DNA of 64,000 nucleotides. Source: Macrocystis pyrifera (taxonomy: Eukaryota; Sar; Phaeophyceae; Laminariales; Laminariaceae). Below, one piece after another: positions 1 to 64,000 of this stretch. Below the pieces are notes generated by a model. It was not told where the DNA came from, searched no databases, and saw nothing but the letters and a program-made list of their open reading frames with translations. The position numbers were made by a program, and so were the translations under genes. The stretch covers positions 860,929-924,928 of the forward strand of contig JASSKH010000002.1 in the NCBI GenBank assembly GCA_031763025.1. The letters run 5' to 3'. Every line of letters starts with the position of its first letter. The first letter of the stretch is position 1.

Positions 1-44
1 CACACTTTGTCGACGTCGGTTGTTGAGTGGGGTGTATACCTTTT

Positions 45-630
45 GAGTAGGCAGTTTCATTTCCGTATCACTCACCATGTCGCGTAGAATTGCTCCAATG
101 CTGAATGTTCATCAATTAATCCCCGCCGATATTGTGACCACCGGAATATCTTACAGTATATACGTTTACCCACTGGACTCATGTTTTGTGTATAGAGTTA
201 GTGACGAGTAAGTGAAAGTTTGTGGTGATAGTTTATATGGCTTCAATGTTCAGCCTTGGCAGGGAAATGCGTCACTAAATCAAGGCACTCGCCACTGGAC
301 AATCTATCTCGTGACAACAAGGGGATAGGTAGCACGCCGTAAGTTCGGGCTAGATCTGGGTGGTGCGAAAGCGGTGGTATTGGTATTTATCTGCCTTGAA
401 ACCAGAACAAAAATTGGTGGTTGAAAACCAGGTATGGCAAAACCGAGCGGATGATCGATCACGAGAAGTGTTCTTAGCGAAGGGACTCGAACCGCGCCCT
501 CCAGCGTTTGACAAAAGAGGTGTCTCGGTTTGACGGTCGCCCACAACCTGTTCCAACCTGATGGTTCTATGTGGAACGTGTGGTGAGTAGGATCTCAGTC
601 GAACACGATGGTCGGATGGACACTCAGAAC
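45..630. repeat. Block D, copy 1 (paralogous segment)
   Basis: This stretch resembles 11950-12725 over several hundred bases in the same orientation. Shared landmarks in order are a CACA-TTTGTCG start, TTCCGTATCAC, GACAACAAGGGGAT, GATCGATCACGA, GACGGTCGCC and GTGAGTA-GAT-T-AGT. Indels break every long frame, so I see no conserved protein. A tRNA B-box-like string lies near 485 on the minus strand but has no partner A box. It looks like the left edge of a tandem array that continues outside the window. Confidence 0.6.
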
Positions 631-2695
631 TGCCGAACGCCTCTTGGACGATGCTGAAACAGGACCTATTTGTCCGATCTTCATCGGTAGGAACGTTTGT
701 GGTTACCATGTTTGTGAAATCAGGTTTTGTGCACAGCGGAAACGATAACCCAAGCTTGTTTGTAATGAGTTTCACGAGCGCGTCTTATGCTCGCAGATAG
801 ATACTGGCATGTTTTTGCAATGCGCTATGTTCTTCAAGGGTTTATCCAAAAAACGTCGAGAGCCTGCAAATAGTAGCAATCGCACCTACAGCAAATCAAT
901 ACACTTCCTCACAAACATGGAGAACTTGTTCTCGCGCGCAACGACACTATGTACACACATACGAATCAGCAGACGCCTGTCATATCACATATCTGTTTAT
1001 ATGCAGCAGAGAAATTTCACTACCGGTGTGGTCCGATCTACGTGAACGATGACTTAGCATCTTGCAGCACCGCTGACACAAGATACGTGGGCTTAAAACA
1101 CATTAAAAGCGCTAAATCACACGGTTTTCATCATGAGGAAAAAAAATATCGTAGGTTTGTTTGAAATTAAGAACGTGACTAGAAACATCCCCATAAAAAT
1201 CTCCGATGTGTCATTGCCGAACACTCTGTAGGGTTGGTACGACCACCAATTCTCTATTATTACTGCGATCGATCGGTACTTGACGACCGTCACGCATTCA
1301 ATGCCCTCGTATCGAGTAGATTTATCAACGAAACCCGCGTGATGGGTACAAATTTGATAACGGTGCCCAGACCGGAAATGTGATGCCGTGGGTATGTAAA
1401 GTACGGTCCCGGATATTTGGCACTTTCATTCCCTAGCACCTGACGCCCTATGCCGCGCAAATGAGGAACGTTGCGCACACGTCTTCCCCGGCACGCAGTC
1501 GCACACACGGCCACCTAACCCACGAGTAGAAATAGTCCCAGAGAAATATTTCAAAAAAATGGTAGGCCTGATAGGTATATATATTGCACATGGAACTCGA
1601 CGACCAATCCATACGGGTAGGTATACCCCAGCTGCATGATTTCTACCAAACACAATGCACTGCAAATGCGCGAATGTGTTGGGCAGCCCGTTATTCGAAA
1701 AGACCCGGTAACCACGAATACCTCAAGGTACCACTTTGACAGCAGATTGGCGCCGTTAATACGACGTTAACAGACAGTGGTGGAAACGCCAATAGAAATC
1801 AGAAAGACATACCAGGTATTTGATGTCAGCGCAGATCCCGCATGCGTTTTCCTCAATACACCCAAAGGAACCAGATCAACCCTAGACGCGCGTTGGTGAT
1901 GTGCTAGCTCATGTACTTTCGCCAGCGAAATGTCTGATCGATATCATTGTACGCCAAAGAAGCGCATATCCGTTTGACTTCCACACCATGGCTGAACGAC
2001 CAAATCCCTTGGTGGGCGAGAACACTAGGACCAAATTGAGTGCCGTGCGGTGAATCAAACGGGATTTCTCCAAACTTATCGGCCGTTTTATTTCGTGGTT
2101 AAATGAGGCGTTTACAGCGCCACAAGCTTGCCGAGTCGGGGAGAGATCGATCCTGCAAAAGAACTTTAGCGCCAAACCTAGCGGGTTATCACCGTAGTCG
2201 CTCAAGAGGACTACACAAAACCTCGTACGGACAAAGCTTCCTCGACACGCCATATATGTGCCTGCCTCTGCACGCGTAAAAAATTTGAGCCGTACTACTC
2301 GGTAGGAGTTGTACTTTGGAGGTTAAACGTTTCATTTACTTGCGAGGTTCTTAATAAACTTAGATCCGATTGTCTATTTTAAGGCTTTCATCGATATATA
2401 CCTACGGATGGCCGTGGCACCGTGTCGAGCTGCACTTCAAACCTGTATCAACGTCCGTTGTTGGGTGAGATCTAGACGCTCCCAATAGATCTGTTTTGTA
2501 ATCACTACCAGTAGGTGTTGCTTGTACTGCGCTGCACGCATGAATGCACGTCGAATAAATTCGGTGGCGATGGTTTCAGCGCGTGTCGTGCAAGGCCCGT
2601 ACTGGTGGGAGTATGGCTACTGGCATATTCGTTAGTGTGTTCGTTCACCCTCCGTCGTCGAAATTTCTGTGTCGATCGGTGAAATATATTGGAGA
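630..2695. other. No gene recognised
   Basis: Short frames only, none with a recognisable motif. A minus-strand frame at 1909-2253 (114 residues) is the longest open one, but it has no paralogue in the window and no domain that I can name. Confidence 0.5.
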
Positions 2696-2970
2696 TACTC
2701 AACTTTCACGAGGCGATAACACTCTCAACGGTCAGCCTTGGGGACACACAAGTCCTGAAGTACAAGGCACTCGTCATGGCATATCATGTTAAAGGAGGGA
2801 AATCGGTCGCCCAACGGGTCCTGTTGTAGATCTGTGTGGCTTCACATGGTTTGAGAACCGCCAGCGATATTGTTGTTTGTCTTCTGACAAATAGCACACA
2901 TCACCGTGGGTTGACAAAAAGACAGGCATCGAACCAGGCGCTCTAAACCACAACGGTCGCCCAGTGCTGC
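2695..2970. repeat. Block D, copy 2 (partial)
   Basis: A shorter copy of the block seen at 45-630. Shared strings include TCAGCCTTGG, CAAGGCACTCG and CGGTCGCCCA. It ends before the part that contains the GTGAGTA landmark. The stretch 2970-4270 that follows holds nothing I can identify. Confidence 0.45.
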
Positions 2971-4269
2971 GGAAAAGGCAACGCCCTCGAATGCGAAATG
3001 TAACGGGAAGAGTTGTATGGATATGGCGGTCGCCGGCAAGCAATACCCAAACTGATGTTTCGCTGTGTGCATATTTGGTGGCTAATAGGTGCTTGTTCTA
3101 GAATGCTTCACAGTAACATGTATGCAGCCATACCATCCGAGCACCTGGCTGAAATACGGCCAATGAGTGGGCCGGACTGCACTGCACCGCAAACGGATGA
3201 GACAGTGGAGGTGCGTGGATGTCCGGAGCGTTTCACTCCGCGCAGACCCAGTGGGTGAACGCAGATTTCCACATGGACAGAATGCGCTCGTGTCACGTCG
3301 CCTACACTGTTCGTGAAGGTGGTACAGGAAAACCACCCACGCAGTGCAGACGTACCGTCAAGACTATAACACGCTGTGGGTAAGACACATAAATAAAAAC
3401 ATTGGACCCGGAGGAGGGAATCCTGGACGTTAGCTAAGGAACACCAAACATGTAAGCAAGTTTTAACGACGGCGGAACGATTTGAATTTCGAGCAACCAC
3501 TAGTTCTGCACCTCATCAGGCAACCATCACTAGTCATGGTTGTAATCAAACATGCCTGTAAACTTGTCATTATTGAACAAGAAGTATGTGTTGCAACAGT
3601 CAACTCGGACGATGAGAACAGCTCCAAGCTTCCGCTCTAAATTTTGCTAACGCTGCAGCACCATCAAAGAAAATTCAAAACGGCATGCAACAGCCGCAGC
3701 ACAAGTCCGATGGGAATCACGACAGCAGTTTCCTTCAATGCACGAGTGCCGGTTGTACAATCAGTGCCTTACGAGGAAATTAAAAACCGATAACGTAGGC
3801 GACATGACGCCTTTCAGGAGTGCGGGCACACGGTGGCTGTGTCCAAACAACCGCAAACAATCGGCACGAGTAATCAGCTCAATTGCTCCATAGGGAACGC
3901 AATTGAGGTGGGCAGGGAATATTTACGCTGACGGTATGACACCAACCTCGTGAGAGCTGTCCCTGGACACCGGCAACTAGGACCAAAATGTCTAAACACT
4001 TGAACATACTGCAAATTTTGAGCTTCAAAGTTTAACCAATCACGCCTGGACAAGATAAATATCATACTACAGTGGACGGTTCTGTCTCTAAATACAGCAC
4101 CGACAAATCGGTACAGGCCATCGACCAATACATGTGTTCGCCACACATGCCCACAATAGTGTTCGCGAAGAAGGAGAGGTAGTTAAAGAACGCACGCTTG
4201 CTGAGTCCGGGAGGAATAAAATAGATGGCGAACAACAATTACATGCGTTCACAGAAGAAACTTAGGGCG

Positions 4270-4525
4270 TATTTCCGGTAGCGTTCCCTACGTTGTTTTC
4301 GTCTGTTTGTTTGTTAATGATCCCTTTCAAATTCCAGCTTAACTTCTAGCAAGGTTCACCCTAGGCGATCGTTTGGACAAGCCGTGGCCACAGGTGCCGT
4401 CTCTTTCCCCCCCGGTACGTGCCTTCATTTTCATCGCGCATAAGGTTCACTATTCCAACTTCCCGTCGATTTTCATCGAATTTGTTAACTCCCGCTCTCG
4501 CACTTTTCGCTAACCATTTCTATTT
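4270..4525. repeat. Dispersed repeat shared with 34.9 kb
   Basis: Same-orientation homology to 34905-35135: TTCCAGCT-AACT, then GACAAGCCGTGG, a poly-C run followed by C/G-TACGTGC, CTTCCCGTCGATTTTCATCGAATTTG here against CGCCTCGACGGTTTTCATGGAATG there, and CTCTCGCACTTTTCG against CTCTCGTGCTTTCGG. No coding potential is conserved between the two copies. Confidence 0.5.
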
Positions 4526-4599
4526 ATATACAGGAAAACGTTATCCAAGTCAGACTTTCACCATTTCGGCCGCTAATAATAAGAGACCCACTTGTGTAT

Positions 4600-4870
4600 G
4601 GTTTCTGCAACGTCGCAACTACAGATTCAGGAGAATGCACCGCGTGGAGACGACCCGATCAGAAACTCGCCGTGAACTCGACCTCTTTAGATAGGGACGG
4701 TCGATCAGTTCGACTTTTTGCATGCGCTAGAGAACACATAGAAACGAGGACAGGTGTAACCGTAGACGCATTCGACGACACGGGTGCATATATTCTTTCT
4801 CGGAACTCACACCTTGAAGAGCTCTCCCCTAGCCCACAAATGAGGCTCTTACGAAGCAATGACGGCGCAA
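4600..4870. repeat. Repeat X, copy 1
   Basis: About 260 bp also present at 5700-5950 and 20860-21075, all direct. Landmarks are CGTCGCAA-TACAGATTC, CGTGGAGACGAC, GGGACGGTCGATCA and CCGTAGACGCAT. Three copies with different frames open in each argue against a protein-coding role. Confidence 0.55.
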
Positions 4871-6483
4871 ACCGATGGCCTCCCTAACAAACCAACAAGC
4901 TTGCAAAAACAAAGGTTTCCCGACCATGCTGCTGGAGTTCTTCAGTCGAGCTAGGACAAGTTTTTGCAATGCTCTTTGAGTCCTGAACGTTACCAGTATG
5001 GCGTCATGCGGGCAGCAAAAAATGCTTCAGATCATGTCTGCGCGCTACCTTCATTTTCGCGTGAGTAGCGACCATATATACAGTCGTGACCATTTATGCA
5101 GGTCATGGTTTGAGAGGACTCACTACACATCTGTGGCGCCGTATGTCGTTACCCGGTGGGTCCCGAACAGCCGGACGCCAGTCGAGAAGCACCACCGGAA
5201 GAGGACACGCAGACGGCAGCGAGTAGCAAACTATACACAATACAAGCCTCTACTGTTCCTCCACACTGCCAGCCTACGACGAACAAGCCCTTTTTGAAGA
5301 CGAAGAAATTCATGCTACTTACGTGTCGCTTTAGTCACTGCGAAAACATGTCTGGATTGCTATATCAATGGGTGGAGATAGGTATGGACAGCCACGGCGG
5401 GGGTAGGACTCCTTGTCGCCAACCAAAGATTTAACAATAACAATATCAATAGAATTAACGTGAAAGAGATAACCCTGCTTGTCCGGACTTGAACATACGT
5501 GAATGGTCCAAGTGTTATGACTCGAGTTTTGAAAACAAGCGCCATTGACCTTAGTCGAGTGGTCAAATGACTTCACAGCAGGTGGACGCTGTTGGTTCGT
5601 TTTGGGCTTTGAAGCACGTCCTTGTTTCGGTGCACGCTTGGAGCGATAGGGCATGGCTGTGGCAGGATACTGATGAATCAAACTAATGCATATTGGTATA
5701 TAGTCTCTCAACCGTCGCAAGTACAGATTCGGAAGAATGGGCCGTGTGGAGAGGACTCTAGACAAATTCGCTGTGAGTCCGGCCCCTTTAACTAGAGACG
5801 GTCGATCATTTCGATTGTGTTGTAGCCTTAGACCACTGTTGAAAGGAAGAGAGGCGTACCCGTAGACGCATGCTACGGTTAGGGTGCACCTACTTTTCAC
5901 AGAGGCTCCTCTCTTGGAGAGCTCATACTTAGCGAACACAGGGCTTTTGGGAAACTAAGATGGTGCAAGCCAATGGCCTAGGTAAACGCCTAGTGACCTC
6001 GTACAAAAGCTATTTGTGTTGCAACCATAATGAATGCTGTACTTCCTTATTCGAGGAGCCTCGGCAGTCAGACGTCGCTCGGACTAACACCACATACAGC
6101 CGTTCCATTTACTGCGAGTATACGTGGAGAATCGAGTAAACTTCACTCACGAAGTGCCGAGAGCACTGCACCTCCGGCGACTTAAATACTGATAGTGCTG
6201 ATGGTGTGCGCAGTACAGCATCCCGAGTACAGGCCGTACCCGCAAATTAAACACCCAAACTTCATGGAGAACGCAGAGCATCAATAGTGTTGAACGCGTA
6301 AATACAGGAAATACTCGCAGTATGCACCCTCGAAATGCTGCCAGTAACCGAAGTACTCCGGTTTCCGCCCCCCCCCTCCCCCGCCTGTTATATATATATA
6401 TTATATATGGGTTGGGTTGGCGTCGGTTGGCAACGACACTGTAAAACATGCCGCTCACTACGTGAGCTAGACATCTAGGGTAC

Positions 6484-6507
6484 CGTTTTTTTTTTTTTTT
6501 TTTTTTG
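6484..6507. repeat. Poly-T tract
   Basis: Uninterrupted run of about 22 T residues within block A; absent from the block A copy at 20-22 kb, so it is a private expansion. Confidence 0.9.
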
Positions 6508-7329
6508 CGGTCGCCTACAGCTGGTCGTCTAGTTAGATCATTTGTGCGAAGTAAAGAACCTTTACTCTGCACAAGGGAATTGATCGTATCACCTAGTGTT
6601 CAAGGTAAGGCACCCAAGAGGCAGTTACATAGTATTCCCATTGCTGTCTCTGGAAGTGGCCACGCCGGAAATTAAACTAACTCATTGAAGCTGTCATCCA
6701 TATGCAAGTCCGCCTCACAAGCGGTTCTTAGTAGGATGCAGCTCACCCTTCATGCTACTCGCCGGACACCTTACGGCGCTTCGCGCTTGGTGCAAGCAAT
6801 GTCTGCCTGGTCGGTGAAAACACGACGTGCCCCGTCCCGGCATTGCAGGGATGCGAGGGTCTATGGCCATACGACTACGGCCATGCATGAGATCGAGTAC
6901 ATATCTCCTATCGAGTACACCCCCCCCCACCCCCCCCGCCTTGAGGAAGTTCGCTCCTACTGCCACTTGTGGAACTATTCTCGCATGATATTAGCTGGAT
7001 AAAATGTGGGTATGTGCTTTTCTAAACGGAGCACAGGTCGAAGTAAACTTCATATTCCACGTGCACTGGGCATGTTGACAGAAGATTGGTATTCCGAGTA
7101 CTTGGCAATACCCAGTGTACAAACCCTACTACAACAGAGTATGGCAGTATTCCACAGTACTGGACCTCGAAATCGTGGGAGTTTGGCAGTATCCCCGACC
7201 CAAAATGAACTCGCTGTATCCTGCGATACAAAAGCCAGAACATTCCAGGGTACACAAGGTACCTGAACTTATTACTGTCAGAAATAAGCTGCTTTACTCC
7301 CAGGTACGTGGGACATCTGTGAAATATGG

Positions 7330-7615
7330 CCACTCCTATGTCCGTAGTCCGCTACCTCCCGAACAGCACCAGCTGTAACTATATAAAGAAGCTTCTGCTG
7401 CGAAAGCAATGCTGAACGCTCCTGTGCTGTTCCAAACGTGGTCGGGTATCGAACAGTATACAAAGAAAGTAGCGGCGGTGATTGAATGACCACAAAGCTC
7501 TTTTGCGGGCCGGCTTCTCTCTGCTGAGAGAGTCCTGCATAGGTGGCGAGGCGAAATCTGATCGTTTGTCCATGACAGTTGGGGCACATAGAGCGGCCGC
7601 GCCGGAATACATTCT
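7330..7615 (-). other. Frame partly conserved between block A copies
   Basis: The minus strand is open here and reads a short Cys/His-containing stretch followed by TYAGLSQQRE. The paralogue at 21951-22319 reads TYAGLSRQRA in the matching frame. Both have TATGCAG just before GACTCTCTC on the coding strand, which could be a splice acceptor. No domain is recognisable. It may be a real small exon duplicated with the block, or simply a frame not yet broken by drift. Confidence 0.25.
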
Positions 7616-8379
7616 CGCTCATCATACTTGGGTAATGATAGCCAGTTAGCCCTCCCTCTCTACCATAAATGTCCCCAACCGATCGCGCTACACTAACTCT
7701 TACGACAACAACGAGCTCGACGGCATGAAACACCCCGATATTTTCAACTATGTACCGGTCGAAGAAGGGTTTGGCTTACCTCTGGACGTGGAGCGGCGGA
7801 GAAAACTGTCGTAGTTGAATTAGTGCTGACTTCCAAAATCATGAATCGTTCATCACGCAGTGGATGATGTTGATATCGGCCTTTGATATTCGCAGTTTTA
7901 CACACAACCGTGACTCGCACCATCCATGGGCAACCAAGTGCAAACGATATACACGTCGCAGGACACGCTATGTTTATGTATTGATTCATGCTGAATAGTA
8001 GACGCGCTGCAAGAAATGTAACTTACCTTATAGGTTTTGGAAAGTAGGCACACTCCAAGGAGTTACATTTGCTATCTGAATGCAGCGTTGATCGCGGCAT
8101 GTCGACTGCCACCACTACCCTTCCTCTATTCACGTAGACAGCACAATGCGACAGGGTGTATACGAAGGCGCGTCGGCATTGCTGTCTCGAAAACAAGTAT
8201 ACCAGCGCGCTAGCCTTCCTCATGTCTACGAACGCCCGGATTTTTAATTAAGGCCTTTGCTTTGGACATGTCGGCAAAGAGAAATTTGTTCCTTTTCTAG
8301 GTAAACGAGCAACATATAGCTTTAGAAACAACAGTGCACCAACGTCGATTGTAGTTGAAACGTTTTATTTCTTGGGAGT

Positions 8380-9870
8380 GCATGGAGGCTGCTATTGACT
8401 GAAATCTCACCGGTGAACCGATTCTGCCCAAGAATAAGGATCCTTAGGCCCACCAGGTTGCCGAGCCAGTCCGGGATCGAACCTGGATACGTGGCGAGGA
8501 CAACATTGATACGAAAGGCTTAGTCTGTTGCTTCACTGCAGCATATGCGAATAGCTCGAGAAACGGCCGTACAGATACAAAACATAACTTCCCAGGACCT
8601 GACCAGAGCAAAATCAAACGCAAACCGCATGCCAGGTACATCACAAACTTCCCTGCGAAGCAAGAGAATCGAGATACTCAACTTAGCTGGAAATCACGCA
8701 TCATTTTACGTTGCAGCAGTTTTAGTAACCTAATTGGCATGAGGTCCCCAAGCCACCCGAACAACAAGACCTAAACCGGCTCAAGCAACAGCCCCCGTAC
8801 CAAACTGCGAAATTCTCAGATATGTGCTAAAAAAAGACATGTTTTACTGAATCGCAGTTCACGGACGAGCACTTCATCGCTTTACAGAATTTCTGAGTGA
8901 ATCCCCATACGCCCGGCCGCAGGTCTCTAGCGAACCTCTACAGCCATTCCCCTATTCATCATTTGTACATTCACCACAATGATTAATTCACGTTCACCCA
9001 TAGACCTTCCGTGTCGGCATAATCCAGAGAGGTTCAAGCTTGCGATTCGATCTCCCGCTGTGTTGGACCCGGCCTAGGACAACAACCTACCTACACCGAT
9101 GCCTTGTAGTTAGCTTGCGGCTATTCATGTATGGCGATTATTTCACGGGGTACGTGACTAAGTAACACCAAGTTTTGTACTCGGAGAGCACGGTCACCCA
9201 ACATTGTTCGCATTGGATTTTAAGAAGACATGCAATGGTCCTAGTTTCTCCTGTTTTCCCCATGCGCTACGTTGAACTAAGGTTACGTCCAGAAGCTTCA
9301 AGCCATATGGTCATGAATCGAAGTAACTAAACTTATATGGCATATATACATGCATTCATCATCAGTTGGTTTACACGATAGGGATATCTGCCAGCCTGCA
9401 AAACGGGCTGCTCGCGCGCGGGCGGTGCAAAAAAATCAATAAAAGAACAATCAACCCGCCACAGGGCGGGTCAGTGGATCGGTTGCAGTATCCGTCTATT
9501 CTGATCCAAGCGCAACAACCGAGTAAGTGCGACTTGGCATCCTGTGGTAGATCTGGCAAACACCGCCTAACCAATAGCACCCTAAATGCGCCACACCAGT
9601 CTCCTTTGATGAGGCTGGCATTTAGTACCTTGCAGGGTGGTGTCAAGCAACGAAGGTAATGAACTATATCCGCGTTGAATACCGAGGCATGTGCCCGAGC
9701 CCGACCCCCGAGCACGTAAGGTACGACGGTCGATGCTTATGTCAAAATACGTAAGTACGAGTGCGATCGATAGTCTCATGCACAACACCCAACTACAACG
9801 TGCGTTAGGTATGTAGCCCAGACCTCCCGCCGGCTATAGGATATCACTGTCGACACAATCGATGAACTTA
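8380..9870. repeat. Block B, copy 1 (paralogous segment)
   Basis: Colinear with 15780-17665. It begins with a single-LRR exon on the minus strand and runs through shared landmarks AATCACGC-TC-TTTTA-GTTGC, GGTTCGGCCGCAG-like text, ATTTCACGGGGTAC, the CGCGCGGGC stretch, GGTCAGT-GATC, CTATAGGATATCACTGTCGACA and GGGTACGAGTT. In both copies the minus strand is open at the centre (9371-9715 and 17124-17375). Confidence 0.65.
8411..8482 (-). CDS. Single-repeat LRR exon (72 nt, intact)
   Basis: A 72-nt exon on the minus strand, bordered by a CCAG acceptor and a G|GTGAG donor, phase 1 at both ends, so it encodes one 24-residue leucine-rich repeat with the glycine codon split across the splice sites. 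The residues read GSIPDWLGNLVGL, then a strand of R-I-L-I-L-G-Q-N, then RFTG, matching the plant-type L..L..L.L..N.L.G.IP consensus. LRRs form a curved ligand-binding solenoid, usually extracellular or in a receptor arm. It begins block B, and its flanks match those of the LRR exons at 15.8 and 16.3 kb. There is no lesion in the exon. Which transcript, if any, includes it is unknown. Confidence 0.75.
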
Positions 9871-9879
9871 GGGTACGAG

Positions 9880-10335
9880 TTCAAAAGCCGTACTGGTGCC
9901 GAACTGGGCAGCCGTGGGTTATGTCATACGTTGAGCAATATTCAAATTTATATTCATGGCTGATGATGTCACGGATACCGATCTGAACATGTTAGGGTAA
10001 TAGCGTACGTATATGGTCAAATCCTAACATCGTGTGACAGCGTTAGTACAAGCACCGTTCACGGTGTAGCAATGGTACTGGACCAGAGCTGGACAAGATC
10101 GACCAGAAACATCACGTTAAGGCGTGTACACGTTCGTGGTCTTCCAGCTAACACTGCAGTGTTACAGCGTTATCGTGATTGCTCCTTCAGTACTAACTCT
10201 GTGTTTGGACGTGGCGGTATCCCTACGTTAGGCCCCAGATCATAGACAAGTGTTATCCGAGTGTCCGGTTATCCGAGGTGTGAAACATTTCAAAGAGCAA
10301 TCTACGTGGTAAGCAGGTTATGATCGACAACTTTA
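9880..10335. other. No gene recognised
   Basis: Tail of block B, then unassigned sequence. GTGCCGAACTG near 9897 still matches 17700, after which homology fades. Confidence 0.4.
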
Positions 10336-10337
10336 CC

Positions 10338-10400
10338 ATTACGGGTGACCATAGCAAATAGGAACAAATATTGTTGGTAAAAATAGGTAAATACAAGGCT
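10338..10400. mobile_element. Left half of palindromic MITE family 1
   Basis: It starts CATTACGGGTGACCATAG, then GGAACAAATATTGTTGGTAAAAATAGGTAAATA, which matches the left arm and centre of the full copies at 29.6, 35.2 and 37.8 kb. The right arm is not recognisable. Confidence 0.6.
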
Positions 10401-10423
10401 TTCCTTCGGAGTGGGTATTCCGT

Positions 10424-10649
10424 CGTTTCTTGTACAAATACATTTAGTTTGGTTGGCTTTGGGCTATGACTTGCAGTTTTGGTTGGCTTTGGGCTTTGAC
10501 GCCAATTGCAGTTATATTGCAATTGGGGTAATAGCCCAAAGCCAACCAAACTAAATGTTATGACGCCAATTGCAGTTATATTGCCAGATATATTGCAATT
10601 GGGGCGATACCCAAAGCCAACCAAACTAAATGTATTTGTGTAAGAAACG
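10424..10649. mobile_element. 226-bp MITE with ~40-bp terminal inverted repeats
   Basis: The ends are inverted copies of each other over about 40 bases with two mismatches: CGTTTCTTGTACAAATACAT on the left, and the same with AC for GT on the right, both running on into TTAGTTTGGTTGGCTTTGGG. The interior holds further copies of the terminal sequence and two copies of CCAATTGCAGTTATATTG, so the element is a nested palindrome able to fold into a branched hairpin. It has no coding capacity; the minus-strand frame across it is a by-product. No clear target-site duplication is visible. Confidence 0.75.
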
Positions 10650-11355
10650 GTGAAGGATGTAATAATCGCGTTTATTTGTGTAATGTGAAACGTAAGATCG
10701 GGTGACGCAAGAGTAAGAAGAATGGCATTCGTCTAATAATAAGGATAACATATTTCATCAGTGCGGGGAGAGAGTGGAGTAGTGCATGGCATGTGGATGA
10801 TATACAACATACAGGCTGTGGTTTCAAGGAAGGTTCGGGACAGAGGGGAAAGCAGCAGTGCCGGCAACGACAACGGTTATGGAAATGTTGTATAGTTGCT
10901 GGGCGGGCCGCGATTTCGATTTAGCCAGCATAGGAGTTTGGGTAAGTAAGTGCTGGTCCGTGCACCGGTCGCAAACAACAGTCGGCACCAGGTCGGTCTT
11001 TGTCGTTGCCGCTCTCTTGCCGGAGGGCGAGGACCACGCGCCTCTCGACGAGGGGGAGGTGAGCTTAGGGGGCGTGGAGAAGGGAGAGGCGGGGGTTGCA
11101 GCACCAGCAGGTTCGCCACCGACAGCAGCAAGCAGCTTGGCCGCCTACAGCTGCATCTAGATGCCGTTCGTCGAGGCGAGACGCCTCTTCTAGGCGTTGT
11201 GCGAAGAGCTGTCTATTGGTTGCAGTTTGCGAAGGAAGAAGAAAGGTTGTTTGGCTGTTTGGCTGTTCGGCTGTTTCAAAGAAGAAGGGCTGTTTGCGAA
11301 GAGCTGTCTATCAGTCGGTCTGTCTGCCAAGAGCTAGCAAGTGACAACGACCTCA
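10650..11355. other. No gene recognised; G-rich and GCT-rich stretches
   Basis: Overlapping frames at 10858-11438 are open mainly because of composition. There is a degenerate repeat of GGTTGTTTGGCTGTTTGGCTG type with CGAAGAGCTGTCTAT occurring twice (about 11202 and 11298). No domain is visible. Confidence 0.4.
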
Positions 11356-11357
11356 AA

Positions 11358-11430
11358 AATCGTAATTATAGTTGTATCTATATAGGTTTTTGTGTGTACC
11401 GTAGGTCCTATTTTCTGCCCCCCGTAATAC
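11358..11430. mobile_element. Degenerate copy of MITE family 1
   Basis: The right arm is clear: ATATAGGTTTTTGTGTGTACCGTAGGTCCTATTTTCTGCCCCCCGTAATA. The left arm is worn to CGTAATTATAG. Confidence 0.5.
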
Positions 11431-11592
11431 GGGGCTAACGGGAAAAAACATGTATAAGTGCCCATTAAAAAAGGTTGCTCGACCATATGTACGCCAGAGC
11501 GCGGCCGATTAGTGTATACCAGCGAAGAGAACCGTACATCTAATCAAACAGACTATTGTGCCGGGGATCAAACAGGCATTCCCTTATACTAC

Positions 11593-11664
11593 CGGTCAGC
11601 AGATTGATGGAGACGTCAAGGGTTTCCAATGTCGCAAGCTTGCCGAGCCCTGGAGGAAACAAAC
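11593..11664 (-). CDS. Single-repeat LRR exon (72 nt, intact)
   Basis: The minus strand has a TGCAG acceptor and a G|GTAGT donor exactly 72 nt apart, phase 1 at both ends. The encoded repeat reads GLFPPGLGKLATL, then E-T-L-D-V-S-I-N-L-L-T-G, a complete 24-residue LRR with the conserved N and terminal LTG. Its sequence differs well beyond the 8.4/15.8/16.3 kb trio, so it is an older lineage. The donor GTAGT is weaker than the GTGAG or GTAAG of its sisters. It lies about 3.1 kb upstream, in the transcription sense, of the 8.4 kb exon. Confidence 0.7.
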
Positions 11665-11669
11665 CTGCA

Positions 11670-11950
11670 TTGAATATTGGCATCGAGACATCGAATGCTG
11701 ACGATTAATCCGCAAACCGGCTTCGCCACGCTTCGTTCATAAATAGTTACAAAGACAATTCATATAGATACATGCTATTGCATGAGTCATAGGTTTAGAT
11801 CCGTTCTACACCTTTAGGATTTTCGTCCTCTACGGAAACAAATGCTTCAGCCTGGCGGGGCTCCCAAACCGTTCAAATTAACTAGGTACTAAATGACTTT
11901 GCACACGACGTGTGTTTTGACACCATCTCAAAATTAATCTAGACCACCGC
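11670..11950. other. Intron-like sequence, nothing recognised
   Basis: No open frame with a motif and no repeat with a second copy in the window. Confidence 0.4.
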
Positions 11951-12725
11951 GTAGGTTACACATTTTGTCGCAGCCAGGTGTATGGTGGAAAATATACCTT
12001 CCTAGGGGACTCGTTATGGTGAGAGTGTCATCCCTTCCGTATCACGCATTAACGTGCTCGGAATGGGAAGGAGGGTGGACTTGTATCAATCAACTCCTGG
12101 TGATGTTACGATAACCGCTTTAAGGTACAGTCTATACACTTTCCCACTGCTGTACTCGTTTTTGGGGTATAACGTTGGCGGTACATAGGGGTAATTAAAA
12201 GCGTGTGATGATACTTTGGAAATTGAACCTCAAATCTTGACAGAGAACCGTGTCACTGAAGAACAAGGCATGAGCCATCGTGTTCTCCATCTGGTGATAA
12301 CAAGGGGATGGGTGTCACCACAACTTCGGCGTAGATCTATTTCGGGGGACCATATTAAATATGTACATATATGGGGCTTTGTGTACACCGAAGGTCCTGC
12401 TAACTATGTTCCCCCGATATATAGGTGGTTTGGAGGGTGGGAAAATGGTGATATGCTGGTAGATAGCTGCTAAGAATCAGGACCAAATATGATTGGTTTG
12501 AAAACGAAATGAGTTACCACCGGGAGGATCGTCGATCACGAAAACTGCCTTTTGCAGCAGAAAAAGCAACGCTCCCCGAAGGGTGTGGCAAGGGAGCTCC
12601 CTTGGCTGGACGGTCGCCGACAACCCTGTTTCGAACTGACGTTTTGGCATGCATCGCGTCGTGAGTAAGATTTGAGTGTGACACGATGCTCAGGTAGACT
12701 ATCAACACGGCCGAGAGCCTTTCGG
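11950..12725. repeat. Block D, copy 3
   Basis: Colinear with 45-630 and partly with 2695-2970; see the first copy for landmarks. It is interrupted by a MITE at 12338-12422 that the other copies lack, so the MITE inserted after duplication. Confidence 0.6.
12338..12422. mobile_element. Short copy of MITE family 1
   Basis: The ends TATTTCGGGGGACCATA and TAACTATGTTCCCCCGATATA are imperfect inverted repeats flanked by TA on both sides. The centre GGGGCTTTGTGTACACCGAAGGTCCTG matches the family. About 85 bp. Confidence 0.6.
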
Positions 12726-12729
12726 GCAA

Positions 12730-13060
12730 ATGCTTGAATGCCGAGAATGAAAAGGGAGAATACCAGCAACCAGAAAAAACAGGACACTGCGCTGGTGCCG
12801 TGCTGTAAATGGGTTGTGCAAGACGTCTCAGGCCGGTGTTGGGATTCGCACACGACCGCACGCCTGACAAGACCCGAAACCCTCTGCCAGTTACACATTT
12901 TTCTTTTGTTATCTGTCGCATTGCTTGTTCGTGTGACACTGACACAAAAGTTGATCTTCGTTTGAGTGCACGCGATTCGAATACACAACTCCTTCGGACA
13001 TTTCTGATCTGGAAACTACAGTAATTATCTTTGTGGTCTTGTCTGTAGCGAACGACGGTC
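12730..13060. other. No gene recognised
   Basis: Only antisense-type frames; no second copy in the window. Confidence 0.4.
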
Positions 13061-14690
13061 ATGACCGCGACGTACACTTCACGATCGCTGCAAAAATGCG
13101 TTGTAGATCAATATCAATACCATATTTGTTGACCCTGTTCTCTCAGACCCCTTCCGCGTTTATTAACCGTATTTTTTCGTTGTTCGTGCTAGCGCGAGAT
13201 AGAGGTCGACCTCACCGGACGAAACTGCCTCATCGTGATCCCCGATCCCGACCGTGTCGGGGTCGGCTTCGGGCGTGCTCGCGCCGTGCCCTGGCTGCCG
13301 GCTGGCTGGGTGTGAAAACTTCAGCTCAGTGTTGGACTAATCGAGTTGTTGACACCTGATTTATCACAGTCTCGTGGCCAAATAATTTGTGTGTCGCCCT
13401 ACCTGTGCTCTGTCAGGCCTACGGCTCATCAAACCTTCTTCTAAAATTAAATAGTTATTATGCCAGCACCCAGAGTGTACCTCTTCTCGTTTGTTCGAAA
13501 CCGGAGAGGCCGGATCCTCCGCGGCATCGACAGCTCATGGATGCAAAAATGTGGGGAATATGTGCTGGGGTGGCCGGCCTCACCCTCTTCCGTTGCTTGT
13601 GCCTCGAGGGTTGGACGTTCCAAAAACGACTGTCGAAATTCCGATTCGGGCTACTTTAGTTGTGAAAGCTCGAGTTCTGCGCAAAAATGTTGACATTCGT
13701 TAGCGAGCCTATGGTCGCGAAACGGGTGTCGTGCTTCTTCGGCTGCTGTTCACGCCGGCCGTCTAGACTCCGTGGGGCAGAGAGGACGGGGTCTTTGTCG
13801 TCGACCGAATCGGATGAGCCTACGCCGCGAGAGGAGCGGCACGGTGATGAAGGCGTACAAACGGTGTCTACGTTTTAGATTTTTTGTACACGCAGCACTC
13901 ACTGGCGGGCGGTTGTCGCATGAATCGTTGAGTTTTAGTAGTGTTGTGAAGGCGTTTGTTTCTTATGTAACGCACAGACAAAATTGAGGTTTATTTGTTC
14001 TGGAAGAGTACATGACGGGCTACGCTCACCCTGCAACATCTTTCGTTGCTGACCCTCGAAGGTATAATTGTGTCCGTCCTCGTCGTGGCTACTGCTGTAG
14101 AGATGAATTGAGTGCATGTTGGTGGTTTGCCCCCGTCTACGCCAACTGCCGTAGAGACGAAAGGGGTGCTTGTTGATGATTTCTTCCTTGCTCCGCCTAC
14201 TACAGTGGAGCCGAACGGAGTGCATGTTGATTATTTCCTATCACCTCTGTCCACTGCTGTGGAGACGAATGAAGTGCATCTTGATGATTTTCCTCTCGCC
14301 TCTGCCACTCTCAGTACGAGTAGAACTGAATGCAGTGCACGTGGATGACTTTCTCCCGCCCCCGCCGCTAGCGTGAATAGAGTTGAATGGAGTATAACAG
14401 AAGGGTTTTCTCCCGCCTCTGCGTACAAAAACAAATGGCGATGACTTACGACCTCAGGGCGAGTTTCCCCCTACGCCCCACAATAAAATAATGAGCATGG
14501 TCTATGATTTTGGTTCCCCCTTCGATCACCGTGCTTCCCTACCCCGAATGCCGTGCCGGGGTGGCCTCGGGCGTGCGTGATGTACTGCTTGCTGGTGCTG
14601 CCGCCGCCGCTGCGTTGTTGCTGCTGCTTGCTGCTGCTGAGTTCGCTCCACTAACGTACTCGCCGGCGCTTCGTACTGTGGATTAGGTTG
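13060..14690. repeat. Dispersed repeat family E, copy 1
   Basis: About 1.6 kb that is colinear with 39590-41400. Shared landmarks in order are GTTGACCCTGT-CTCTCAG, GACGAAACTGCCTCATCGT, GCCGTGCCCTGGCTGCCGGC, GAGAGGCCG-ATCCTCCGCGGC, TGTGGGGAATATG, AAAAATGTTGA, CCTCTTCGGCTGCTGT-CAC-like text, GACGGGGTCTT, ACCGAATCGGATGA, and a distal CTG/GCC-rich part with CGTGCTTCCCTACCCCG. No conserved long frame is seen, so it may be a non-autonomous element. It appears to interrupt a third copy of block A, whose 3' part resumes at 14705. Confidence 0.6.
14050..14420. repeat. 54-bp minisatellite, about six units, 18-codon period
   Basis: Units of 54 bp run in tandem, for example from 14099, 14153, 14207 and 14261. 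Each contains GAG-CGAA-GG-GTGCATGTTGATGATTT-like text followed by a C/T-rich half. Because 54 is divisible by three, the plus strand at 14112-14348 reads a repeated peptide with core VHVDDF and TAVETNG. The array sits inside family E copy 1 and is missing from the copy at 40.7 kb, so it expanded locally. Whether it is ever translated is unknown. Confidence 0.7.
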
Positions 14691-14704
14691 ATCGACTTGC
14701 ATGG

Positions 14705-14990
14705 ATGGTGAAACCCCTAATTTGATCGTTTTTCCAGCACCCAGAGGGGACGAAGACAACTGCGGAAGGGCAACGTCTATCTTATCACGCTTGGGACACG
14801 ATGAAGAGTTATCCCCCTCTGTTAACCATTACATCGCTCGATCGGTCGCACTACGTAAAGTTTTAGAATACCAACACTCGTGAAGATGATGACCACCGCA
14901 TGAAGCACAACGACTTATTAAAGTAGCTTCCGGTCGAACACTGGTTGCTTCTAGCCCTCGACGTCATGCGTAGGGACAGACTGTCTCCGT
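14705..14990. repeat. Block A, copy 2 (3' fragment only)
   Basis: It matches the distal part of block A at 7555-7780 and 22285-22520: GATCGTTT, GCCGGA-like text, CATCATACTTGGG, a C-rich stretch, and CGGTCGAA-A-TGGTTGCTT-TAG-CCTCGACGT. Its 5' part is replaced by family E. It restores the A then B order ahead of the second block B. Confidence 0.45.
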
Positions 14991-15615
14991 TGCACGGCGT
15001 TTAATAGCCAAGGCCACCAAGCTAATATTGGCCATCGTCGCTTACATCATTTGTGAACAACCTGACGCAAGAGCTAGCCACGTGGCGGGACATACTGTTT
15101 CGGTTTAAATGCTTTGTGGTCAGTATTTGGGTCGTTCTTATCGGAGAGCTTTTTTCCATCTTTTCCATGTTTAATTTCGCGCAATTTTTTCATCCTTCAG
15201 ATTTTCCTGACTGCTTTTTCCAAATATGTGAAATGTAACAGACCTGAGGTTTTTGGTTGTGGAGAATTTTACGAATAGTGACAGAACGCCTCCGTGTCTT
15301 GATACATATCTCAAATTATTTCCAAGCTTTGGAAATTCTGGAAAAAACGCTCTCCGGTAAGAATGAGCCTGAGACGCGGTGCGGAACAAATGTGAGTCAA
15401 TTTGTAGATCTTGATGAAGGAGGTATATACTAAATGGCATTATAGTTGCTGTTTAAATGCACAACGTCACCACTAACATCCCTTTACTCACAAAATGCAT
15501 AACGCGAAAGGTTCTTAACATTGGTTCATCGAGATTCCTATATCGGAAAAACAAGCATACACTTGTCTCAGCCATCCTAAGTCTGCGAAAATAAAGCCCG
15601 GCGTTGTACTGAAGC
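14990..15615. other. No gene recognised
   Basis: T-rich stretch near 15140-15260; no motif or paralogue seen. Confidence 0.4.
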
Positions 15616-15794
15616 CTTAGTTTGTCACTAGCTCAATACCAACCACATCTAGAAAAAGTGTGAATCTCCCATCTTGCATTTTGAAGACTTGCGTCTAGGT
15701 TTGAATACGGTGGCGCACCCACGTCGATTGTAATAGAAAGAGTTTTATAAACGTTTGAAACTTTCATCGAGGCAGGTATTGACGGACAGCTCAC

Positions 15795-15866
15795 CGGTAA
15801 GCTGATTGTTCCTGAGGTCGAGGGTCGTGAGCGCCACCAGGTTGCCAAGACAGTCCGGAATCGAAC
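15795..15866 (-). CDS. Single-repeat LRR exon (72 nt, intact)
   Basis: The minus strand has an AATCCAG acceptor and a CCG|GTGAGC donor 72 nt apart, phase 1-1. It encodes one LRR: GSIPDCLGNLVAL, then T-T-L-D-L-R-N-N-Q-L-T-G. It is the downstream member, in the coding sense, of a 459-bp tandem pair with the exon at 16254-16325. The two exons differ at 9 of 72 nucleotides. By my codon-by-codon comparison that gives five amino-acid changes and three silent codons, and three of the changes fall on the exposed positions of the L..L.L..N strand. No stop or frameshift. Confidence 0.78.
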
Positions 15867-16253
15867 CTGGATTCGTGGCGAGCGATATATGATGCCAGGA
15901 GAGGATAGGTCTGTTGCTTCGGTGCTGTACACACGACACGGCCGTACTGAAACAAGACATAATTATTCCAAGACCTGACTTGAGCAAAAGCAAGCGTAAA
16001 CCGCGTATCGGGTACACGGCGAAATTCGATGCGAAACAAGCGAACCGAGATACTGAATAATACAGGGGTACTAAAGCCTTAGTTGTCCCTAGCCCAATAC
16101 CAACCACAGCTTGAAAACGTGTGAATATCTCCTCTTACATGTTGAAGAGTGACGTCTAGGTTTGAATACGGCAGCGTACCCACGTCGATTGGAATTGAAA
16201 AGTTCCATAAACTTGGGAACTTTCATCGAGGCAGGCGTTGACGGACATCTCAC

Positions 16254-16325
16254 CGGTGAACTGATTGTTCCCTAGGTCGAGGATCTTGAGCGCCACCAGA
16301 TTGCTCAGACAGTCCGGAATCGAAC
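16254..16325 (-). CDS. Single-repeat LRR exon (72 nt, intact)
   Basis: The minus strand has an AATCCAG acceptor and an ACCG|GTGAGA donor 72 nt apart, phase 1-1. The repeat reads GSIPDCLSNLVAL, then K-I-L-D-L-G-N-N-Q-F-T-G. It is the upstream member of the tandem pair with 15795-15866. Spliced to its neighbour across an intron of about 387 bp, the frame stays open and two consecutive LRRs result. The intron flanks are homologous to each other and to those of the 8.4 kb exon. Confidence 0.78.
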
Positions 16326-16539
16326 CTGGATTCGTGGCGCGCGATGTAACGACAGGAGAGGATCGTTCTGTTGCTTCCTTGCTGCCCCAACGATATACAC
16401 ACGACACGGCCGTACTGAAACAAGGCGGAAGTTTCCAAGACCTTACTCGAGAAATAAAAAACGTAAACCGCGTGTGAGGTACACTGCGAAATTTGATTCA
16501 AAGCAAGAGAACCGAAATGCTGAACCCTGCAAGAAATCA

Positions 16540-17665
16540 CGCGTCCTTTTATGTTGCGCAGTTTCCGATCTCGTGCGGGTGTCTCAATGACGCAGTCAAC
16601 AAAACGTGCGTAGGCTTAGTCACAGTCGTCGTAAAAAACCACGCACAGCGCCTTCGTGTTTTGAAATGCGTCGATTTTGACTGAATCGTAGTGAACGGGA
16701 ATGTACTTTATCGTTTCGCTGAAAACGTTATAGTTAATCGCTGCAGGTTCGGCCGCAGATATTTGTCGAGCCTCTCCAGCCATTCCACCACTCGCCATTA
16801 CACATTCACCGCCAAATTTTGGCCGCATTCACCTGCACACATTTCGTGTCGGCTTCTCCCAGTGCGATGAAGCCTTGCGATATGATTCCTCATTGTTTAG
16901 AGCACGGCCAAGCACAATAACGCACCTATTATACCGGTTCCTCGTAACTAGCAGGCGGCTGTTCATGGGTGGCAATCATTTCACGGGGTACATGGCTAGG
17001 TGAAAACGTATCTCGTGCGCGGCAAGCAACGTTGTTCGCACTTGGTTCCTAAAACACTTGACTGAGCTAATATTAGGTCCAAAAGCGTCAGGTCGTTATT
17101 CTTAATGTTACTAGCAATCAAACCTACATGACATACAGGCATTTGCCAACGGATAATATACCTAGTACACTATAGGGATACTCTACGACCGAAACTGTGA
17201 ACCGCCCACGCGCGGGCTTCGTTAACAATTCAATACAATAACAGATATGCCGGCCACAACGCAGGTCAGTAGATCCGTGGCAGCATCCGTCTGGTCTGAC
17301 CCACACGTAACAAACCGTTAAGTTCGACTTGGAATCCCTCAGTAGAGCTGGCAAATATTGCCTCACTGACAGCACGCTGAAGACGACACCGCAGTATCAT
17401 GCTTCCTTTCGTGAGGTCGGCATATATATATTACTGTGCAGGGTTGTGTGAAGTACCGAAGGTTGATAGCAATATCCGCATAGAATACCGGGGCACGGAT
17501 CCGAGCCCGACCCTCGACCACGAAAGGTACGACCGCCGACACCTTAACAAATGGCGAAAGGACGACTGCGACCGCCTGATGTACATTATCTAGGTTTACT
17601 GCTCTTCACGCACGTAGTCCAAACCTTCCGCTGGCATGATGAATATAACTGTCGACAAAGATTCC
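16540..17665. repeat. Block B, copy 2 (remainder)
   Basis: Continuation of the homology to 8650-9870; see copy 1. The central minus-strand frame at 17124-17375 reads LPALLRDSKSNL where copy 1 reads LPDLPQDAKSHL, followed in both by a V/I-R-x-D-G-x-C and STD pattern, without a frameshift between them. Confidence 0.6.
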
Positions 17666-19600
17666 GGACTCGGGGTACGAGTTGAAAAACCGTTTTCGTG
17701 CCCGAACTGAGAAGACGTGGGCTACGTCAGGTACGAACTAGCATTTCTGGTCACATTAAGATCTTATTTGTTTGCTGTTTACATCATCTGCAACACACAT
17801 TAGGAAAGCTGGGCACGGGTCTTCCGCTTCACACGGCTACACAAGACCATGCACTCACCTAGAGAGTATTAGGGTCGCGGACAATGCATGAAAGTAATAT
17901 TTTAACCTAAAGGTTTATCTATTGTACACGGCACCAAACAAGACTGTAAATTTTCAGGAATATTAACAACAAAAGCAAGTCTGTCACATCGCCAACATGT
18001 TGGGCAGCTCGGTATTCGGGTAGAGCCATGGATGCACAAGAGCACTCAAATGTACAATCGCCACAGCTTTATACTTCGAGTACTCATAAATACAGAACGA
18101 TTCAAAACCCCGCGCGCATTGAAGTGGACAATATATCACAGAGTCGGCAGTATTGCTTGCGTCTCACTTTTGTTTTTAACAGTTAATGAAACACAATCCA
18201 GGCGACAGTCAAGTTGGTGGTATGCAGGACCCTCTCACTGCGGGCAGCAAAGGCAACATCCAAATCACCCTAAACCAACAGAGCGTTTAGCTGTACTTAG
18301 TCTAGAACCCGAACGATCGACAACACAACCTTGCCCTCAGACACACTTCAACCGAACCCACGATCGTTCGTCGGATCAGCAAACGGTCAACGCGCCAGAA
18401 CAGGAAACGTTTCCGATGTATTAAGTCACTAAACATGGCACAAATATATAGCCAGATATAAAGAAAAAGACATACCCCGCCGTTTTGAACTGCGTCGTGC
18501 TATCTGCGCTGTTTAGAAATGCCAAAGCGTTCGCTTGGTAGATTACTGTGAGCACGTTTGCGCTCCTATCTACATGAAAGGACCATCGATGACGAAGACT
18601 GACGTCCAGCAGTATTTCGGTAGGTATTGCGTTCGACCTAACGAACATATTCTCCCCCGGAGCAAACGGTCATCGTGCGGTCGCCATCGACGACGCAGCC
18701 GAAGGGCACGAACAAAACGCCCCCTCCGCGGAATAGACTTCACGTCTTTTACTGGATATTCGATTGAATCGTGTACGTCACCGACGCTGTCCTGAGCGAC
18801 CATTTTACATTTTGGGGGAGAGCCGTGCCCGGTGGGGTGTTTAAAGATGGCGAAGAAATATCGGTCGGCCGAGTGTAGTTCAGGCATGTGGAGGGTTTCG
18901 CCGGACTGGAAAACAAAATCGTGAACAAACACTGGATAGAACGCATCGTTCGAAACAGCACTAACTCTGGAATCAGCGCCAAGCATGGTTGATTGTTTGA
19001 CAGAGAAAACACAAGCGCAAGCGTCGTTTGAGCTCTAGTGATATCAGCCTTACAAGAATCGTTTTTGTCGGCTGTTATCGTCGAAAAGACTTGACGAGAC
19101 CACCAACCTGTTCAATGCTAAAAAGTCCACCTGAACTCAAGCATATAATTGCTAATAATTTAGCAAGGACTCACGTCACACGTCACGGCAATCGGGGCAC
19201 CGCACCATTCCTGTGCTCTTGACTTAATGTCTACCTCTCACAAAGAACCTCGGCCTGAAAAACAGTACCCGCGCAGTCCCATGAGCCGTCTCGTGGGCGT
19301 TAGACACACGATCTACACGACCAAAAACTGAGAAAACGAATCGGATTGTATATATAGAACTGCATACCGTACGGCTTCCTCGGCTATGATCGACCGCCAG
19401 TCACAAATTTGGGCTCTGACGCACCTCCCCTGCTACTGTCCTGTTACGTCGAGGTGATTTGTCCCGAGTAAATGTGACCAAACCCTCTGGGACTTGGCTC
19501 CTGGGTTTCAAACTTCGATGTATCATTCCGTCAAATCTCGTTGTGAAGCGACAGCGCCATTTCTCACCCGAGAGTCTACTTCTCATGTGCTCCTGAAATT
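17665..19600. other. No gene firmly recognised
   Basis: The first bases still resemble the end of block B. A minus-strand frame at 18570-18986 (138 residues from its first start) has mixed, protein-like composition, with a Phe/Tyr-rich first half and an Arg-rich second half, but no domain I can name. A plus-strand frame at 18032-18424 is equally anonymous. Both may be chance. Confidence 0.3.
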
Positions 19601-19604
19601 TTTG

Positions 19605-19875
19605 CGTCTATTATGCACTACCAGACGAGGCGTTCTACGATAGAGGTTTACAGCATTGTTTCTGAGGGCGCCCGTTACTTGAGGAGCTCCACGCCTCACG
19701 CGAAAACTGACTTCTGCAAAAATCAAATGGCATCCCGATGAATAGTCCCATGGCCCAAGGACACACAACGTCATTTTTCGAAACAAGATTGGCATCCCGA
19801 CGATTTTGGATTAAGGAGTCCCGTCATTCAGAATCGGTTTAGCGGAAATGTGCTACCTCTATCGTAGTACGCGCC
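19605..19875. repeat. Repeat F, copy 1
   Basis: Direct copy of 29020-29275. Shared text includes GAGGCGTTCTACGATAGA, GTTTCTGAGG, GGCATCCCGATGA-TA-TCCCATGG, CATTCCGACGATTTTGG or its near match, TTAAGGA-CCCCGTCAT and GTGCTACCTCTAT. Homology ends abruptly on both sides. No shared open frame. Confidence 0.6.
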
Positions 19876-20179
19876 GAACGTAGGGCCGGGCATTTTCCTA
19901 TTGAGCTGAACGTATGTAGCTGACAATGTGTGCGTGATGATTAGTTGCGTACAAGGAAAGAGATAATGTTGTAAACCCACAAGTTGTAAGTACGATGTTA
20001 CTCTATTAGTATCCGCGAATACCAACGATGACAGCAAACCCGGTGGGGGAGAAACTCAAGGTGCGTTTAGTTGCGGTAAGTCGAGAATGTGATGCCAGAA
20101 AGTTAGGGTAGGGACAAGAGTCAGCGAGCGCTGTTCACTCCGTTCTGCGTGTTACTCGTATAGCGTCGTGTGTGCAGCA

Positions 20180-22690
20180 TAAAGGCTTCACATCATTTCT
20201 GGGCGCGTTTTTTATTATCGTGTGTATTGCGGAAATCTATAGGGTCGTTATGCAAATCATGTTTCGAGAGTACTCACTACACTTCTGTGGAGCGGCGGAA
20301 CTTGTTTCTCAGGCGCGTATGTACCCATGGAGTGGGTTTAACACAGCCCGACGCCAGTCAAGAGGCGCCACCGCAACGGAAAAAGCAAACAGCAACGAGT
20401 GCAAAGCTATACAAAATCCCGACTTCTTCTATTCCTGCATTGTCAAACGTTTGACTACTAAGCATATTTGAAGGAGGAGAACTCAAAGCTACTTGCGTGC
20501 CCGTTCAGTCAAGATAAAAAATATCGGGGGTTTGCTAGTTAAATTGGAAGAGATCGTTGTTGATATCCCGGGCGAGGGTATGAATGGTCCACGCCAATAT
20601 TGTCCATCATCAAGGTGTAACGATGTCAACAAAAGTATAGTGCAAAAAATAATGCATGCTTGCACGGACTTGGACTCGTGCGAACAGTCCAAGTATGTGA
20701 CCCGAGACCTGAAAAACAAGCGACATTTTTCGTTGTTCGAATAGAAACTTTATTGGATTTAGAAATGGAAGCACGTCGTTGTTTTGGTACGCGCTTGAAG
20801 TGATGGGGTTTGGTCGCGGCAGGCTATTGCACAAAATACGGGGTGCAATTGGTGTAGGGTTTCTAGAACGTCGCCTGTACCCATTCGGGAGTATGGACCG
20901 TGTGGAGACGACTCTAGACGAATTTCGCTGTGTACTCGACCTCTGTGCCTGGGGACGGTCAGGCCATCAATGAAACGAGGACATACGTACCCGTAAGCGC
21001 ATATGCCACGGTCGGGTGCACGTGCAGTTTTCCGGGGCTCCTCTCTTGAAGAGCTCGTACCTATCCCAAAATAATTTTTTTAGAAACATTGATGGCGCAA
21101 TCCGATGGCTTGGGTATAGAACCAATGGCCTTCTGCAAAACGAGAGTGTTCCAACCATAATGCAACGTAGTTCCCCAATGGACGAGCCTCGGCAGGAACA
21201 AGTGTCTCAGATAAGTATTGCCTAGATGCTCTCTGCATATTGCGAGTATGCTGAGAGAATCGAGCACTTCCCACACTCCCGATCATCGAAAGCATTGCAG
21301 TACTGGTAGCCTAAGTACCTAGTATTGTGTACAAGCCGTATCTGCAGTACAAACAAACGTATGAAATTATTGTAGTACTCAGCATCAAGAGTTTTTATCC
21401 CGTACACACTGCTAGAACTCGCAGTACTGCGCTCGCAGTGCTGTATATCCTCCTCGAAATACTGCGTGCACTGGAAGCGCTCCAGTTGCCCCCCCCCCCG
21501 CCCCAGAAGTTATTCGCTCCAGCTTCAACTCGTGACACGATCCCTAGATGATTTCTGATATAAAGTGGGGCTACATGTTTCCAAACGGAGCACCGATTAT
21601 CGAAGTATACTATGCACTCCACGCACCGTGCGCGTGTTGACAGTAATTGTTGGTACTCTCCGAGCACTAGCAGAATCGACCGACGAAACACTGCCAGCAC
21701 TTGGCGGTACCCGCGTATGAACCCTGAAAATAAATGAGTACAGCAGTATTGCACAGTACTGGACCCTCAAATGCTGCGAGTATGGCAGTATCCGCTTTTC
21801 AGAATGTTGACACACTGCGAGCACTCGCCGCACCTCACCGTCCATAAAAACGCAAATATTGGTAAACCACGGAGTACCTGAAGTGTTTCCGTCGGAAAAA
21901 TCGTAGTTCCCTACCAGGTTCTACGAGAATTTTCGAAGTTACTGCTACTCCTATGGTACAACGCGTCCGTGGCCCATTAAGGGAAAAACAGCACCCGCTC
22001 TCAGACTGTAAAAACGTGTTTGTTGCGAAAGCAACAGAGATCGAAGGACGATGTCGTAGTTTCCAGCATAATACAGACGTGTTGGCCTGTTACAACAGTC
22101 AACGAGAAAGTGAGTGTCGCCATCCAACCGCCATCCCACGGGGGTGCGAAGTGTCATCGGCACTGTGTGAAACAAGTAACACAATAAGCGAGCCAGGGTT
22201 CGTGAACGAAAGCTCACGGAGCTGGTGTGCCGACCGACTGCTCTTTGCCGAGAGAGTCCTGCATAAGTGCCGGGGCGTATATTGATTGTTTTTATACCAC
22301 AGTGCGAGCACGAAGACAACCGCGCCGGATATAATTCTAGCGTATCGTGCTTCGAAAATGATCAACAGTTGCCCCCCCCCCCCGGCTCTACCATAACATT
22401 GCGCGCAACATTAGCCTTTACAATGCCAACGGGCGTGACGATAATGGCATGAAACACCACGGTTTATTCAATCATGTACCGGTCGAACAAGGGTTGCTTT
22501 TAGACCTCGACCTGAAGCGGCGGAATAAAACCGTCAAGGCTCCACTACATCTGTTTGGCTATACTGTCAAGCTTTCATCACGCAGTTGAAAATATTGGCG
22601 ATCCTTGGTCGTAAGTCTACACGGGTCCGTCGCTAGCATCATCCATGGGGAACAATAGGCGAGCGCCAATGTTAACAGAAGCAGCCTGCT
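20180..22690. repeat. Block A, copy 3 (paralogous segment)
   Basis: Colinear with 4990-7985; see that entry for landmarks. Repeat X lies at 20860-21075, the GCAGTACT-rich part at 21230-21800, and the partly conserved minus-strand frame at 21951-22319. Poly-C runs near 21490 and 22372 are private to this copy. Confidence 0.65.
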
Positions 22691-22699
22691 CTACGGCCA

Positions 22700-22860
22700 C
22701 AACGGGAGCTCTGGCTTGAATTGGCACACGAAACAATATTTGGCATGGAATTGTGGTCAGCTCAAGCTCTAGTTTCACCAATCCGCCGGAGGAAAATACA
22801 AAATATTTATAATAATCTAGGCACGTGGTGGGACGCATTAAGGTATATTTCGTGATTTGT
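22700..22860 (-). pseudogene. Decayed LRR N-terminal cap exon
   Basis: The minus strand reads SSGGLVKLELELTTIP, close to AKGRLVKLELIGSCIP in the intact cap exon at 30792-31010, but the TWYGV motif that should precede it is scrambled and the W..Q.GW part cannot be found. No convincing splice borders. It lies at the far end of block A copy 3 and points the same way as the LRR exons at 16.3 and 15.8 kb, so it could be the worn head of an older LRR gene. Confidence 0.4.
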
Positions 22861-22983
22861 GCTAAATACTTGAAACGATGCAACAAATGTGCTCGAACAT
22901 TATGATCTTGAGAGGGGTGGACAGACCTTGGTAGTAGACCTTTATGGGGTTTTTTGTGTTGGACGCCTGAAGCCGACCCTCAG

Positions 22984-23017
22984 ACCCGAACCCGAACCCG
23001 AACCCGAACCCGAACCC
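22984..23017. repeat. (ACCCGA)n hexamer repeat, about 5 units
   Basis: Perfect tandem CCCGAA units. One base away from the CCCTAA telomere-type hexamer, but there is no CCCTAA unit here. Confidence 0.9.
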
Positions 23018-23019
23018 TA

Positions 23020-25690
23020 TGCCAGTGGTCAGTGCTGAGATGCTGTGCTTCAGAAGAAACAGCAGCAGCAACCGTGGCGGGCAATACATGGTGGACCCAG
23101 CAACATGTCGATCTCGCGAATCAAGCACCAACCGTGCTTGAAGCACGACGCGCCGACGCGGTGGCGCACGTAGGCTGAAAGGGCATAATTACACAACATA
23201 AAAAACCGGTCTCGATATTGACAGTTGCAAAAGTGAAAGTTGCTGCTCAACTGCTGTGGCCATTAGCGCTTTCCAGCTGCTTCTGCTTGCCGTCTTCGTA
23301 TAGCAGCGGCTGCAGCGCGGTTTGTGTGCCGTGGCCGCAGCTCATGGATTGCCGTTTCTACTCTACTTCCTTCTACTTTTTCAAGCTTTTTCGGTTTGTC
23401 GTGCAGGTTTGCTCCTCGGTCCGACACGGCACCAATGGCTTGTAATGTCAGGTTTGATTTGTTCTGTGCGCGACCGCAACCAAAACTTGACAGCAAAAAC
23501 ATTTAACGTCATTTAGTATCACGTTGCAAACTTCGCCAAACAATTATTGACGCTAAAATCTTGATATTGAAATACATAGCCCGTCCTCATCATATCTCAC
23601 CGCGCGCCCTGCAATACACCGTACGGCTCACACGGCAGACGATACGTGGAACGCAAACCCGCACAAACCCCGAAGTACGCGTTGAAGAAACAACCAATAT
23701 CGGCGATGTGTTGTTTTGATAAATCGACCATTCCCCCGTCGTATCACGGCATAGACTGCGGTGTACAAAAGTTGGGAGGAGACGGCAGACAGGGTAGCGA
23801 GACACCAGGCCAACTACTAGGAGCAAAAGGAGTCTGTATATACTACTCGCGCTGCCCACGGATGCAGCTGGTTCAAACGTGATTATCGCTTTGTTCGGTC
23901 TTGCGTATTATTCCTCTTTGATTTTGGTTTTATTACTTTTAATTTTTCTTCTTTCTTGTCCGTATGTAGGGAGTGCTGTGACGGGGGTGGATAATGAGCC
24001 TGCTCTGTTTGTTTCGTGTTGTCTGACGTATCATGGGGCATGGTTGACGAATACAGGACGGACACGGCAGGTATGGTAGCGAGTTAGCAGACGAATTACT
24101 GTCCGTATTACGTAGAACCTGTCTATGCTACTAGTACCACAAACTGCTGCTGCTGGCTAGAGGGTGATTTCACATTTTGTTGTGCTTTGGGTTGCTGCTT
24201 GTTACTCATCTTGATTCTTAGTCGTATTATATTAGTATTGTCGTATCTGTCAATTTTGCACCAATAGTGGTATTGTTTGTTTTTTCTCTTTCTATATTGT
24301 CTGCCATATCCCCTACGGGGGGTCACAACGCTTTCCCCTCTGCCTTAGATTCGGCCGGCCGGAGGCTCATACCTAGAGTTACTACTACCGCGTTGACTGT
24401 CTGGCAATCAACGCGGCAATTCGTCGCAGGAAATGCGTACCAGGTAAAACAACACGAAAAAAACTGATGTCGCTGACGACGGTACACCTCGCTATCAACG
24501 ATGGACGGGCGGCATGGCCTGTTTTTTCGAGCCTCGTTTTACGTTGGTGTGCTGTTCCGGAGCTGTGATATCGCTCACAGAGTGATACTCAACAACAGTT
24601 TTCCAGTAGCTTTCTTGAATAGAGATCCGTCCCCCTTGTGTACGTTCCAAATTTCGTTTGTGTCATATATTTCACATGATAATGTGACAACTCAATCCAT
24701 CTACGGCGACGTTCGTAACGTACCCGGCGTACAAAGAGCTGCAACAAAAAACAAATGTTGACGGTTCAAACGTTCGGCCCCCTTATCGTACTGTCGCAAC
24801 AGAGCTAGACACGGTCGAGAGCAGAAGAGTTTGCACCTATACCATAGGGGTGTGACATCAAATATACCTTAGCGCCAACAAGACACTGGCAGACTGTGGT
24901 TGGGAGAAAGCTACGGCATGGTCAATGACGTACGGTATGCTATACTCCAGAAGGTGTGGGAACAACGACAATCATCGCCGTCAACACTACGAGAGCGGAG
25001 TTTGCTCAACGGGTACACCATCGCATATGCGAGACGAAGCAGTGCGTTTTCTGTCTGCCGAAATGCTCAGACAAATAATGTCCCATAGACCTACGGTTAG
25101 ATCGCCGACGCTTTCATAGCATGAACGCAGCTTCGAGGCCCCGATGTCACCACGTCACCATTGCCGAATGCCTGACGAGAGTGGAGGCGTCATAGTAAGC
25201 CTCGACAATGCAAGCATGGGCTAAACCTAAAAATGCAGGCTAACCGCGTTAACAGCCGAACAAGAACTTACGAGTCCATTACCCAAAGTTCAAACGGGCC
25301 TTCAGCCCAAGCAGCGCAGCAACATCCCTATCGCTGAACACAAACTGCGCGCCGAGTAGATGAGCGTTTGCCTAGAATCAAGCAGAGGGGATTACGATTA
25401 TAACTACATTCAGCGCGCCAGGTCAATTACATATAACTTAATGTGGGTAGTATGCAGATCATGATCGACTCGGAACGGAACAGGGTGCCTTATGAGACTA
25501 GATGCGGCGTCCTGTTGATTTCGACCTCGTAGACTTACGATCTTGACTGGGGTTTTGCGAAACTCACCTTGTCACGTCTGTTCAAAAACCAGTTCCACAT
25601 CAAAAACAAGTGCTAGCCACACGCCAGGAGCCTTGCCACTGTTGAGCCCGACAGAGTATCTATTTTAGGCTTGACACTGGCCAGGTACAT
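23020..25690. other. No gene recognised
   Basis: Frames near 23.2-23.5 kb and 23.6-23.9 kb overlap on both strands without a motif. Near 24390-24417 there is a perfect 9-bp hairpin, CCGCGTTGA and TCAACGCGG around an 11-base loop. GGTAGCGAG occurs at 23793 and 24075. Confidence 0.4.
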
Positions 25691-26190
25691 CTCGATTTGT
25701 CTACTTTGTCTAGCTTTAAATTGTTTTGGCAAGATTCACAGACAATCAGATAGGCCATACATTACAATGTTTCACACCCCGGACAGCTCATGGGCTAGTC
25801 CAGCTCGTGAGCTAGTTCATCTATCGTGTATAGCTCAAGCTTCGAAAATATGCGCAGATGAGCTACCGCCTATAGCTCAAGCCGGGGGGAACATGTGTAA
25901 CTCATGTAACTCCTATAGCTCATCTAGGGCGCAGATGAGCTAGCTCATGTAGTTCCTATAGCCCAGACTGAGACAGTGTGTGTAGATGAGCTATCTTTTG
26001 TAGCGAAAACATTCAAAACATGTGCAGATGATCTACCACCTATAGCTCAAGCCTTCAAAACATGTGCACACGAGCTACCGCCTGTATCTCAAGCACGGGA
26101 AACATGTGCAGATGAGCTACCGCCTACAGCTCACCCCCGAAAAATGAAATCATAGCTCATGCACGCAGCTCATTGCAGCTCTTTCTTGGC
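25690..26190. repeat. AGCTC-rich tandem array, block 1
   Basis: Degenerate tandem units of about 42 bp with core ACATGTGCAGATGAGCTACC, then GCCTATAGCTCAAGC. AGCT tetramers occur every 15-25 bases. Some units are replaced by a TAGCTCATGTAGCTC variant. The 5' flank ACAATCAGATAGGCCA matches the flank that follows block 2. Confidence 0.8.
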
Positions 26191-26272
26191 AACACAAGGG
26201 TGTAAGATAAGTAGCCGAAAAATCCCACCCTTCAGGACTACTGCGTATGCATAGGAATAATATGGCTTCGGC

Positions 26273-26512
26273 CTAGGTTTGGTCATTGTCCTTATCCATA
26301 TCGATGACGTTGTTCGTGGGATCCACATCTATCGATGGATCCGGTTGCTGCCCGCCGCCCTGGTCTACGCCCGAAGCGCCGCTAGAGCTGCTTCTCCGGG
26401 TCGTGGGCGTGCTAGAGGTGTTTCTGTGTGGTGTCGATGTTGTGTTCTGTTCGAGCGCCTCTTGTGGTGTGCATGGTGACAGCTGACAGCTGCTGTACAT
26501 AGAAGTTGTCAA
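26273..26512 (-). other. Ser/Thr/Pro-rich frame, 79 residues
   Basis: Minus-strand frame between the two AGCTC blocks. It is rich in S, T, P and Q, with an acidic C-terminal DMDKDNDQ. There is no domain and no second copy. It could be the tail of a decayed element or a chance frame. Confidence 0.2.
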
Positions 26513-26654
26513 AAAACGGGAATTAAAAAATTATGTTGGGTGTCGACCTATCGTCAGGTATCACAACAACGGATCCGATCTCATACCATATCAAATACTG
26601 CTGTATCTGGTACGTACACAACATATGGGGTTGTTTGTGTTGATATCGTTCTAT

Positions 26655-27095
26655 TCTGCGTACTTGTATAGGTCATTCATACAGCTCATGAACTACAGTA
26701 GCTCATCTATCCCCTGTAGCTCAAGCTTGGAAAACATGTCCAGGTGAGATATCGCCTATAGCTCAAGCTTTGAAAACATGTGCAGATGAGCTACCGCTTA
26801 TAGCTCAAGCTTCGAAAACATGCGCAGATGAGCTGCCGCCTGTAGGTCAAGCCGGGGAAAACATGTCTAGCTCATGTAGCTCATCTGGGGGGTAGATGAG
26901 CTAGTTCATGTAGCTCCTATAGCTCACACCGGACATATACGTGCAGATGCGCTATTCCCTATAGCTCAAGCTTGGAACACATGTGCAGATGAGTTACCCT
27001 CTTACAGCTCAAGTCAGCAAAACGTGCATAGCTCACGTAGCTCACGTAGCTCGCCAGTAAGCTACCGTGAGCTGAACTGTCCGAGGTGTGCAATG
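26655..27095. repeat. AGCTC-rich tandem array, block 2
   Basis: Same orientation and same succession of unit variants as block 1: CAGCTCATG-ACTA, then ordinary units, then the CCGGGGAAAACATGT-TAGCTCATG variant, then GCAGATGAGCTAG-TCATGTAG-TCCTATAGC. The parallel order shows a higher-order duplication with a period near 0.9 kb rather than independent growth. Confidence 0.8.
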
Positions 27096-27300
27096 TTTAG
27101 CTCTTCGTGTTGTGCGTAGTTTCTGGTCCCTTGGTTTCCATTCTTATGCCTAAACTATGCACGTATCTTGCTATATACCCAGTTTTTGAGTCAATCAGAG
27201 AGGCCACAATACAGGGTTGTGTCACTCCGTACTAGGTTTACGGTCCCTGGGTCGCCATTCATATATCTAAACGATGTACGTACACAGATAAAACATGCCT
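27095..27300. repeat. Two ~110-bp tandem units after the AGCTC array
   Basis: GTTTCTGGTCCCTTGGTTTCC-ATTCTTATGCCTAAACTATGCACGTA at 27117 is repeated in diverged form at 27236 as GTTTACGGTCCCTGGGTCGCCATTCATATATCTAAACGATGTACGTA. Confidence 0.6.
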
Positions 27301-27840
27301 AGGCTGGTTTCCCTAATCCCTCTGGGGTGTACGCCGTGCTTTAATTGATATAATATATACTCGTTTGAAGTACAGCATCGTCGACACAGACGGAAGTCCG
27401 TCTGCCTCACCCAACGTCGACGTGGGCTCAGGTTTGATTCGGCAATAACATCTCACAGGCCGGGCGATTCCGCGAGGATCGTGGAGACGCTTCATAAATC
27501 GTACTTGGGGGAGTGCGCCAGAACAACGTCTCGTCGTGCGCCCGCCGTGGCGAAATTAAAGATGCCTGGTGACCCTCAGCAGGTCAAAATCATTCCCGCG
27601 ATGCCTACGTCAACCAAAACAAACAAAAATATATTTTGATGGCCATGCGCTCCATATTCCGGCGCAAAAAAAAACGAATGTTTGTCCTTGCTTATGGCCA
27701 GAAACACCGCTCGTCGCGTATACGGTTCACTTTGTATCAGTTTGAAATTGTGTTTGGCTTTAAACGGAACAGGAGCCACCTGATGTAGGTTTTTTACCTG
27801 TGTTTTTCCCTCTGCAATGGTGTTAAAATATACCGATACC
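27300..27840. other. No gene recognised
   Basis: A perfect 14-bp palindrome, GACGGAAGTCCGTC apart from its centre, lies near 27391. Nothing else stands out. Confidence 0.4.
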
Positions 27841-27845
27841 ATTAC

Positions 27846-27904
27846 CGGTTTGGCGTTTCTGGTGAGTGATACTTTCAGGGGACGTTCAAGACAAACCGGA
27901 ATAA
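27846..27904 (-). pseudogene. Decayed single-repeat LRR exon (59 nt)
   Basis: The minus strand has a TCCAG acceptor and a CCG|GTAATG donor. The segment between reads VIPVCLE then V-S-L-T-R-N and ends with the usual split glycine, like GSIPDCLG and D-L-R-N-N in the intact exons, but it is 13 nt short of 72, which breaks the phase. I read it as an LRR exon disabled by a small deletion; chance similarity is possible. Confidence 0.4.
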
Positions 27905-29020
27905 CTGGACATCGACAGCAACCTTGGGCAATCGGCCAAGCCTACAAACACGAAGCTACGATTTTTCTTTTGTTTTCGTGTTACGGTTACACCCAAAGAA
28001 AGTCCTAGCATAGTATCGAGCTTTAACTGGTCTGAAGGGCAATAGATTGTCAGAATACTTCTCGCGGCTACGAGGCTATGGTCCCTGAACGTAGAGCCTG
28101 CTGTTGATGAAATTGATTGCTCTCATGAAGTCCTGTTGACAAACCTCCAAGTTAATACTGCCTGCACCCGACGGATGAACCACACGGCAACATGAGGTCC
28201 ATTTTCACAGTACCGGACACCCACGCGGAACAGTCGACTGGCGATAGCTCTTCGTGAACACCTTCGGTAACATTGTCCATGATTCCAGGAGTTAGGGTCA
28301 CATATGCTCTTGAACATACACGGGGCGCAAGGCCTGCAACAACGACAATATGAACTTGCGTTGGTCCCAACACGTCCTTGTGCGTCCACAGCAGCGACCC
28401 TAAACGCACCATAAGCGACGCTCTGTGTCAGAGTGAGATAACACCCCACATCCTCAGCAGTATGGTCAAACCACAGGGCCGTAGGTAGAACAAGAGGTTC
28501 AAGTCATCTCACCATATTAGGTATCGAGTCAAAATGTACTCACTCTCCGTAATGTATCTCTTGCCATACGTCGGGGAAAATTAGTACGACTACAAGCGAA
28601 TGCGAGTTTACAATGCGCACGGCAACTTACAGTTACCCCGTTGGGGAGAGTTATGTGACCGACCATCCGCCCGATCGACCGGGATCTAATGTTTCAACAA
28701 CTTGACGGGATAGCCTTCTGCTGAAGTTCACAGAAACTGCTACGGTGGTAGTATACGCACCTGCGGCCAGGCATAGAGAGAGCAGCCGACGTAAGACACA
28801 CCGAGCAGAATAACCGCCGTGACGAAACCTTCAAGCACGTACATGGACGCAAGAAGTCAACGAGGCAATGATTCTTCATCTAGCGTGGCAGGCCATCCAT
28901 CAACGCCCCGAGATCACGCAAAACAGATATTGTGAACAGTTCTGCGACAGTTATTCGTGGTGTTGGCGAATATCTCCACATTAGGGGTGTGTCGTGTACA
29001 CTTTTGCTGTGCGTACCATC
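27905..29020. other. No gene recognised
   Basis: Overlapping minus-strand frames at 28123-28449 are anonymous and Cys/Arg-rich. No repeats with a second copy in the window. Confidence 0.4.
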
Positions 29021-29275
29021 TGAAGAGGCGTTCTACGATAGACCTTCACCCGAACGTTTCTGAGGATCCTCACTGTAAGGAGCTCTATACTTCACGTGGA
29101 AACTGAATTATGCGAAACAAAGATTGCATCCCGATGAGTAATCCCATGGTCCAAGTGTACCAAATCGTCACTTGTTGAAACTTGATCGGCATTCCGACGA
29201 TTTTGGCTTAAGGAACCCCGTCATCCAGGAAACATTTTAGCGAAAACGTGTTGCCTCTATAGTAGAGTGTGCCTA
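29020..29275. repeat. Repeat F, copy 2
   Basis: Direct copy of 19605-19875; landmarks are given there. It ends at CTCTATAGTAGAG. Confidence 0.6.
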
Positions 29276-29620
29276 AACGGTTATCCGCCAACACTGCGCA
29301 CACGTGCGAGTATCGTCGCCGGTCTGGGTTCGGTGCCGTTCACGAGTGTGCAACCGCTTGAAACCACTGCGAGACTGGCGTTTCGATTATATCGGCACTC
29401 CGTGGACTATGCAAGCCGAGGCAAGCCTAAACAGCCAAAAATATAGCATGGCCCACTACGCAGACTAAACTGCGTTATCGACCGTTTACAACAGTTCATG
29501 CTTTACCGCGTACAGGCCGAAACCAGCTAAACTTTTCGAGTATGTCAAAAGGATCGCGACATGAAAATGAGGTATATGTTGTCAAATGCCATACATACTG
29601 TTCGCCTCCAGTCTAAGTCG

Positions 29621-29732
29621 ACTATTACGGGGGTTCATAGTTAACGGGACCAAATTTGTTAGTAAAAATACGTAAATATATAGGTTTTTATGTATACCAT
29701 AGGTCCTGTTAACTATGGACCCCCGTAATAGT
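29621..29732. mobile_element. Palindromic MITE family 1, full copy
   Basis: 112 bp. The left end ACTATTACGGGGGTTCATAG and right end CTATGGACCCCCGTAATAGT are near-perfect inverted repeats continuing through GTTAACGGGACC and GGTCCTGTTAAC. The AT-rich centre is AAATTTGTTAGTAAAAATACGTAAATATATAGG. If the outer TA is a target duplication, the element proper runs from TTACGG to CCGTAA, which fits Tc1/mariner-like insertion at TA. It lies about 100 bp downstream, in the coding sense, of the LRR exon at 29.87 kb, so inside an intron. Confidence 0.8.
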
Positions 29733-29829
29733 ACGCCGTAAACCGTCTAATGGCCATGGTACAACGCGGGATGATCCACCCCATCCAATATAGGTTCAAT
29801 GGTGTTTTGCCGGTGGTACACTTGCTTAC

Positions 29830-29901
29830 CTGTCACTCTGTTTCCGCTTAGATTAAGCGTTGTGAGATAATCCAACTGGCCGATATCCGGCGGTAATGTA
29901 C
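29830..29901 (-). CDS. Single-repeat LRR exon (72 nt, intact)
   Basis: The minus strand has a GCGCAG acceptor and an ACAG|GTAAGC donor 72 nt apart, phase 1-1. The repeat reads GTLPPDIGQLDYL, then T-T-L-N-L-S-G-N-R-V-T-G, a textbook plant-type LRR. It lies 890 bp downstream of the cap exon at 30792-31010, whose donor is also phase 1, so cap and repeat join in frame. This pair is the best candidate for the head of a living LRR gene in the left half. No further intact LRR exon is found downstream until 16.3 kb. Confidence 0.8.
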
Positions 29902-30791
29902 CTGCGCGGCGGGCATCAAGTAAAGGGATCACTCGATTTTGAGCAAGAACAATTTCAACCTGAAATGTGAGACGATCATCGATGACTTCATAACGTACCA
30001 GGTACACCGAGTGATGACAAAACATTAGTTCACTACTCGTAGCACGTCAGTGGTCTTCAGCAAGAATTCGGCGAAGGTTGGGTCTACGCAAGTGGTTTTC
30101 AAGGCCGGATCGTGCAATAGAATACCAACGCCCGAACTTGACAAAACAAAGCACAAGAAACTTGTGGCTGGGCGCCCGGCGGTTCTTTAGCCGTACCCAG
30201 ACAACGTTGTACAAATATATGGGATCATCACTGGCATTAAGCCGAACCGAAAAGGGGAGACGACGTCATACAACCTGGAAACTAGTGACGGTTCAACACG
30301 GCCTCGTTGTTTAACAAAATTCCAACAGGTGGGTGGGTTGGTGCACAAATCAGGACAACGAAACCTATCAATACGTGAGCTAAAGTTAGGTATTCGATGC
30401 TCACGGGAACCAAATAAAATAGCAGAACGTTTGCATTCTAACTAAGGTCTACTGCATAAAACGCAACTTATGGAACACAGATATTGTATCCCGACAGCGT
30501 TACGTATGATTCTACGGAGGTGGGACATTTTAATCAACAAATTTGTCACTGACGGAACTCCTGAACAAAGGACCTACCCAATATCGTCGAAACGCGTTTT
30601 GCTTCCGATAATGTAGTATTGGTGACGTACTAGGTCGTGGAAGTGTTCGTCTGATCAGACGTAAACTAGTCCCTGAAATTCATCGTCCGGTTGGAGTATG
30701 GACCTTTACACAGTAGAATCTCAGAACATTCACGTCCATGACTCGGGAACGGTGGTATTCGAAAGTGTAGAAACTGGCACAGTTTTCTTAC
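29902..30791 (-). other. Probable intron between LRR cap and LRR exon
   Basis: It starts GTAAGA (minus strand at 30791) and ends CGCGCAG. About 890 bp. It contains no recognisable exon; part of it near 30470-30600 loosely resembles repeat F. Confidence 0.5.
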
Positions 30792-31010
30792 CGCGAACAT
30801 AGATGATTTCTTTCCCCCGAGTGAAGGTCCCTGGTATACAGCTTCCTATTAGCTCCAACTTGACCAGTCGTCCTTTGGCGTTCAGTGTGACGCCATACCA
30901 CGTGCCCAGATCGTTTGAATTGTTCTCCCAGCCTTGTTGGTTAAACCACAAGTCCCCACCCGTCGTCCGGTACAAGGCCAGGAGCACTGTACGTTCTGAT
31001 CGTACCGGAC
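30792..31010 (-). CDS. LRR N-terminal cap exon (219 nt)
   Basis: A 73-codon exon on the minus strand with a TTCGACAG acceptor and a CGCG|GTAAGA donor, phase 1 at both ends. It reads SERTVLLALYRTTGGDLW, then W-containing QQGWENNS and LGTWYGVTLN, then GRLVKLELIG. This is the capping domain that precedes the first LRR in plant-type and brown-algal LRR proteins, with the expected paired Trp residues. The exon starts at a splice acceptor, so a signal-peptide or leader exon should lie above 31.0 kb; I could not find it. Spliced to 29830-29901 the frame remains open. Worn paralogues are at 32420-32620 and 22700-22860. Confidence 0.75.
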
Positions 31011-31014
31011 CTGT

Positions 31015-32415
31015 CGAACGGAAATCCGAAAATATTGGGGTCCCACCAAATTTTGTTGTGATGTACCAGTACAAAACACGTTGTGATGAGACGTACCCCA
31101 CACAGCGAATATAGACCACCACTACAGAGGTATCACATACCGAGGCGTGAGCGATATTTCGTTTGCTAGGGGTGTGCATTGGTTGGGCCTCGAAGAGAGA
31201 TAGAGTTGTGAATTGGCACTCGCGAAGTTCCCCGGGCGACGTTGCCAGTGCTTGATGACAGCTGGTCGAATACAAGCTCACCTGCCGCTATTGTCCCGGT
31301 CATGTTGGGGTTTGCCAAGGGTTGTGCCAACACTTGTCGTCAACGGTTGATCACGCTTCCTGTGTGCACCAAACCTTAGAGAGAGGTCGTGGTACAAACG
31401 AGCACACGGATCCGGAGAAGAGCAACCCTCAGTCGTACATCACGTATTGTGGTATCCCAGTTGATACACAAGGAAGGGTGATTCGGCAGTGTGTGCCCTG
31501 ATCAACAGGGTGAGAAGCAGTGCGCAAACGTGCGTAGCAGTATGCCGTGTACTGGGGGCAACAGGTCATTGACCCGTATACAATCTGGCCTTATATCTAA
31601 AAGTGAAACACGCCTCGGCACCAAGAAGCTCGCGTGCTCTGTGCCGTGACCTCAACGGTGATGTGTCACCGTAAATATGTTCTGTTACGATATACCGGTC
31701 CGAAGAACCCCTGCTAGCGCCGCAGTTATAGTGCCCGTGCCCGGTATCTCACCGTCTTGGAGAATATCGCAACGGGCCACGGAACCCTTTTGCACAGATA
31801 TTGGGCAAATGAACATGAGGTTGAGTGAGCAGTATACGAGCAAAAGTCCGTTTGGATCGAGCGTTTCACCAGCGAGGTATGTATAAGTCCACCTTAGGCG
31901 CCCGTCAAAAGCCGGAAGCGTGCTTTGGGGTATGCATCTGGATATCGAAGCGATGAATGGTTGACCATCGTAATATCAGCATGTTTCCTGGACAAATTCT
32001 ACAAGTCATTGACGTCGCGGCCCAGAAACCACCCTCGGGCCAACGTAAACAGTTTCTGGCACTCATCTCAACCCTGAAGCACATTGGAGAAATTTCCCGC
32101 ACTTCGGACAAGCCAATGGGAATCGCGCAATGCCTATGAACGTTTTTCGGACTGCACTTCCGTTGCGGGGGACTAACAACCAAAACATCGAGAATTCTGC
32201 CGCCAAGCAATACTGCAGTCCTTGCAAGGTTGAGGGACTTCGTCGGTTCTACTGTCCTCATATATACCTGTTTGCCAATGATCTCCTAAATTATGTGCTT
32301 TCCTCTAAAATTTTACTTTCCAGAGTAGTAGTCGCTTATGAAACACGCCGCACGGAAAACGACATACCGTATACGCCGTTGTATACTACTCTTAACCTTT
32401 GGTCTCCAAACCTCG
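31015..32415. other. No gene recognised
   Basis: Should contain the first exon of the LRR gene if that gene is real; I see no convincing signal peptide on the minus strand. A minus-strand frame at 31905-32261 has a weak IP-GLSEV motif but no LRR spacing. Confidence 0.35.
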
Positions 32416-32419
32416 GAGT

Positions 32420-32620
32420 ATTACCACTCTCTTTGGAAACTGTGCCTGGTATCCAAATTTCCGTCCCTTGCGTTTGTCGCCTTGGCCCGCTGTCTACCAT
32501 ACCTCAACGGTATCATGTCTCGATCAGTATGACACCCCCCATTAATATCTATCACCCGGTGGCACCGTACCGTGAGAGCCCAGACGCACCATTGGCGAGA
32601 TGGTGCGCAATGATACCCTT
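32420..32620 (-). pseudogene. Decayed LRR cap exon paralogue
   Basis: At nucleotide level it follows the cap exon at 30.8-31.0 kb: TGCCTGGTATCC for CCCTGGTATAC, CCTTGCGTTTGTCGCCTTGGC for TTGACCAGTCGTCCTTTGGC, and ACCGTACCGTGAGAGC for the SERT-encoding end. The translation is lost: the GRLVKLEL and TWYGV motifs are gone. The opposite strand happens to be open (32130-32714), which is not evidence of a gene. Confidence 0.5.
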
Positions 32621-32699
32621 TCGTATCGAAACCAGAAACATTGGAGTGGAGCATAGTCAAACAACCTGTACCTACCGGCAACCTAAACATGTTTCTAAC

Positions 32700-34000
32700 T
32701 TTAAACTGGTATAACCTATCAGAAGGGACTGTCGGCTACCGCCCCCGTGGGACCAATGCCACGGTGTGGAAACTGCTTCATTTTCTTGACCCTTAACATC
32801 AGAATCTTGATATCTTACGCACAACATGACTCCCAAGAATATGTTTGCCCTACCTGACGTACGTGTATGAGCTCGAAATGTGGCCCTGGAACTAATGTCT
32901 GGGAAATCGTGTTAATTTAACGGGTAGAAAACTCATTCGAGAGGCCCAAACGGTCAGAAACTGTTTTGAGCCAACACGTGCAACCCCTACCGTGAGATGA
33001 GCCGTGTTTATGTGCAGTCACTTACAATCAGGCACTTCCACGGGGAGACATGTGATGTCTACTTGCTTCAAGGTCCACAAGGTGCGAAATGCTGGCGTCG
33101 CTGTGAAGATGCTAGTTCGGACACCCCGATGTTTCCACACCCTACCGCCTGCCCGGAAAGTTGCAGGAAAAATCGGGAGCACTTCTGATACCACACGCCT
33201 CCATATCTAACTTTCCTGGAGAATGGCAGCAAAACCTTCCACGATGCACTGTTATTGACACCCCTTGCCGCCTTCCCGGAAAACGCCAGAAACATCTCCA
33301 ACAACACGCTGGCCACCGATCACACTGTTGGTTTAACCCCCCCCACCTGACGGAGTGTAGCAGCAAAGTTCATTTGTAACCTCTGGTGGCCAACCCGAAA
33401 TATGTCACCCTCTCAGAGTATGCAGCCCGGGCATACATTGGTTCAGATCCGAAAGCAGTCAGCCAAAAAGCCTAGAGGTGCCCTCACACTGAACACCAGA
33501 GTATACCACACCGGGTGAGTATGATTGTGGAGCCAAATCTTTCTTCTGGTCGTGGATGTGATACACACCGCGGTATACAGGTTAGCAGTGTACGTTCTTC
33601 ACGTTAGCTGTACTTCCCAAATTCCGGCATCCGGCACAACAAGCGTCCGTGCTGATAGTTCAATTCAAGAGAGAACCAGGCTTGCAGTAGTCACAAACCT
33701 AGGGCGCACAGGGATGCTATTAACACAGTGCTACGCAGTAAGCAGACTAGAAAATTCAAAGACATGTCACCGTACTGGATACGAGAGGCACGACACACAA
33801 TGCCTATGAAAAAGAGAAAAATAGAACTAAAAAATGGAAAACAAATAGGAAAAGACAAGAAACGAAAACGTGTCGTGCCCCCCAGCAGATGTGGCAGAAA
33901 ACACCAAAACAAGCGAAATAGACTATGGCGCTAATCGTTTTTCGAATTGTTTTGTGTGTTTTCTGTGTATTTGTTAGTGTTTATTTCTTTTTCGTAAAAT
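32700..34000. other. No gene recognised
   Basis: Between 33000 and 33360 there are diverged copies of a GCC-GCC-TTCCCGGAAA-C-GC-AGAAA unit (near 33149 and 33271). Around 33790-33900 an A-rich, Lys/Arg-coding stretch is compositional. Confidence 0.4.
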
Positions 34001-34215
34001 TTAAATGTCACCCCTGTCGCATCCAGTATGGTGACATGACACTGCACTGACTACTCTGATTTAATACACGCAATTTAGTATATCTCTGGCGTAGTTTCTG
34101 ACCACGTGACTCTCTAGGATTTAATAATTGGCATGGACACTGGTTACGTTGGATGTCGACGGGTAGAAACAACGGTTCAGTGTGCAGAATACACACTGAA
34201 CCAGGCGTTCTACCA
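34000..34215. repeat. Repeat G, copy 1
   Basis: Direct similarity to 35690-35860: CACTGTT-or-ACATGACACTGCACTGA, CTGACCACG, CTCTAGGAT, GACACTGGTT-GTTGGATGTCGAC-GGT-GAAA. A weaker copy is at 50390-50475 (TGACCACGGAATC, CTCTAGGATAAGG, GGACATTGG). Confidence 0.5.
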
Positions 34216-34484
34216 TAGTGATATCACATTTGGCGGTATATAAAAGCCACTACGGCGCCCATACCGGGCGCCAGGTGATTGAGGTACACTACCACACTTC
34301 GTGGGGATATCTGTATCGAAGTATTGAAAGTGCACGCCTCACACATCCCAAGCATCAGTCGTATTCACACGTTTGATCCGGTTGAATTGCGTATAATAAT
34401 TTGGTGGGACATGGGAGCCTTAGAAACGTTAGAGTGAACCTCAGCCGTAGAACGCATCCAAGGTTCGGTCGGGATAAGACTGAA

Positions 34485-34700
34485 GCTAAGGAAACAGCAT
34501 GCAAACAAAAGGACAAAACAAACCAACAAGGGGCACTCTTCCGGAAGCCGCAGCAGTTTGAGGTAGAAGCAGAAAAATAAAGGTTCTACCTACTCGTTGT
34601 AGTCTGTCTGGTACCACGCTATCCTGCCTGACTTCTCCCTTCTGCTTGTGTCAACCGTGCCTCACTCTAGTAGAGGTTGCGTAGGTAGTCCAAGGTATGA
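34485..34700. repeat. Repeat G-associated unit, copy 1
   Basis: It matches 35365-35680: ACAGCATGCAAACAAAAGGACAAAACAAA against ACAGCATAGCAAAAAAAAAGAACAAAACAAA, then GTCTGTCTGGTACCACGCTATCCTGCC against GTCTGGTTGGTACCTCGCTACCCTTTC, and TTCTGCTTGTGTCAACCG against TCCTGCTTTCGTCAACCG. It precedes repeat G only in the second copy. Confidence 0.5.
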
Positions 34701-34904
34701 AAAACGGCGCAGTCATCCACCCACGAAACAATATTTATTTTCATAAGGCAAGAAGGAACACGGAGGACAATAGTATTGAAAATAAATACCTGGTGAAGAA
34801 TATTGATGTATGTATCTTCAAACCAAAAAAGGAGGGTACAAAAGTAGCAACACGAGGAGTTGTAGCATCTCTGTTGTCCCCTTCTGGAGAAGCTGCTACG
34901 GGCA

Positions 34905-35135
34905 TGTTTTGATTCATTTTCTCTAACCTCGTTTTCACTTTCCAGCTCAACTCGCAGGAGGTTTTACCTTAAACGATTTTCTGGACAAGCCGTGGTGAAA
35001 GGTGTTTCCCCCCCCCCCCCCCCCCGATACGTGCTATCATTCGATTTGCGCAACGAGTTCAGCATTACAACGCCTCGACGGTTTTCATGGAATGTTGCCA
35101 AGTGACCCTCTCGTGCTTTCGGTTTCTGCTCATCA
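34905..35135. repeat. Dispersed repeat shared with 4.3 kb
   Basis: See 4270-4525. An 18-base C run at about 35010-35028 is an expansion of the shorter C run in the other copy. Confidence 0.5.
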
Positions 35136-35205
35136 ATGTTTGCCCAAAGCAAACATCCCCACGAATTTGCACTCGGTGAGACTCGAACAAACAAAATTGA
35201 TATCA

Positions 35206-35310
35206 TTACGGGGGACCGTAGTAAATAGGACCAAATATTGTTAGTAAAAATAAGTAAATATATAGGTGTTTATGTATAGCATAGTTCCTGTTAACTATGG
35301 ACCCCCGTAA
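35206..35310. mobile_element. Palindromic MITE family 1, full copy
   Basis: Inverted ends TTACGGGGGACCGTAGTAAA and TTAACTATGGACCCCCGTAA; centre GGACCAAATATTGTTAGTAAAAATAAGTAAATATATAGGTG. The flank is CA on the left and TA on the right. Confidence 0.8.
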
Positions 35311-35364
35311 TAGTAGGCACGCGGACCACGTATCAAGCCACCGGGGACGCCGTCCAGCTAAGAA

Positions 35365-35860
35365 ATGAATCAACAGCATAGCAAAAAAAAAGAACAAAAC
35401 AAATCACCAAGAAAGACAGGTTCTTCGCCCACCGAGTAAGGCAGGACGTCTTGCACACCAGAAGGCATGAACGACAGTGGGAAAATATGAAAAATCGAAA
35501 CGCATACACAACAGCGTCGCATTCAGGAGCCGCAGATATTCGCGATACGCGGAGCCTAGACAGGTTCCCTCAACCACAGATAGCAGCAGTCTGGTTGGTA
35601 CCTCGCTACCCTTTCGGCTGTCTCCTTCCTGCTTTCGTCAACCGCGGCCGCCTGTCGGCTGACGCCTTCCCGTGTTCGTAAAGGGCGGCCTCCTTGACAC
35701 TGTTACCCCCGGGCCAATCACTCACTGCACAACAATTAAGTCTCACCTCTGAGCTTTTGTTGGCTGACCACGGAGCATTTATTTTTCTAGGATCACGACA
35801 CAAGGATCGGGGTGGACACTGGTTGTGCTGGGTGTCGACCGGTGGAAAGAAGATTGTGTT
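35365..35860. repeat. Repeat G and associated unit, copy 2
   Basis: Homologous to 34485-34700 and 34000-34215, here adjacent to each other in the reverse order of the first pair. No shared frame is open. Confidence 0.5.
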
Positions 35861-37395
35861 CATGGGAAAAAAAACTAAATACACAACCAACAAATGTATA
35901 CACCGCAAATGAGGGGAACACCACGGTGTATATTACAGAACAGTGCCGCTGGAACCAATAGTTGTCGTCGTCGTCAAAATGAGAAAGTCGCGTTCGCTCG
36001 TATACATATATATATCTACAAGGCAACTTGTACCAGGATAGTGAGGAAGATCTTACTTTTGCTGTTTACTGGTCGACGCATCATGGCGTTGACGGGGCAC
36101 ACCATATCCGACGGGGATGAACAAGACAAATTCAAAACGCAAACACACAAATAAACACTTACATCATTACATCAGTTGGGGTGTTGTCTTCAGCTTGAAT
36201 TTCCGACCCGGCTTCATGAGTACACCTGAATCACACTTTTTTTGCCACAGACTATAAGACAAAGAAAAAATAAGTAAGATTCTGGTCGCAAACTCATGGG
36301 TAAAGCAAGTGAAAAGCCAGGGTACCGGGGGCGAGAACACACGAACACAAGCCAATCCAAAAACTATAGTCGTAAAACAAAAAACTATCATGGTCGAAGA
36401 TAGTGTGAATAATCGATGCTGCCGTAGTTGCTTTGAACACTAGTTACACAATTTTAGTTCTGATTTGTAGGCATTATTCCACTCGTTCCTCTTTGTGTCT
36501 GTTGTGTCGTCCTTCACCCACCAACAGCACATGGGACTGCTGATTTTTCGTTTGTTGTTAGCTCTTGGCCTCTACCCTCCGGTTCCCTCACTGCCTCGGC
36601 AAGGCATGCTGCGAGGCACGCTCTTGTCAGGCTTACAGCGATTGGGGTAGGTTTTTATGCCGGGCGTGTGACCGGACTCACCCTCATAGAGTCACCCGTT
36701 GTCGCTGCTGCGTATGGCCGCGAGGCTTGGGCATGGCAGTAGCGATGGGTCGTACGTCTTGCGTCAGGAACAGGCACTTACGATTCGCGCGCCCTGTGTA
36801 GATCTAAACGGGAGAGCAATAATTCTCGAATGTGGTGTCCGTGCGCGGAGGCAGGCACCACCACAGGCCACGCTACGGCACGGTCTTACTGCGCCGACAG
36901 GGGGCTAGACTCAACGACGATAAAGGAGAGAGACAGAGGGTCGACGAGCGGGGGAGAGACGGGTTGAACTCACCCTGCGCGAGAATGTTTGTTTTCCAGA
37001 TCAAAACCGTACCTGCGAGGAGAGTTTTGTTTGTCGGGCGGGGGATAGGGGGCCTGACTCGAAGAGAATGGCAACGGGAGGACAGGCGAAGTAGCCAGCC
37101 CAATGGGCTAAGACATTGCGACAGCCATGTAGAACGGCAGCAGGACGGCACACGGAGACCCACGACCGGCGCTAACACCATCACGAGAGCAGCAGTCATC
37201 GTTTTTTTTTTCCTGTTTTTTTTTTCTACGAGGCACTAGTACGTACCTGGTATTTTGTGGTGTCGGCGGGGTATATACCCGTATTGGGGAATGACCCCCG
37301 CAGTCGTGATGGAAGTGGTACCATAGTTGTGCTGCACCGTTTGTTCGACAGTCCGCCAAGACCCGGCGATTGTTGATACTTGTGTGATGGCCATT
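35860..37395. other. No gene recognised
   Basis: Frames at 36565-36908 and 36832-37239 are open on the plus strand, but the residues are Arg-rich and motif-free and the opposite strand is open too. A poly-T pair lies near 37202-37225. Confidence 0.4.
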
Positions 37396-37625
37396 GGTTT
37401 GATTACCGTTCGTTCTCTGCATGTCCGCGAGTCGTCACTCTGACAGCACCCCGGACAGCAGGCGTGTTCACGACTACCGTGCGTTTCGTACGGCGCAGGC
37501 AAAACTTCAGACAGAAACCGATATCGTCAATAGCCACGAGTTGGCTAGTGGCGGGAACAGGGAGAACTCTTTGCTGTATTTGAGTGGATATCCGCGGCCA
37601 TGTTACTGTTCCAGTTTGGGTATTG
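37395..37625. repeat. Repeat H, copy 1
   Basis: Shared with 45745-45960 and 46455-46625, all direct. Landmarks are GTGCGTTTCGTACGG-GCAGGC, AGCCACGA-TTGG, GGGAACAGGGAGAACTCT and GAT-TCCGCGG-C. Confidence 0.55.
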
Positions 37626-37780
37626 AGTTAATTTAAGGTGTGCGCCTTTCCTCTCGTATTTGTTTAGGCGGGAGGCGTCGTGCTTCCCAGCCGATCTGTA
37701 AATATATTTCGAATCTTCCTGGGGATTCAGCGCCTTCGCGTGACTACAGACATGTTGATTTAAGAGTTAACCTGAGAACA

Positions 37781-37893
37781 ACTATTACGGGAGACCATAG
37801 TAAATAGGACCAAATATTGTTAGAAAAAACGGGTAAATATATTGGTTTTTATGTAAACCATAGGTCCTATTAACTATGGACCCTCGTAATAGT
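37781..37893. mobile_element. Palindromic MITE family 1, full copy
   Basis: 113 bp from ACTATTACGGGAGACCATAG to CTATGGACCCTCGTAATAGT. The centre is GGACCAAATATTGTTAGAAAAAACGGGTAAATATATTGG. Confidence 0.8.
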
Positions 37894-37894
37894 A

Positions 37895-39585
37895 AGAACG
37901 GTAACACCACCACCAACAACAACAACAAAGACAACCCTCTTCTTATCTTCTAGATTTCCGTCTGGTCTTGTTGTGGCATTCTGGTGTTGGTCCATCAACT
38001 AGACATATCACACGACTGATCGTATCAGCAAGCAGCAACCTTGTCCCCAGGACTCGGCCTGCGCCTGGAGAGCATGTTTGCTCCGTTCTTGTTGTACATA
38101 TGTATTTTCCTTTTTATTTTGGAGCTTTCTTTTCCGCTCGATTTCTTCGTTTTTTTCTGTTCGTGTTTTTTCTTTGTTGTTCTTTGTGTGGAGACTACAT
38201 GCTGGAGCATACCATCAATATATTCCTAGTGTAAATTGATTGCATGTAATAGGGGATGGCACACCACTGCCCCTCAGTACCATTTTTTCCATCGTCGGTT
38301 TACGATTCACCCCCTCCTCTCCCTGTTATCAATATCGTACCCGATTTTTCACGGACTGGTATGCACTGTCGTTTGCACATATTCATACTTGTTTGTATTC
38401 TCCCATTGAGATGCCTTTTGTTTCAGCCTGTTGTTGTCACCACGGGCAGTATTTCAGGGAATGTGAGAACATTATCAGACTCCGAATGGAGGTGGAGAAA
38501 TGGAATGCCGCCGAAAATCGTAGGTACCCTGAACCATGTCATGTATGCCACAAACGGTATGTATCTCCTCCGTCAGTATTAACTCTGAGTCGATCCCCGA
38601 CCACAAACAAACAACCCCTTTATATAGTATTCTTAAAAAAATTAAGGTGGTATTGTTGAATCGTGATCCCGCTTTAAGGTGCAGTCTAGTACCTAGTAAA
38701 ACTAGGAATGCATAGCCACAGGCTTGCGGCTCGATGCTAAGGACGAAATGAGGGTCCACGGGAGAGGTCCTCCGATGAAAGTAGGGACAAAGAGGGAGGG
38801 GGTGGGGTAGAACTTCCGCCGTTTGAATACATTTCGGTGCACTTGGGCCAGTTGGAAGAGCACGCTGAGGCGAGCGCCACCCACGAGGCATGCCGTGTGG
38901 TGCGCATGGCAAAACGTGTATGTTCGAAGACCTATACCCAGAGGTCGACGAATCTGGTGGGCACTAGTGCGCTGAGGATTCAAATACTCCCACGTCATGC
39001 CCGAGGGTCGTGGGGGCCAGACTGTTTGCTCTGAAAAAAAGTGTCTTGACAGCGTGGGGTGTTTCTTGAATGTTTTTTCTTCACTCTAAGCCGATCTTTC
39101 TACCGGGCGAGTATCGCGTGGTATTGATACTCGTGGAGAATTACGAAACAGTAGACGAGATAGAATGTGTAGTAGCGTCTCCCTGCACCGACTTTCTCTA
39201 CGCACGGCAGATAGCGTTTTATGAAGTGGTGTGGGGCTGAGCTGGGGGTCAAGTTTGTAGGCGAATGCACGACGGGAGAACACACAAGAAACCACGTGTT
39301 GTTTCAGCTCCAAAGTTCAAAGTTGGTACTCCACCTGCCGACTGCATGAACGGTACCTCACGTTCGTAGGGCGAGTCGCTGTCGATCGGTAGGGTACCGT
39401 AAAGAGGCGAGATCTCCTTGTGTATCGTAGGTAGTACTCGGCTAGTAGACTATAAGGCGACTCCAAGCACCAGTTTTCACTGCTGCTGTCGGTCGCCTTT
39501 ACAACGGGACCACAATTCCACGAAATACTAATGATATTATGAAGGGCATCAAACACGAAATGCGTTAAGCGGAAATGGTCCCACA
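37895..39585. other. No gene recognised
   Basis: The plus-strand frame 38240-38659 includes PCHVCHKRY, a lone CxxCH motif without the rest of a zinc finger. An (AAC)n run is at 37915-37930. Confidence 0.35.
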
Positions 39586-39589
39586 TATA

Positions 39590-41400
39590 AGTATATATAC
39601 GATAATGTTGACCCTGTGCTCTCAGCGCTACTCTGCGTTTCTAAAACGTAGTTTTGTGGCGTTGCTCGAGCTTGAGCGAAATGAGGTTGACCTCACGGGA
39701 CGAAACTGCCTCATCGTAATCCTCTATCCCGACTGTGTCGTGGGCGGCCTCGAGCGTGCTTGCGCCGTGCCCTGGCTGCCGGCTGGCCGAGTGGGAATAC
39801 GTTAGCTGTGAGTTGGACCAGTCGAGTTGTCGATACCTGATTTATGAAAGTCTTGAGGCCAACGAATCAGGTTGTCGGCCTACCTTGGACCCGTCAGGCC
39901 TACTTTGGGCCCGTCAAACCCTCTTCAAAATATTGGAGTTTTTACCATTAAGATGTCCTTGACAGCTGTGGCCGGGTGTGCTGTGCTCTTTTCTAGCTTT
40001 TTATAAAAACATCGGCTGTGGTTGAGTGGTCGACACTTGATATATCACAGTGTCGTGGCCAAAGAGTTTGGTTGACGACCTACTTTTTCCCCGTCAGGCC
40101 TACCTTTGACCCGTCAAACCCTCTCCTGAAATATTATAATTTTGATTATTGGGATGTCCTTGACGGCTGCCTGTCAAGGGCAAATGTGCCGTCAACCGAC
40201 ATATATGCCCGCTCGTGACGGTAAAAATATTCTGTTTTCGATGCCAGCATCCAGATTGGATCTCTTCTCCTTTGGCCGAAATGGGAGAGGCCGAATCCTC
40301 CGCGGCTTTCGACAGCTCATGGCGGCAACACTGTGGGGAATATGGGCCGAGCTGGCCGGTCTCATACTCCTCAGTTGCTCCTGCGATGAGGGTTGTGCGT
40401 TCCAGAAACGAGGGTAGAACTTCCGGTTCGGGCTATTTTACGTGTGAAAGCAGGAGTTTTGACCAAAAATGTTGAGATTCGTAGGCTAGCATAAGGTCGG
40501 CAAACGAGCGTCACGAGCCTCTTCGGCTGCTGTGCACATCGGGCGACCAGGCTCCGTCAGGGAGAGAAGACGGGGTCTTAGGGATCGACCGAATCGGATG
40601 AATCTACGCCGCGGGAGGAGCGGTAGAGTGGTGGAGGTACAGACGGTGTCTACGATTTTGTTTTCCGTTTACACGCAGCAGGCAGCAGCCATGGCAATGA
40701 TTGCCATTGATGGGCACGACTGTAGTCATTTCCATCAGGAACGACTGTAGTCATTTCCATCAGGCACCAGCGATGATAATGAGCATCAGTATCACATGAG
40801 GCGTGGCGTTTCGGTTGTATTGTGAAAGAGTTTTTTTTATCGTGCAACCGCCAAGCAAAAAAATGAGTCATGAACACGTATCGGTTACGACGAGGTACGA
40901 CGACGACGTCGTGCTTCCTCCTCGTGCGCCATCGGCCTCCTCTTCCCCAAATGTTGTGCCAGGGGCAACCTTGGGCGTGCATGATTTGCTGTTACTGCCG
41001 CTGCTGCCGCTGCTGCCGCTGCTTATCCGCTGCTCTGGTTTTGCTACTATGTATGTGCGACTACTTTTCTGTTCTGCTGCTGCTCCTGCTGCTGCTATGC
41101 CTGGAAGATGTTTTTGCTGTTAATCCCCGTGGGCATGGTAAATATGCAAGTTAACCCCCTCGGTGATGTGTCTCCATATTCAAGTTGAAATACGGACCCA
41201 GCTGCTTCGGAAGCTGTACGAGTACCGTCTCGCAATTGACATTTTTTGGTGTCTCGGCGGAGGCCTCGTGCCAGTGTAGTTTTCTTATGATACGTACCTG
41301 TACGCTATCCTGCTGGTGCTTGCTGCTGTGAGCTTGCTGCACCAACGTAGTCGCCAGCGCTTCGCACTGTCGGTTAAACTTGATCGACTGCTGCCCAACT
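39590..41400. repeat. Dispersed repeat family E, copy 2
   Basis: Colinear with 13060-14690. Inside it, CCCGTCAGGCCTAC-TT-G-CCCGTCAAACCCTCT is present twice (39889 and 40090), and CGACTGTAGTCATTTCCATCAGG twice (about 40718 and 40743). The distal part carries CTGCCGCTG runs near 40990-41030 and 41075-41095 and the string CGTGGGCATGGTAAATATGCAAGTTAA that recurs at 42810. Confidence 0.6.
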
Positions 41401-41553
41401 AATTGTTTTGTATCTATTTGCATACGGAATATGCAGTACGGATGACGACCGTCTCGAACGGGCCAGCAAACTCGATAAACCATCCGAAAGTCGTATCTCG
41501 TGAACCACTGCGAATTAGGCTTTCTTCGGGACATCTCTCGTTGTGAACACACC

Positions 41554-41745
41554 GCGGGATTCCGAGGGATACGGGATAGTGATCCCGAGGAATTTTGAAA
41601 ATCCCGTTAATGTCCAAACTGATCCCGTGGAAATGTTCGCGACCCCGATCCCATCCCGTCTTTTTTTTCAAATCCCGATCCCGTGCGAACTGGTCCCGTG
41701 GATGTCGGGCAAATCCCGTGAAATTCGTGCCCCGTCTCGTGCAAA
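41554..41745. repeat. ATCCCGT motif cluster
   Basis: About eight copies of (A/G)ATCCCG(T/A) within 190 bp, preceded by the reverse form GCGGGAT and ACGGGAT. Spacing varies from 7 to 30 bases, so it is not a simple microsatellite. Confidence 0.75.
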
Positions 41746-41863
41746 CCCTTTGAAACGTTTTTCGCGCCGCGTCTGGGCACTGCGCGAGCGTGCACGCGAG
41801 AAAAACGATAAACATCCAGCGGGAGGAGCAGTAGCAGCAGACCTCGGGCGTGCGTCGTGTGGT

Positions 41864-41975
41864 GGTGCTGCTGCTGCTGCTGCTGCTGATGCTGCTGCTA
41901 CTGCCGCTGCTGCTGCTACTGATGCTGATACTGCCGCTGCTCTGCTGCTGCTCTGCTGCTGCTGCAACGTGCAGC
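41864..41975. repeat. Interrupted (CTG)n array
   Basis: CTG, CTA, GAT and CCG triplets for over 100 bp. The minus-strand Ser-rich and Ala/Ser-rich frames across it are translations of the triplet run. Confidence 0.9.
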
Positions 41976-42029
41976 TGCTGGATGGTTCTGCTGTAGCTGT
42001 TCACGCAGTGCCCTTCGCGGAGTAGGTCG

Positions 42030-42250
42030 GCCTAAGACATATATATCAGAAGAGGGTTTGACGGGCCTAAAGGTTGGCCTGACGGGGCAAAGGTAGGTAG
42101 TCAACCCAACGTTTTGGCCACGAGACATTGATTTCTCAAATATCGACCACTCAACTAGTCTTACGCACAGCTGACCTATTGGAAATGTTTAGGTAGATAC
42201 CGAGCAGCAGCACACCCGGTCCGCCGGCAGCAAGGGCACGTCACGCTCTC
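42030..42250. repeat. Inverted fragment of family E
   Basis: The reverse complement of this stretch matches 39775-40135: CTGCCGGC, GTTGAGTGGTCGATA, CGTGGCCAAA, CCCGTCAGGCC and CCCGTCAAACCCTCTTC. With copy 2 it forms an inverted repeat around the CTG array. Confidence 0.7.
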
Positions 42251-42394
42251 ACGCTTGCCGCCCGTCAAGGTTTTAAACAAGAAAATGTTCTTACGAGCAC
42301 GAGCACGCACTCGGTGAGACTCGATCCCACAACTTGAATTTAGCGGGGACGAGATTCGCCAGCTACAAAGAAACTCCGTCGGGGACGCGGTTAT

Positions 42395-43075
42395 ACCTTT
42401 CCTTGTCGTGCACCACCGTGCTCCCCTGCCCCGACTGCAGTGCCGTGGGCGGCGTCCGGCGTGCTTGATGTGCTACAGCTGTTGCTACTACCGTTTCTCT
42501 GCTGATACTGCTAGGGGCACCTTCTGTGTTGTCCTGCTGTTGCTGCTGCTGCTCGCGAAGCCCCCTCATGGAGTAGGTCGGCCCGAGATATATTATTGTG
42601 CCTTCCCCCCTCGTGCGCCACCGGGCTCCCCTGCCCCGACTGTTGTGCCAGGGGAGGTCTCGGGTGTGCATGATGCGCTATTGCTGCTGCTGCCGTTGGT
42701 CATCTGCTGCCTTGCTACTACTGCTATGTATGTCCTGATGCTGTTCTATTCTGCAGCTAGTTTGTGCCGCTGCTTCGTCTGCAATGTGTTTTTGCTGCTG
42801 ACCCCCGTGTGAGCATGGTTATTGTGCAAGTCAACTCCTCTCGGTGATGTATCTCGGCATCTTAAAGGCGAAAGACGGATCCATCTGCTTTGGAAGCTGT
42901 ACGAGTACCGTCCCGCAGTTGACATTTATATGGTTTCTCGGCGGAAGTCTCGTGCCAGCGTGAGTTTCGTCAGATATGACCTGTATGCTATGCTGCTGCT
43001 GCTTTTTGCTGGTGAACTTCCTGTGCCGGCGCGTCGTACAATCGATTGACCTGGTCGACTGCTGCTCAGCTCATA
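42395..43075. repeat. Family E distal part, two further direct copies
   Basis: CGTGC-CCACCG-GCTCCCCTGCCCCGACTG-GTGCC is found at 42406 and 42611 and, diverged, at 40923 and 14530. From 42810 the sequence parallels 41125-41345: GCAAGTCAACTCC, CTCGGTGATGTATCTC, GGAAGCTGTACGAGTACCGTC, GTTGACATTT, and CTCGGCGGAAGTCTCGTGCCAG. Confidence 0.6.
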
Positions 43076-45350
43076 ATTTAGTATCTATCTGTACAGGAAG
43101 TATACAGTACAGATGTTGAGCGTCTCGTACATTGTACTTTGTAGCGCTGCTTGCTGCTGTATACGAACGAGTGGTTCGTTGTTGGGCCTGACGGCGGATG
43201 GCAATGGTTTTCTCGTGTGTGCAGCGTTTTCTTTCTTTTCACTCCAAATTGTTTTTTTTTAACGCACCCCCTGGCAGTACTGTCGTACTAACAGCGTCGA
43301 GTTGCACACCGGCACGCCCTTAGCCATTACGGGCATGCGCGGAGCCGCAAGCGGGCGTCAGCCCGCCGCGGCGAAGCCCACATATAGAATTCAAGTACTT
43401 CGTGCCATAAACAAAAGGCCACCCCTCGTTCACTCAAGAACGGGGTTTTCGTGCCTTCAGCAGAGGGGGGGGCTGTGCTAGCAAACGTCAATTCGGCGTA
43501 TAGTCTCAGCCATAACATGTTTGCTCTCATCAGCCACTGGTTGTACATCATGATTTCTTGTTTCCTCTCCTGAAATTTCGACCGTTTTCAGCGTTTTGTG
43601 CTTCTTCGTTTATGCTTAAATTTGTCGCATCCTCTTGCTCACGTGTCAGCCTCCGGAGAGGCCGTGTTAATTATCTTGGGTAGGCGTCCATCGCTTCTGT
43701 TTCGTGTAAGATTGATGCGTAGATTGTTGACGTTTGTGAGCTGAGTTTCTCGCAGCCAGTTCCCAAACATGTAGAAAATTTTACTTCTTCTTTAGTACCT
43801 CACTGCTGCGCGGAGGCTGCGCAGAAAATAAGTAGCTCTTTAATATCAGGTTTGTTTTGCTCAAAACGGGAATGTAGTTTTACAAGGGTTAAGATTAGAC
43901 TTCGCAAATTCCGCCCCCCACGCTTTTTTATATAGTTATTGAACATCGGGTATAAGTAGCTTACGCCTCAGAGCTTTAAGCATGGAGCATCCGTGGCTAA
44001 TAAGAAGGCGATTGCTGTGAACAATGTTTGTAAACTCGTACGTACCTACCAATGGGTCTACAACGATCGTGCTCATCAAACGTAGGTGAGGAGCGGGAGG
44101 GGGGGCAAAACCTCGTGTTGGGACGCAGCTTGACCGCCGTCACACGATGTGTATTGTTGGAACAACAACCCCGAGAAGTGATGGACCCAGCGGCTTATCA
44201 TTAGCAAGCGGCAAAAAACTGCAAAAAGTTGCCAGAGAGAGTAGAGCTCCGCGGGAACCACCATGAACGCAGCAGAGCACAAACATGTAGACAAAAGGAC
44301 ACAGAGTCGTTCGGACCACAGCGCTCTCCAGTAGTAATTTCGGCTTCAACGCCGCACTTAGACTGCGTTCAAATAACCACAGCAGTGTACCTACTGTCGT
44401 TGCATCCATGCCCCGCAGCTGCCAGTGACGGATTGCTTTCCTCGCGAAGGGTTCTGCATTTCCTGCATCATGTGAAGAGTGTGAAGTGCTCATGTGATTC
44501 GCAGAAACAATATTTGTTTGCGCTCTTATGAATAAAAGGCAGTGTTACAGAATCGATCGTAAAATAGCAGCCGAGGGATGTCTACGTTAGCTCTTTCGCT
44601 GCTCCTGTGAAGTAACCTCAAGAGTGCGAACAGCTGTGAAACCCAAGCTGGCGCGAGAGTCTCGGATTGATGTACTACGTGCTTCCATCGACGTAGTGCT
44701 GCTGGTTTCGAGACATGACAACGTGGACGGCAACAAGCGTACTCTTGTACATGAACAAAACGATCAAACAAAGAGAGGAAGACACCCCCTTGTCGTCTAC
44801 CCTCAAGCCCTTTAGGAACGCTGTCCAGTTTTGAACACAAACTACAAAATCGTTCGTGATTAGTCCGCCAACCGGAACTGCACTGAGGGTCACATATTCG
44901 ACTGACCGTATTGTATTTATTGTGGCGTACCCCACGGTGATCAGCAGTGATAGCAACGGTTTGTTCACCTCAAACGGTCGTTGTAAGTCCCAGGCCTTTG
45001 CGGTAGTCGTTGAAGCTGCTGGTCCGCGTCAAGCTCGAAGCAGCGATAACAGTAGTGCGTCGTCCTGCGTCGTCGAGCGCAGATATTTGAAGACAAACTA
45101 GTAACGAATGCCGTACAGGGGTATAGCCACGCTGTTGTACTCCTCCACGAATGAGTGTGCTATTATATTATTGGGCACTATAATTAATAGAGGAATGCTG
45201 ATCAAGACCTTTCTTTACGCTCTTCTTTAAAGCGGTTCGAGGGTCGATGCGGGCGGGCATAGGCAGTCAGTGCTGTCGAAGGGCGGGTGTGTAGTATGTT
45301 GTCGCTGTCGTTCTCACATTATCCCTCCAACGTGAAAACAACATACGTGG
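43075..45350. other. No gene recognised
   Basis: Frames on both strands near 44.1-45.1 kb lack motifs. The minus-strand frame 44675-44968 has a hydrophobic half, but no paralogue or domain supports it. Confidence 0.4.
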
Positions 45351-45354
45351 TATC

Positions 45355-46625
45355 TCTTGGATAGATTGACAAGTCGGGACCCGGTTCGAAAATCAATCCG
45401 GGCAGTGCTGGTTCAAGCATATTGCGGTGGGCAATGGGATGAATTAAGGAATGTCCGGGTGGCGGAGAGGGCCAAGAGAAACGATGTAAACGTAAATACT
45501 ACTGCATGAAGTCAAGAAGCCGTTGCGTTCTTTCGGAAAAGAGCGCAAGGAGGGGAGCACACATCGATCAAAACAATTTTGTTTTAATCTGATATGTGTG
45601 GGGAGGAGGAGGAAATGTTACTTTTTAACCCGCGTGAATAGTTTACAACTATTCGTACGTATAATAAAAGTCTTTGCGTCCTTTACACTACCCATAAAAT
45701 CGACCCGTTGATATCCAGCAAACTAAAACGTCCGCGCCGATTCTCCAATAATCGAGAGACCCAGGCTCTGTGGCCACGAAACTTGGACACATCTGTAGAG
45801 GTACACGAGTGCCGTGCGTTTCGTACGGTGCAGGCAGCACTCGAACTATTAATAGCAATCGCTTCAGTCAGTAGCCACGACTTGGTTGGTGATGGAAATG
45901 AGGGGAGCTCTATGCTGTAGTTGAGAGGATACTCGCGGTACCGGCGGCCTTGTGTTGTTGTTCAATCTTGACTTTGATTATGTTTCATGTTGTGTCTCTT
46001 CGTCTCGCGTACTTCAGTGTCTCTCTGAATGGGGAATTAAGAGTGTACTTCTGACTATGTAGTTACTTTACTAGCAATGTGAAGATAACACACATAACAC
46101 ATGTTGTATGGTTTGACAAGTGGGGAAATGGTTTGAAAACAAATCCAGGCAGTACTGATTTGCGTGTTCTTTGGCAGGCGATGAGATGACTCCAGGAATG
46201 TCCTGGTGGCGGGAAGAGCCAAGAATAAGGCTGAAAATGCCAATGCTGCTACATAAAGGCAATGGACTTGCCTTGTGTCTTTTTGAGAGAAGCAGAATCA
46301 GGAGAGCACGCATCGATAAAAAAAAATGATTTGTATACCCGTTGTGCGTGGGGAGGAGCTACGTTTTGGCCCCGGGCCTGAGTTACAACTATGCACACTA
46401 AGAGTGTGTTTCCTTCACACTAACCATGAGTTGTACTCGTCAATTTACAGAAAATCAATGTCGGTGTCGATTCTCCAATCCCAGAGAGACACAAGCTTAC
46501 CCTAGGACGAATTCATTTGCAGAGATGTGTGCGTTTCGTGCAGTGCAGGTGGCACTCCAGACAGCAACCGCATGGGTCATTCGGAACGACTTGGTTAGTG
46601 CTGGGGACAGGCCTGGGGTAAGTTG
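45355..46625. repeat. ~750-bp tandem duplication containing repeat H
   Basis: Unit 1 starts near 45363 (TTGACAAGTCGGGACCCGGTTCGAAAATCAATCC-GGCAGTGCTG) and unit 2 near 46114 (TTGACAAGTGGGGAAATGGTTTGAAAACAAATCC-GGCAGTACTG). Both continue through GGAATGTCC-GGTGGCGG-GAG-GCCAAGA, GGGGAG-or-GGAGAGCAC-CATCGAT, GTGTGGGGAGGAG and a repeat H copy. A pair of diverged LTRs is an alternative reading, but there is no internal coding region between them. Confidence 0.65.
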
Positions 46626-46629
46626 TTGC

Positions 46630-47925
46630 TGTTGTTTTCTTATAAACTCTAGGCTTTCGTCGTCACATAGAGGCGGTAAAGCCCAGCACCACGCTTCCCA
46701 CCCAAACGTACGCGAGAAGAAGGCGCACACACACATGAAATGAAACAATGCGTAAATTAAACTCATAAGGTCGCAAGTGCTGGGGGCATTCACGACACTA
46801 CAGCACAGAGTTTCCCCCGTTCCCATCACCTCCAAAGAGGTGGCTACTGTCTGAAGCCGTTTCGGCTAAGAGTACTGCTTGCACAGTAGTCGTGCAGATC
46901 TACAGATATATCTCCTAGTTTTGTGGCCATAGAGCTTGTCTCCCTTTAAAGGATAGTCGACACGGACGTTGGTTAGCTGGTCCAGAAATCGGCGAGGAAA
47001 AGGTATGGTTAGGCTCCGTCTTCGAGAATCGTTTTTCATAATAATCAGAAAGGACAAAAAATAAATTTGATTTGATTTGAATATAATTTCGTGCAAAATA
47101 TGCCATTTTGGCCCTATCGATGAATAGCGTAGTAACACAAAAGATCGAATAACGCACAAGGGTTAACGAACACCAGAGGGCGACCAACGAGGCGAGCGAC
47201 GGCCCGCGTCCTCCCCGGGACAACGCGGTCAACGGCCGATTGGTTCTGCCGACACCGCCGAAGAGGCTATAGCTCTTGGGACGTCTTGAGTGGCTGACGC
47301 AGCCACGAAGCCACATGCAGGCAGCAGCGACGAGGATACGGCGATCAAACGTCTGAAGGAAGTCGTGACCTGGTCGGTGCCCGTGTAGTTTTCGAGGCCA
47401 AGAAGGACGAACAGCTGGGTTTGCGACGGCCTTGTAATTGTTTAAGGCGCCGCGGATTGTCTCCTCTGTGCTAGGGGCCGTCGGACTTCGTGCTGCGGCT
47501 GCTCCGGCGGCCCTGTCTCCCGGGAATGGTGGATCTCACCTGGGAAGCAGTCGACAACACGGCTCAAGTTTCCGTGGCTTGCTTCGGTTTCAGGAACATG
47601 CCATGTCGGGTTGGACAAACTCCCCGAACAGAATAATACGAAGAGCAAAAGAGCTCCCAAAGCACTCCTTGTCGAATTCGTTTTTATTCGTTTTATTTGC
47701 GTCAAATGTAAAAATGCCTGACTGATGATTTACTTTTCGACCAAGCAGAGGCAAATCAAATCAAACGAAAAAAGTATTGACGGAGTATTATAAAAAACGT
47801 TTCTCGTTAAGATGGGCCCTTAGTGTGAAGAACATATGCATTACATTAATGAATATATTGATATAAATATATCTTGTCCCTCCTCCCCACACACAACAGA
47901 AAAACAAAACAAGTTGTTTCAATGA
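46630..47925. other. No gene firmly recognised
   Basis: At 47280-47660 the plus strand in mixed frames has protein-like snippets such as IKRLKEVVTWSVPV and LTWEAVDNTAQVSVAC, separated by stops. They could be a relic of an element or gene I do not recognise. Confidence 0.3.
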
Positions 47926-47979
47926 ATGTATTCTCTCCTGGTTTGTGTTCCTCTCGAAAAGACCCACCGGAAGTGCATG

Positions 47980-50050
47980 GACTTCATCCAGCATTATTGT
48001 CGTATAGACGGAGAGACTGCTCGCCGACAACGATCAGCGGGGTTTCTACACACACTTGAGGGGCACGGTGGGATTGGACGGTCGAAAGGCGAGAAGCGAG
48101 CAGTTCATCCGGAACGAGGATGGCACGCTACTAAAGGACAAGGTGCGCATTCCTCAACGGTGTGCGAGGTTTTTCGGCACCCTCCTGTCCACGAACTCTT
48201 GTAAGTTTGACCCTACCATCAGCGCCCTATTTCCATAGCGGCCGTTGGCACCATCGCTTGGAGATGAACCGACCATGTATGATATGACGGCGGTAATTCG
48301 GGGTATGCCAAACTGGAAAGCGGTGGGACCAGACTCCCTTCCGGCCGAGTTACTGAAAATCCACCACCCCGAATTCATCCGGTACTTTCACAACTTACTT
48401 GTCAACGTATGGAGAACGGGTAACGTCGCCCAGCAATGGAAAGATGCGACCATTAAGGTCCTTCATAAAAAGAAGGATCGCTCTGATTGCAACAACTACC
48501 GGGGGATCTAGCTTGTTACCCATTCAGGCAAGTTTTTGCTGAAAATGGTCGCGTCCCGCATCAGTAACTACTGGGAGGCCGAAGGGATACTCCCCGAGGA
48601 ACCGTGCGGCTTTCGCCCAGCACGATCAACGGTCGACATGCTGTTCGTCGTGCGCCGACTGCAATAACTCGGACGAGCTAGAATAATCCCCCTGTACATG
48701 TGCTTCATCGACCTTTCAGAAAGCATATGACTCCGTCGATCGTGAGCTGCAGTGGGTGGTGCTCGCACGCTTCGTCGTACCAGAGAAGATGCTAACCGTT
48801 ATCCGCCAGTTTCACGAAGGCATGCGAGCCCGCGTGTGTACGGATGATGGCGAGCACTCGGAGTGGTTCGACGCCACTCAGGGGCTGCAGCAAGGATGTG
48901 TCATGTCACCACTTCTGTTCAATGTCTTTTTCGCTGCTGTGATACACGCTGTGCTGGTACGCTTCTGTGAACACCCAGATATTTTGAGGGACTTGGTTCA
49001 CCTCGAGGAGGACCTTGGCGAGGACGGAGTGAAGGTTGACCCACTAACTTGCATTCGGAGTATGGGGTATGCTGTACGCGGACGATGCAGGAATTGTGTC
49101 CAAGTCGGCGGCAGGCCTTGCGAATATGATGATCGTCATTGTGACCGTTTTCAAAGAAGCAGGTTTCACCGTATCCGAAAAGAAAACGGAGACAGTGCTG
49201 CTTCGGACACCGAATCAGGCACCCCAGACCTCACCGCTCGTCATCGAAACGGCGGGACAGAGATGTACACAGACGACGCAGTTTTTGTATCTGGGCGGTC
49301 TTGTCGTAAGCGCTGACATTATCCCAGAGATCACACGACGGCTCCGACTCGCATGGGCATGCTACAATCGGTTCAAACGGGAACTGTATGATATGGAGGA
49401 TGCCCCGTTCACTCTAAAGGTGCGCATGCTAAAGGCCGAGGTGATGGAGACCCTGCTGTACGGGTGCGTGACGTGGACTCTTGGTCAGGAGCACTTGGTT
49501 GAGCTCCGAACGGCACACCACGAACAAACTACTCCTACGGAACATTGGCTTCCAGCGCCGGCAACGCACTGACCACCTCATGTCGTAAGCCAAAGCACAA
49601 TGCGAGAGCGTTGAGGCGACCATCCGCAAAAGACGCCTCTTCTTTGCGGGGGCCGTACAGCGGGCGACCAATGAGCGGCTGACCCGCCGGGTGATGTTCG
49701 GGACGATGGAGAACCCAGGACCAGGCCTACCAGAAACGACCTGGGCCCAATGTCTAGCAGACGACCTCAGGGCTTTCCAAGCCACCGAGGGGTCCACGGA
49801 AAGCTCTCCTCTGTTATTCGGAGTAGAAACGGTGCTACGGCCGAGGGCGGCTAAGAAGAGAGGGAAGTGGTACCGGGGGATCGTCGAAACGGCCGACTGT
49901 TTCAGGGCGAGGTGGCACAGAGACAAGGCACAGAGGAGCCGGCTACGCCACGCAGCTGAAGACGCCAAGAACGGCGACAACGGGAGGGGGGGGGAGGGGG
50001 GAAGGGCAGCCGTACTGATACAGCTGTCGACGGATGGAGAAACGAAATGA
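47980..50050 (+). pseudogene. 5'-truncated, broken LINE (non-LTR) reverse transcriptase
   Basis: Pieces of one reverse transcriptase lie in order on the plus strand in three frames. First comes the connector before the RT domain (GFYTHL, LDGRKARSEQFI). Next are the RT fingers, with [30 protein letters not shown] and [19 protein letters not shown]. Then [16 protein letters not shown] at about 48870, the catalytic YADD at about 49072, and a thumb region with FLYLGGLV and LLYGCVTW. The C-terminal tail is Arg-rich. No endonuclease domain precedes it. Lesions include in-frame stops near 48236, 48509 and 48664 and frame changes near 48718, 49060 and 49530. It is a dead copy. LINE clade not assigned. 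Confidence 0.85.
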
Positions 50051-50390
50051 TAGATCGGGTGGCTAGGTATCGATTCGACTAGCTCTTATAGACTGTTGCC
50101 TGTAGCCCCCTCTCTTTCGTGCCGCTTCGTCCGCGCAGCAGATATCTGTCCTTCCTGAGTACGCATGCCTTTCCGTCTGGTACCCTTTCTGAGGTCCTTG
50201 CGTCGTTTGTATTTTATTTTCATTTCAAGTTTTTGTTTTTGGTTTTATAGTCTTTTTGCTCTTATTTTTTCGGTCCTGCTTGTGTTGTTGTGTTCTCGTG
50301 CCCGGTACGCTGGCATTTCACTTGCTTGACACTTGAATTTGCGATTATTATTATTTATTTATTATTTGTTGGTATTCCTCTGTCTCACAG
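50051..50390. other. Possible LINE 3' region, T-rich
   Basis: Follows the last stop of the RT pseudogene; T-rich with ATTATTATTTATTTATTATTT near 50350. No poly-A tail can be pinned down, so the element's end is uncertain. Confidence 0.3.
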
Positions 50391-50475
50391 TCTGTGACCA
50401 CGGAATCAGTATCTCTCTAGGATAAGGAATTAGGACGGACATTGGGTGTACCGATGAAGCTGGGTAGAACGGACG
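50390..50475. repeat. Repeat G, short copy 3
   Basis: See 34000-34215. Confidence 0.4.
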
Positions 50476-50479
50476 ATTT

Positions 50480-51595
50480 AATGTGAAGACAACAACAACA
50501 ACAATCATAACAGTTTATTATAAAATTCTTCCCCTCTATAGGGACGTTCCTAGAGTCATACCATTGCCCACCACAATTTACTCGAGCCGGCACAACCACA
50601 ATTTTGTTTCCAACTAGTTGCCAGGATTATTTTCGTCAACCAGTTTCAAACTTTCTGACGTGTCAATCTATCCAACAGATATATTGTGTGTGTTGTCTTC
50701 ATATTATACAGCTTTTTCTAGCTTACACCATCAGAAATACAGCCAGGGTCCGTCCTGATTATCCAAATATTCTGTGGTCGCAGACTGCTATTAATAGTCT
50801 GGGAATGCATTCGTTTTACACGTAAACAAATGTCCAGTGTATTTCCACAAACCGTTTAAAAAAATCGAAAAAAGAAAAATGAAAATACGCTGCCACCACC
50901 CTACTCGCTTGGTTTTAGAATACGTTCACGGTTGCAGAAAATATATGATTACCGGTGTTGTAAATCGCGCCAACAAAAGTGCGATGTTGATTACTTGATG
51001 TGATTAAACGCCTTCGATGTTTTTTATCGCCATCAATCTCCGACTAAAAATATTTTCGCTTATCGTGATTAATGGCGTTCGAGCACACAAGCGGTGCATT
51101 ACAGGAGGAACCTAACTTTCATAGAGCAGTAGTCAGATATTTGTTCAGCACCCGGCATGGCGGCGCAGTGCGTGTTTGAACCATACACCATGGTTTGCGT
51201 CAAACGTATTGATGAAAACAGGTGCGCGCACAGCAATGTATTACACGGAAGCAACGGAGCCGATGATGATTTGGGCGTCTGAGATCCACGTCCAGCCACG
51301 ATTCAACAACCATACTCGTGTTGTATCTATACAATGGGCATCCATGCGTCCATGATGCATAATCAGCGATGTTGTCCTCTCGAGTTGGTTGTTGTGTTCG
51401 TCACTTTGTACTCAACATTACTTCACCATCTACGATCACGACCACTCTTTCATTCGTCACGAGAACAAAACCACCAGACACAATTCGCGCACCAATGCAA
51501 AAAAACGAAGACTTTGTCGATGGCGCGGCGCACGGAGAAAGTGAGACAGTCTGTTGATTGATCTCTAAAGGTATAGACGCAGCTTGCACGGGAAG
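50480..51595. other. No gene recognised
   Basis: (ACA)n near 50490-50505. Nothing else. Confidence 0.4.
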
Positions 51596-51597
51596 GC

Positions 51598-52320
51598 GTG
51601 GCTGACTCCAGACATAACACGAAACCCCTGTTATATTACATCAACGTGTGGCTGAATCCAGACTGGAACGCGGAGCTCCTCTTATATTACATCCTCGGCT
51701 TCGAGTCGATTCGCCTCATATGGAGCTGCACCCATTGGTGGGCCCACATTACCCCGATTTCCCAATACCCTACTGCCAGAATCCCTTTCAACCATGGTAC
51801 TCCTCAATCCACGATCGATCTTATATGTCGTATTTCTGAGTACAATCAACATCCCCCCTACTCATTGTACACGACCATACTAATATCCCCCCTGCTCCTC
51901 TGCGTGACCGTATCAATATTCCCAGTTCTGTACATGAAAATGTACGACATCGCGGGGCCGATGTATCTCAATATTATAATCAACTCAAATCAAACTCAGA
52001 AACTCAAAAAGCCAATCTGTAACTCAAAAATCAAATTCTTGAATCAACACTCAAATCCTCAAATCAGTATTCAAATGTTTATATCCACAGCCTCTCTGTT
52101 GCAAACACATTAAACTTTCGAAATCCAATGCCAGGCCAAACGGCATTCTTCTCGGATTCAGTCAGGTAAAACGACATTTTCCGCGGAATTGGTCCAAAGA
52201 TATTCGTAGAATCTCGTCGACTTAGTAACCATGATTTCCGGGGCCCTCCCCTCGCCAAACGTTACTGGTACACTATCAAATTCATCTGTATTGTCTCCAG
52301 CGCGCACACTCGAAAAGAAT
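51598..52320. other. Unassigned; 49-bp direct duplication at its start
   Basis: GTGGCTGACTCCAGACATAAC...TTATATTACATCAAC (51599) is followed by GTGGCTGAATCCAGACTGGAAC...TTATATTACATCCTC (51648). The plus-strand frame 51598-52113 (171 residues) spans this and an A/C-rich CAAATC-CTCAAA tail. It looks low-complexity rather than a folded protein, with a hydrophobic patch in the middle. Confidence 0.35.
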
Positions 52321-52321
52321 A

Positions 52322-52408
52322 ACTTACGAATCCGGCGAGATTTGAACCCCCGACCCGCCCTAGGGAATTATATAGTACAACCTGCTAGACCACTCAGTCA
52401 GCGCTGAC
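52322..52408 (-). other. tRNA-like sequence (pseudogene or tRNA-derived SINE head)
   Basis: On the minus strand TGACTGAGTGGTCTAGCAGG resembles a pol III A box and GGGGTTCAAATC a B box, at tRNA-like spacing. GGGGG-TTCAAAT-CTCGC gives a T-arm with one mismatch. The acceptor ends do not pair and no standard anticodon arm forms, so it is not a working tRNA as read. No second copy is recognised in the window. Confidence 0.45.
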
Positions 52409-52409
52409 T

Positions 52410-53245
52410 CTGAAGAACAAGAGCACAAATTTTCAACACCATAAAATTTTCAAATTCTCAATTTCCGAAGTATTACCCAAACCTTCCAAGTCAGGAAACA
52501 TTTCATATGTACCGCACACGCCCTCGGGCGCTTTATATTCTCTCTTCAGCTTTAATAAAAACCTCTCACTCTATTGTATAAGAAATGAATGCAAATCATG
52601 GAAAATATCACAGTAATCATGCTCAACAAAACAAAAATTAAGCCACGACAACATAATGCTAGAGATCGTAAGGAACCTCGTTCCTCCGGACAAGAGTTTC
52701 CCCTTGTCCCCTACCCCCGCCATAGATACACAGATCGCGACGGTAATGCGAGATAGCATACATTTCTTTTCACCGAAATTTTATTCGACGATGAAACTAC
52801 TCGAATTACCAAAAACTCTCGGTGCAATCCAAATCGACCAGAACGCAACTCAAAAACACAAATACACTTAAATTTTCCATCCAGTTTCACCGTAAACCGC
52901 ATTTCATGACAACCACCCCAACCACCCCAATGCCCCGAACTCTACTGCTGTTGCCTCCGCCGCGGGCGCCCTTGTTCGTGCGCGAGTCGAAGCCTAGTAG
53001 CATTATTAGAAAAGGATGTTCGCGAAACGTTCAGCATGTGGTCACAGGAGTACCTTGCGGCACATTGGCTTCAGCTCACAACCTCACCACCTTGCGAAGG
53101 TGTTTCTCCAAAGTGCAGGCAGTCTAGAGTTCCCTTCTTCCGTATGAAACGCCCTCAATGGGACAACGCCTAGCGACTATGGAGGATAAATCTAAAAGCT
53201 GATTTCTATGATTAGTACCTTATCAGGGGAAATGAGCGTGGGAAG
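52410..53245. other. No gene recognised
   Basis: Frames at 52656-53127 on the plus strand are motif-free. Confidence 0.4.
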
Positions 53246-53247
53246 GG

Positions 53248-54124
53248 ATGGATCCCATGTGCGATTATCGACATAGCGCGACTTTCTCGACCAGCACTTG
53301 GCACGCCACAGATTCGGCCGTGATATCTGATTCCCCCAAATCTGCCCCTTGGCCGCCTGGCAACCCGGCGCCGGTGAATGTCTTGACGCCTTCAGGCCGC
53401 ACCTCCACTCTTGCGTGCCCACGAATTGTCCCTGCTGCGCGCGCCGTTCCTCCTGCTACTGATTACGACGTCTGGACCGGTGGGGTCGCTAGACCATCCG
53501 TCCGGCGTGCTATCACCCCGCCACGGCTCCCACGGCCGCCACCGCCAGCATCGGTCGTTTCGGCCCCTGCTCCTGTCGCCTCGTAAGTATCCACGGTACC
53601 TATCTCGCAAGACCGCGACCGCGTCGAGCCCGTGGGAACTCCTGTATTGCGGCTTCCGCCGATAATTGACGTACCACCCGTCACCACGATTGATTCGGAT
53701 GTCCTCGGCGCAGCTGCCGAATCAGCTGCCGAATTACCTCGCCAAGAATATTTGCACTGCTGGGCCGGCACCCCGAACCACCACAGCTAAACAAACCGCC
53801 GGTACCACTGCATGTGAATTGGCGCAGCCGCATGGGAGCTCCCTCAGAGTAGCGGCCAGCGGTTTCTGGCACCCGGCTAGGGTTGCGTATCGCACAGCAA
53901 TAGGCTTTGCCGTTACTGCAACACAATGCTTCCCGACGGGGCCCACGGTTAGTATAAGGGCGACGACGGTCTGTTGTGGCTCGGGACAATCAGCACGACT
54001 AAAACGACGGATGGCCAACATTTGGCTCGACGTTTTCGACGACCCGGGGCCGATAAAGGTTCCTCTTTCTCGGGCGAACTACACTACTTCAACGAGCGCT
54101 GCGCGAGGTTCTTCGTGTCTTTAA
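53248..54124 (+). pseudogene. Decayed proline-rich ORF, possibly element-derived
   Basis: The plus strand reads a Pro/Ala-rich chain from 53248 to a stop at 53584. The same frame then continues with VSTVPISQDRDRV and PVLRLPPIIDVPPV to a stop near 53790. Other frames carry on with GLLWLGTIST and, about twenty residues on, DDPGPIKVPLSRANYTTS. The W-x-G...DDPGP-I-K-V pattern is reminiscent of a small SH3-like (Tudor/chromo-type) fold, which is only a visual impression. A proline-rich N-terminus plus such a module would suit a retroelement Gag or accessory protein, but I cannot name a family. At least one stop and two frame changes mean it is not intact. Confidence 0.35.
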
Positions 54125-54880
54125 GTACACTTTGCTAACGCGTTTGCACGGGGGGTCCAACGTAATGTAGGTGAATCTCGACCCGCAGCCGTGGATACCT
54201 GATATCCGCCTTTCGGCTGCACTCGAGCTGTTAGTTTGTTGTTGCCGTTTTCCTTGCCGTTTTCCTGGACACTGGTGGGGTTGTCTTCGACTTTCGACGT
54301 TTTCTTAGTTTTCGGGTCGGGTTTATATCTTCTACTCGGTATGTTTTACCGCTTTTGTTTCTTGGGTCGAGTTAGGGATGACTTTGGGGTATTTCCTTCT
54401 ACCGAATCCACCGCACAGTGTCGGGGCTAGTCTAGGTAGTGGGGCCACTGATTGTGGCGAAGGAAACGTTTTCAGAATATTGATATTGGTTTAGGTGGTA
54501 TAGGGCGTATTCCGTTTTTTATTCTTTCTGATTCTGCCGATCCCACTCGCTCGGGAGCCGGGGGCTGTCCGGAAAAAATATCGACTACCCGGGCGCCTAG
54601 CGTTTCGTGCTAAGCCGTAGCCGATCTGGAAAAATGTTGACTACGCATACGCACTGGGACACAGAACCGTCTGCCTTTTTGTGTTATACGTTAGCTTTCC
54701 CGTAGACACTTCCTCGCCCCACCCCCCTTGTGGTGGTATGGCGATGGCTTTCGTTGATGAGTTGTTCCTGCCCCTCATTGCTACCATTTCCATTCTCACT
54801 TTTGTTTGGGCGTACCTTGCCGGTTTCGTAACCTTGCCGTTCAAAGGTGTGGGAGTGGGTTTTATGGAGTTACATCTGCT
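54125..54880. other. No gene firmly recognised
   Basis: Two plus-strand frames (54236-54430 and 54681-54917) are hydrophobic because of T-rich composition. GTAG(C)CGA-CTGGAAAAA-T-TTGACTAC and TCCGGAAAAAATATCGACTACC near 54570 and 54618 form a short repeat. Confidence 0.3.
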
Positions 54881-54882
54881 GT

Positions 54883-55209
54883 TCATGTTCTTGGTCGTGG
54901 ATTCAGGGTTTCCATGAGTTTCCCATAATTCTGCACATACGGCTCATCAGAGTGGGCTAGTGTTATGGTATATGAAAAAAAAAAGCCGAAAGGCCTGCTA
55001 TTACCTGGGTTCAGGAATTGCTGTCGTATTTGCAGTACTTGGGAGGCGTACATTGGATGGAAAGCAAGGGGTTTTTCCAACGAGGCACGAGCCTTGCTCT
55101 CAGTCTCTTCTTCTATCTCCAGACCAATCCCGGACATGAGTCCCAACACGTACCCGCTCAACAGGAAACCCTGTCTTGGAATACAAAGTGCGCCGACCTT
55201 GAACTTCAT
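54883..55209 (-). other. Candidate exon, unknown protein
   Basis: The minus-strand frame includes LLSGYVLGLMSGIGLEIEEE, then ESKARASLEK, then MYASQVLQIRQQFLNP, followed by an AG|GTAATAG that could be a donor; a CCAAGACAG upstream could be an acceptor. The residue mix is protein-like. No family is recognised and no flanking exon is found, so it may be chance. Confidence 0.25.
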
Positions 55210-57480
55210 TAATGTGTAAAAACATCAGTTACCGACGGCACGCCATCTACAGCAACGGAAGAGGTTGACCGGTAGCACGGCTCGCGCTCGTCCGCAACTA
55301 CAGAGCAGCAACTTTGTGCCGGCAACAGTTAGAATGACACTGAGCACCTTCTAACAATACAAGTGATACCGGTTGAACCGTGAATACCTCGAGTTGCGTC
55401 GATCATGCTCGACCAGCGAAATAGCGTCGCAAGAAGTTTGAAGAGCGGCGGCAGGAGCGTCAAAATCCGACAACGACTGCTCCTGAATGACGGCGAAATG
55501 TACAGGTTTCCTAGCTTGTGCATCAAACATGCGCACTACACATCATGGCTATCTAGTGGATCAACGCATTGGTTTCTCGGCGCTGGTACATGCCGATGTA
55601 TAATCGTTAGGGTGGAAAAGGCATTGGAACATTATAGTGTGGGATCCCGGAGTATTATGCAGGGATTGAAGGTGTGCCAGGCTTGTTGTGTAATCACATG
55701 GACGAATGAGACGAAGATGACCTTTCTGGCCTCTGGTTTCGCGAAAAAAAAACAAATATTTCTCAGTATATCGTATGCCAAGTATATATATGTACATGGT
55801 CTATAACCATAAACTCGGTAGAAATATACATCGTCTCAACCTACTGGCGCATGTCGTGAGAACACGCGTCTAACCGGGACATCCTCCCGTGACCGTTCCT
55901 AACGACGATGGCGACTTTATTGGTTCAGGTAGGGGAGGGCGAGGGTACTTGATATCATGCATGTCCGTAGTCGTATGACCGTAGACCTTCGCATCCCCTC
56001 AATGGCGGGACAGAGCACGTTGGGTAGTTTTTTTACCAGCCAGACGATACTTTTGGGAAGCCGGGATTGAGCAGCTGGCACACGCGGCCACTAAGGAGTA
56101 GTTCGATCGAGTGCTGGGTACGATGCAGCGCCGTGTCTCTTTGCGTGCTTCTATTTGGCTTCATCAGTGCATTAGTTTGGGCATTTTAACGCAATTCTTG
56201 CTACTGACTACATAGGTTGTAGTCGCCTGTGTCAAAACGTACTCGTCGTGCTGTGAGGCAGCGCGAAGTGTCATGACTAGGTTTGCGCAGTAAATCACTG
56301 TGACGTCGGGGGTCGATCTAGTTACCCGTTGAAGGATGTTCAACGCCCTGGAGGTATTCCATGTCAAACGTGCTGGAGAAATCGAGGATTTATGTTGCGA
56401 AAGAGCCAATGCCACCACGCAGTGCTGGTGTTTGATGCATATACCTTGATCAGATCTGCTTCGCTTCCGATCTGTTCGGGTCGGCTGCCACTCTTGTAAA
56501 ACGTACTGGCCACGCTCTAAACATGCACCACATTTAAGACGCTCGTTGTATCTAGGAAGCGCTGCACCGTTTGCTAATAAATCACTGCAGCAGTACGATG
56601 TCACGGATATGCAAGCCGAAAAAAAAACGCGGTTGACTCGATTTTGAGCAACACCGAACACCTTGAGGCATACTGTCCGGACATCGAGTAGAAGTCATCC
56701 CATAGATGTTTCGGTTTCGGGTGCTCAAGCGAAGGCCTATACCGCTACAAAACCGTTTTACTGCATTTAGCCCAACGTTATATGTGCTACCCAGTCCCGT
56801 GTCCCACGGGTGGTGACGAAAGGATTTTCAGGAAAGTGGTCAAACGTCTTCAAACTGATTACGCACCCACCAGTTCAAACTGCGCGCACCCGTGGGAAGT
56901 GGAGGCCTTGTAGGCACCACGCGTGGCAGAGGCCTGGTTTATTGCATCACCGAAGACCTTCAGTTCGAACAGATATAACGCGTAACGTCAAGCTGCTCGA
57001 GATCAGGGGGCACCAGCACACAGCTGTGCGTTTCTCAAAAGCATTGAGGGCTTCGCGCCTTTGCTAGTACGTCGTATCAACTGGCTATGCCAGTGCACCG
57101 TTCGGCACGTTTAATCTTACACTTGGAAAGAAAAATGGTATACATTTTTAAACAACAGCAACAACACGAACGAATAGTATATTCAGGTGTAGAATTGCGG
57201 GCACAGGGCAGCCAGCTTTCGGCGTACCCCCAAATATATGTCGACACCCTTGTGCTACGACTGGTTCTGTCTAATGGGTTTAAGTCTTAGGAACAGCGAA
57301 CATATCCGCCGCTAGGATACTGTTGAAAAACAGCGGCAGTCATGCTGTTGCATTGTAGATGCCGGTGGTGCGTCGTTGAAAAACAAAAGCAAGTACTGCT
57401 GGTGCGGTTGGGAGCGTGTAGCTGCCAATGGTGTGTCGCATGAACGCAACAGAGCTACTGTGACACAACAGTGTAGCTGC
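55210..57480. other. No gene recognised
   Basis: Frames at 55405-55806 (plus) and 56164-56661 (minus, 165 residues) are open but motif-free and unsupported by splice signals or paralogy. Confidence 0.35.
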
Positions 57481-57482
57481 CC

Positions 57483-58175
57483 GTGTTCGTTGGAGAAAAA
57501 CTCAAGACTGGAGTTTTTGGCTGCTGGGCTGAATCAGTGACGTGCGTCCATCCATTGCAAACGAAAGGAGATTTGTTTGTTCCTACCGTTGTCGTTAACC
57601 CCACCCACCAGCCCAACTCGCCCTCCCGCCAATATGCTGCCGATCATGCAACAAGCCCCAATCCAGCCCAAGCTACGACAGCATGACTAAACCCAGCCTC
57701 AAAGCAAGTAGTAATATGCAACCCGCTTCTACAGTAGTGAACCACTCGCCATTAGCCGACCCACAAACTCACAAAGCCAACCTATCGAAACCGCCCACCG
57801 CACAGCCGGATACAACCTCAAACGTAGCTGAACCCAGCACCAAATTTAATGCCAATGTAACAGGTTGTGTTTTTACCATCACTATTAGTAGTGGTCCCAT
57901 CAATACAAACCAATGACACATCAGACGCCCTCTCTCAACGCGAGCAAACGCCCTCCCCGCACACCACGCTAAACGCTAAACCCAACCTCAAACCGACCCC
58001 ACGCCAGCTGAATCACGCCATGTTCTCATCAACCAAGCCTATGTCTGTAACATAGGTCCATCAATGTGCTGCAGCCACGTGCGAGTAACGATTGAACCGA
58101 CAGGTTGCGTCGTTCCTGTATCTGACGACGACTTGGTATTTGGCCACCCAAGACCGTATACGCGGGTGATGTTAT
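57483..58175 (+). other. Pro/Thr/Asn-rich frames, unknown
   Basis: Overlapping plus-strand frames (57483-57686, 57683-57916, 57867-58055) are rich in P, T, N, S and Q, with similar text in successive frames. TGCVFTITISSG at about 57865 is echoed by TGCVVPVSDDD at about 58105, suggesting a duplicated module that has since shifted frame. Could be a relic of a secreted or wall-type low-complexity protein. It lies tail-to-tail with the ROCO gene. Confidence 0.25.
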
Positions 58176-58449
58176 TTTATTGGACGTGCTAAAATGACGG
58201 GTTGGGGAAAAAAACAGAATCAACAGCATTTGTTTCTGAAGTCAAACCTTCTCAAATCTGACAGTCGCGAGGGACATCGATAGACTAAACCATCAGTAAT
58301 CTCCGTACCTTATCCCATCCCTGGAAGTTTGACGCTCAAGTACCTCCCGAGTGTTGGGTACCCTAAACGTAAATGACCCCCACAAACCACCTAAACACAA
58401 TCACAGTGTTGGGTTCAAACACTACGAAATTTCCGGACGTAGTTCCCCT

Positions 58450-58829
58450 TCAAACCCTCGCCGTTTGACTCAAAAGACGTACAAGCTCAAAATCATCACT
58501 ATTCTGCGGTGGTTGAGGCGTTGGTGCACGGCAGGTGTAGAACCAAGCTACCACGGCCGCGATCAGGAGAGTCACCAGTAGTCCCACGGACACTTCCAAC
58601 AAGAAGTCTGGTGCTCTCTCCAAGGCGGCAATTGCAATGAACAGAGTTAGTGACGTCGGCAGAAGGACCTTGAAGACTTGTACGGCGTCGAGGTGCAGTG
58701 GCCGGAGGCAGTCTCGACAGCTGTACCACCGATTTCCAGCACTTCGTTCGGAGTCGCGGCCATCCTGAAACGCATCACCTAGCCGACCTTCGGAGTCGCG
58801 ACAGTCCCGAAACGGGTCTCCTGAAAACA
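58450..58829 (-). CDS. ROCO gene, probable last exon with two hydrophobic segments
   Basis: The acceptor is TTTTTTTTGCAG and the frame is open for 126 codons to a stop at 58450. A charged start (GDPFRDCRDSEGRLGDAF, then a repeated DGRDSE) precedes two hydrophobic stretches, VLLPTSLTLFIAIAALE and VSVGLLVTLLIAAVVAWFYT, separated by about eight residues including RAPDFLLE. This would make a C-terminal membrane hairpin, followed by a short Pro-rich tail. The exon needs a preceding exon ending in phase 1. The COR exon ends in phase 0, so a small exon must lie between them or this exon belongs to another transcript. Confidence 0.55.
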
Positions 58830-61800
58830 CTGCAAAAAAAACGGAAACAACATATGATATATATTCTTGCCGCAGAAGCGCTCCGACAAACAAAATAGAG
58901 TTTCTATCTAGGCAGTACCACGGTCAGTAGAGGGCCGACAAAAATCGTTAGCTTTGCCGAATGGTGTAGTTTTTATCGAAAAACAATATTTGGGCGACTT
59001 AAAAGCTTCAGGGTTTCTGCGTTCGTGAACCGCCTCACCGTTCCCCCTGTCCATCAAGCTTCCAAGACGTGCCTCCGCCGGCGCCAACACCGTCCTTGGA
59101 TACTGTCGACAGTCGCACCCTCTGCTCGCCGCCGCAATGAGTGGGCCGCCGACTCCTGCCTACCGTCGGAAAAGTGAAAGTCAAGTGGGGGCAATATGTT
59201 TTACTCTAGGTACTAACAACTACGACGAGCGACCAGGCGAAATAAACAGCCCGACGCATACCTCTCTCGGTGTCGATAGGAACACCATGCTCCCGACATG
59301 CTCCGCGCATTCAATCGAGCCTTGCCACAGCGCGCCCGGCCAATCCGTCGAAATATTCACCATCAGCGACGCCACAAAGCGCAGCGCTGCCCACACTCGG
59401 TCGTTGTTCAGGGGTCCGACAACCTTAACGGACAAAACCTGGTCGATGTATTGGATAACGACGATGTAAAGCCGTGTCATCCCCACCGCTACTGGGGGAC
59501 TGCTGAAAACTGCCCCAGTCGCCCAGCACAGGCTCCTCTCCACCTCGCCGATCATGTGGCATGAGGCAATCACCCGCCCCACCAGCCCCCGTGGAGCTCC
59601 TGCCCGGTCAAATCGCCAGCTCAACACCACTTCACGGCCATCTCCGTCCAAGTTCTTCGACAGTAGACTTGTCAGAGTTTGGTGTCCTTGCTGGCTCAGT
59701 TGTGCTGGCAACCACCTCGGCACAAGCATATCTGGCAAACTATCGCCTGGCAGGTCTTCATGCCCGAGAGGGATGGCCACCCCAAGCTTGACCAGCACAT
59801 CTAAAAACGAGTTTTCCAATTTGTCCACAAAGGACGTAGGCCACTCGCTCAAACTATCCCCCCATAGATTTCGCGCAAACATACCACAAAGCACCCCAGT
59901 GTTGATGAGTTGATCCCGCCAAATCGTAAGGTTACTGCGGTCAAACATTCGCGTTCGAAGCTTGTGGTCAAGGATAGGGTTGAGCACTTTGGATAGAAGC
60001 TTCACGTCCAGGAAAATCCCTCGGCCGCTGTCAACGCGAATAATCTGCCCTGAAAACTCACTGGGGGGGAGATGCACAAACGGGCAACGAATTTAGGACA
60101 AGATCAGCAAAACCTTTCGCAATACAAGAACAAGCACGAGCTTGGTTTCCCTGGTTATGGATCAGTTCCATGAGGAAAATGCCACGGGCGAGTATAAGCA
60201 CCGGCCGATCGGACTAGGATCGCATTTCATTTCCTAGACCGGGGTGTGCGCGGGATAGGATGATCATATTGTTGTGCCATGGTCTGATAACAGCATCGTA
60301 ACGGCATCTGAGCAATACGCTCGACAAGTTTTGTCGAACTTTGAGACGTGCTTGCGACACCTCTGCACCGCTAGAATAACATTGTCGAGGGCCATAAACA
60401 CGTTGCTCATGGCGGCATACGTGATAGAAATCGGTTACGTCTCGTCGCTAGTAATCTCGAACTCAAGAGGACGATAACATGCAAGAAACGTCCGTCTTAC
60501 TGTCGTGCATGCGGGAATTAGTTACGGCTCAGCACTGGCACGCGCCAGTTCGAGATATTAGTCGTAAGCTACGAAATCAAGCCTGACCTTATCCAAAGTG
60601 CCCCTTCAATGGCACCATCTGGATTTAACAACGCCGCACGTGTTGTAGTCGATAGCAGCGCGCCACTCGTATCGCACAGTATCTTCGAGAGGCTGTGCCA
60701 CCTCTTCAGCAAGTTTTCCTCGGAAACAAACAGACTCGCACTGCTGTCGCCGCAAGGCTGGTCTGTCTGGGGTAGCTTTAGCAGGTTGTGGGCCGCCCTG
60801 AGAGGGTCAGTTTGATCTCGCAGGGCGTCGATAAATGCCAAACCGAGGTTCCACGACGGGGGCACAATGGACGAAGTGCTGTCATGTTCAAGAACCCGCT
60901 TGATCAGAGCCTCCAGGCCGTACCCGTCTCGACAGCTGAGACAGCTAATACCGAGTAGCAGATTGAGGGTCGTTAACCGATTCTCTCGTACGTCGGAAAT
61001 GCCCCGGCTGTGTTGCCATTCTTCCAAAAGGCCCCCAACACGCCTTTCGACCATCTGTGCACATGAGAAGAAGTCGCCAATCGCAACATCGCATTTATTG
61101 GCGACTAGCAATACCGTAGAGTCGGGTGCACGAAGGTGAAGAGCATACAGCCACTCCATCACGTCGCGTTGGATGACCTGCGCGCAAAAATGTCCAAATC
61201 AATACGTGATCAAATTTCGTCGACAAGCGTGAGCTTCAGCAACGATCATTGTAGCACAGGGCTTGGTGATGGAACAATTACCGTAAAAAGGAAATGGTAC
61301 TGGGACAACAGGTCGTACCAATTCAAACACACCAAAAGATTCGAAATGCTTGCCGGACTCGCCGGCAATTCTTCCATTTCATATCGATCGACGTGTTTGC
61401 TGTCGTTCACCTAACTTGGACCAAGACTAAGAAAACCAGAATGGAAATCTTAGGAACAGGCAGACGAATAATTCAAGGTAGACAGAGATCGTGCAACCAG
61501 ACTTCCTGGCACGAGGTTGGATGCATTGTTCTAGCGAACGAGCGCGGCAGAAAACGTATCAAGCGAATGCGAACGTTGAAGCGTGTCGCTCACCGCATCG
61601 AGTTCATCGCCTCGCTTGTCGTGGCATTTCGTCACGTCCCACACCAGGAGGTACAGAGCTCGTCCACCGAGAACGACCTGCTGCATCCCAGCGTAGTCAA
61701 GTTGACCAGCACAGTCGTAAAACTCCACCCTTGTGTCCTCTATTTGTTTGCGCAGTAGATCGACACCCACCGTGCTGACTTCGTCGGCACGCCCCTCCGT

Positions 61801-63834
61801 AGCGTTCGCCCGCCCAGTAACGATGCTGCTCATCAAGCTGCAGGTGGTCAGGACGACCAAGCAGGGGCTACAATAATTTAACGTGAGGTGAATAATATTT
61901 TCTAGAAGAGGGCTTGCGACCACATGTGCTGATTTTTCTAGCCGGTCATGGTCAACAACGGTGACAACGAATCCGTGTAGTATCATAGCTTCGCTACAAT
62001 AGCTACATAGCTACAAGGTACATCATTGTTTTGGAAGGGGGTGAAGCCGTACGCGCGTCACGGTGCTCCCGTGAAATGGCCCAGAAGGAAATTTGTTTTG
62101 CTATCACACGATGGGATCACGGGTGCCCCTGGCTATGACGCCAGTGACCAACAAACCTGATTTGCCAAAGCGACAAACGAAGTCATTCCACAATTATCCT
62201 TAACGATCTGATGTCGTCTGCGCCACGTGTTCGCTAGGGTCCCTTCCGTTAAGGCGCCATTCGTCTGCACATCATGAATGAAGACGTATTATCGTCAGAC
62301 ACTACTTGTACACCCCACAGAGTCACCAGGCTACCGTAGGACTGACATCCTTAGTGCACCTTCGGCGCTAAGCATGAAGGACTGATATACTCATATACTT
62401 GACTCCAACATCGACGCTGGTATGTACTGTAGCTACAGTTTCCGCCTACTGCTAGTTATCAAACAAAGGGAAAACGCGTGTTTTACAACATGCTAAACGG
62501 ATGAATCCGATGAATCAACAATTAATTGGGCGTGTTAGGCGTACACGTACCACTTAATCGAAACATGTCTCTCTTTAATAGGCCCGGTCGACAGTACTTA
62601 TGACAGTACAAGTCACTATTAGTCAAACAATATCAGGAGGGCAAGCCGGGTTCTGCCTTGATTTGTTTGTAAACCGTGACCGTTTACCTAACCCATCAGC
62701 GATAGAACATCGTACCTGGTCTTGCCAGCTTGCGAGGATCCAACCAGGACGACTTTGAGTAGCTTCCGGGAGCTTAGTTCGCTATATCCAACCCCTGCGT
62801 CCATCGCTGTGCGCACGTCGGTAAGGTAGGTGCGGATAGCCGGAAGACCCTTCTTCAAGACAGCTTCGGGCGGCCTGATCCACGGGTTTCCGTCCAGTCG
62901 CAAAAACAACTTGAATGTGCTTGACTGCCCCTTGTCGAAGTGTTGCAGAAGCCTCAAAGCGTCGTCCACTTTGCCAAGATCTGGAAACATGTTTGAATTG
63001 CCCAAAACGTAAGCGCCAACAGTTCCAGAAAGTGAAGACCCGCGTATGGCGACTAAACAATCGATGAGCGAGTCCTTCTGGAATCTATACTGATAAGATC
63101 AGCGTGCAGCAGCACGAGTATCAACCCCGCTGGGCACGTTCTTGCTCGTTTTTCTCTAGATCGTACATGTCCTTAACCGTAATTTCCCGGGGTAAATTTG
63201 TGTGACCGGTGCTCAAATCAACAGGTTAGTTGGCGAGAAGCCCCAACCATTTGACGGGGTTGGGTGACCCCACATAGCTGCAACAATTACCGAGGTTGAT
63301 GGTCGATCTGGGCGTTGTCGAAACGCTCTTGACACCTCGCAATTTTCACGGGTATGGATTTTGGTGCATGCTCTCTATGGATTTCTACGTGGTCATCGGA
63401 AACGTTTTGTATATATATTACCTATTTGGGGAAACTTAGGGAGGTGATTTGGGCTCACAAGCATGTTGCCGTGGCAAATTGGCAGTGGAAAGACACCAAA
63501 TAGAGTGTGAACGTTTGCTCAGCTATTGATCGCACCCAATGACGCATGCCGAGGTTCTTCACTTGGGTAGCTTTACATCTCATCCAAAATGAGAATTTGA
63601 GAAACCCGGTACGTTGAACTTGATAATCAACTCGAGACAATGAATTCAATAGAGGGGACAATTTAGGCCCCCTATAGTCTCAGCGACTGAGATCCTCTCG
63701 GCCGAGTGACATTCCTACGCGATCTGTTCCTGCAGTCTCGAGACATTTTCCGTTTGGTTTGGAGCTCTGAACAGCCTTCGGATTGTTGGCTGTGCTGCGC
63801 CAACAACGCTTGTTTCAATCCGCTCCTGGATGAG
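58450..63834 (-). CDS. ROCO-family (LRR-Roc-COR) GTPase gene, multi-exon
   Basis: Gene-level entry. ROCO proteins carry a Ras-like GTPase domain (Roc) followed by a COR domain that helps dimerise and regulate it; LRRK2 is the best known. Here the order on the minus strand is: possible N-terminal exon (63719-63834); exon with the last LRR segment and G1 (62716-63077); exon with G3 (61594-61837); exon with G4, G5 and the start of COR (60588-61177); COR exon (59262-60060); uncertain exon near 59.1 kb; and a last exon with hydrophobic segments (58450-58829). Introns between the four core exons are 878, 416 and 527 bp with GT-AG ends, and every core junction keeps the frame, so the core looks intact. 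In brown algae, genes like this are candidate pathogen receptors. The 5' end, including any LRR exons, may lie beyond 64 kb. Confidence 0.85.
59039..59121 (-). CDS. ROCO gene, candidate small exon
   Basis: On the minus strand a GAGCAG acceptor opens a phase-0 frame RVRLSTVSKDGVGAGGGTSW up to GAACG|GTGAGG. This fits the phase of the COR exon upstream but not that of the last exon, unless the alternative donor at GACG|GTGTTG is used. An alternative acceptor TAGGCAG lies at 59156. Borders are therefore tentative. Confidence 0.3.
59262..60060 (-). CDS. ROCO gene, COR-domain exon
   Basis: 799 nt. The acceptor CTCCCCCCCAG and the donor GAG|GTATGC frame 266 codons without a stop. It starts SEFSGQIIRVDSGRGIFLDV and continues with LLSKVLNPILDHKLR, a stretch typical of the COR domain, where a buried helical bundle follows the Roc domain. 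Later parts read LIGHEDL-like (IPLGHEDLPGDSLPDMLVPR) and VVLSWRFDRAGAPRGLVGRV, with alternating hydrophobic strands to the end. It joins the previous exon by completing a split Ser codon. The opposite strand has several long frames (59298-59913), which I treat as antisense shadows. Confidence 0.85.
60062..60586 (-). other. ROCO intron
   Basis: GTCAGG start and CCCCCCCAG end on the minus strand. Nothing else recognised in it. Confidence 0.7.
60588..61177 (-). CDS. ROCO gene, exon with G4/G5 of Roc and start of COR
   Basis: 590 nt. The acceptor GCGCGCAG and donor AAG|GTCAGG hold an open frame. It begins VIQRDVMEWLYALHLRAP and then carries VLLVANKCD, the G4 motif NKxD that gives guanine specificity. 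LGISCLSCRDGYG after it fills the G5 position. PSWNLGLAFIDALRD starts the COR region, and WHSLSKILCDTSG and LNPDGAIEGALW are characteristic of the COR N-terminal lobe. It joins the upstream exon in phase 0. No lesions. Confidence 0.9.
61594..61837 (-). CDS. ROCO gene, Roc exon with G3
   Basis: 244 nt. The acceptor CCACCTGCAG and donor GCG|GTGAGC. The first base completes the Ser codon after the P-loop Thr, giving GKT-SLMSSIVTGRA. STVGVDL is the likely G2 Thr region, and RVEFYDCAGQLDYAG holds the G3 DxxG (DCAG) followed by the Gln that positions water in many small GTPases. RALYLLVWDVTKCHDKRG then leads into the next exon. All of this is as expected of a catalytically competent Roc domain. Confidence 0.9.
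61838..62715 (-). other. ROCO intron
   Basis: GTACGA start and CTGCAG end on the minus strand, 878 bp. No exon-like frame inside. Confidence 0.7.
62716..63077 (-). CDS. ROCO gene, exon with LRR end cap and P-loop
   Basis: 362 nt. The acceptor GATTCCAG and the donor CCAG|GTACGA. It reads KDSLIDCLVAIRGSSLSG, then VDDALRLLQHFD, then FLRLDGNPWIRPPEAVLKKG and AIRTYLTDVRTA. The L.GNPW..PP..V...G...I..YL string is the classic junction between a ROCO LRR array and the Roc domain. The exon ends inside the G1 motif VVLVGSSQAGKT, the phosphate-binding P-loop, with the intron splitting the next Ser codon. The frame is open from acceptor to donor. Confidence 0.9.
63079..63715 (-). other. Intron or undetected exon region of the ROCO gene
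   Basis: A minus-strand frame near 63140-63300 reads PNPVKWLGLLAN, a stop, then PREITVKDMYDLEKNEQERA, which is helix-like and could be an exon, but its borders and its stop leave it unproven. No LRR motif is seen here. Confidence 0.3.
63719..63834 (-). CDS. ROCO gene, candidate N-terminal exon
   Basis: The minus strand has an ATCTGTAG acceptor and a GATCGC|GTAGGA donor around an open 116 nt that reads LIQERIETSVVGAAQPTIRR, then an NQTENVSRLQEQIA stretch that looks like the start of a coiled coil. An alternative acceptor TCCAG lies nine bases further in. It ends in phase 2 and so cannot join directly to the exon at 63077, which implies one more exon between or a wrong border. A leader of this kind ahead of the LRR/Roc part would be sensible, but I have no independent evidence. 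Confidence 0.4.
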
Positions 63835-63839
63835 CTACA

Positions 63840-64000
63840 GATCCACTTAGTCGAGTTCAAATGACGTGGAACATAAACGTGGGTAGCCCCCCTCCACCGA
63901 ACCCCATGGACTATTAGGGTATACGTTCAACAAAATGTATTAGATACTCAAGCTGCTTATAATAGACTCTGGGTGGTTCTCTTGTTGCGGAGCCCCGTCA
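63840..64000. other. Window edge; upstream part of the ROCO gene expected
   Basis: No further exon is visible in the last 160 bases. LRR exons or the first exon could lie beyond the window. Confidence 0.3.

What the first reader, a model, noticed from the sequence alone, without database searches (positions are those of the whole stretch)
8411..31010. A dispersed set of interchangeable one-repeat LRR exons
Five intact exons (8411-8482, 11593-11664, 15795-15866, 16254-16325, 29830-29901) are each exactly 72 nt, one 24-residue LRR, with phase 1 at both borders and a split glycine. The cap exon (30792-31010) is also phase 1-1. All lie on the minus strand. Such exons can be duplicated, deleted, swapped or alternatively joined with no loss of frame, so the region behaves like a cassette bank for a receptor binding face. 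Published work on Ectocarpus (Zambounis and co-workers, from memory) proposed exon shuffling in LRR-ROCO genes; here the cassettes sit some 30-55 kb from a ROCO gene on the same strand.
Basis: partly seen in the sequence, partly recalled or inferred. Interest (0 to 1): 0.85.

Follow-up and report, generated by a model that had tools for sequence, protein, structure and literature searches.

The report
Repeat exons of giant kelp receptor gene
The scattered 72-base exons are real and form the binding-domain part of one very long immune-receptor-like gene of a type already known from brown algae, and following them led to a larger set of near-identical exons elsewhere in the same genome that differ almost only in their putative binding residues.

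Summary
Observation confirmed: five 72-nt, phase 1-1, minus-strand LRR exons and a 219-nt cap exon lie where stated. The genome's size and contig number match giant kelp (Macrocystis pyrifera). Reading beyond the window shows what they are: nine more intact 72-nt LRR exons follow downstream, then ROC exons and a COR region. The "dispersed cassette bank" is the N-terminal LRR part of one ~72-kb LRR-ROCO gene; cap and 14 LRR exons join into 408 stop-free residues. The ROCO at 58-63 kb is a separate upstream paralogue. Exons multiplied by segmental duplication with flanking intron. Framework codons are constrained (nonsynonymous change about a quarter of synonymous); exposed codons change at about the synonymous rate. 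The ROC-COR part carries frame breaks, so this copy is probably a recent pseudogene, unless these are assembly errors. The architecture was published for four other brown algae in 2024: a new member of a known kind. By-product: an LRR exon core present in 72 exact copies elsewhere, many in tandem arrays; in 40 copies read, a 13-nt stretch coding exposed residues is hypervariable. Exon joining and somatic rearrangement could not be tested.

The parts
30792..31010 (-). N-terminal LRR cap exon, 219 nt, phase 1-1
   Evidence: homologous cap ending RG|GTAAG in a neighbouring LRR-ROCO gene; cap plus LRR, joined by hand without the cap's last 12 residues, matches 3 Bacteroidota plasmid records at 34-39%; cap alone has no PDB match and only a sub-threshold Pfam LRR hit
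29830..29901 (-). LRR exon, 72 nt, phase 1-1
16254..16325 (-). LRR exon, 72 nt, phase 1-1 (family A)
15795..15866 (-). LRR exon, 72 nt, phase 1-1 (family A, tandem copy of 16254)
11593..11664 (-). LRR exon, 72 nt, phase 1-1; weak donor GTAGTA
8411..8482 (-). LRR exon, 72 nt, phase 1-1 (family A)
2093..2157 (-). decayed LRR exon (in-frame stop)
   Evidence: nhmmer E 2e-7; sequence
4189..4217 (-). possible further decayed LRR exon, weak
   Evidence: nhmmer E 0.2
15606..16524 (.). tandem duplication, two copies (15606-16057 and 16068-16524, 82% identical), each with an LRR exon
8332..9926 (.). segmental duplicate of 16172-17729 (about 66% identical over 1546 aligned bases), an LRR exon in each
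58450..63098 (-). separate upstream neighbour: ROC exons and a COR-position region of another LRR-ROCO gene, in open frames; 58450-58923 assigned by position only
   Evidence: its COR-position stretch matches no Pfam family

Best explanation
The exons are the cap and first five LRR repeats of one LRR-ROCO gene on the minus strand, about 72 kb from the cap at window 31010 to a COR region that ends 41.4 kb left of the window start. SHOWN: one recognisable cap, 14 intact 72-nt phase 1-1 LRR exons, then ROC exons and a COR region, on one strand in that order; LRR exons sit in duplicated blocks that include intron, so the gene grew by repeated segmental duplication. SHOWN: framework codons are under purifying selection, exposed codons are not. 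INFERRED: because every border is phase 1 inside a Gly codon, gain, loss or skipping of a unit keeps the frame, so repeat number and binding face can change without breaking the protein; ligand binding would signal through the ROC GTPase. INFERRED (about 0.6): this copy has recently lost function, since its ROC-COR part has frame breaks.
For: LRR exons continue left of the window. ROC pieces there are 39-79% identical to the neighbour (best E 6e-30) and the COR region 41-58% (E 7e-56); part of it matches Pfam COR-B at E 8e-5, 23 bits, below the cut-off of 27. Cap + 14 LRR exons join to 408 residues, 0 stops; introns as known 387-13,504 nt. A paralogue at C200:1044.6-1062.4 kb has the same order: cap, LRR exons (six with borders checked: five of 72 nt, one of 69; a seventh partial hit left out), ROC. 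Duplicated blocks along the gene. Five exon pairs: core nonsynonymous 16 of 185 sites against core synonymous 23 of 70 (one-sided p 6e-6) and exposed nonsynonymous 24 of 74 (one-sided p 6e-6).
Against: No transcript was seen. ROC-COR frames are broken here. Only one cap was found in the 264 kb, but the neighbour's own cap was not found in the 100 kb upstream of it either, so a diverged second cap could be missed. Three intact LRR exons have GC donors and one GTAGTA; two have decayed. Family A alone gives only P 0.05-0.11 for constraint, and in its duplicates the exon is not the most conserved stretch (6.7% and 43% of windows equal or exceed it). The start exon and the link from the last LRR exon to ROC were not found. 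The five pairs were meant to be independent, but no tree of family B was built.
Confidence: 0.86

Rival explanations
1. A free-standing bank of LRR cassettes that is spliced or recombined into the neighbouring ROCO gene.
For: Interchangeable phase 1-1 exons, same strand as the ROCO at 58-63 kb.
Against: The cassettes lie downstream of that gene's 3' end, have their own cap, and are followed by their own ROC and COR region. That gene has LRR-like exons upstream at 64.3 kb (12 bits) and 65.7 kb (frame changes inside it).
Confidence: 0.04
2. Wholly dead relic: a pseudogene long since free of selection, with exons intact by luck.
For: Frame breaks in ROC-COR; decayed exons at 2093-2157 and -331; most duplicates only 64-70% identical.
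Against: Core nonsynonymous change is about a quarter of synonymous since the duplications; 14 LRR exons keep frame and length. Loss, if real, must be recent.
Confidence: 0.15
3. LRR-only or receptor-kinase gene rather than ROCO.
For: Exon ends of the same type also occur within about 12 kb of kinase-domain hits at C219:11.40-11.80 Mb.
Against: ROC and COR follow on the same strand with no second cap found between.
Confidence: 0.05

Closest known systems
Brown algal LRR-ROCO genes (Teng et al. 2024, PMC11378527, parts 1-4 of 6 read; Zambounis et al. 2012, not held, known through Teng and from memory)
   Same: One LRR per 72-bp exon with nt 3-71 coding 23 residues, N-terminal LRRs followed by ROC; variable exposed residues. 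Teng reports alternative splicing, positive selection at sites 14, 16, 18, 19, and a COR match by hmmsearch in only 18 of 111 genes.
   Different: Not one of Teng's four species, though Teng mentions Macrocystis ROCO genes induced by an oxylipin. Very long (about 72 kb, introns to 13.5 kb); 3 of 14 LRR exons have GC donors; ROC-COR frames broken in this copy. Gene lengths and splice sites of Teng's genes were not seen.
Lamprey variable lymphocyte receptors (from memory)
   Same: LRR modules as units of diversity, exposed residues variable.
   Different: Those modules are joined somatically; nothing of that kind was tested or shown here.
Bacteroidota cap-plus-LRR proteins (Hymenobacter, Flammeovirga plasmids)
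   Same: Cap and LRR align at 34-39% over 95-100% of a 108-residue query in 3 records.
   Different: Parts of long bacterial genes; ROC or COR in them was not looked for.

Membership tests
Brown algal LRR-ROCO | N-terminal LRR domain | tested here: met
   Cap plus 14 LRR exons
Brown algal LRR-ROCO | Each LRR in a 72-bp exon, nt 3-71 coding | tested here: met
   14 of 14 intact LRR exons; found with a profile of such exons, so other lengths could be missed
Brown algal LRR-ROCO | ROC domain downstream | tested here: met
   ROC pieces 39-79% identical to the neighbour's ROC, best E 6e-30; the neighbour's joined ROC matches Pfam Roc at 1e-16
Brown algal LRR-ROCO | COR domain (detected by Teng in 18 of 111 genes) | tested here: inconclusive
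   Region conserved with the neighbour (E 7e-56); Pfam COR-B E 8e-5, 23 bits against a cut-off of 27 in one piece, none in the other piece or in the neighbour
Brown algal LRR-ROCO | Open reading frame through ROC-COR | tested here: not met
   Frame changes in ROC-COR exons; may be assembly error. This bears on whether it works, not on descent; Teng counts pseudogenes in the family.
Brown algal LRR-ROCO | Positively selected exposed LRR sites | tested here: inconclusive
   Exposed N 24 of 74 vs S 5 of 16, ratio about 1, p 1.0: free of constraint, positive selection not shown
Brown algal LRR-ROCO | Alternative splicing of LRR exons | not testable with these tools
   No transcripts available
VLR-like somatic assembly | Somatic rearrangement of LRR modules | not testable with these tools
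   One haploid assembly only

The most novel reading that the evidence does not exclude
Giant kelp LRR exons are the site of focused diversification: a ~13-nt window coding exposed LRR residues changes far faster than the rest of the exon and its introns, either by a targeted mutational or conversion process or by extreme diversifying selection amid homogenising tandem arrays. A 48-nt exon core has 72 exact copies genome-wide. Of 40 such exons read from six contigs (35 with the exact core), 10 differ in length and 6 break frame; in the 30 of 75 nt, nt 53-65 have diversity 0.355 against 0.016 for the rest of the exon. In the finding's own gene, all 4 exon differences between two copies 98.4% identical over 3790 bases are nonsynonymous, three in nt 53-65 and one at nt 70.
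Probability: 0.3. Interest if true: 0.9.

Novelty: new member of a known kind. Interest (0 to 1): 0.5.

Why it matters
It shows the published brown algal LRR-ROCO exon design in what matches giant kelp, shows how such a gene grows (exon plus intron segmental duplication), and separates framework from binding-face evolution within one gene. The hypervariable exon arrays found on the way would, if confirmed by accurate reads and in several individuals, make the proposal that brown algae diversify receptors directly testable.

Tried and rejected
Cassettes as part of the 58-63 kb ROCO: rejected by position and by their own ROC and COR region. Broken cap donor: suspected because the cap runs 12 residues past an LRR-like Gly, dropped when the paralogue's cap showed a similar long tail and donor. 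Strong conservation of family A exons over their introns: suggested, not upheld; the test over all families replaced it. Its exposed positions (13, 14, 16, 18, 19, 21) are Teng's four plus two that I chose.

No relatives in viral contigs, genome contigs or phages; no Rfam match at gathering scores and no tRNA; the cap alone has no PDB match. Pfam LRR_1 over the whole genome gave nothing, in the controls either. The Roc and kinase listings, which are lower bounds, have no hit on the small contigs that hold the arrays, so the array gene's other domains are unknown. The 20 loci that one search returned were only scanned for LRR exons (two weak hits). PMC12913910, on Ecklonia, came up with ROCO in its text and was not read. 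An earlier count said that over 80 of the first 101 places are one exon; the recount is 71 of 100.
Full report
WHAT WAS CLAIMED AND WHAT IS THERE. All five exons and the cap exon are as described: 72 nt (cap 219 nt), minus strand, AG before, GT after, phase 1 on both sides, a Gly codon split across each junction. Open AG..GT stretches of 66, 69, 72 or 75 nt are common by chance (770 on both strands), so the evidence lies in the LRR content. A profile finds five strong hits, all minus, and a decayed one at 2093-2157; leave-one-out scores are strong for the three similar exons and weak for 11593 and 29830. Joined with the cap they match Pfam LRR_1 at E 3.9e-21.

WHICH GENOME. The window is C200:860929-924928 of a 537,376,219-base genome in 223 contigs. 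The giant kelp assembly is described as 537 Mb with 223 contigs, from a haploid female gametophyte with PacBio and Hi-C (PMC10498591, passages). That match is my inference; the genome handle has no name.

WHAT IT IS. With 100 kb fetched on each side, LRR exons of the same kind continue to the left on the minus strand. Coordinates below zero count from the window start. Intact 72-nt phase 1-1 exons start at -4379, -6439, -12680, -18776, -20532, -25561, -26933, -28865 and -30690. A truncated one lies at -331. ROC pieces follow at about -35.9 to -39.4 kb, 39-79% identical to the neighbour's, and a COR region at -40.6 to -41.4 kb, 41-58%; one piece of the latter matches Pfam COR-B below its cut-off. 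Only one cap was found in the 264 kb; the neighbour's own cap was not found either, so this absence is soft. Cap and 14 LRR exons join into 408 residues without a stop; introns as known are 387 to 13,504 nt; cap to the end of the COR region is 72,446 nt. The finding is therefore the N-terminal LRR part of one LRR-ROCO gene, and the ROCO at 58-63 kb is its upstream neighbour. A third gene at C200:1044.6-1062.4 kb has cap, LRR exons and ROC in the same order; six LRR exons were checked, five of 72 nt and one of 69, and a seventh partial hit was left out. Pattern, cap and Roc hits point to a fourth, mirror-image gene at 1108.6-1124.6 kb, which was not read.

HOW IT GREW. Exons lie in duplicated blocks that include introns: 15606-16057 with 16068-16524 (82%), 8332-9926 with 16172-17729 (about 66%), and many blocks of about 64-70% identity along the gene. 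The youngest pair of exon blocks, 3.8 kb around the exons at -12680 and -6439, has 62 mismatches in 3790 aligned bases. This is duplication of exon-plus-intron units, mostly old, not recent mobility of bare exons.

SELECTION. Family A alone is weak evidence: the exon is not the most conserved stretch and constraint given its divergence has P 0.05-0.11. Across families the signal is clear. In five exon pairs, core nonsynonymous differences are 16 of 185 sites, core synonymous 23 of 70 (one-sided p 6e-6), exposed nonsynonymous 24 of 74 (one-sided p 6e-6 against core), exposed synonymous 5 of 16 (p 1.0 against exposed nonsynonymous). Counts are sums, rounded, tested; the pairs were chosen to be independent, but no tree of family B was built. 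Framework residues were kept; exposed residues changed at about the synonymous rate. Positive selection as such is not shown.

IS THIS COPY ALIVE? ROC motifs are recognisable, but reading frames change within the switch exon, twice within the -38.8 to -39.4 kb exon and once within the COR region, and the P-loop exon shows a compensated pair. The neighbour's ROC and COR-position exons are open, and the third gene's ROC exons align in single pieces (its COR region was not fetched). A recent pseudogene is likeliest; assembly error is possible. Teng et al. also count pseudogenes among Ectocarpus ROCO genes.

SPLICE SITES. Three of 14 LRR exons here and four of six in the third gene have GC donors. 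Genome-wide, an LRR donor-end pattern has 61 GT matches against 1 in its reversed control, and 14 GC matches against 1; the GC ones lie only on C199:3.835-3.846 Mb and C200:0.834-1.116 Mb. One search for brown alga, GC-AG and intron listed three papers, none by its title on this subject.

WHAT IS KNOWN. Teng et al. 2024 (PMC11378527; parts 1-4 of 6 read) describe 111 ROCO genes in four brown algae, 72-bp LRR exons with nt 3-71 coding 23 residues, alternative splicing and four positively selected sites, and credit Zambounis 2012 (not held) with exon shuffling and a proposal of somatic recombination. So the architecture is published; this is a new member.

WHERE THE TRAIL LED. An LRR acceptor-end pattern has 341 matches genome-wide against 145 in its reversed control; of the 100 places listed, 71 are one near-identical exon repeated along small contigs, often about 11.7 kb apart. 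An exact 48-nt core of it occurs 72 times (reversed control 0). I read 40 copies from six contigs: all those listed for C160, C149, C1, C79 and C129, and three of four for C101; 35 of the 40 have the exact core. Thirty are 75 nt, ten are not, six break frame. In the thirty, nt 53-65 have diversity 0.355, the rest of the exon 0.016; codons 18-21 vary more at positions 1 and 2 (0.436) than at 3 (0.138); 19 distinct four-codon combinations occur. Flank diversity is 0.008 (140 nt upstream, 20 copies), 0.043 (59 nt upstream, 40 copies), 0.017 (62 nt downstream, 40 copies) and 0.040 with 14 indels (110 nt downstream, 20 copies), so length changes are not unique to the exon. A different LRR exon end, free to vary in the pattern at codons 18, 19 and 21, shows the same 33 letters in 16 matches on 14 contigs, 12 of which also hold the array exon: an internal control against general error. 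Low diversity at third positions favours selection on residues; frame-breaking lengths favour a mutational process or an assembly artefact.

IN THE FINDING'S OWN GENE the 4 exon differences of the youngest duplicate fall at nt 59, 63, 65 and 70, all nonsynonymous. At the flank rate, P is 1.0e-3 for three or more in nt 53-65, 1.5e-4 for four or more in nt 53-70, and 0.026 for four or more in the whole exon; the windows were noticed after both data sets had been seen. The effect is not general. Among near-identical exon ends printed, two pairs are identical and one differs silently (C219, C201/C210), and of four pairs between the third and fourth gene one is identical, two differ silently and one has a nonsynonymous change; a pair at C199:3.835/3.837 Mb does differ only at exposed codons 16 and 21. 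Searches for kelp, hypervariable and leucine-rich repeat (0 papers) and for brown alga, hypervariable, LRR and exon (1 paper, on fungal immunity by its title) list nothing on it in this library.

Noticed in passing
G000 contigs C1, C7, C8, C11, C24, C73, C79, C82, C101, C103, C113, C129, C149, C153, C160, C161, C169, C187, C196: Near-identical LRR exons, on many of these contigs in tandem and often about 11.7 kb apart, hypervariable at nt 53-65 in the 40 read. Cap-like hits lie on many of the same contigs.
   Followed up: partly
L044-L045 (C200:1044500-1064300) and window coordinates -30690, -26933, -25561: GC splice donors at LRR exons, four of six and three of 14; with the pattern used, confined to C199 and C200.
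   Followed up: partly
C219:11.40-11.80 Mb: LRR exon ends of the same type interleaved with kinase-domain hits, a possible LRR receptor-kinase cluster.
   Followed up: no
window 48687-49572 +: Reverse transcriptase fragments (Pfam RVT_1, E 9e-10 and 1e-5).
   Followed up: no
window 29621-29736, 35205-35318, 37781-37894: Three copies of a ~114-nt element 87-89% identical, with inverted ends, MITE-like; the first lies 93 nt from the LRR exon at 29830.
   Followed up: no
window coordinate 70682-70741 +: LRR fragment on the opposite strand right of the window (34 bits).
   Followed up: no
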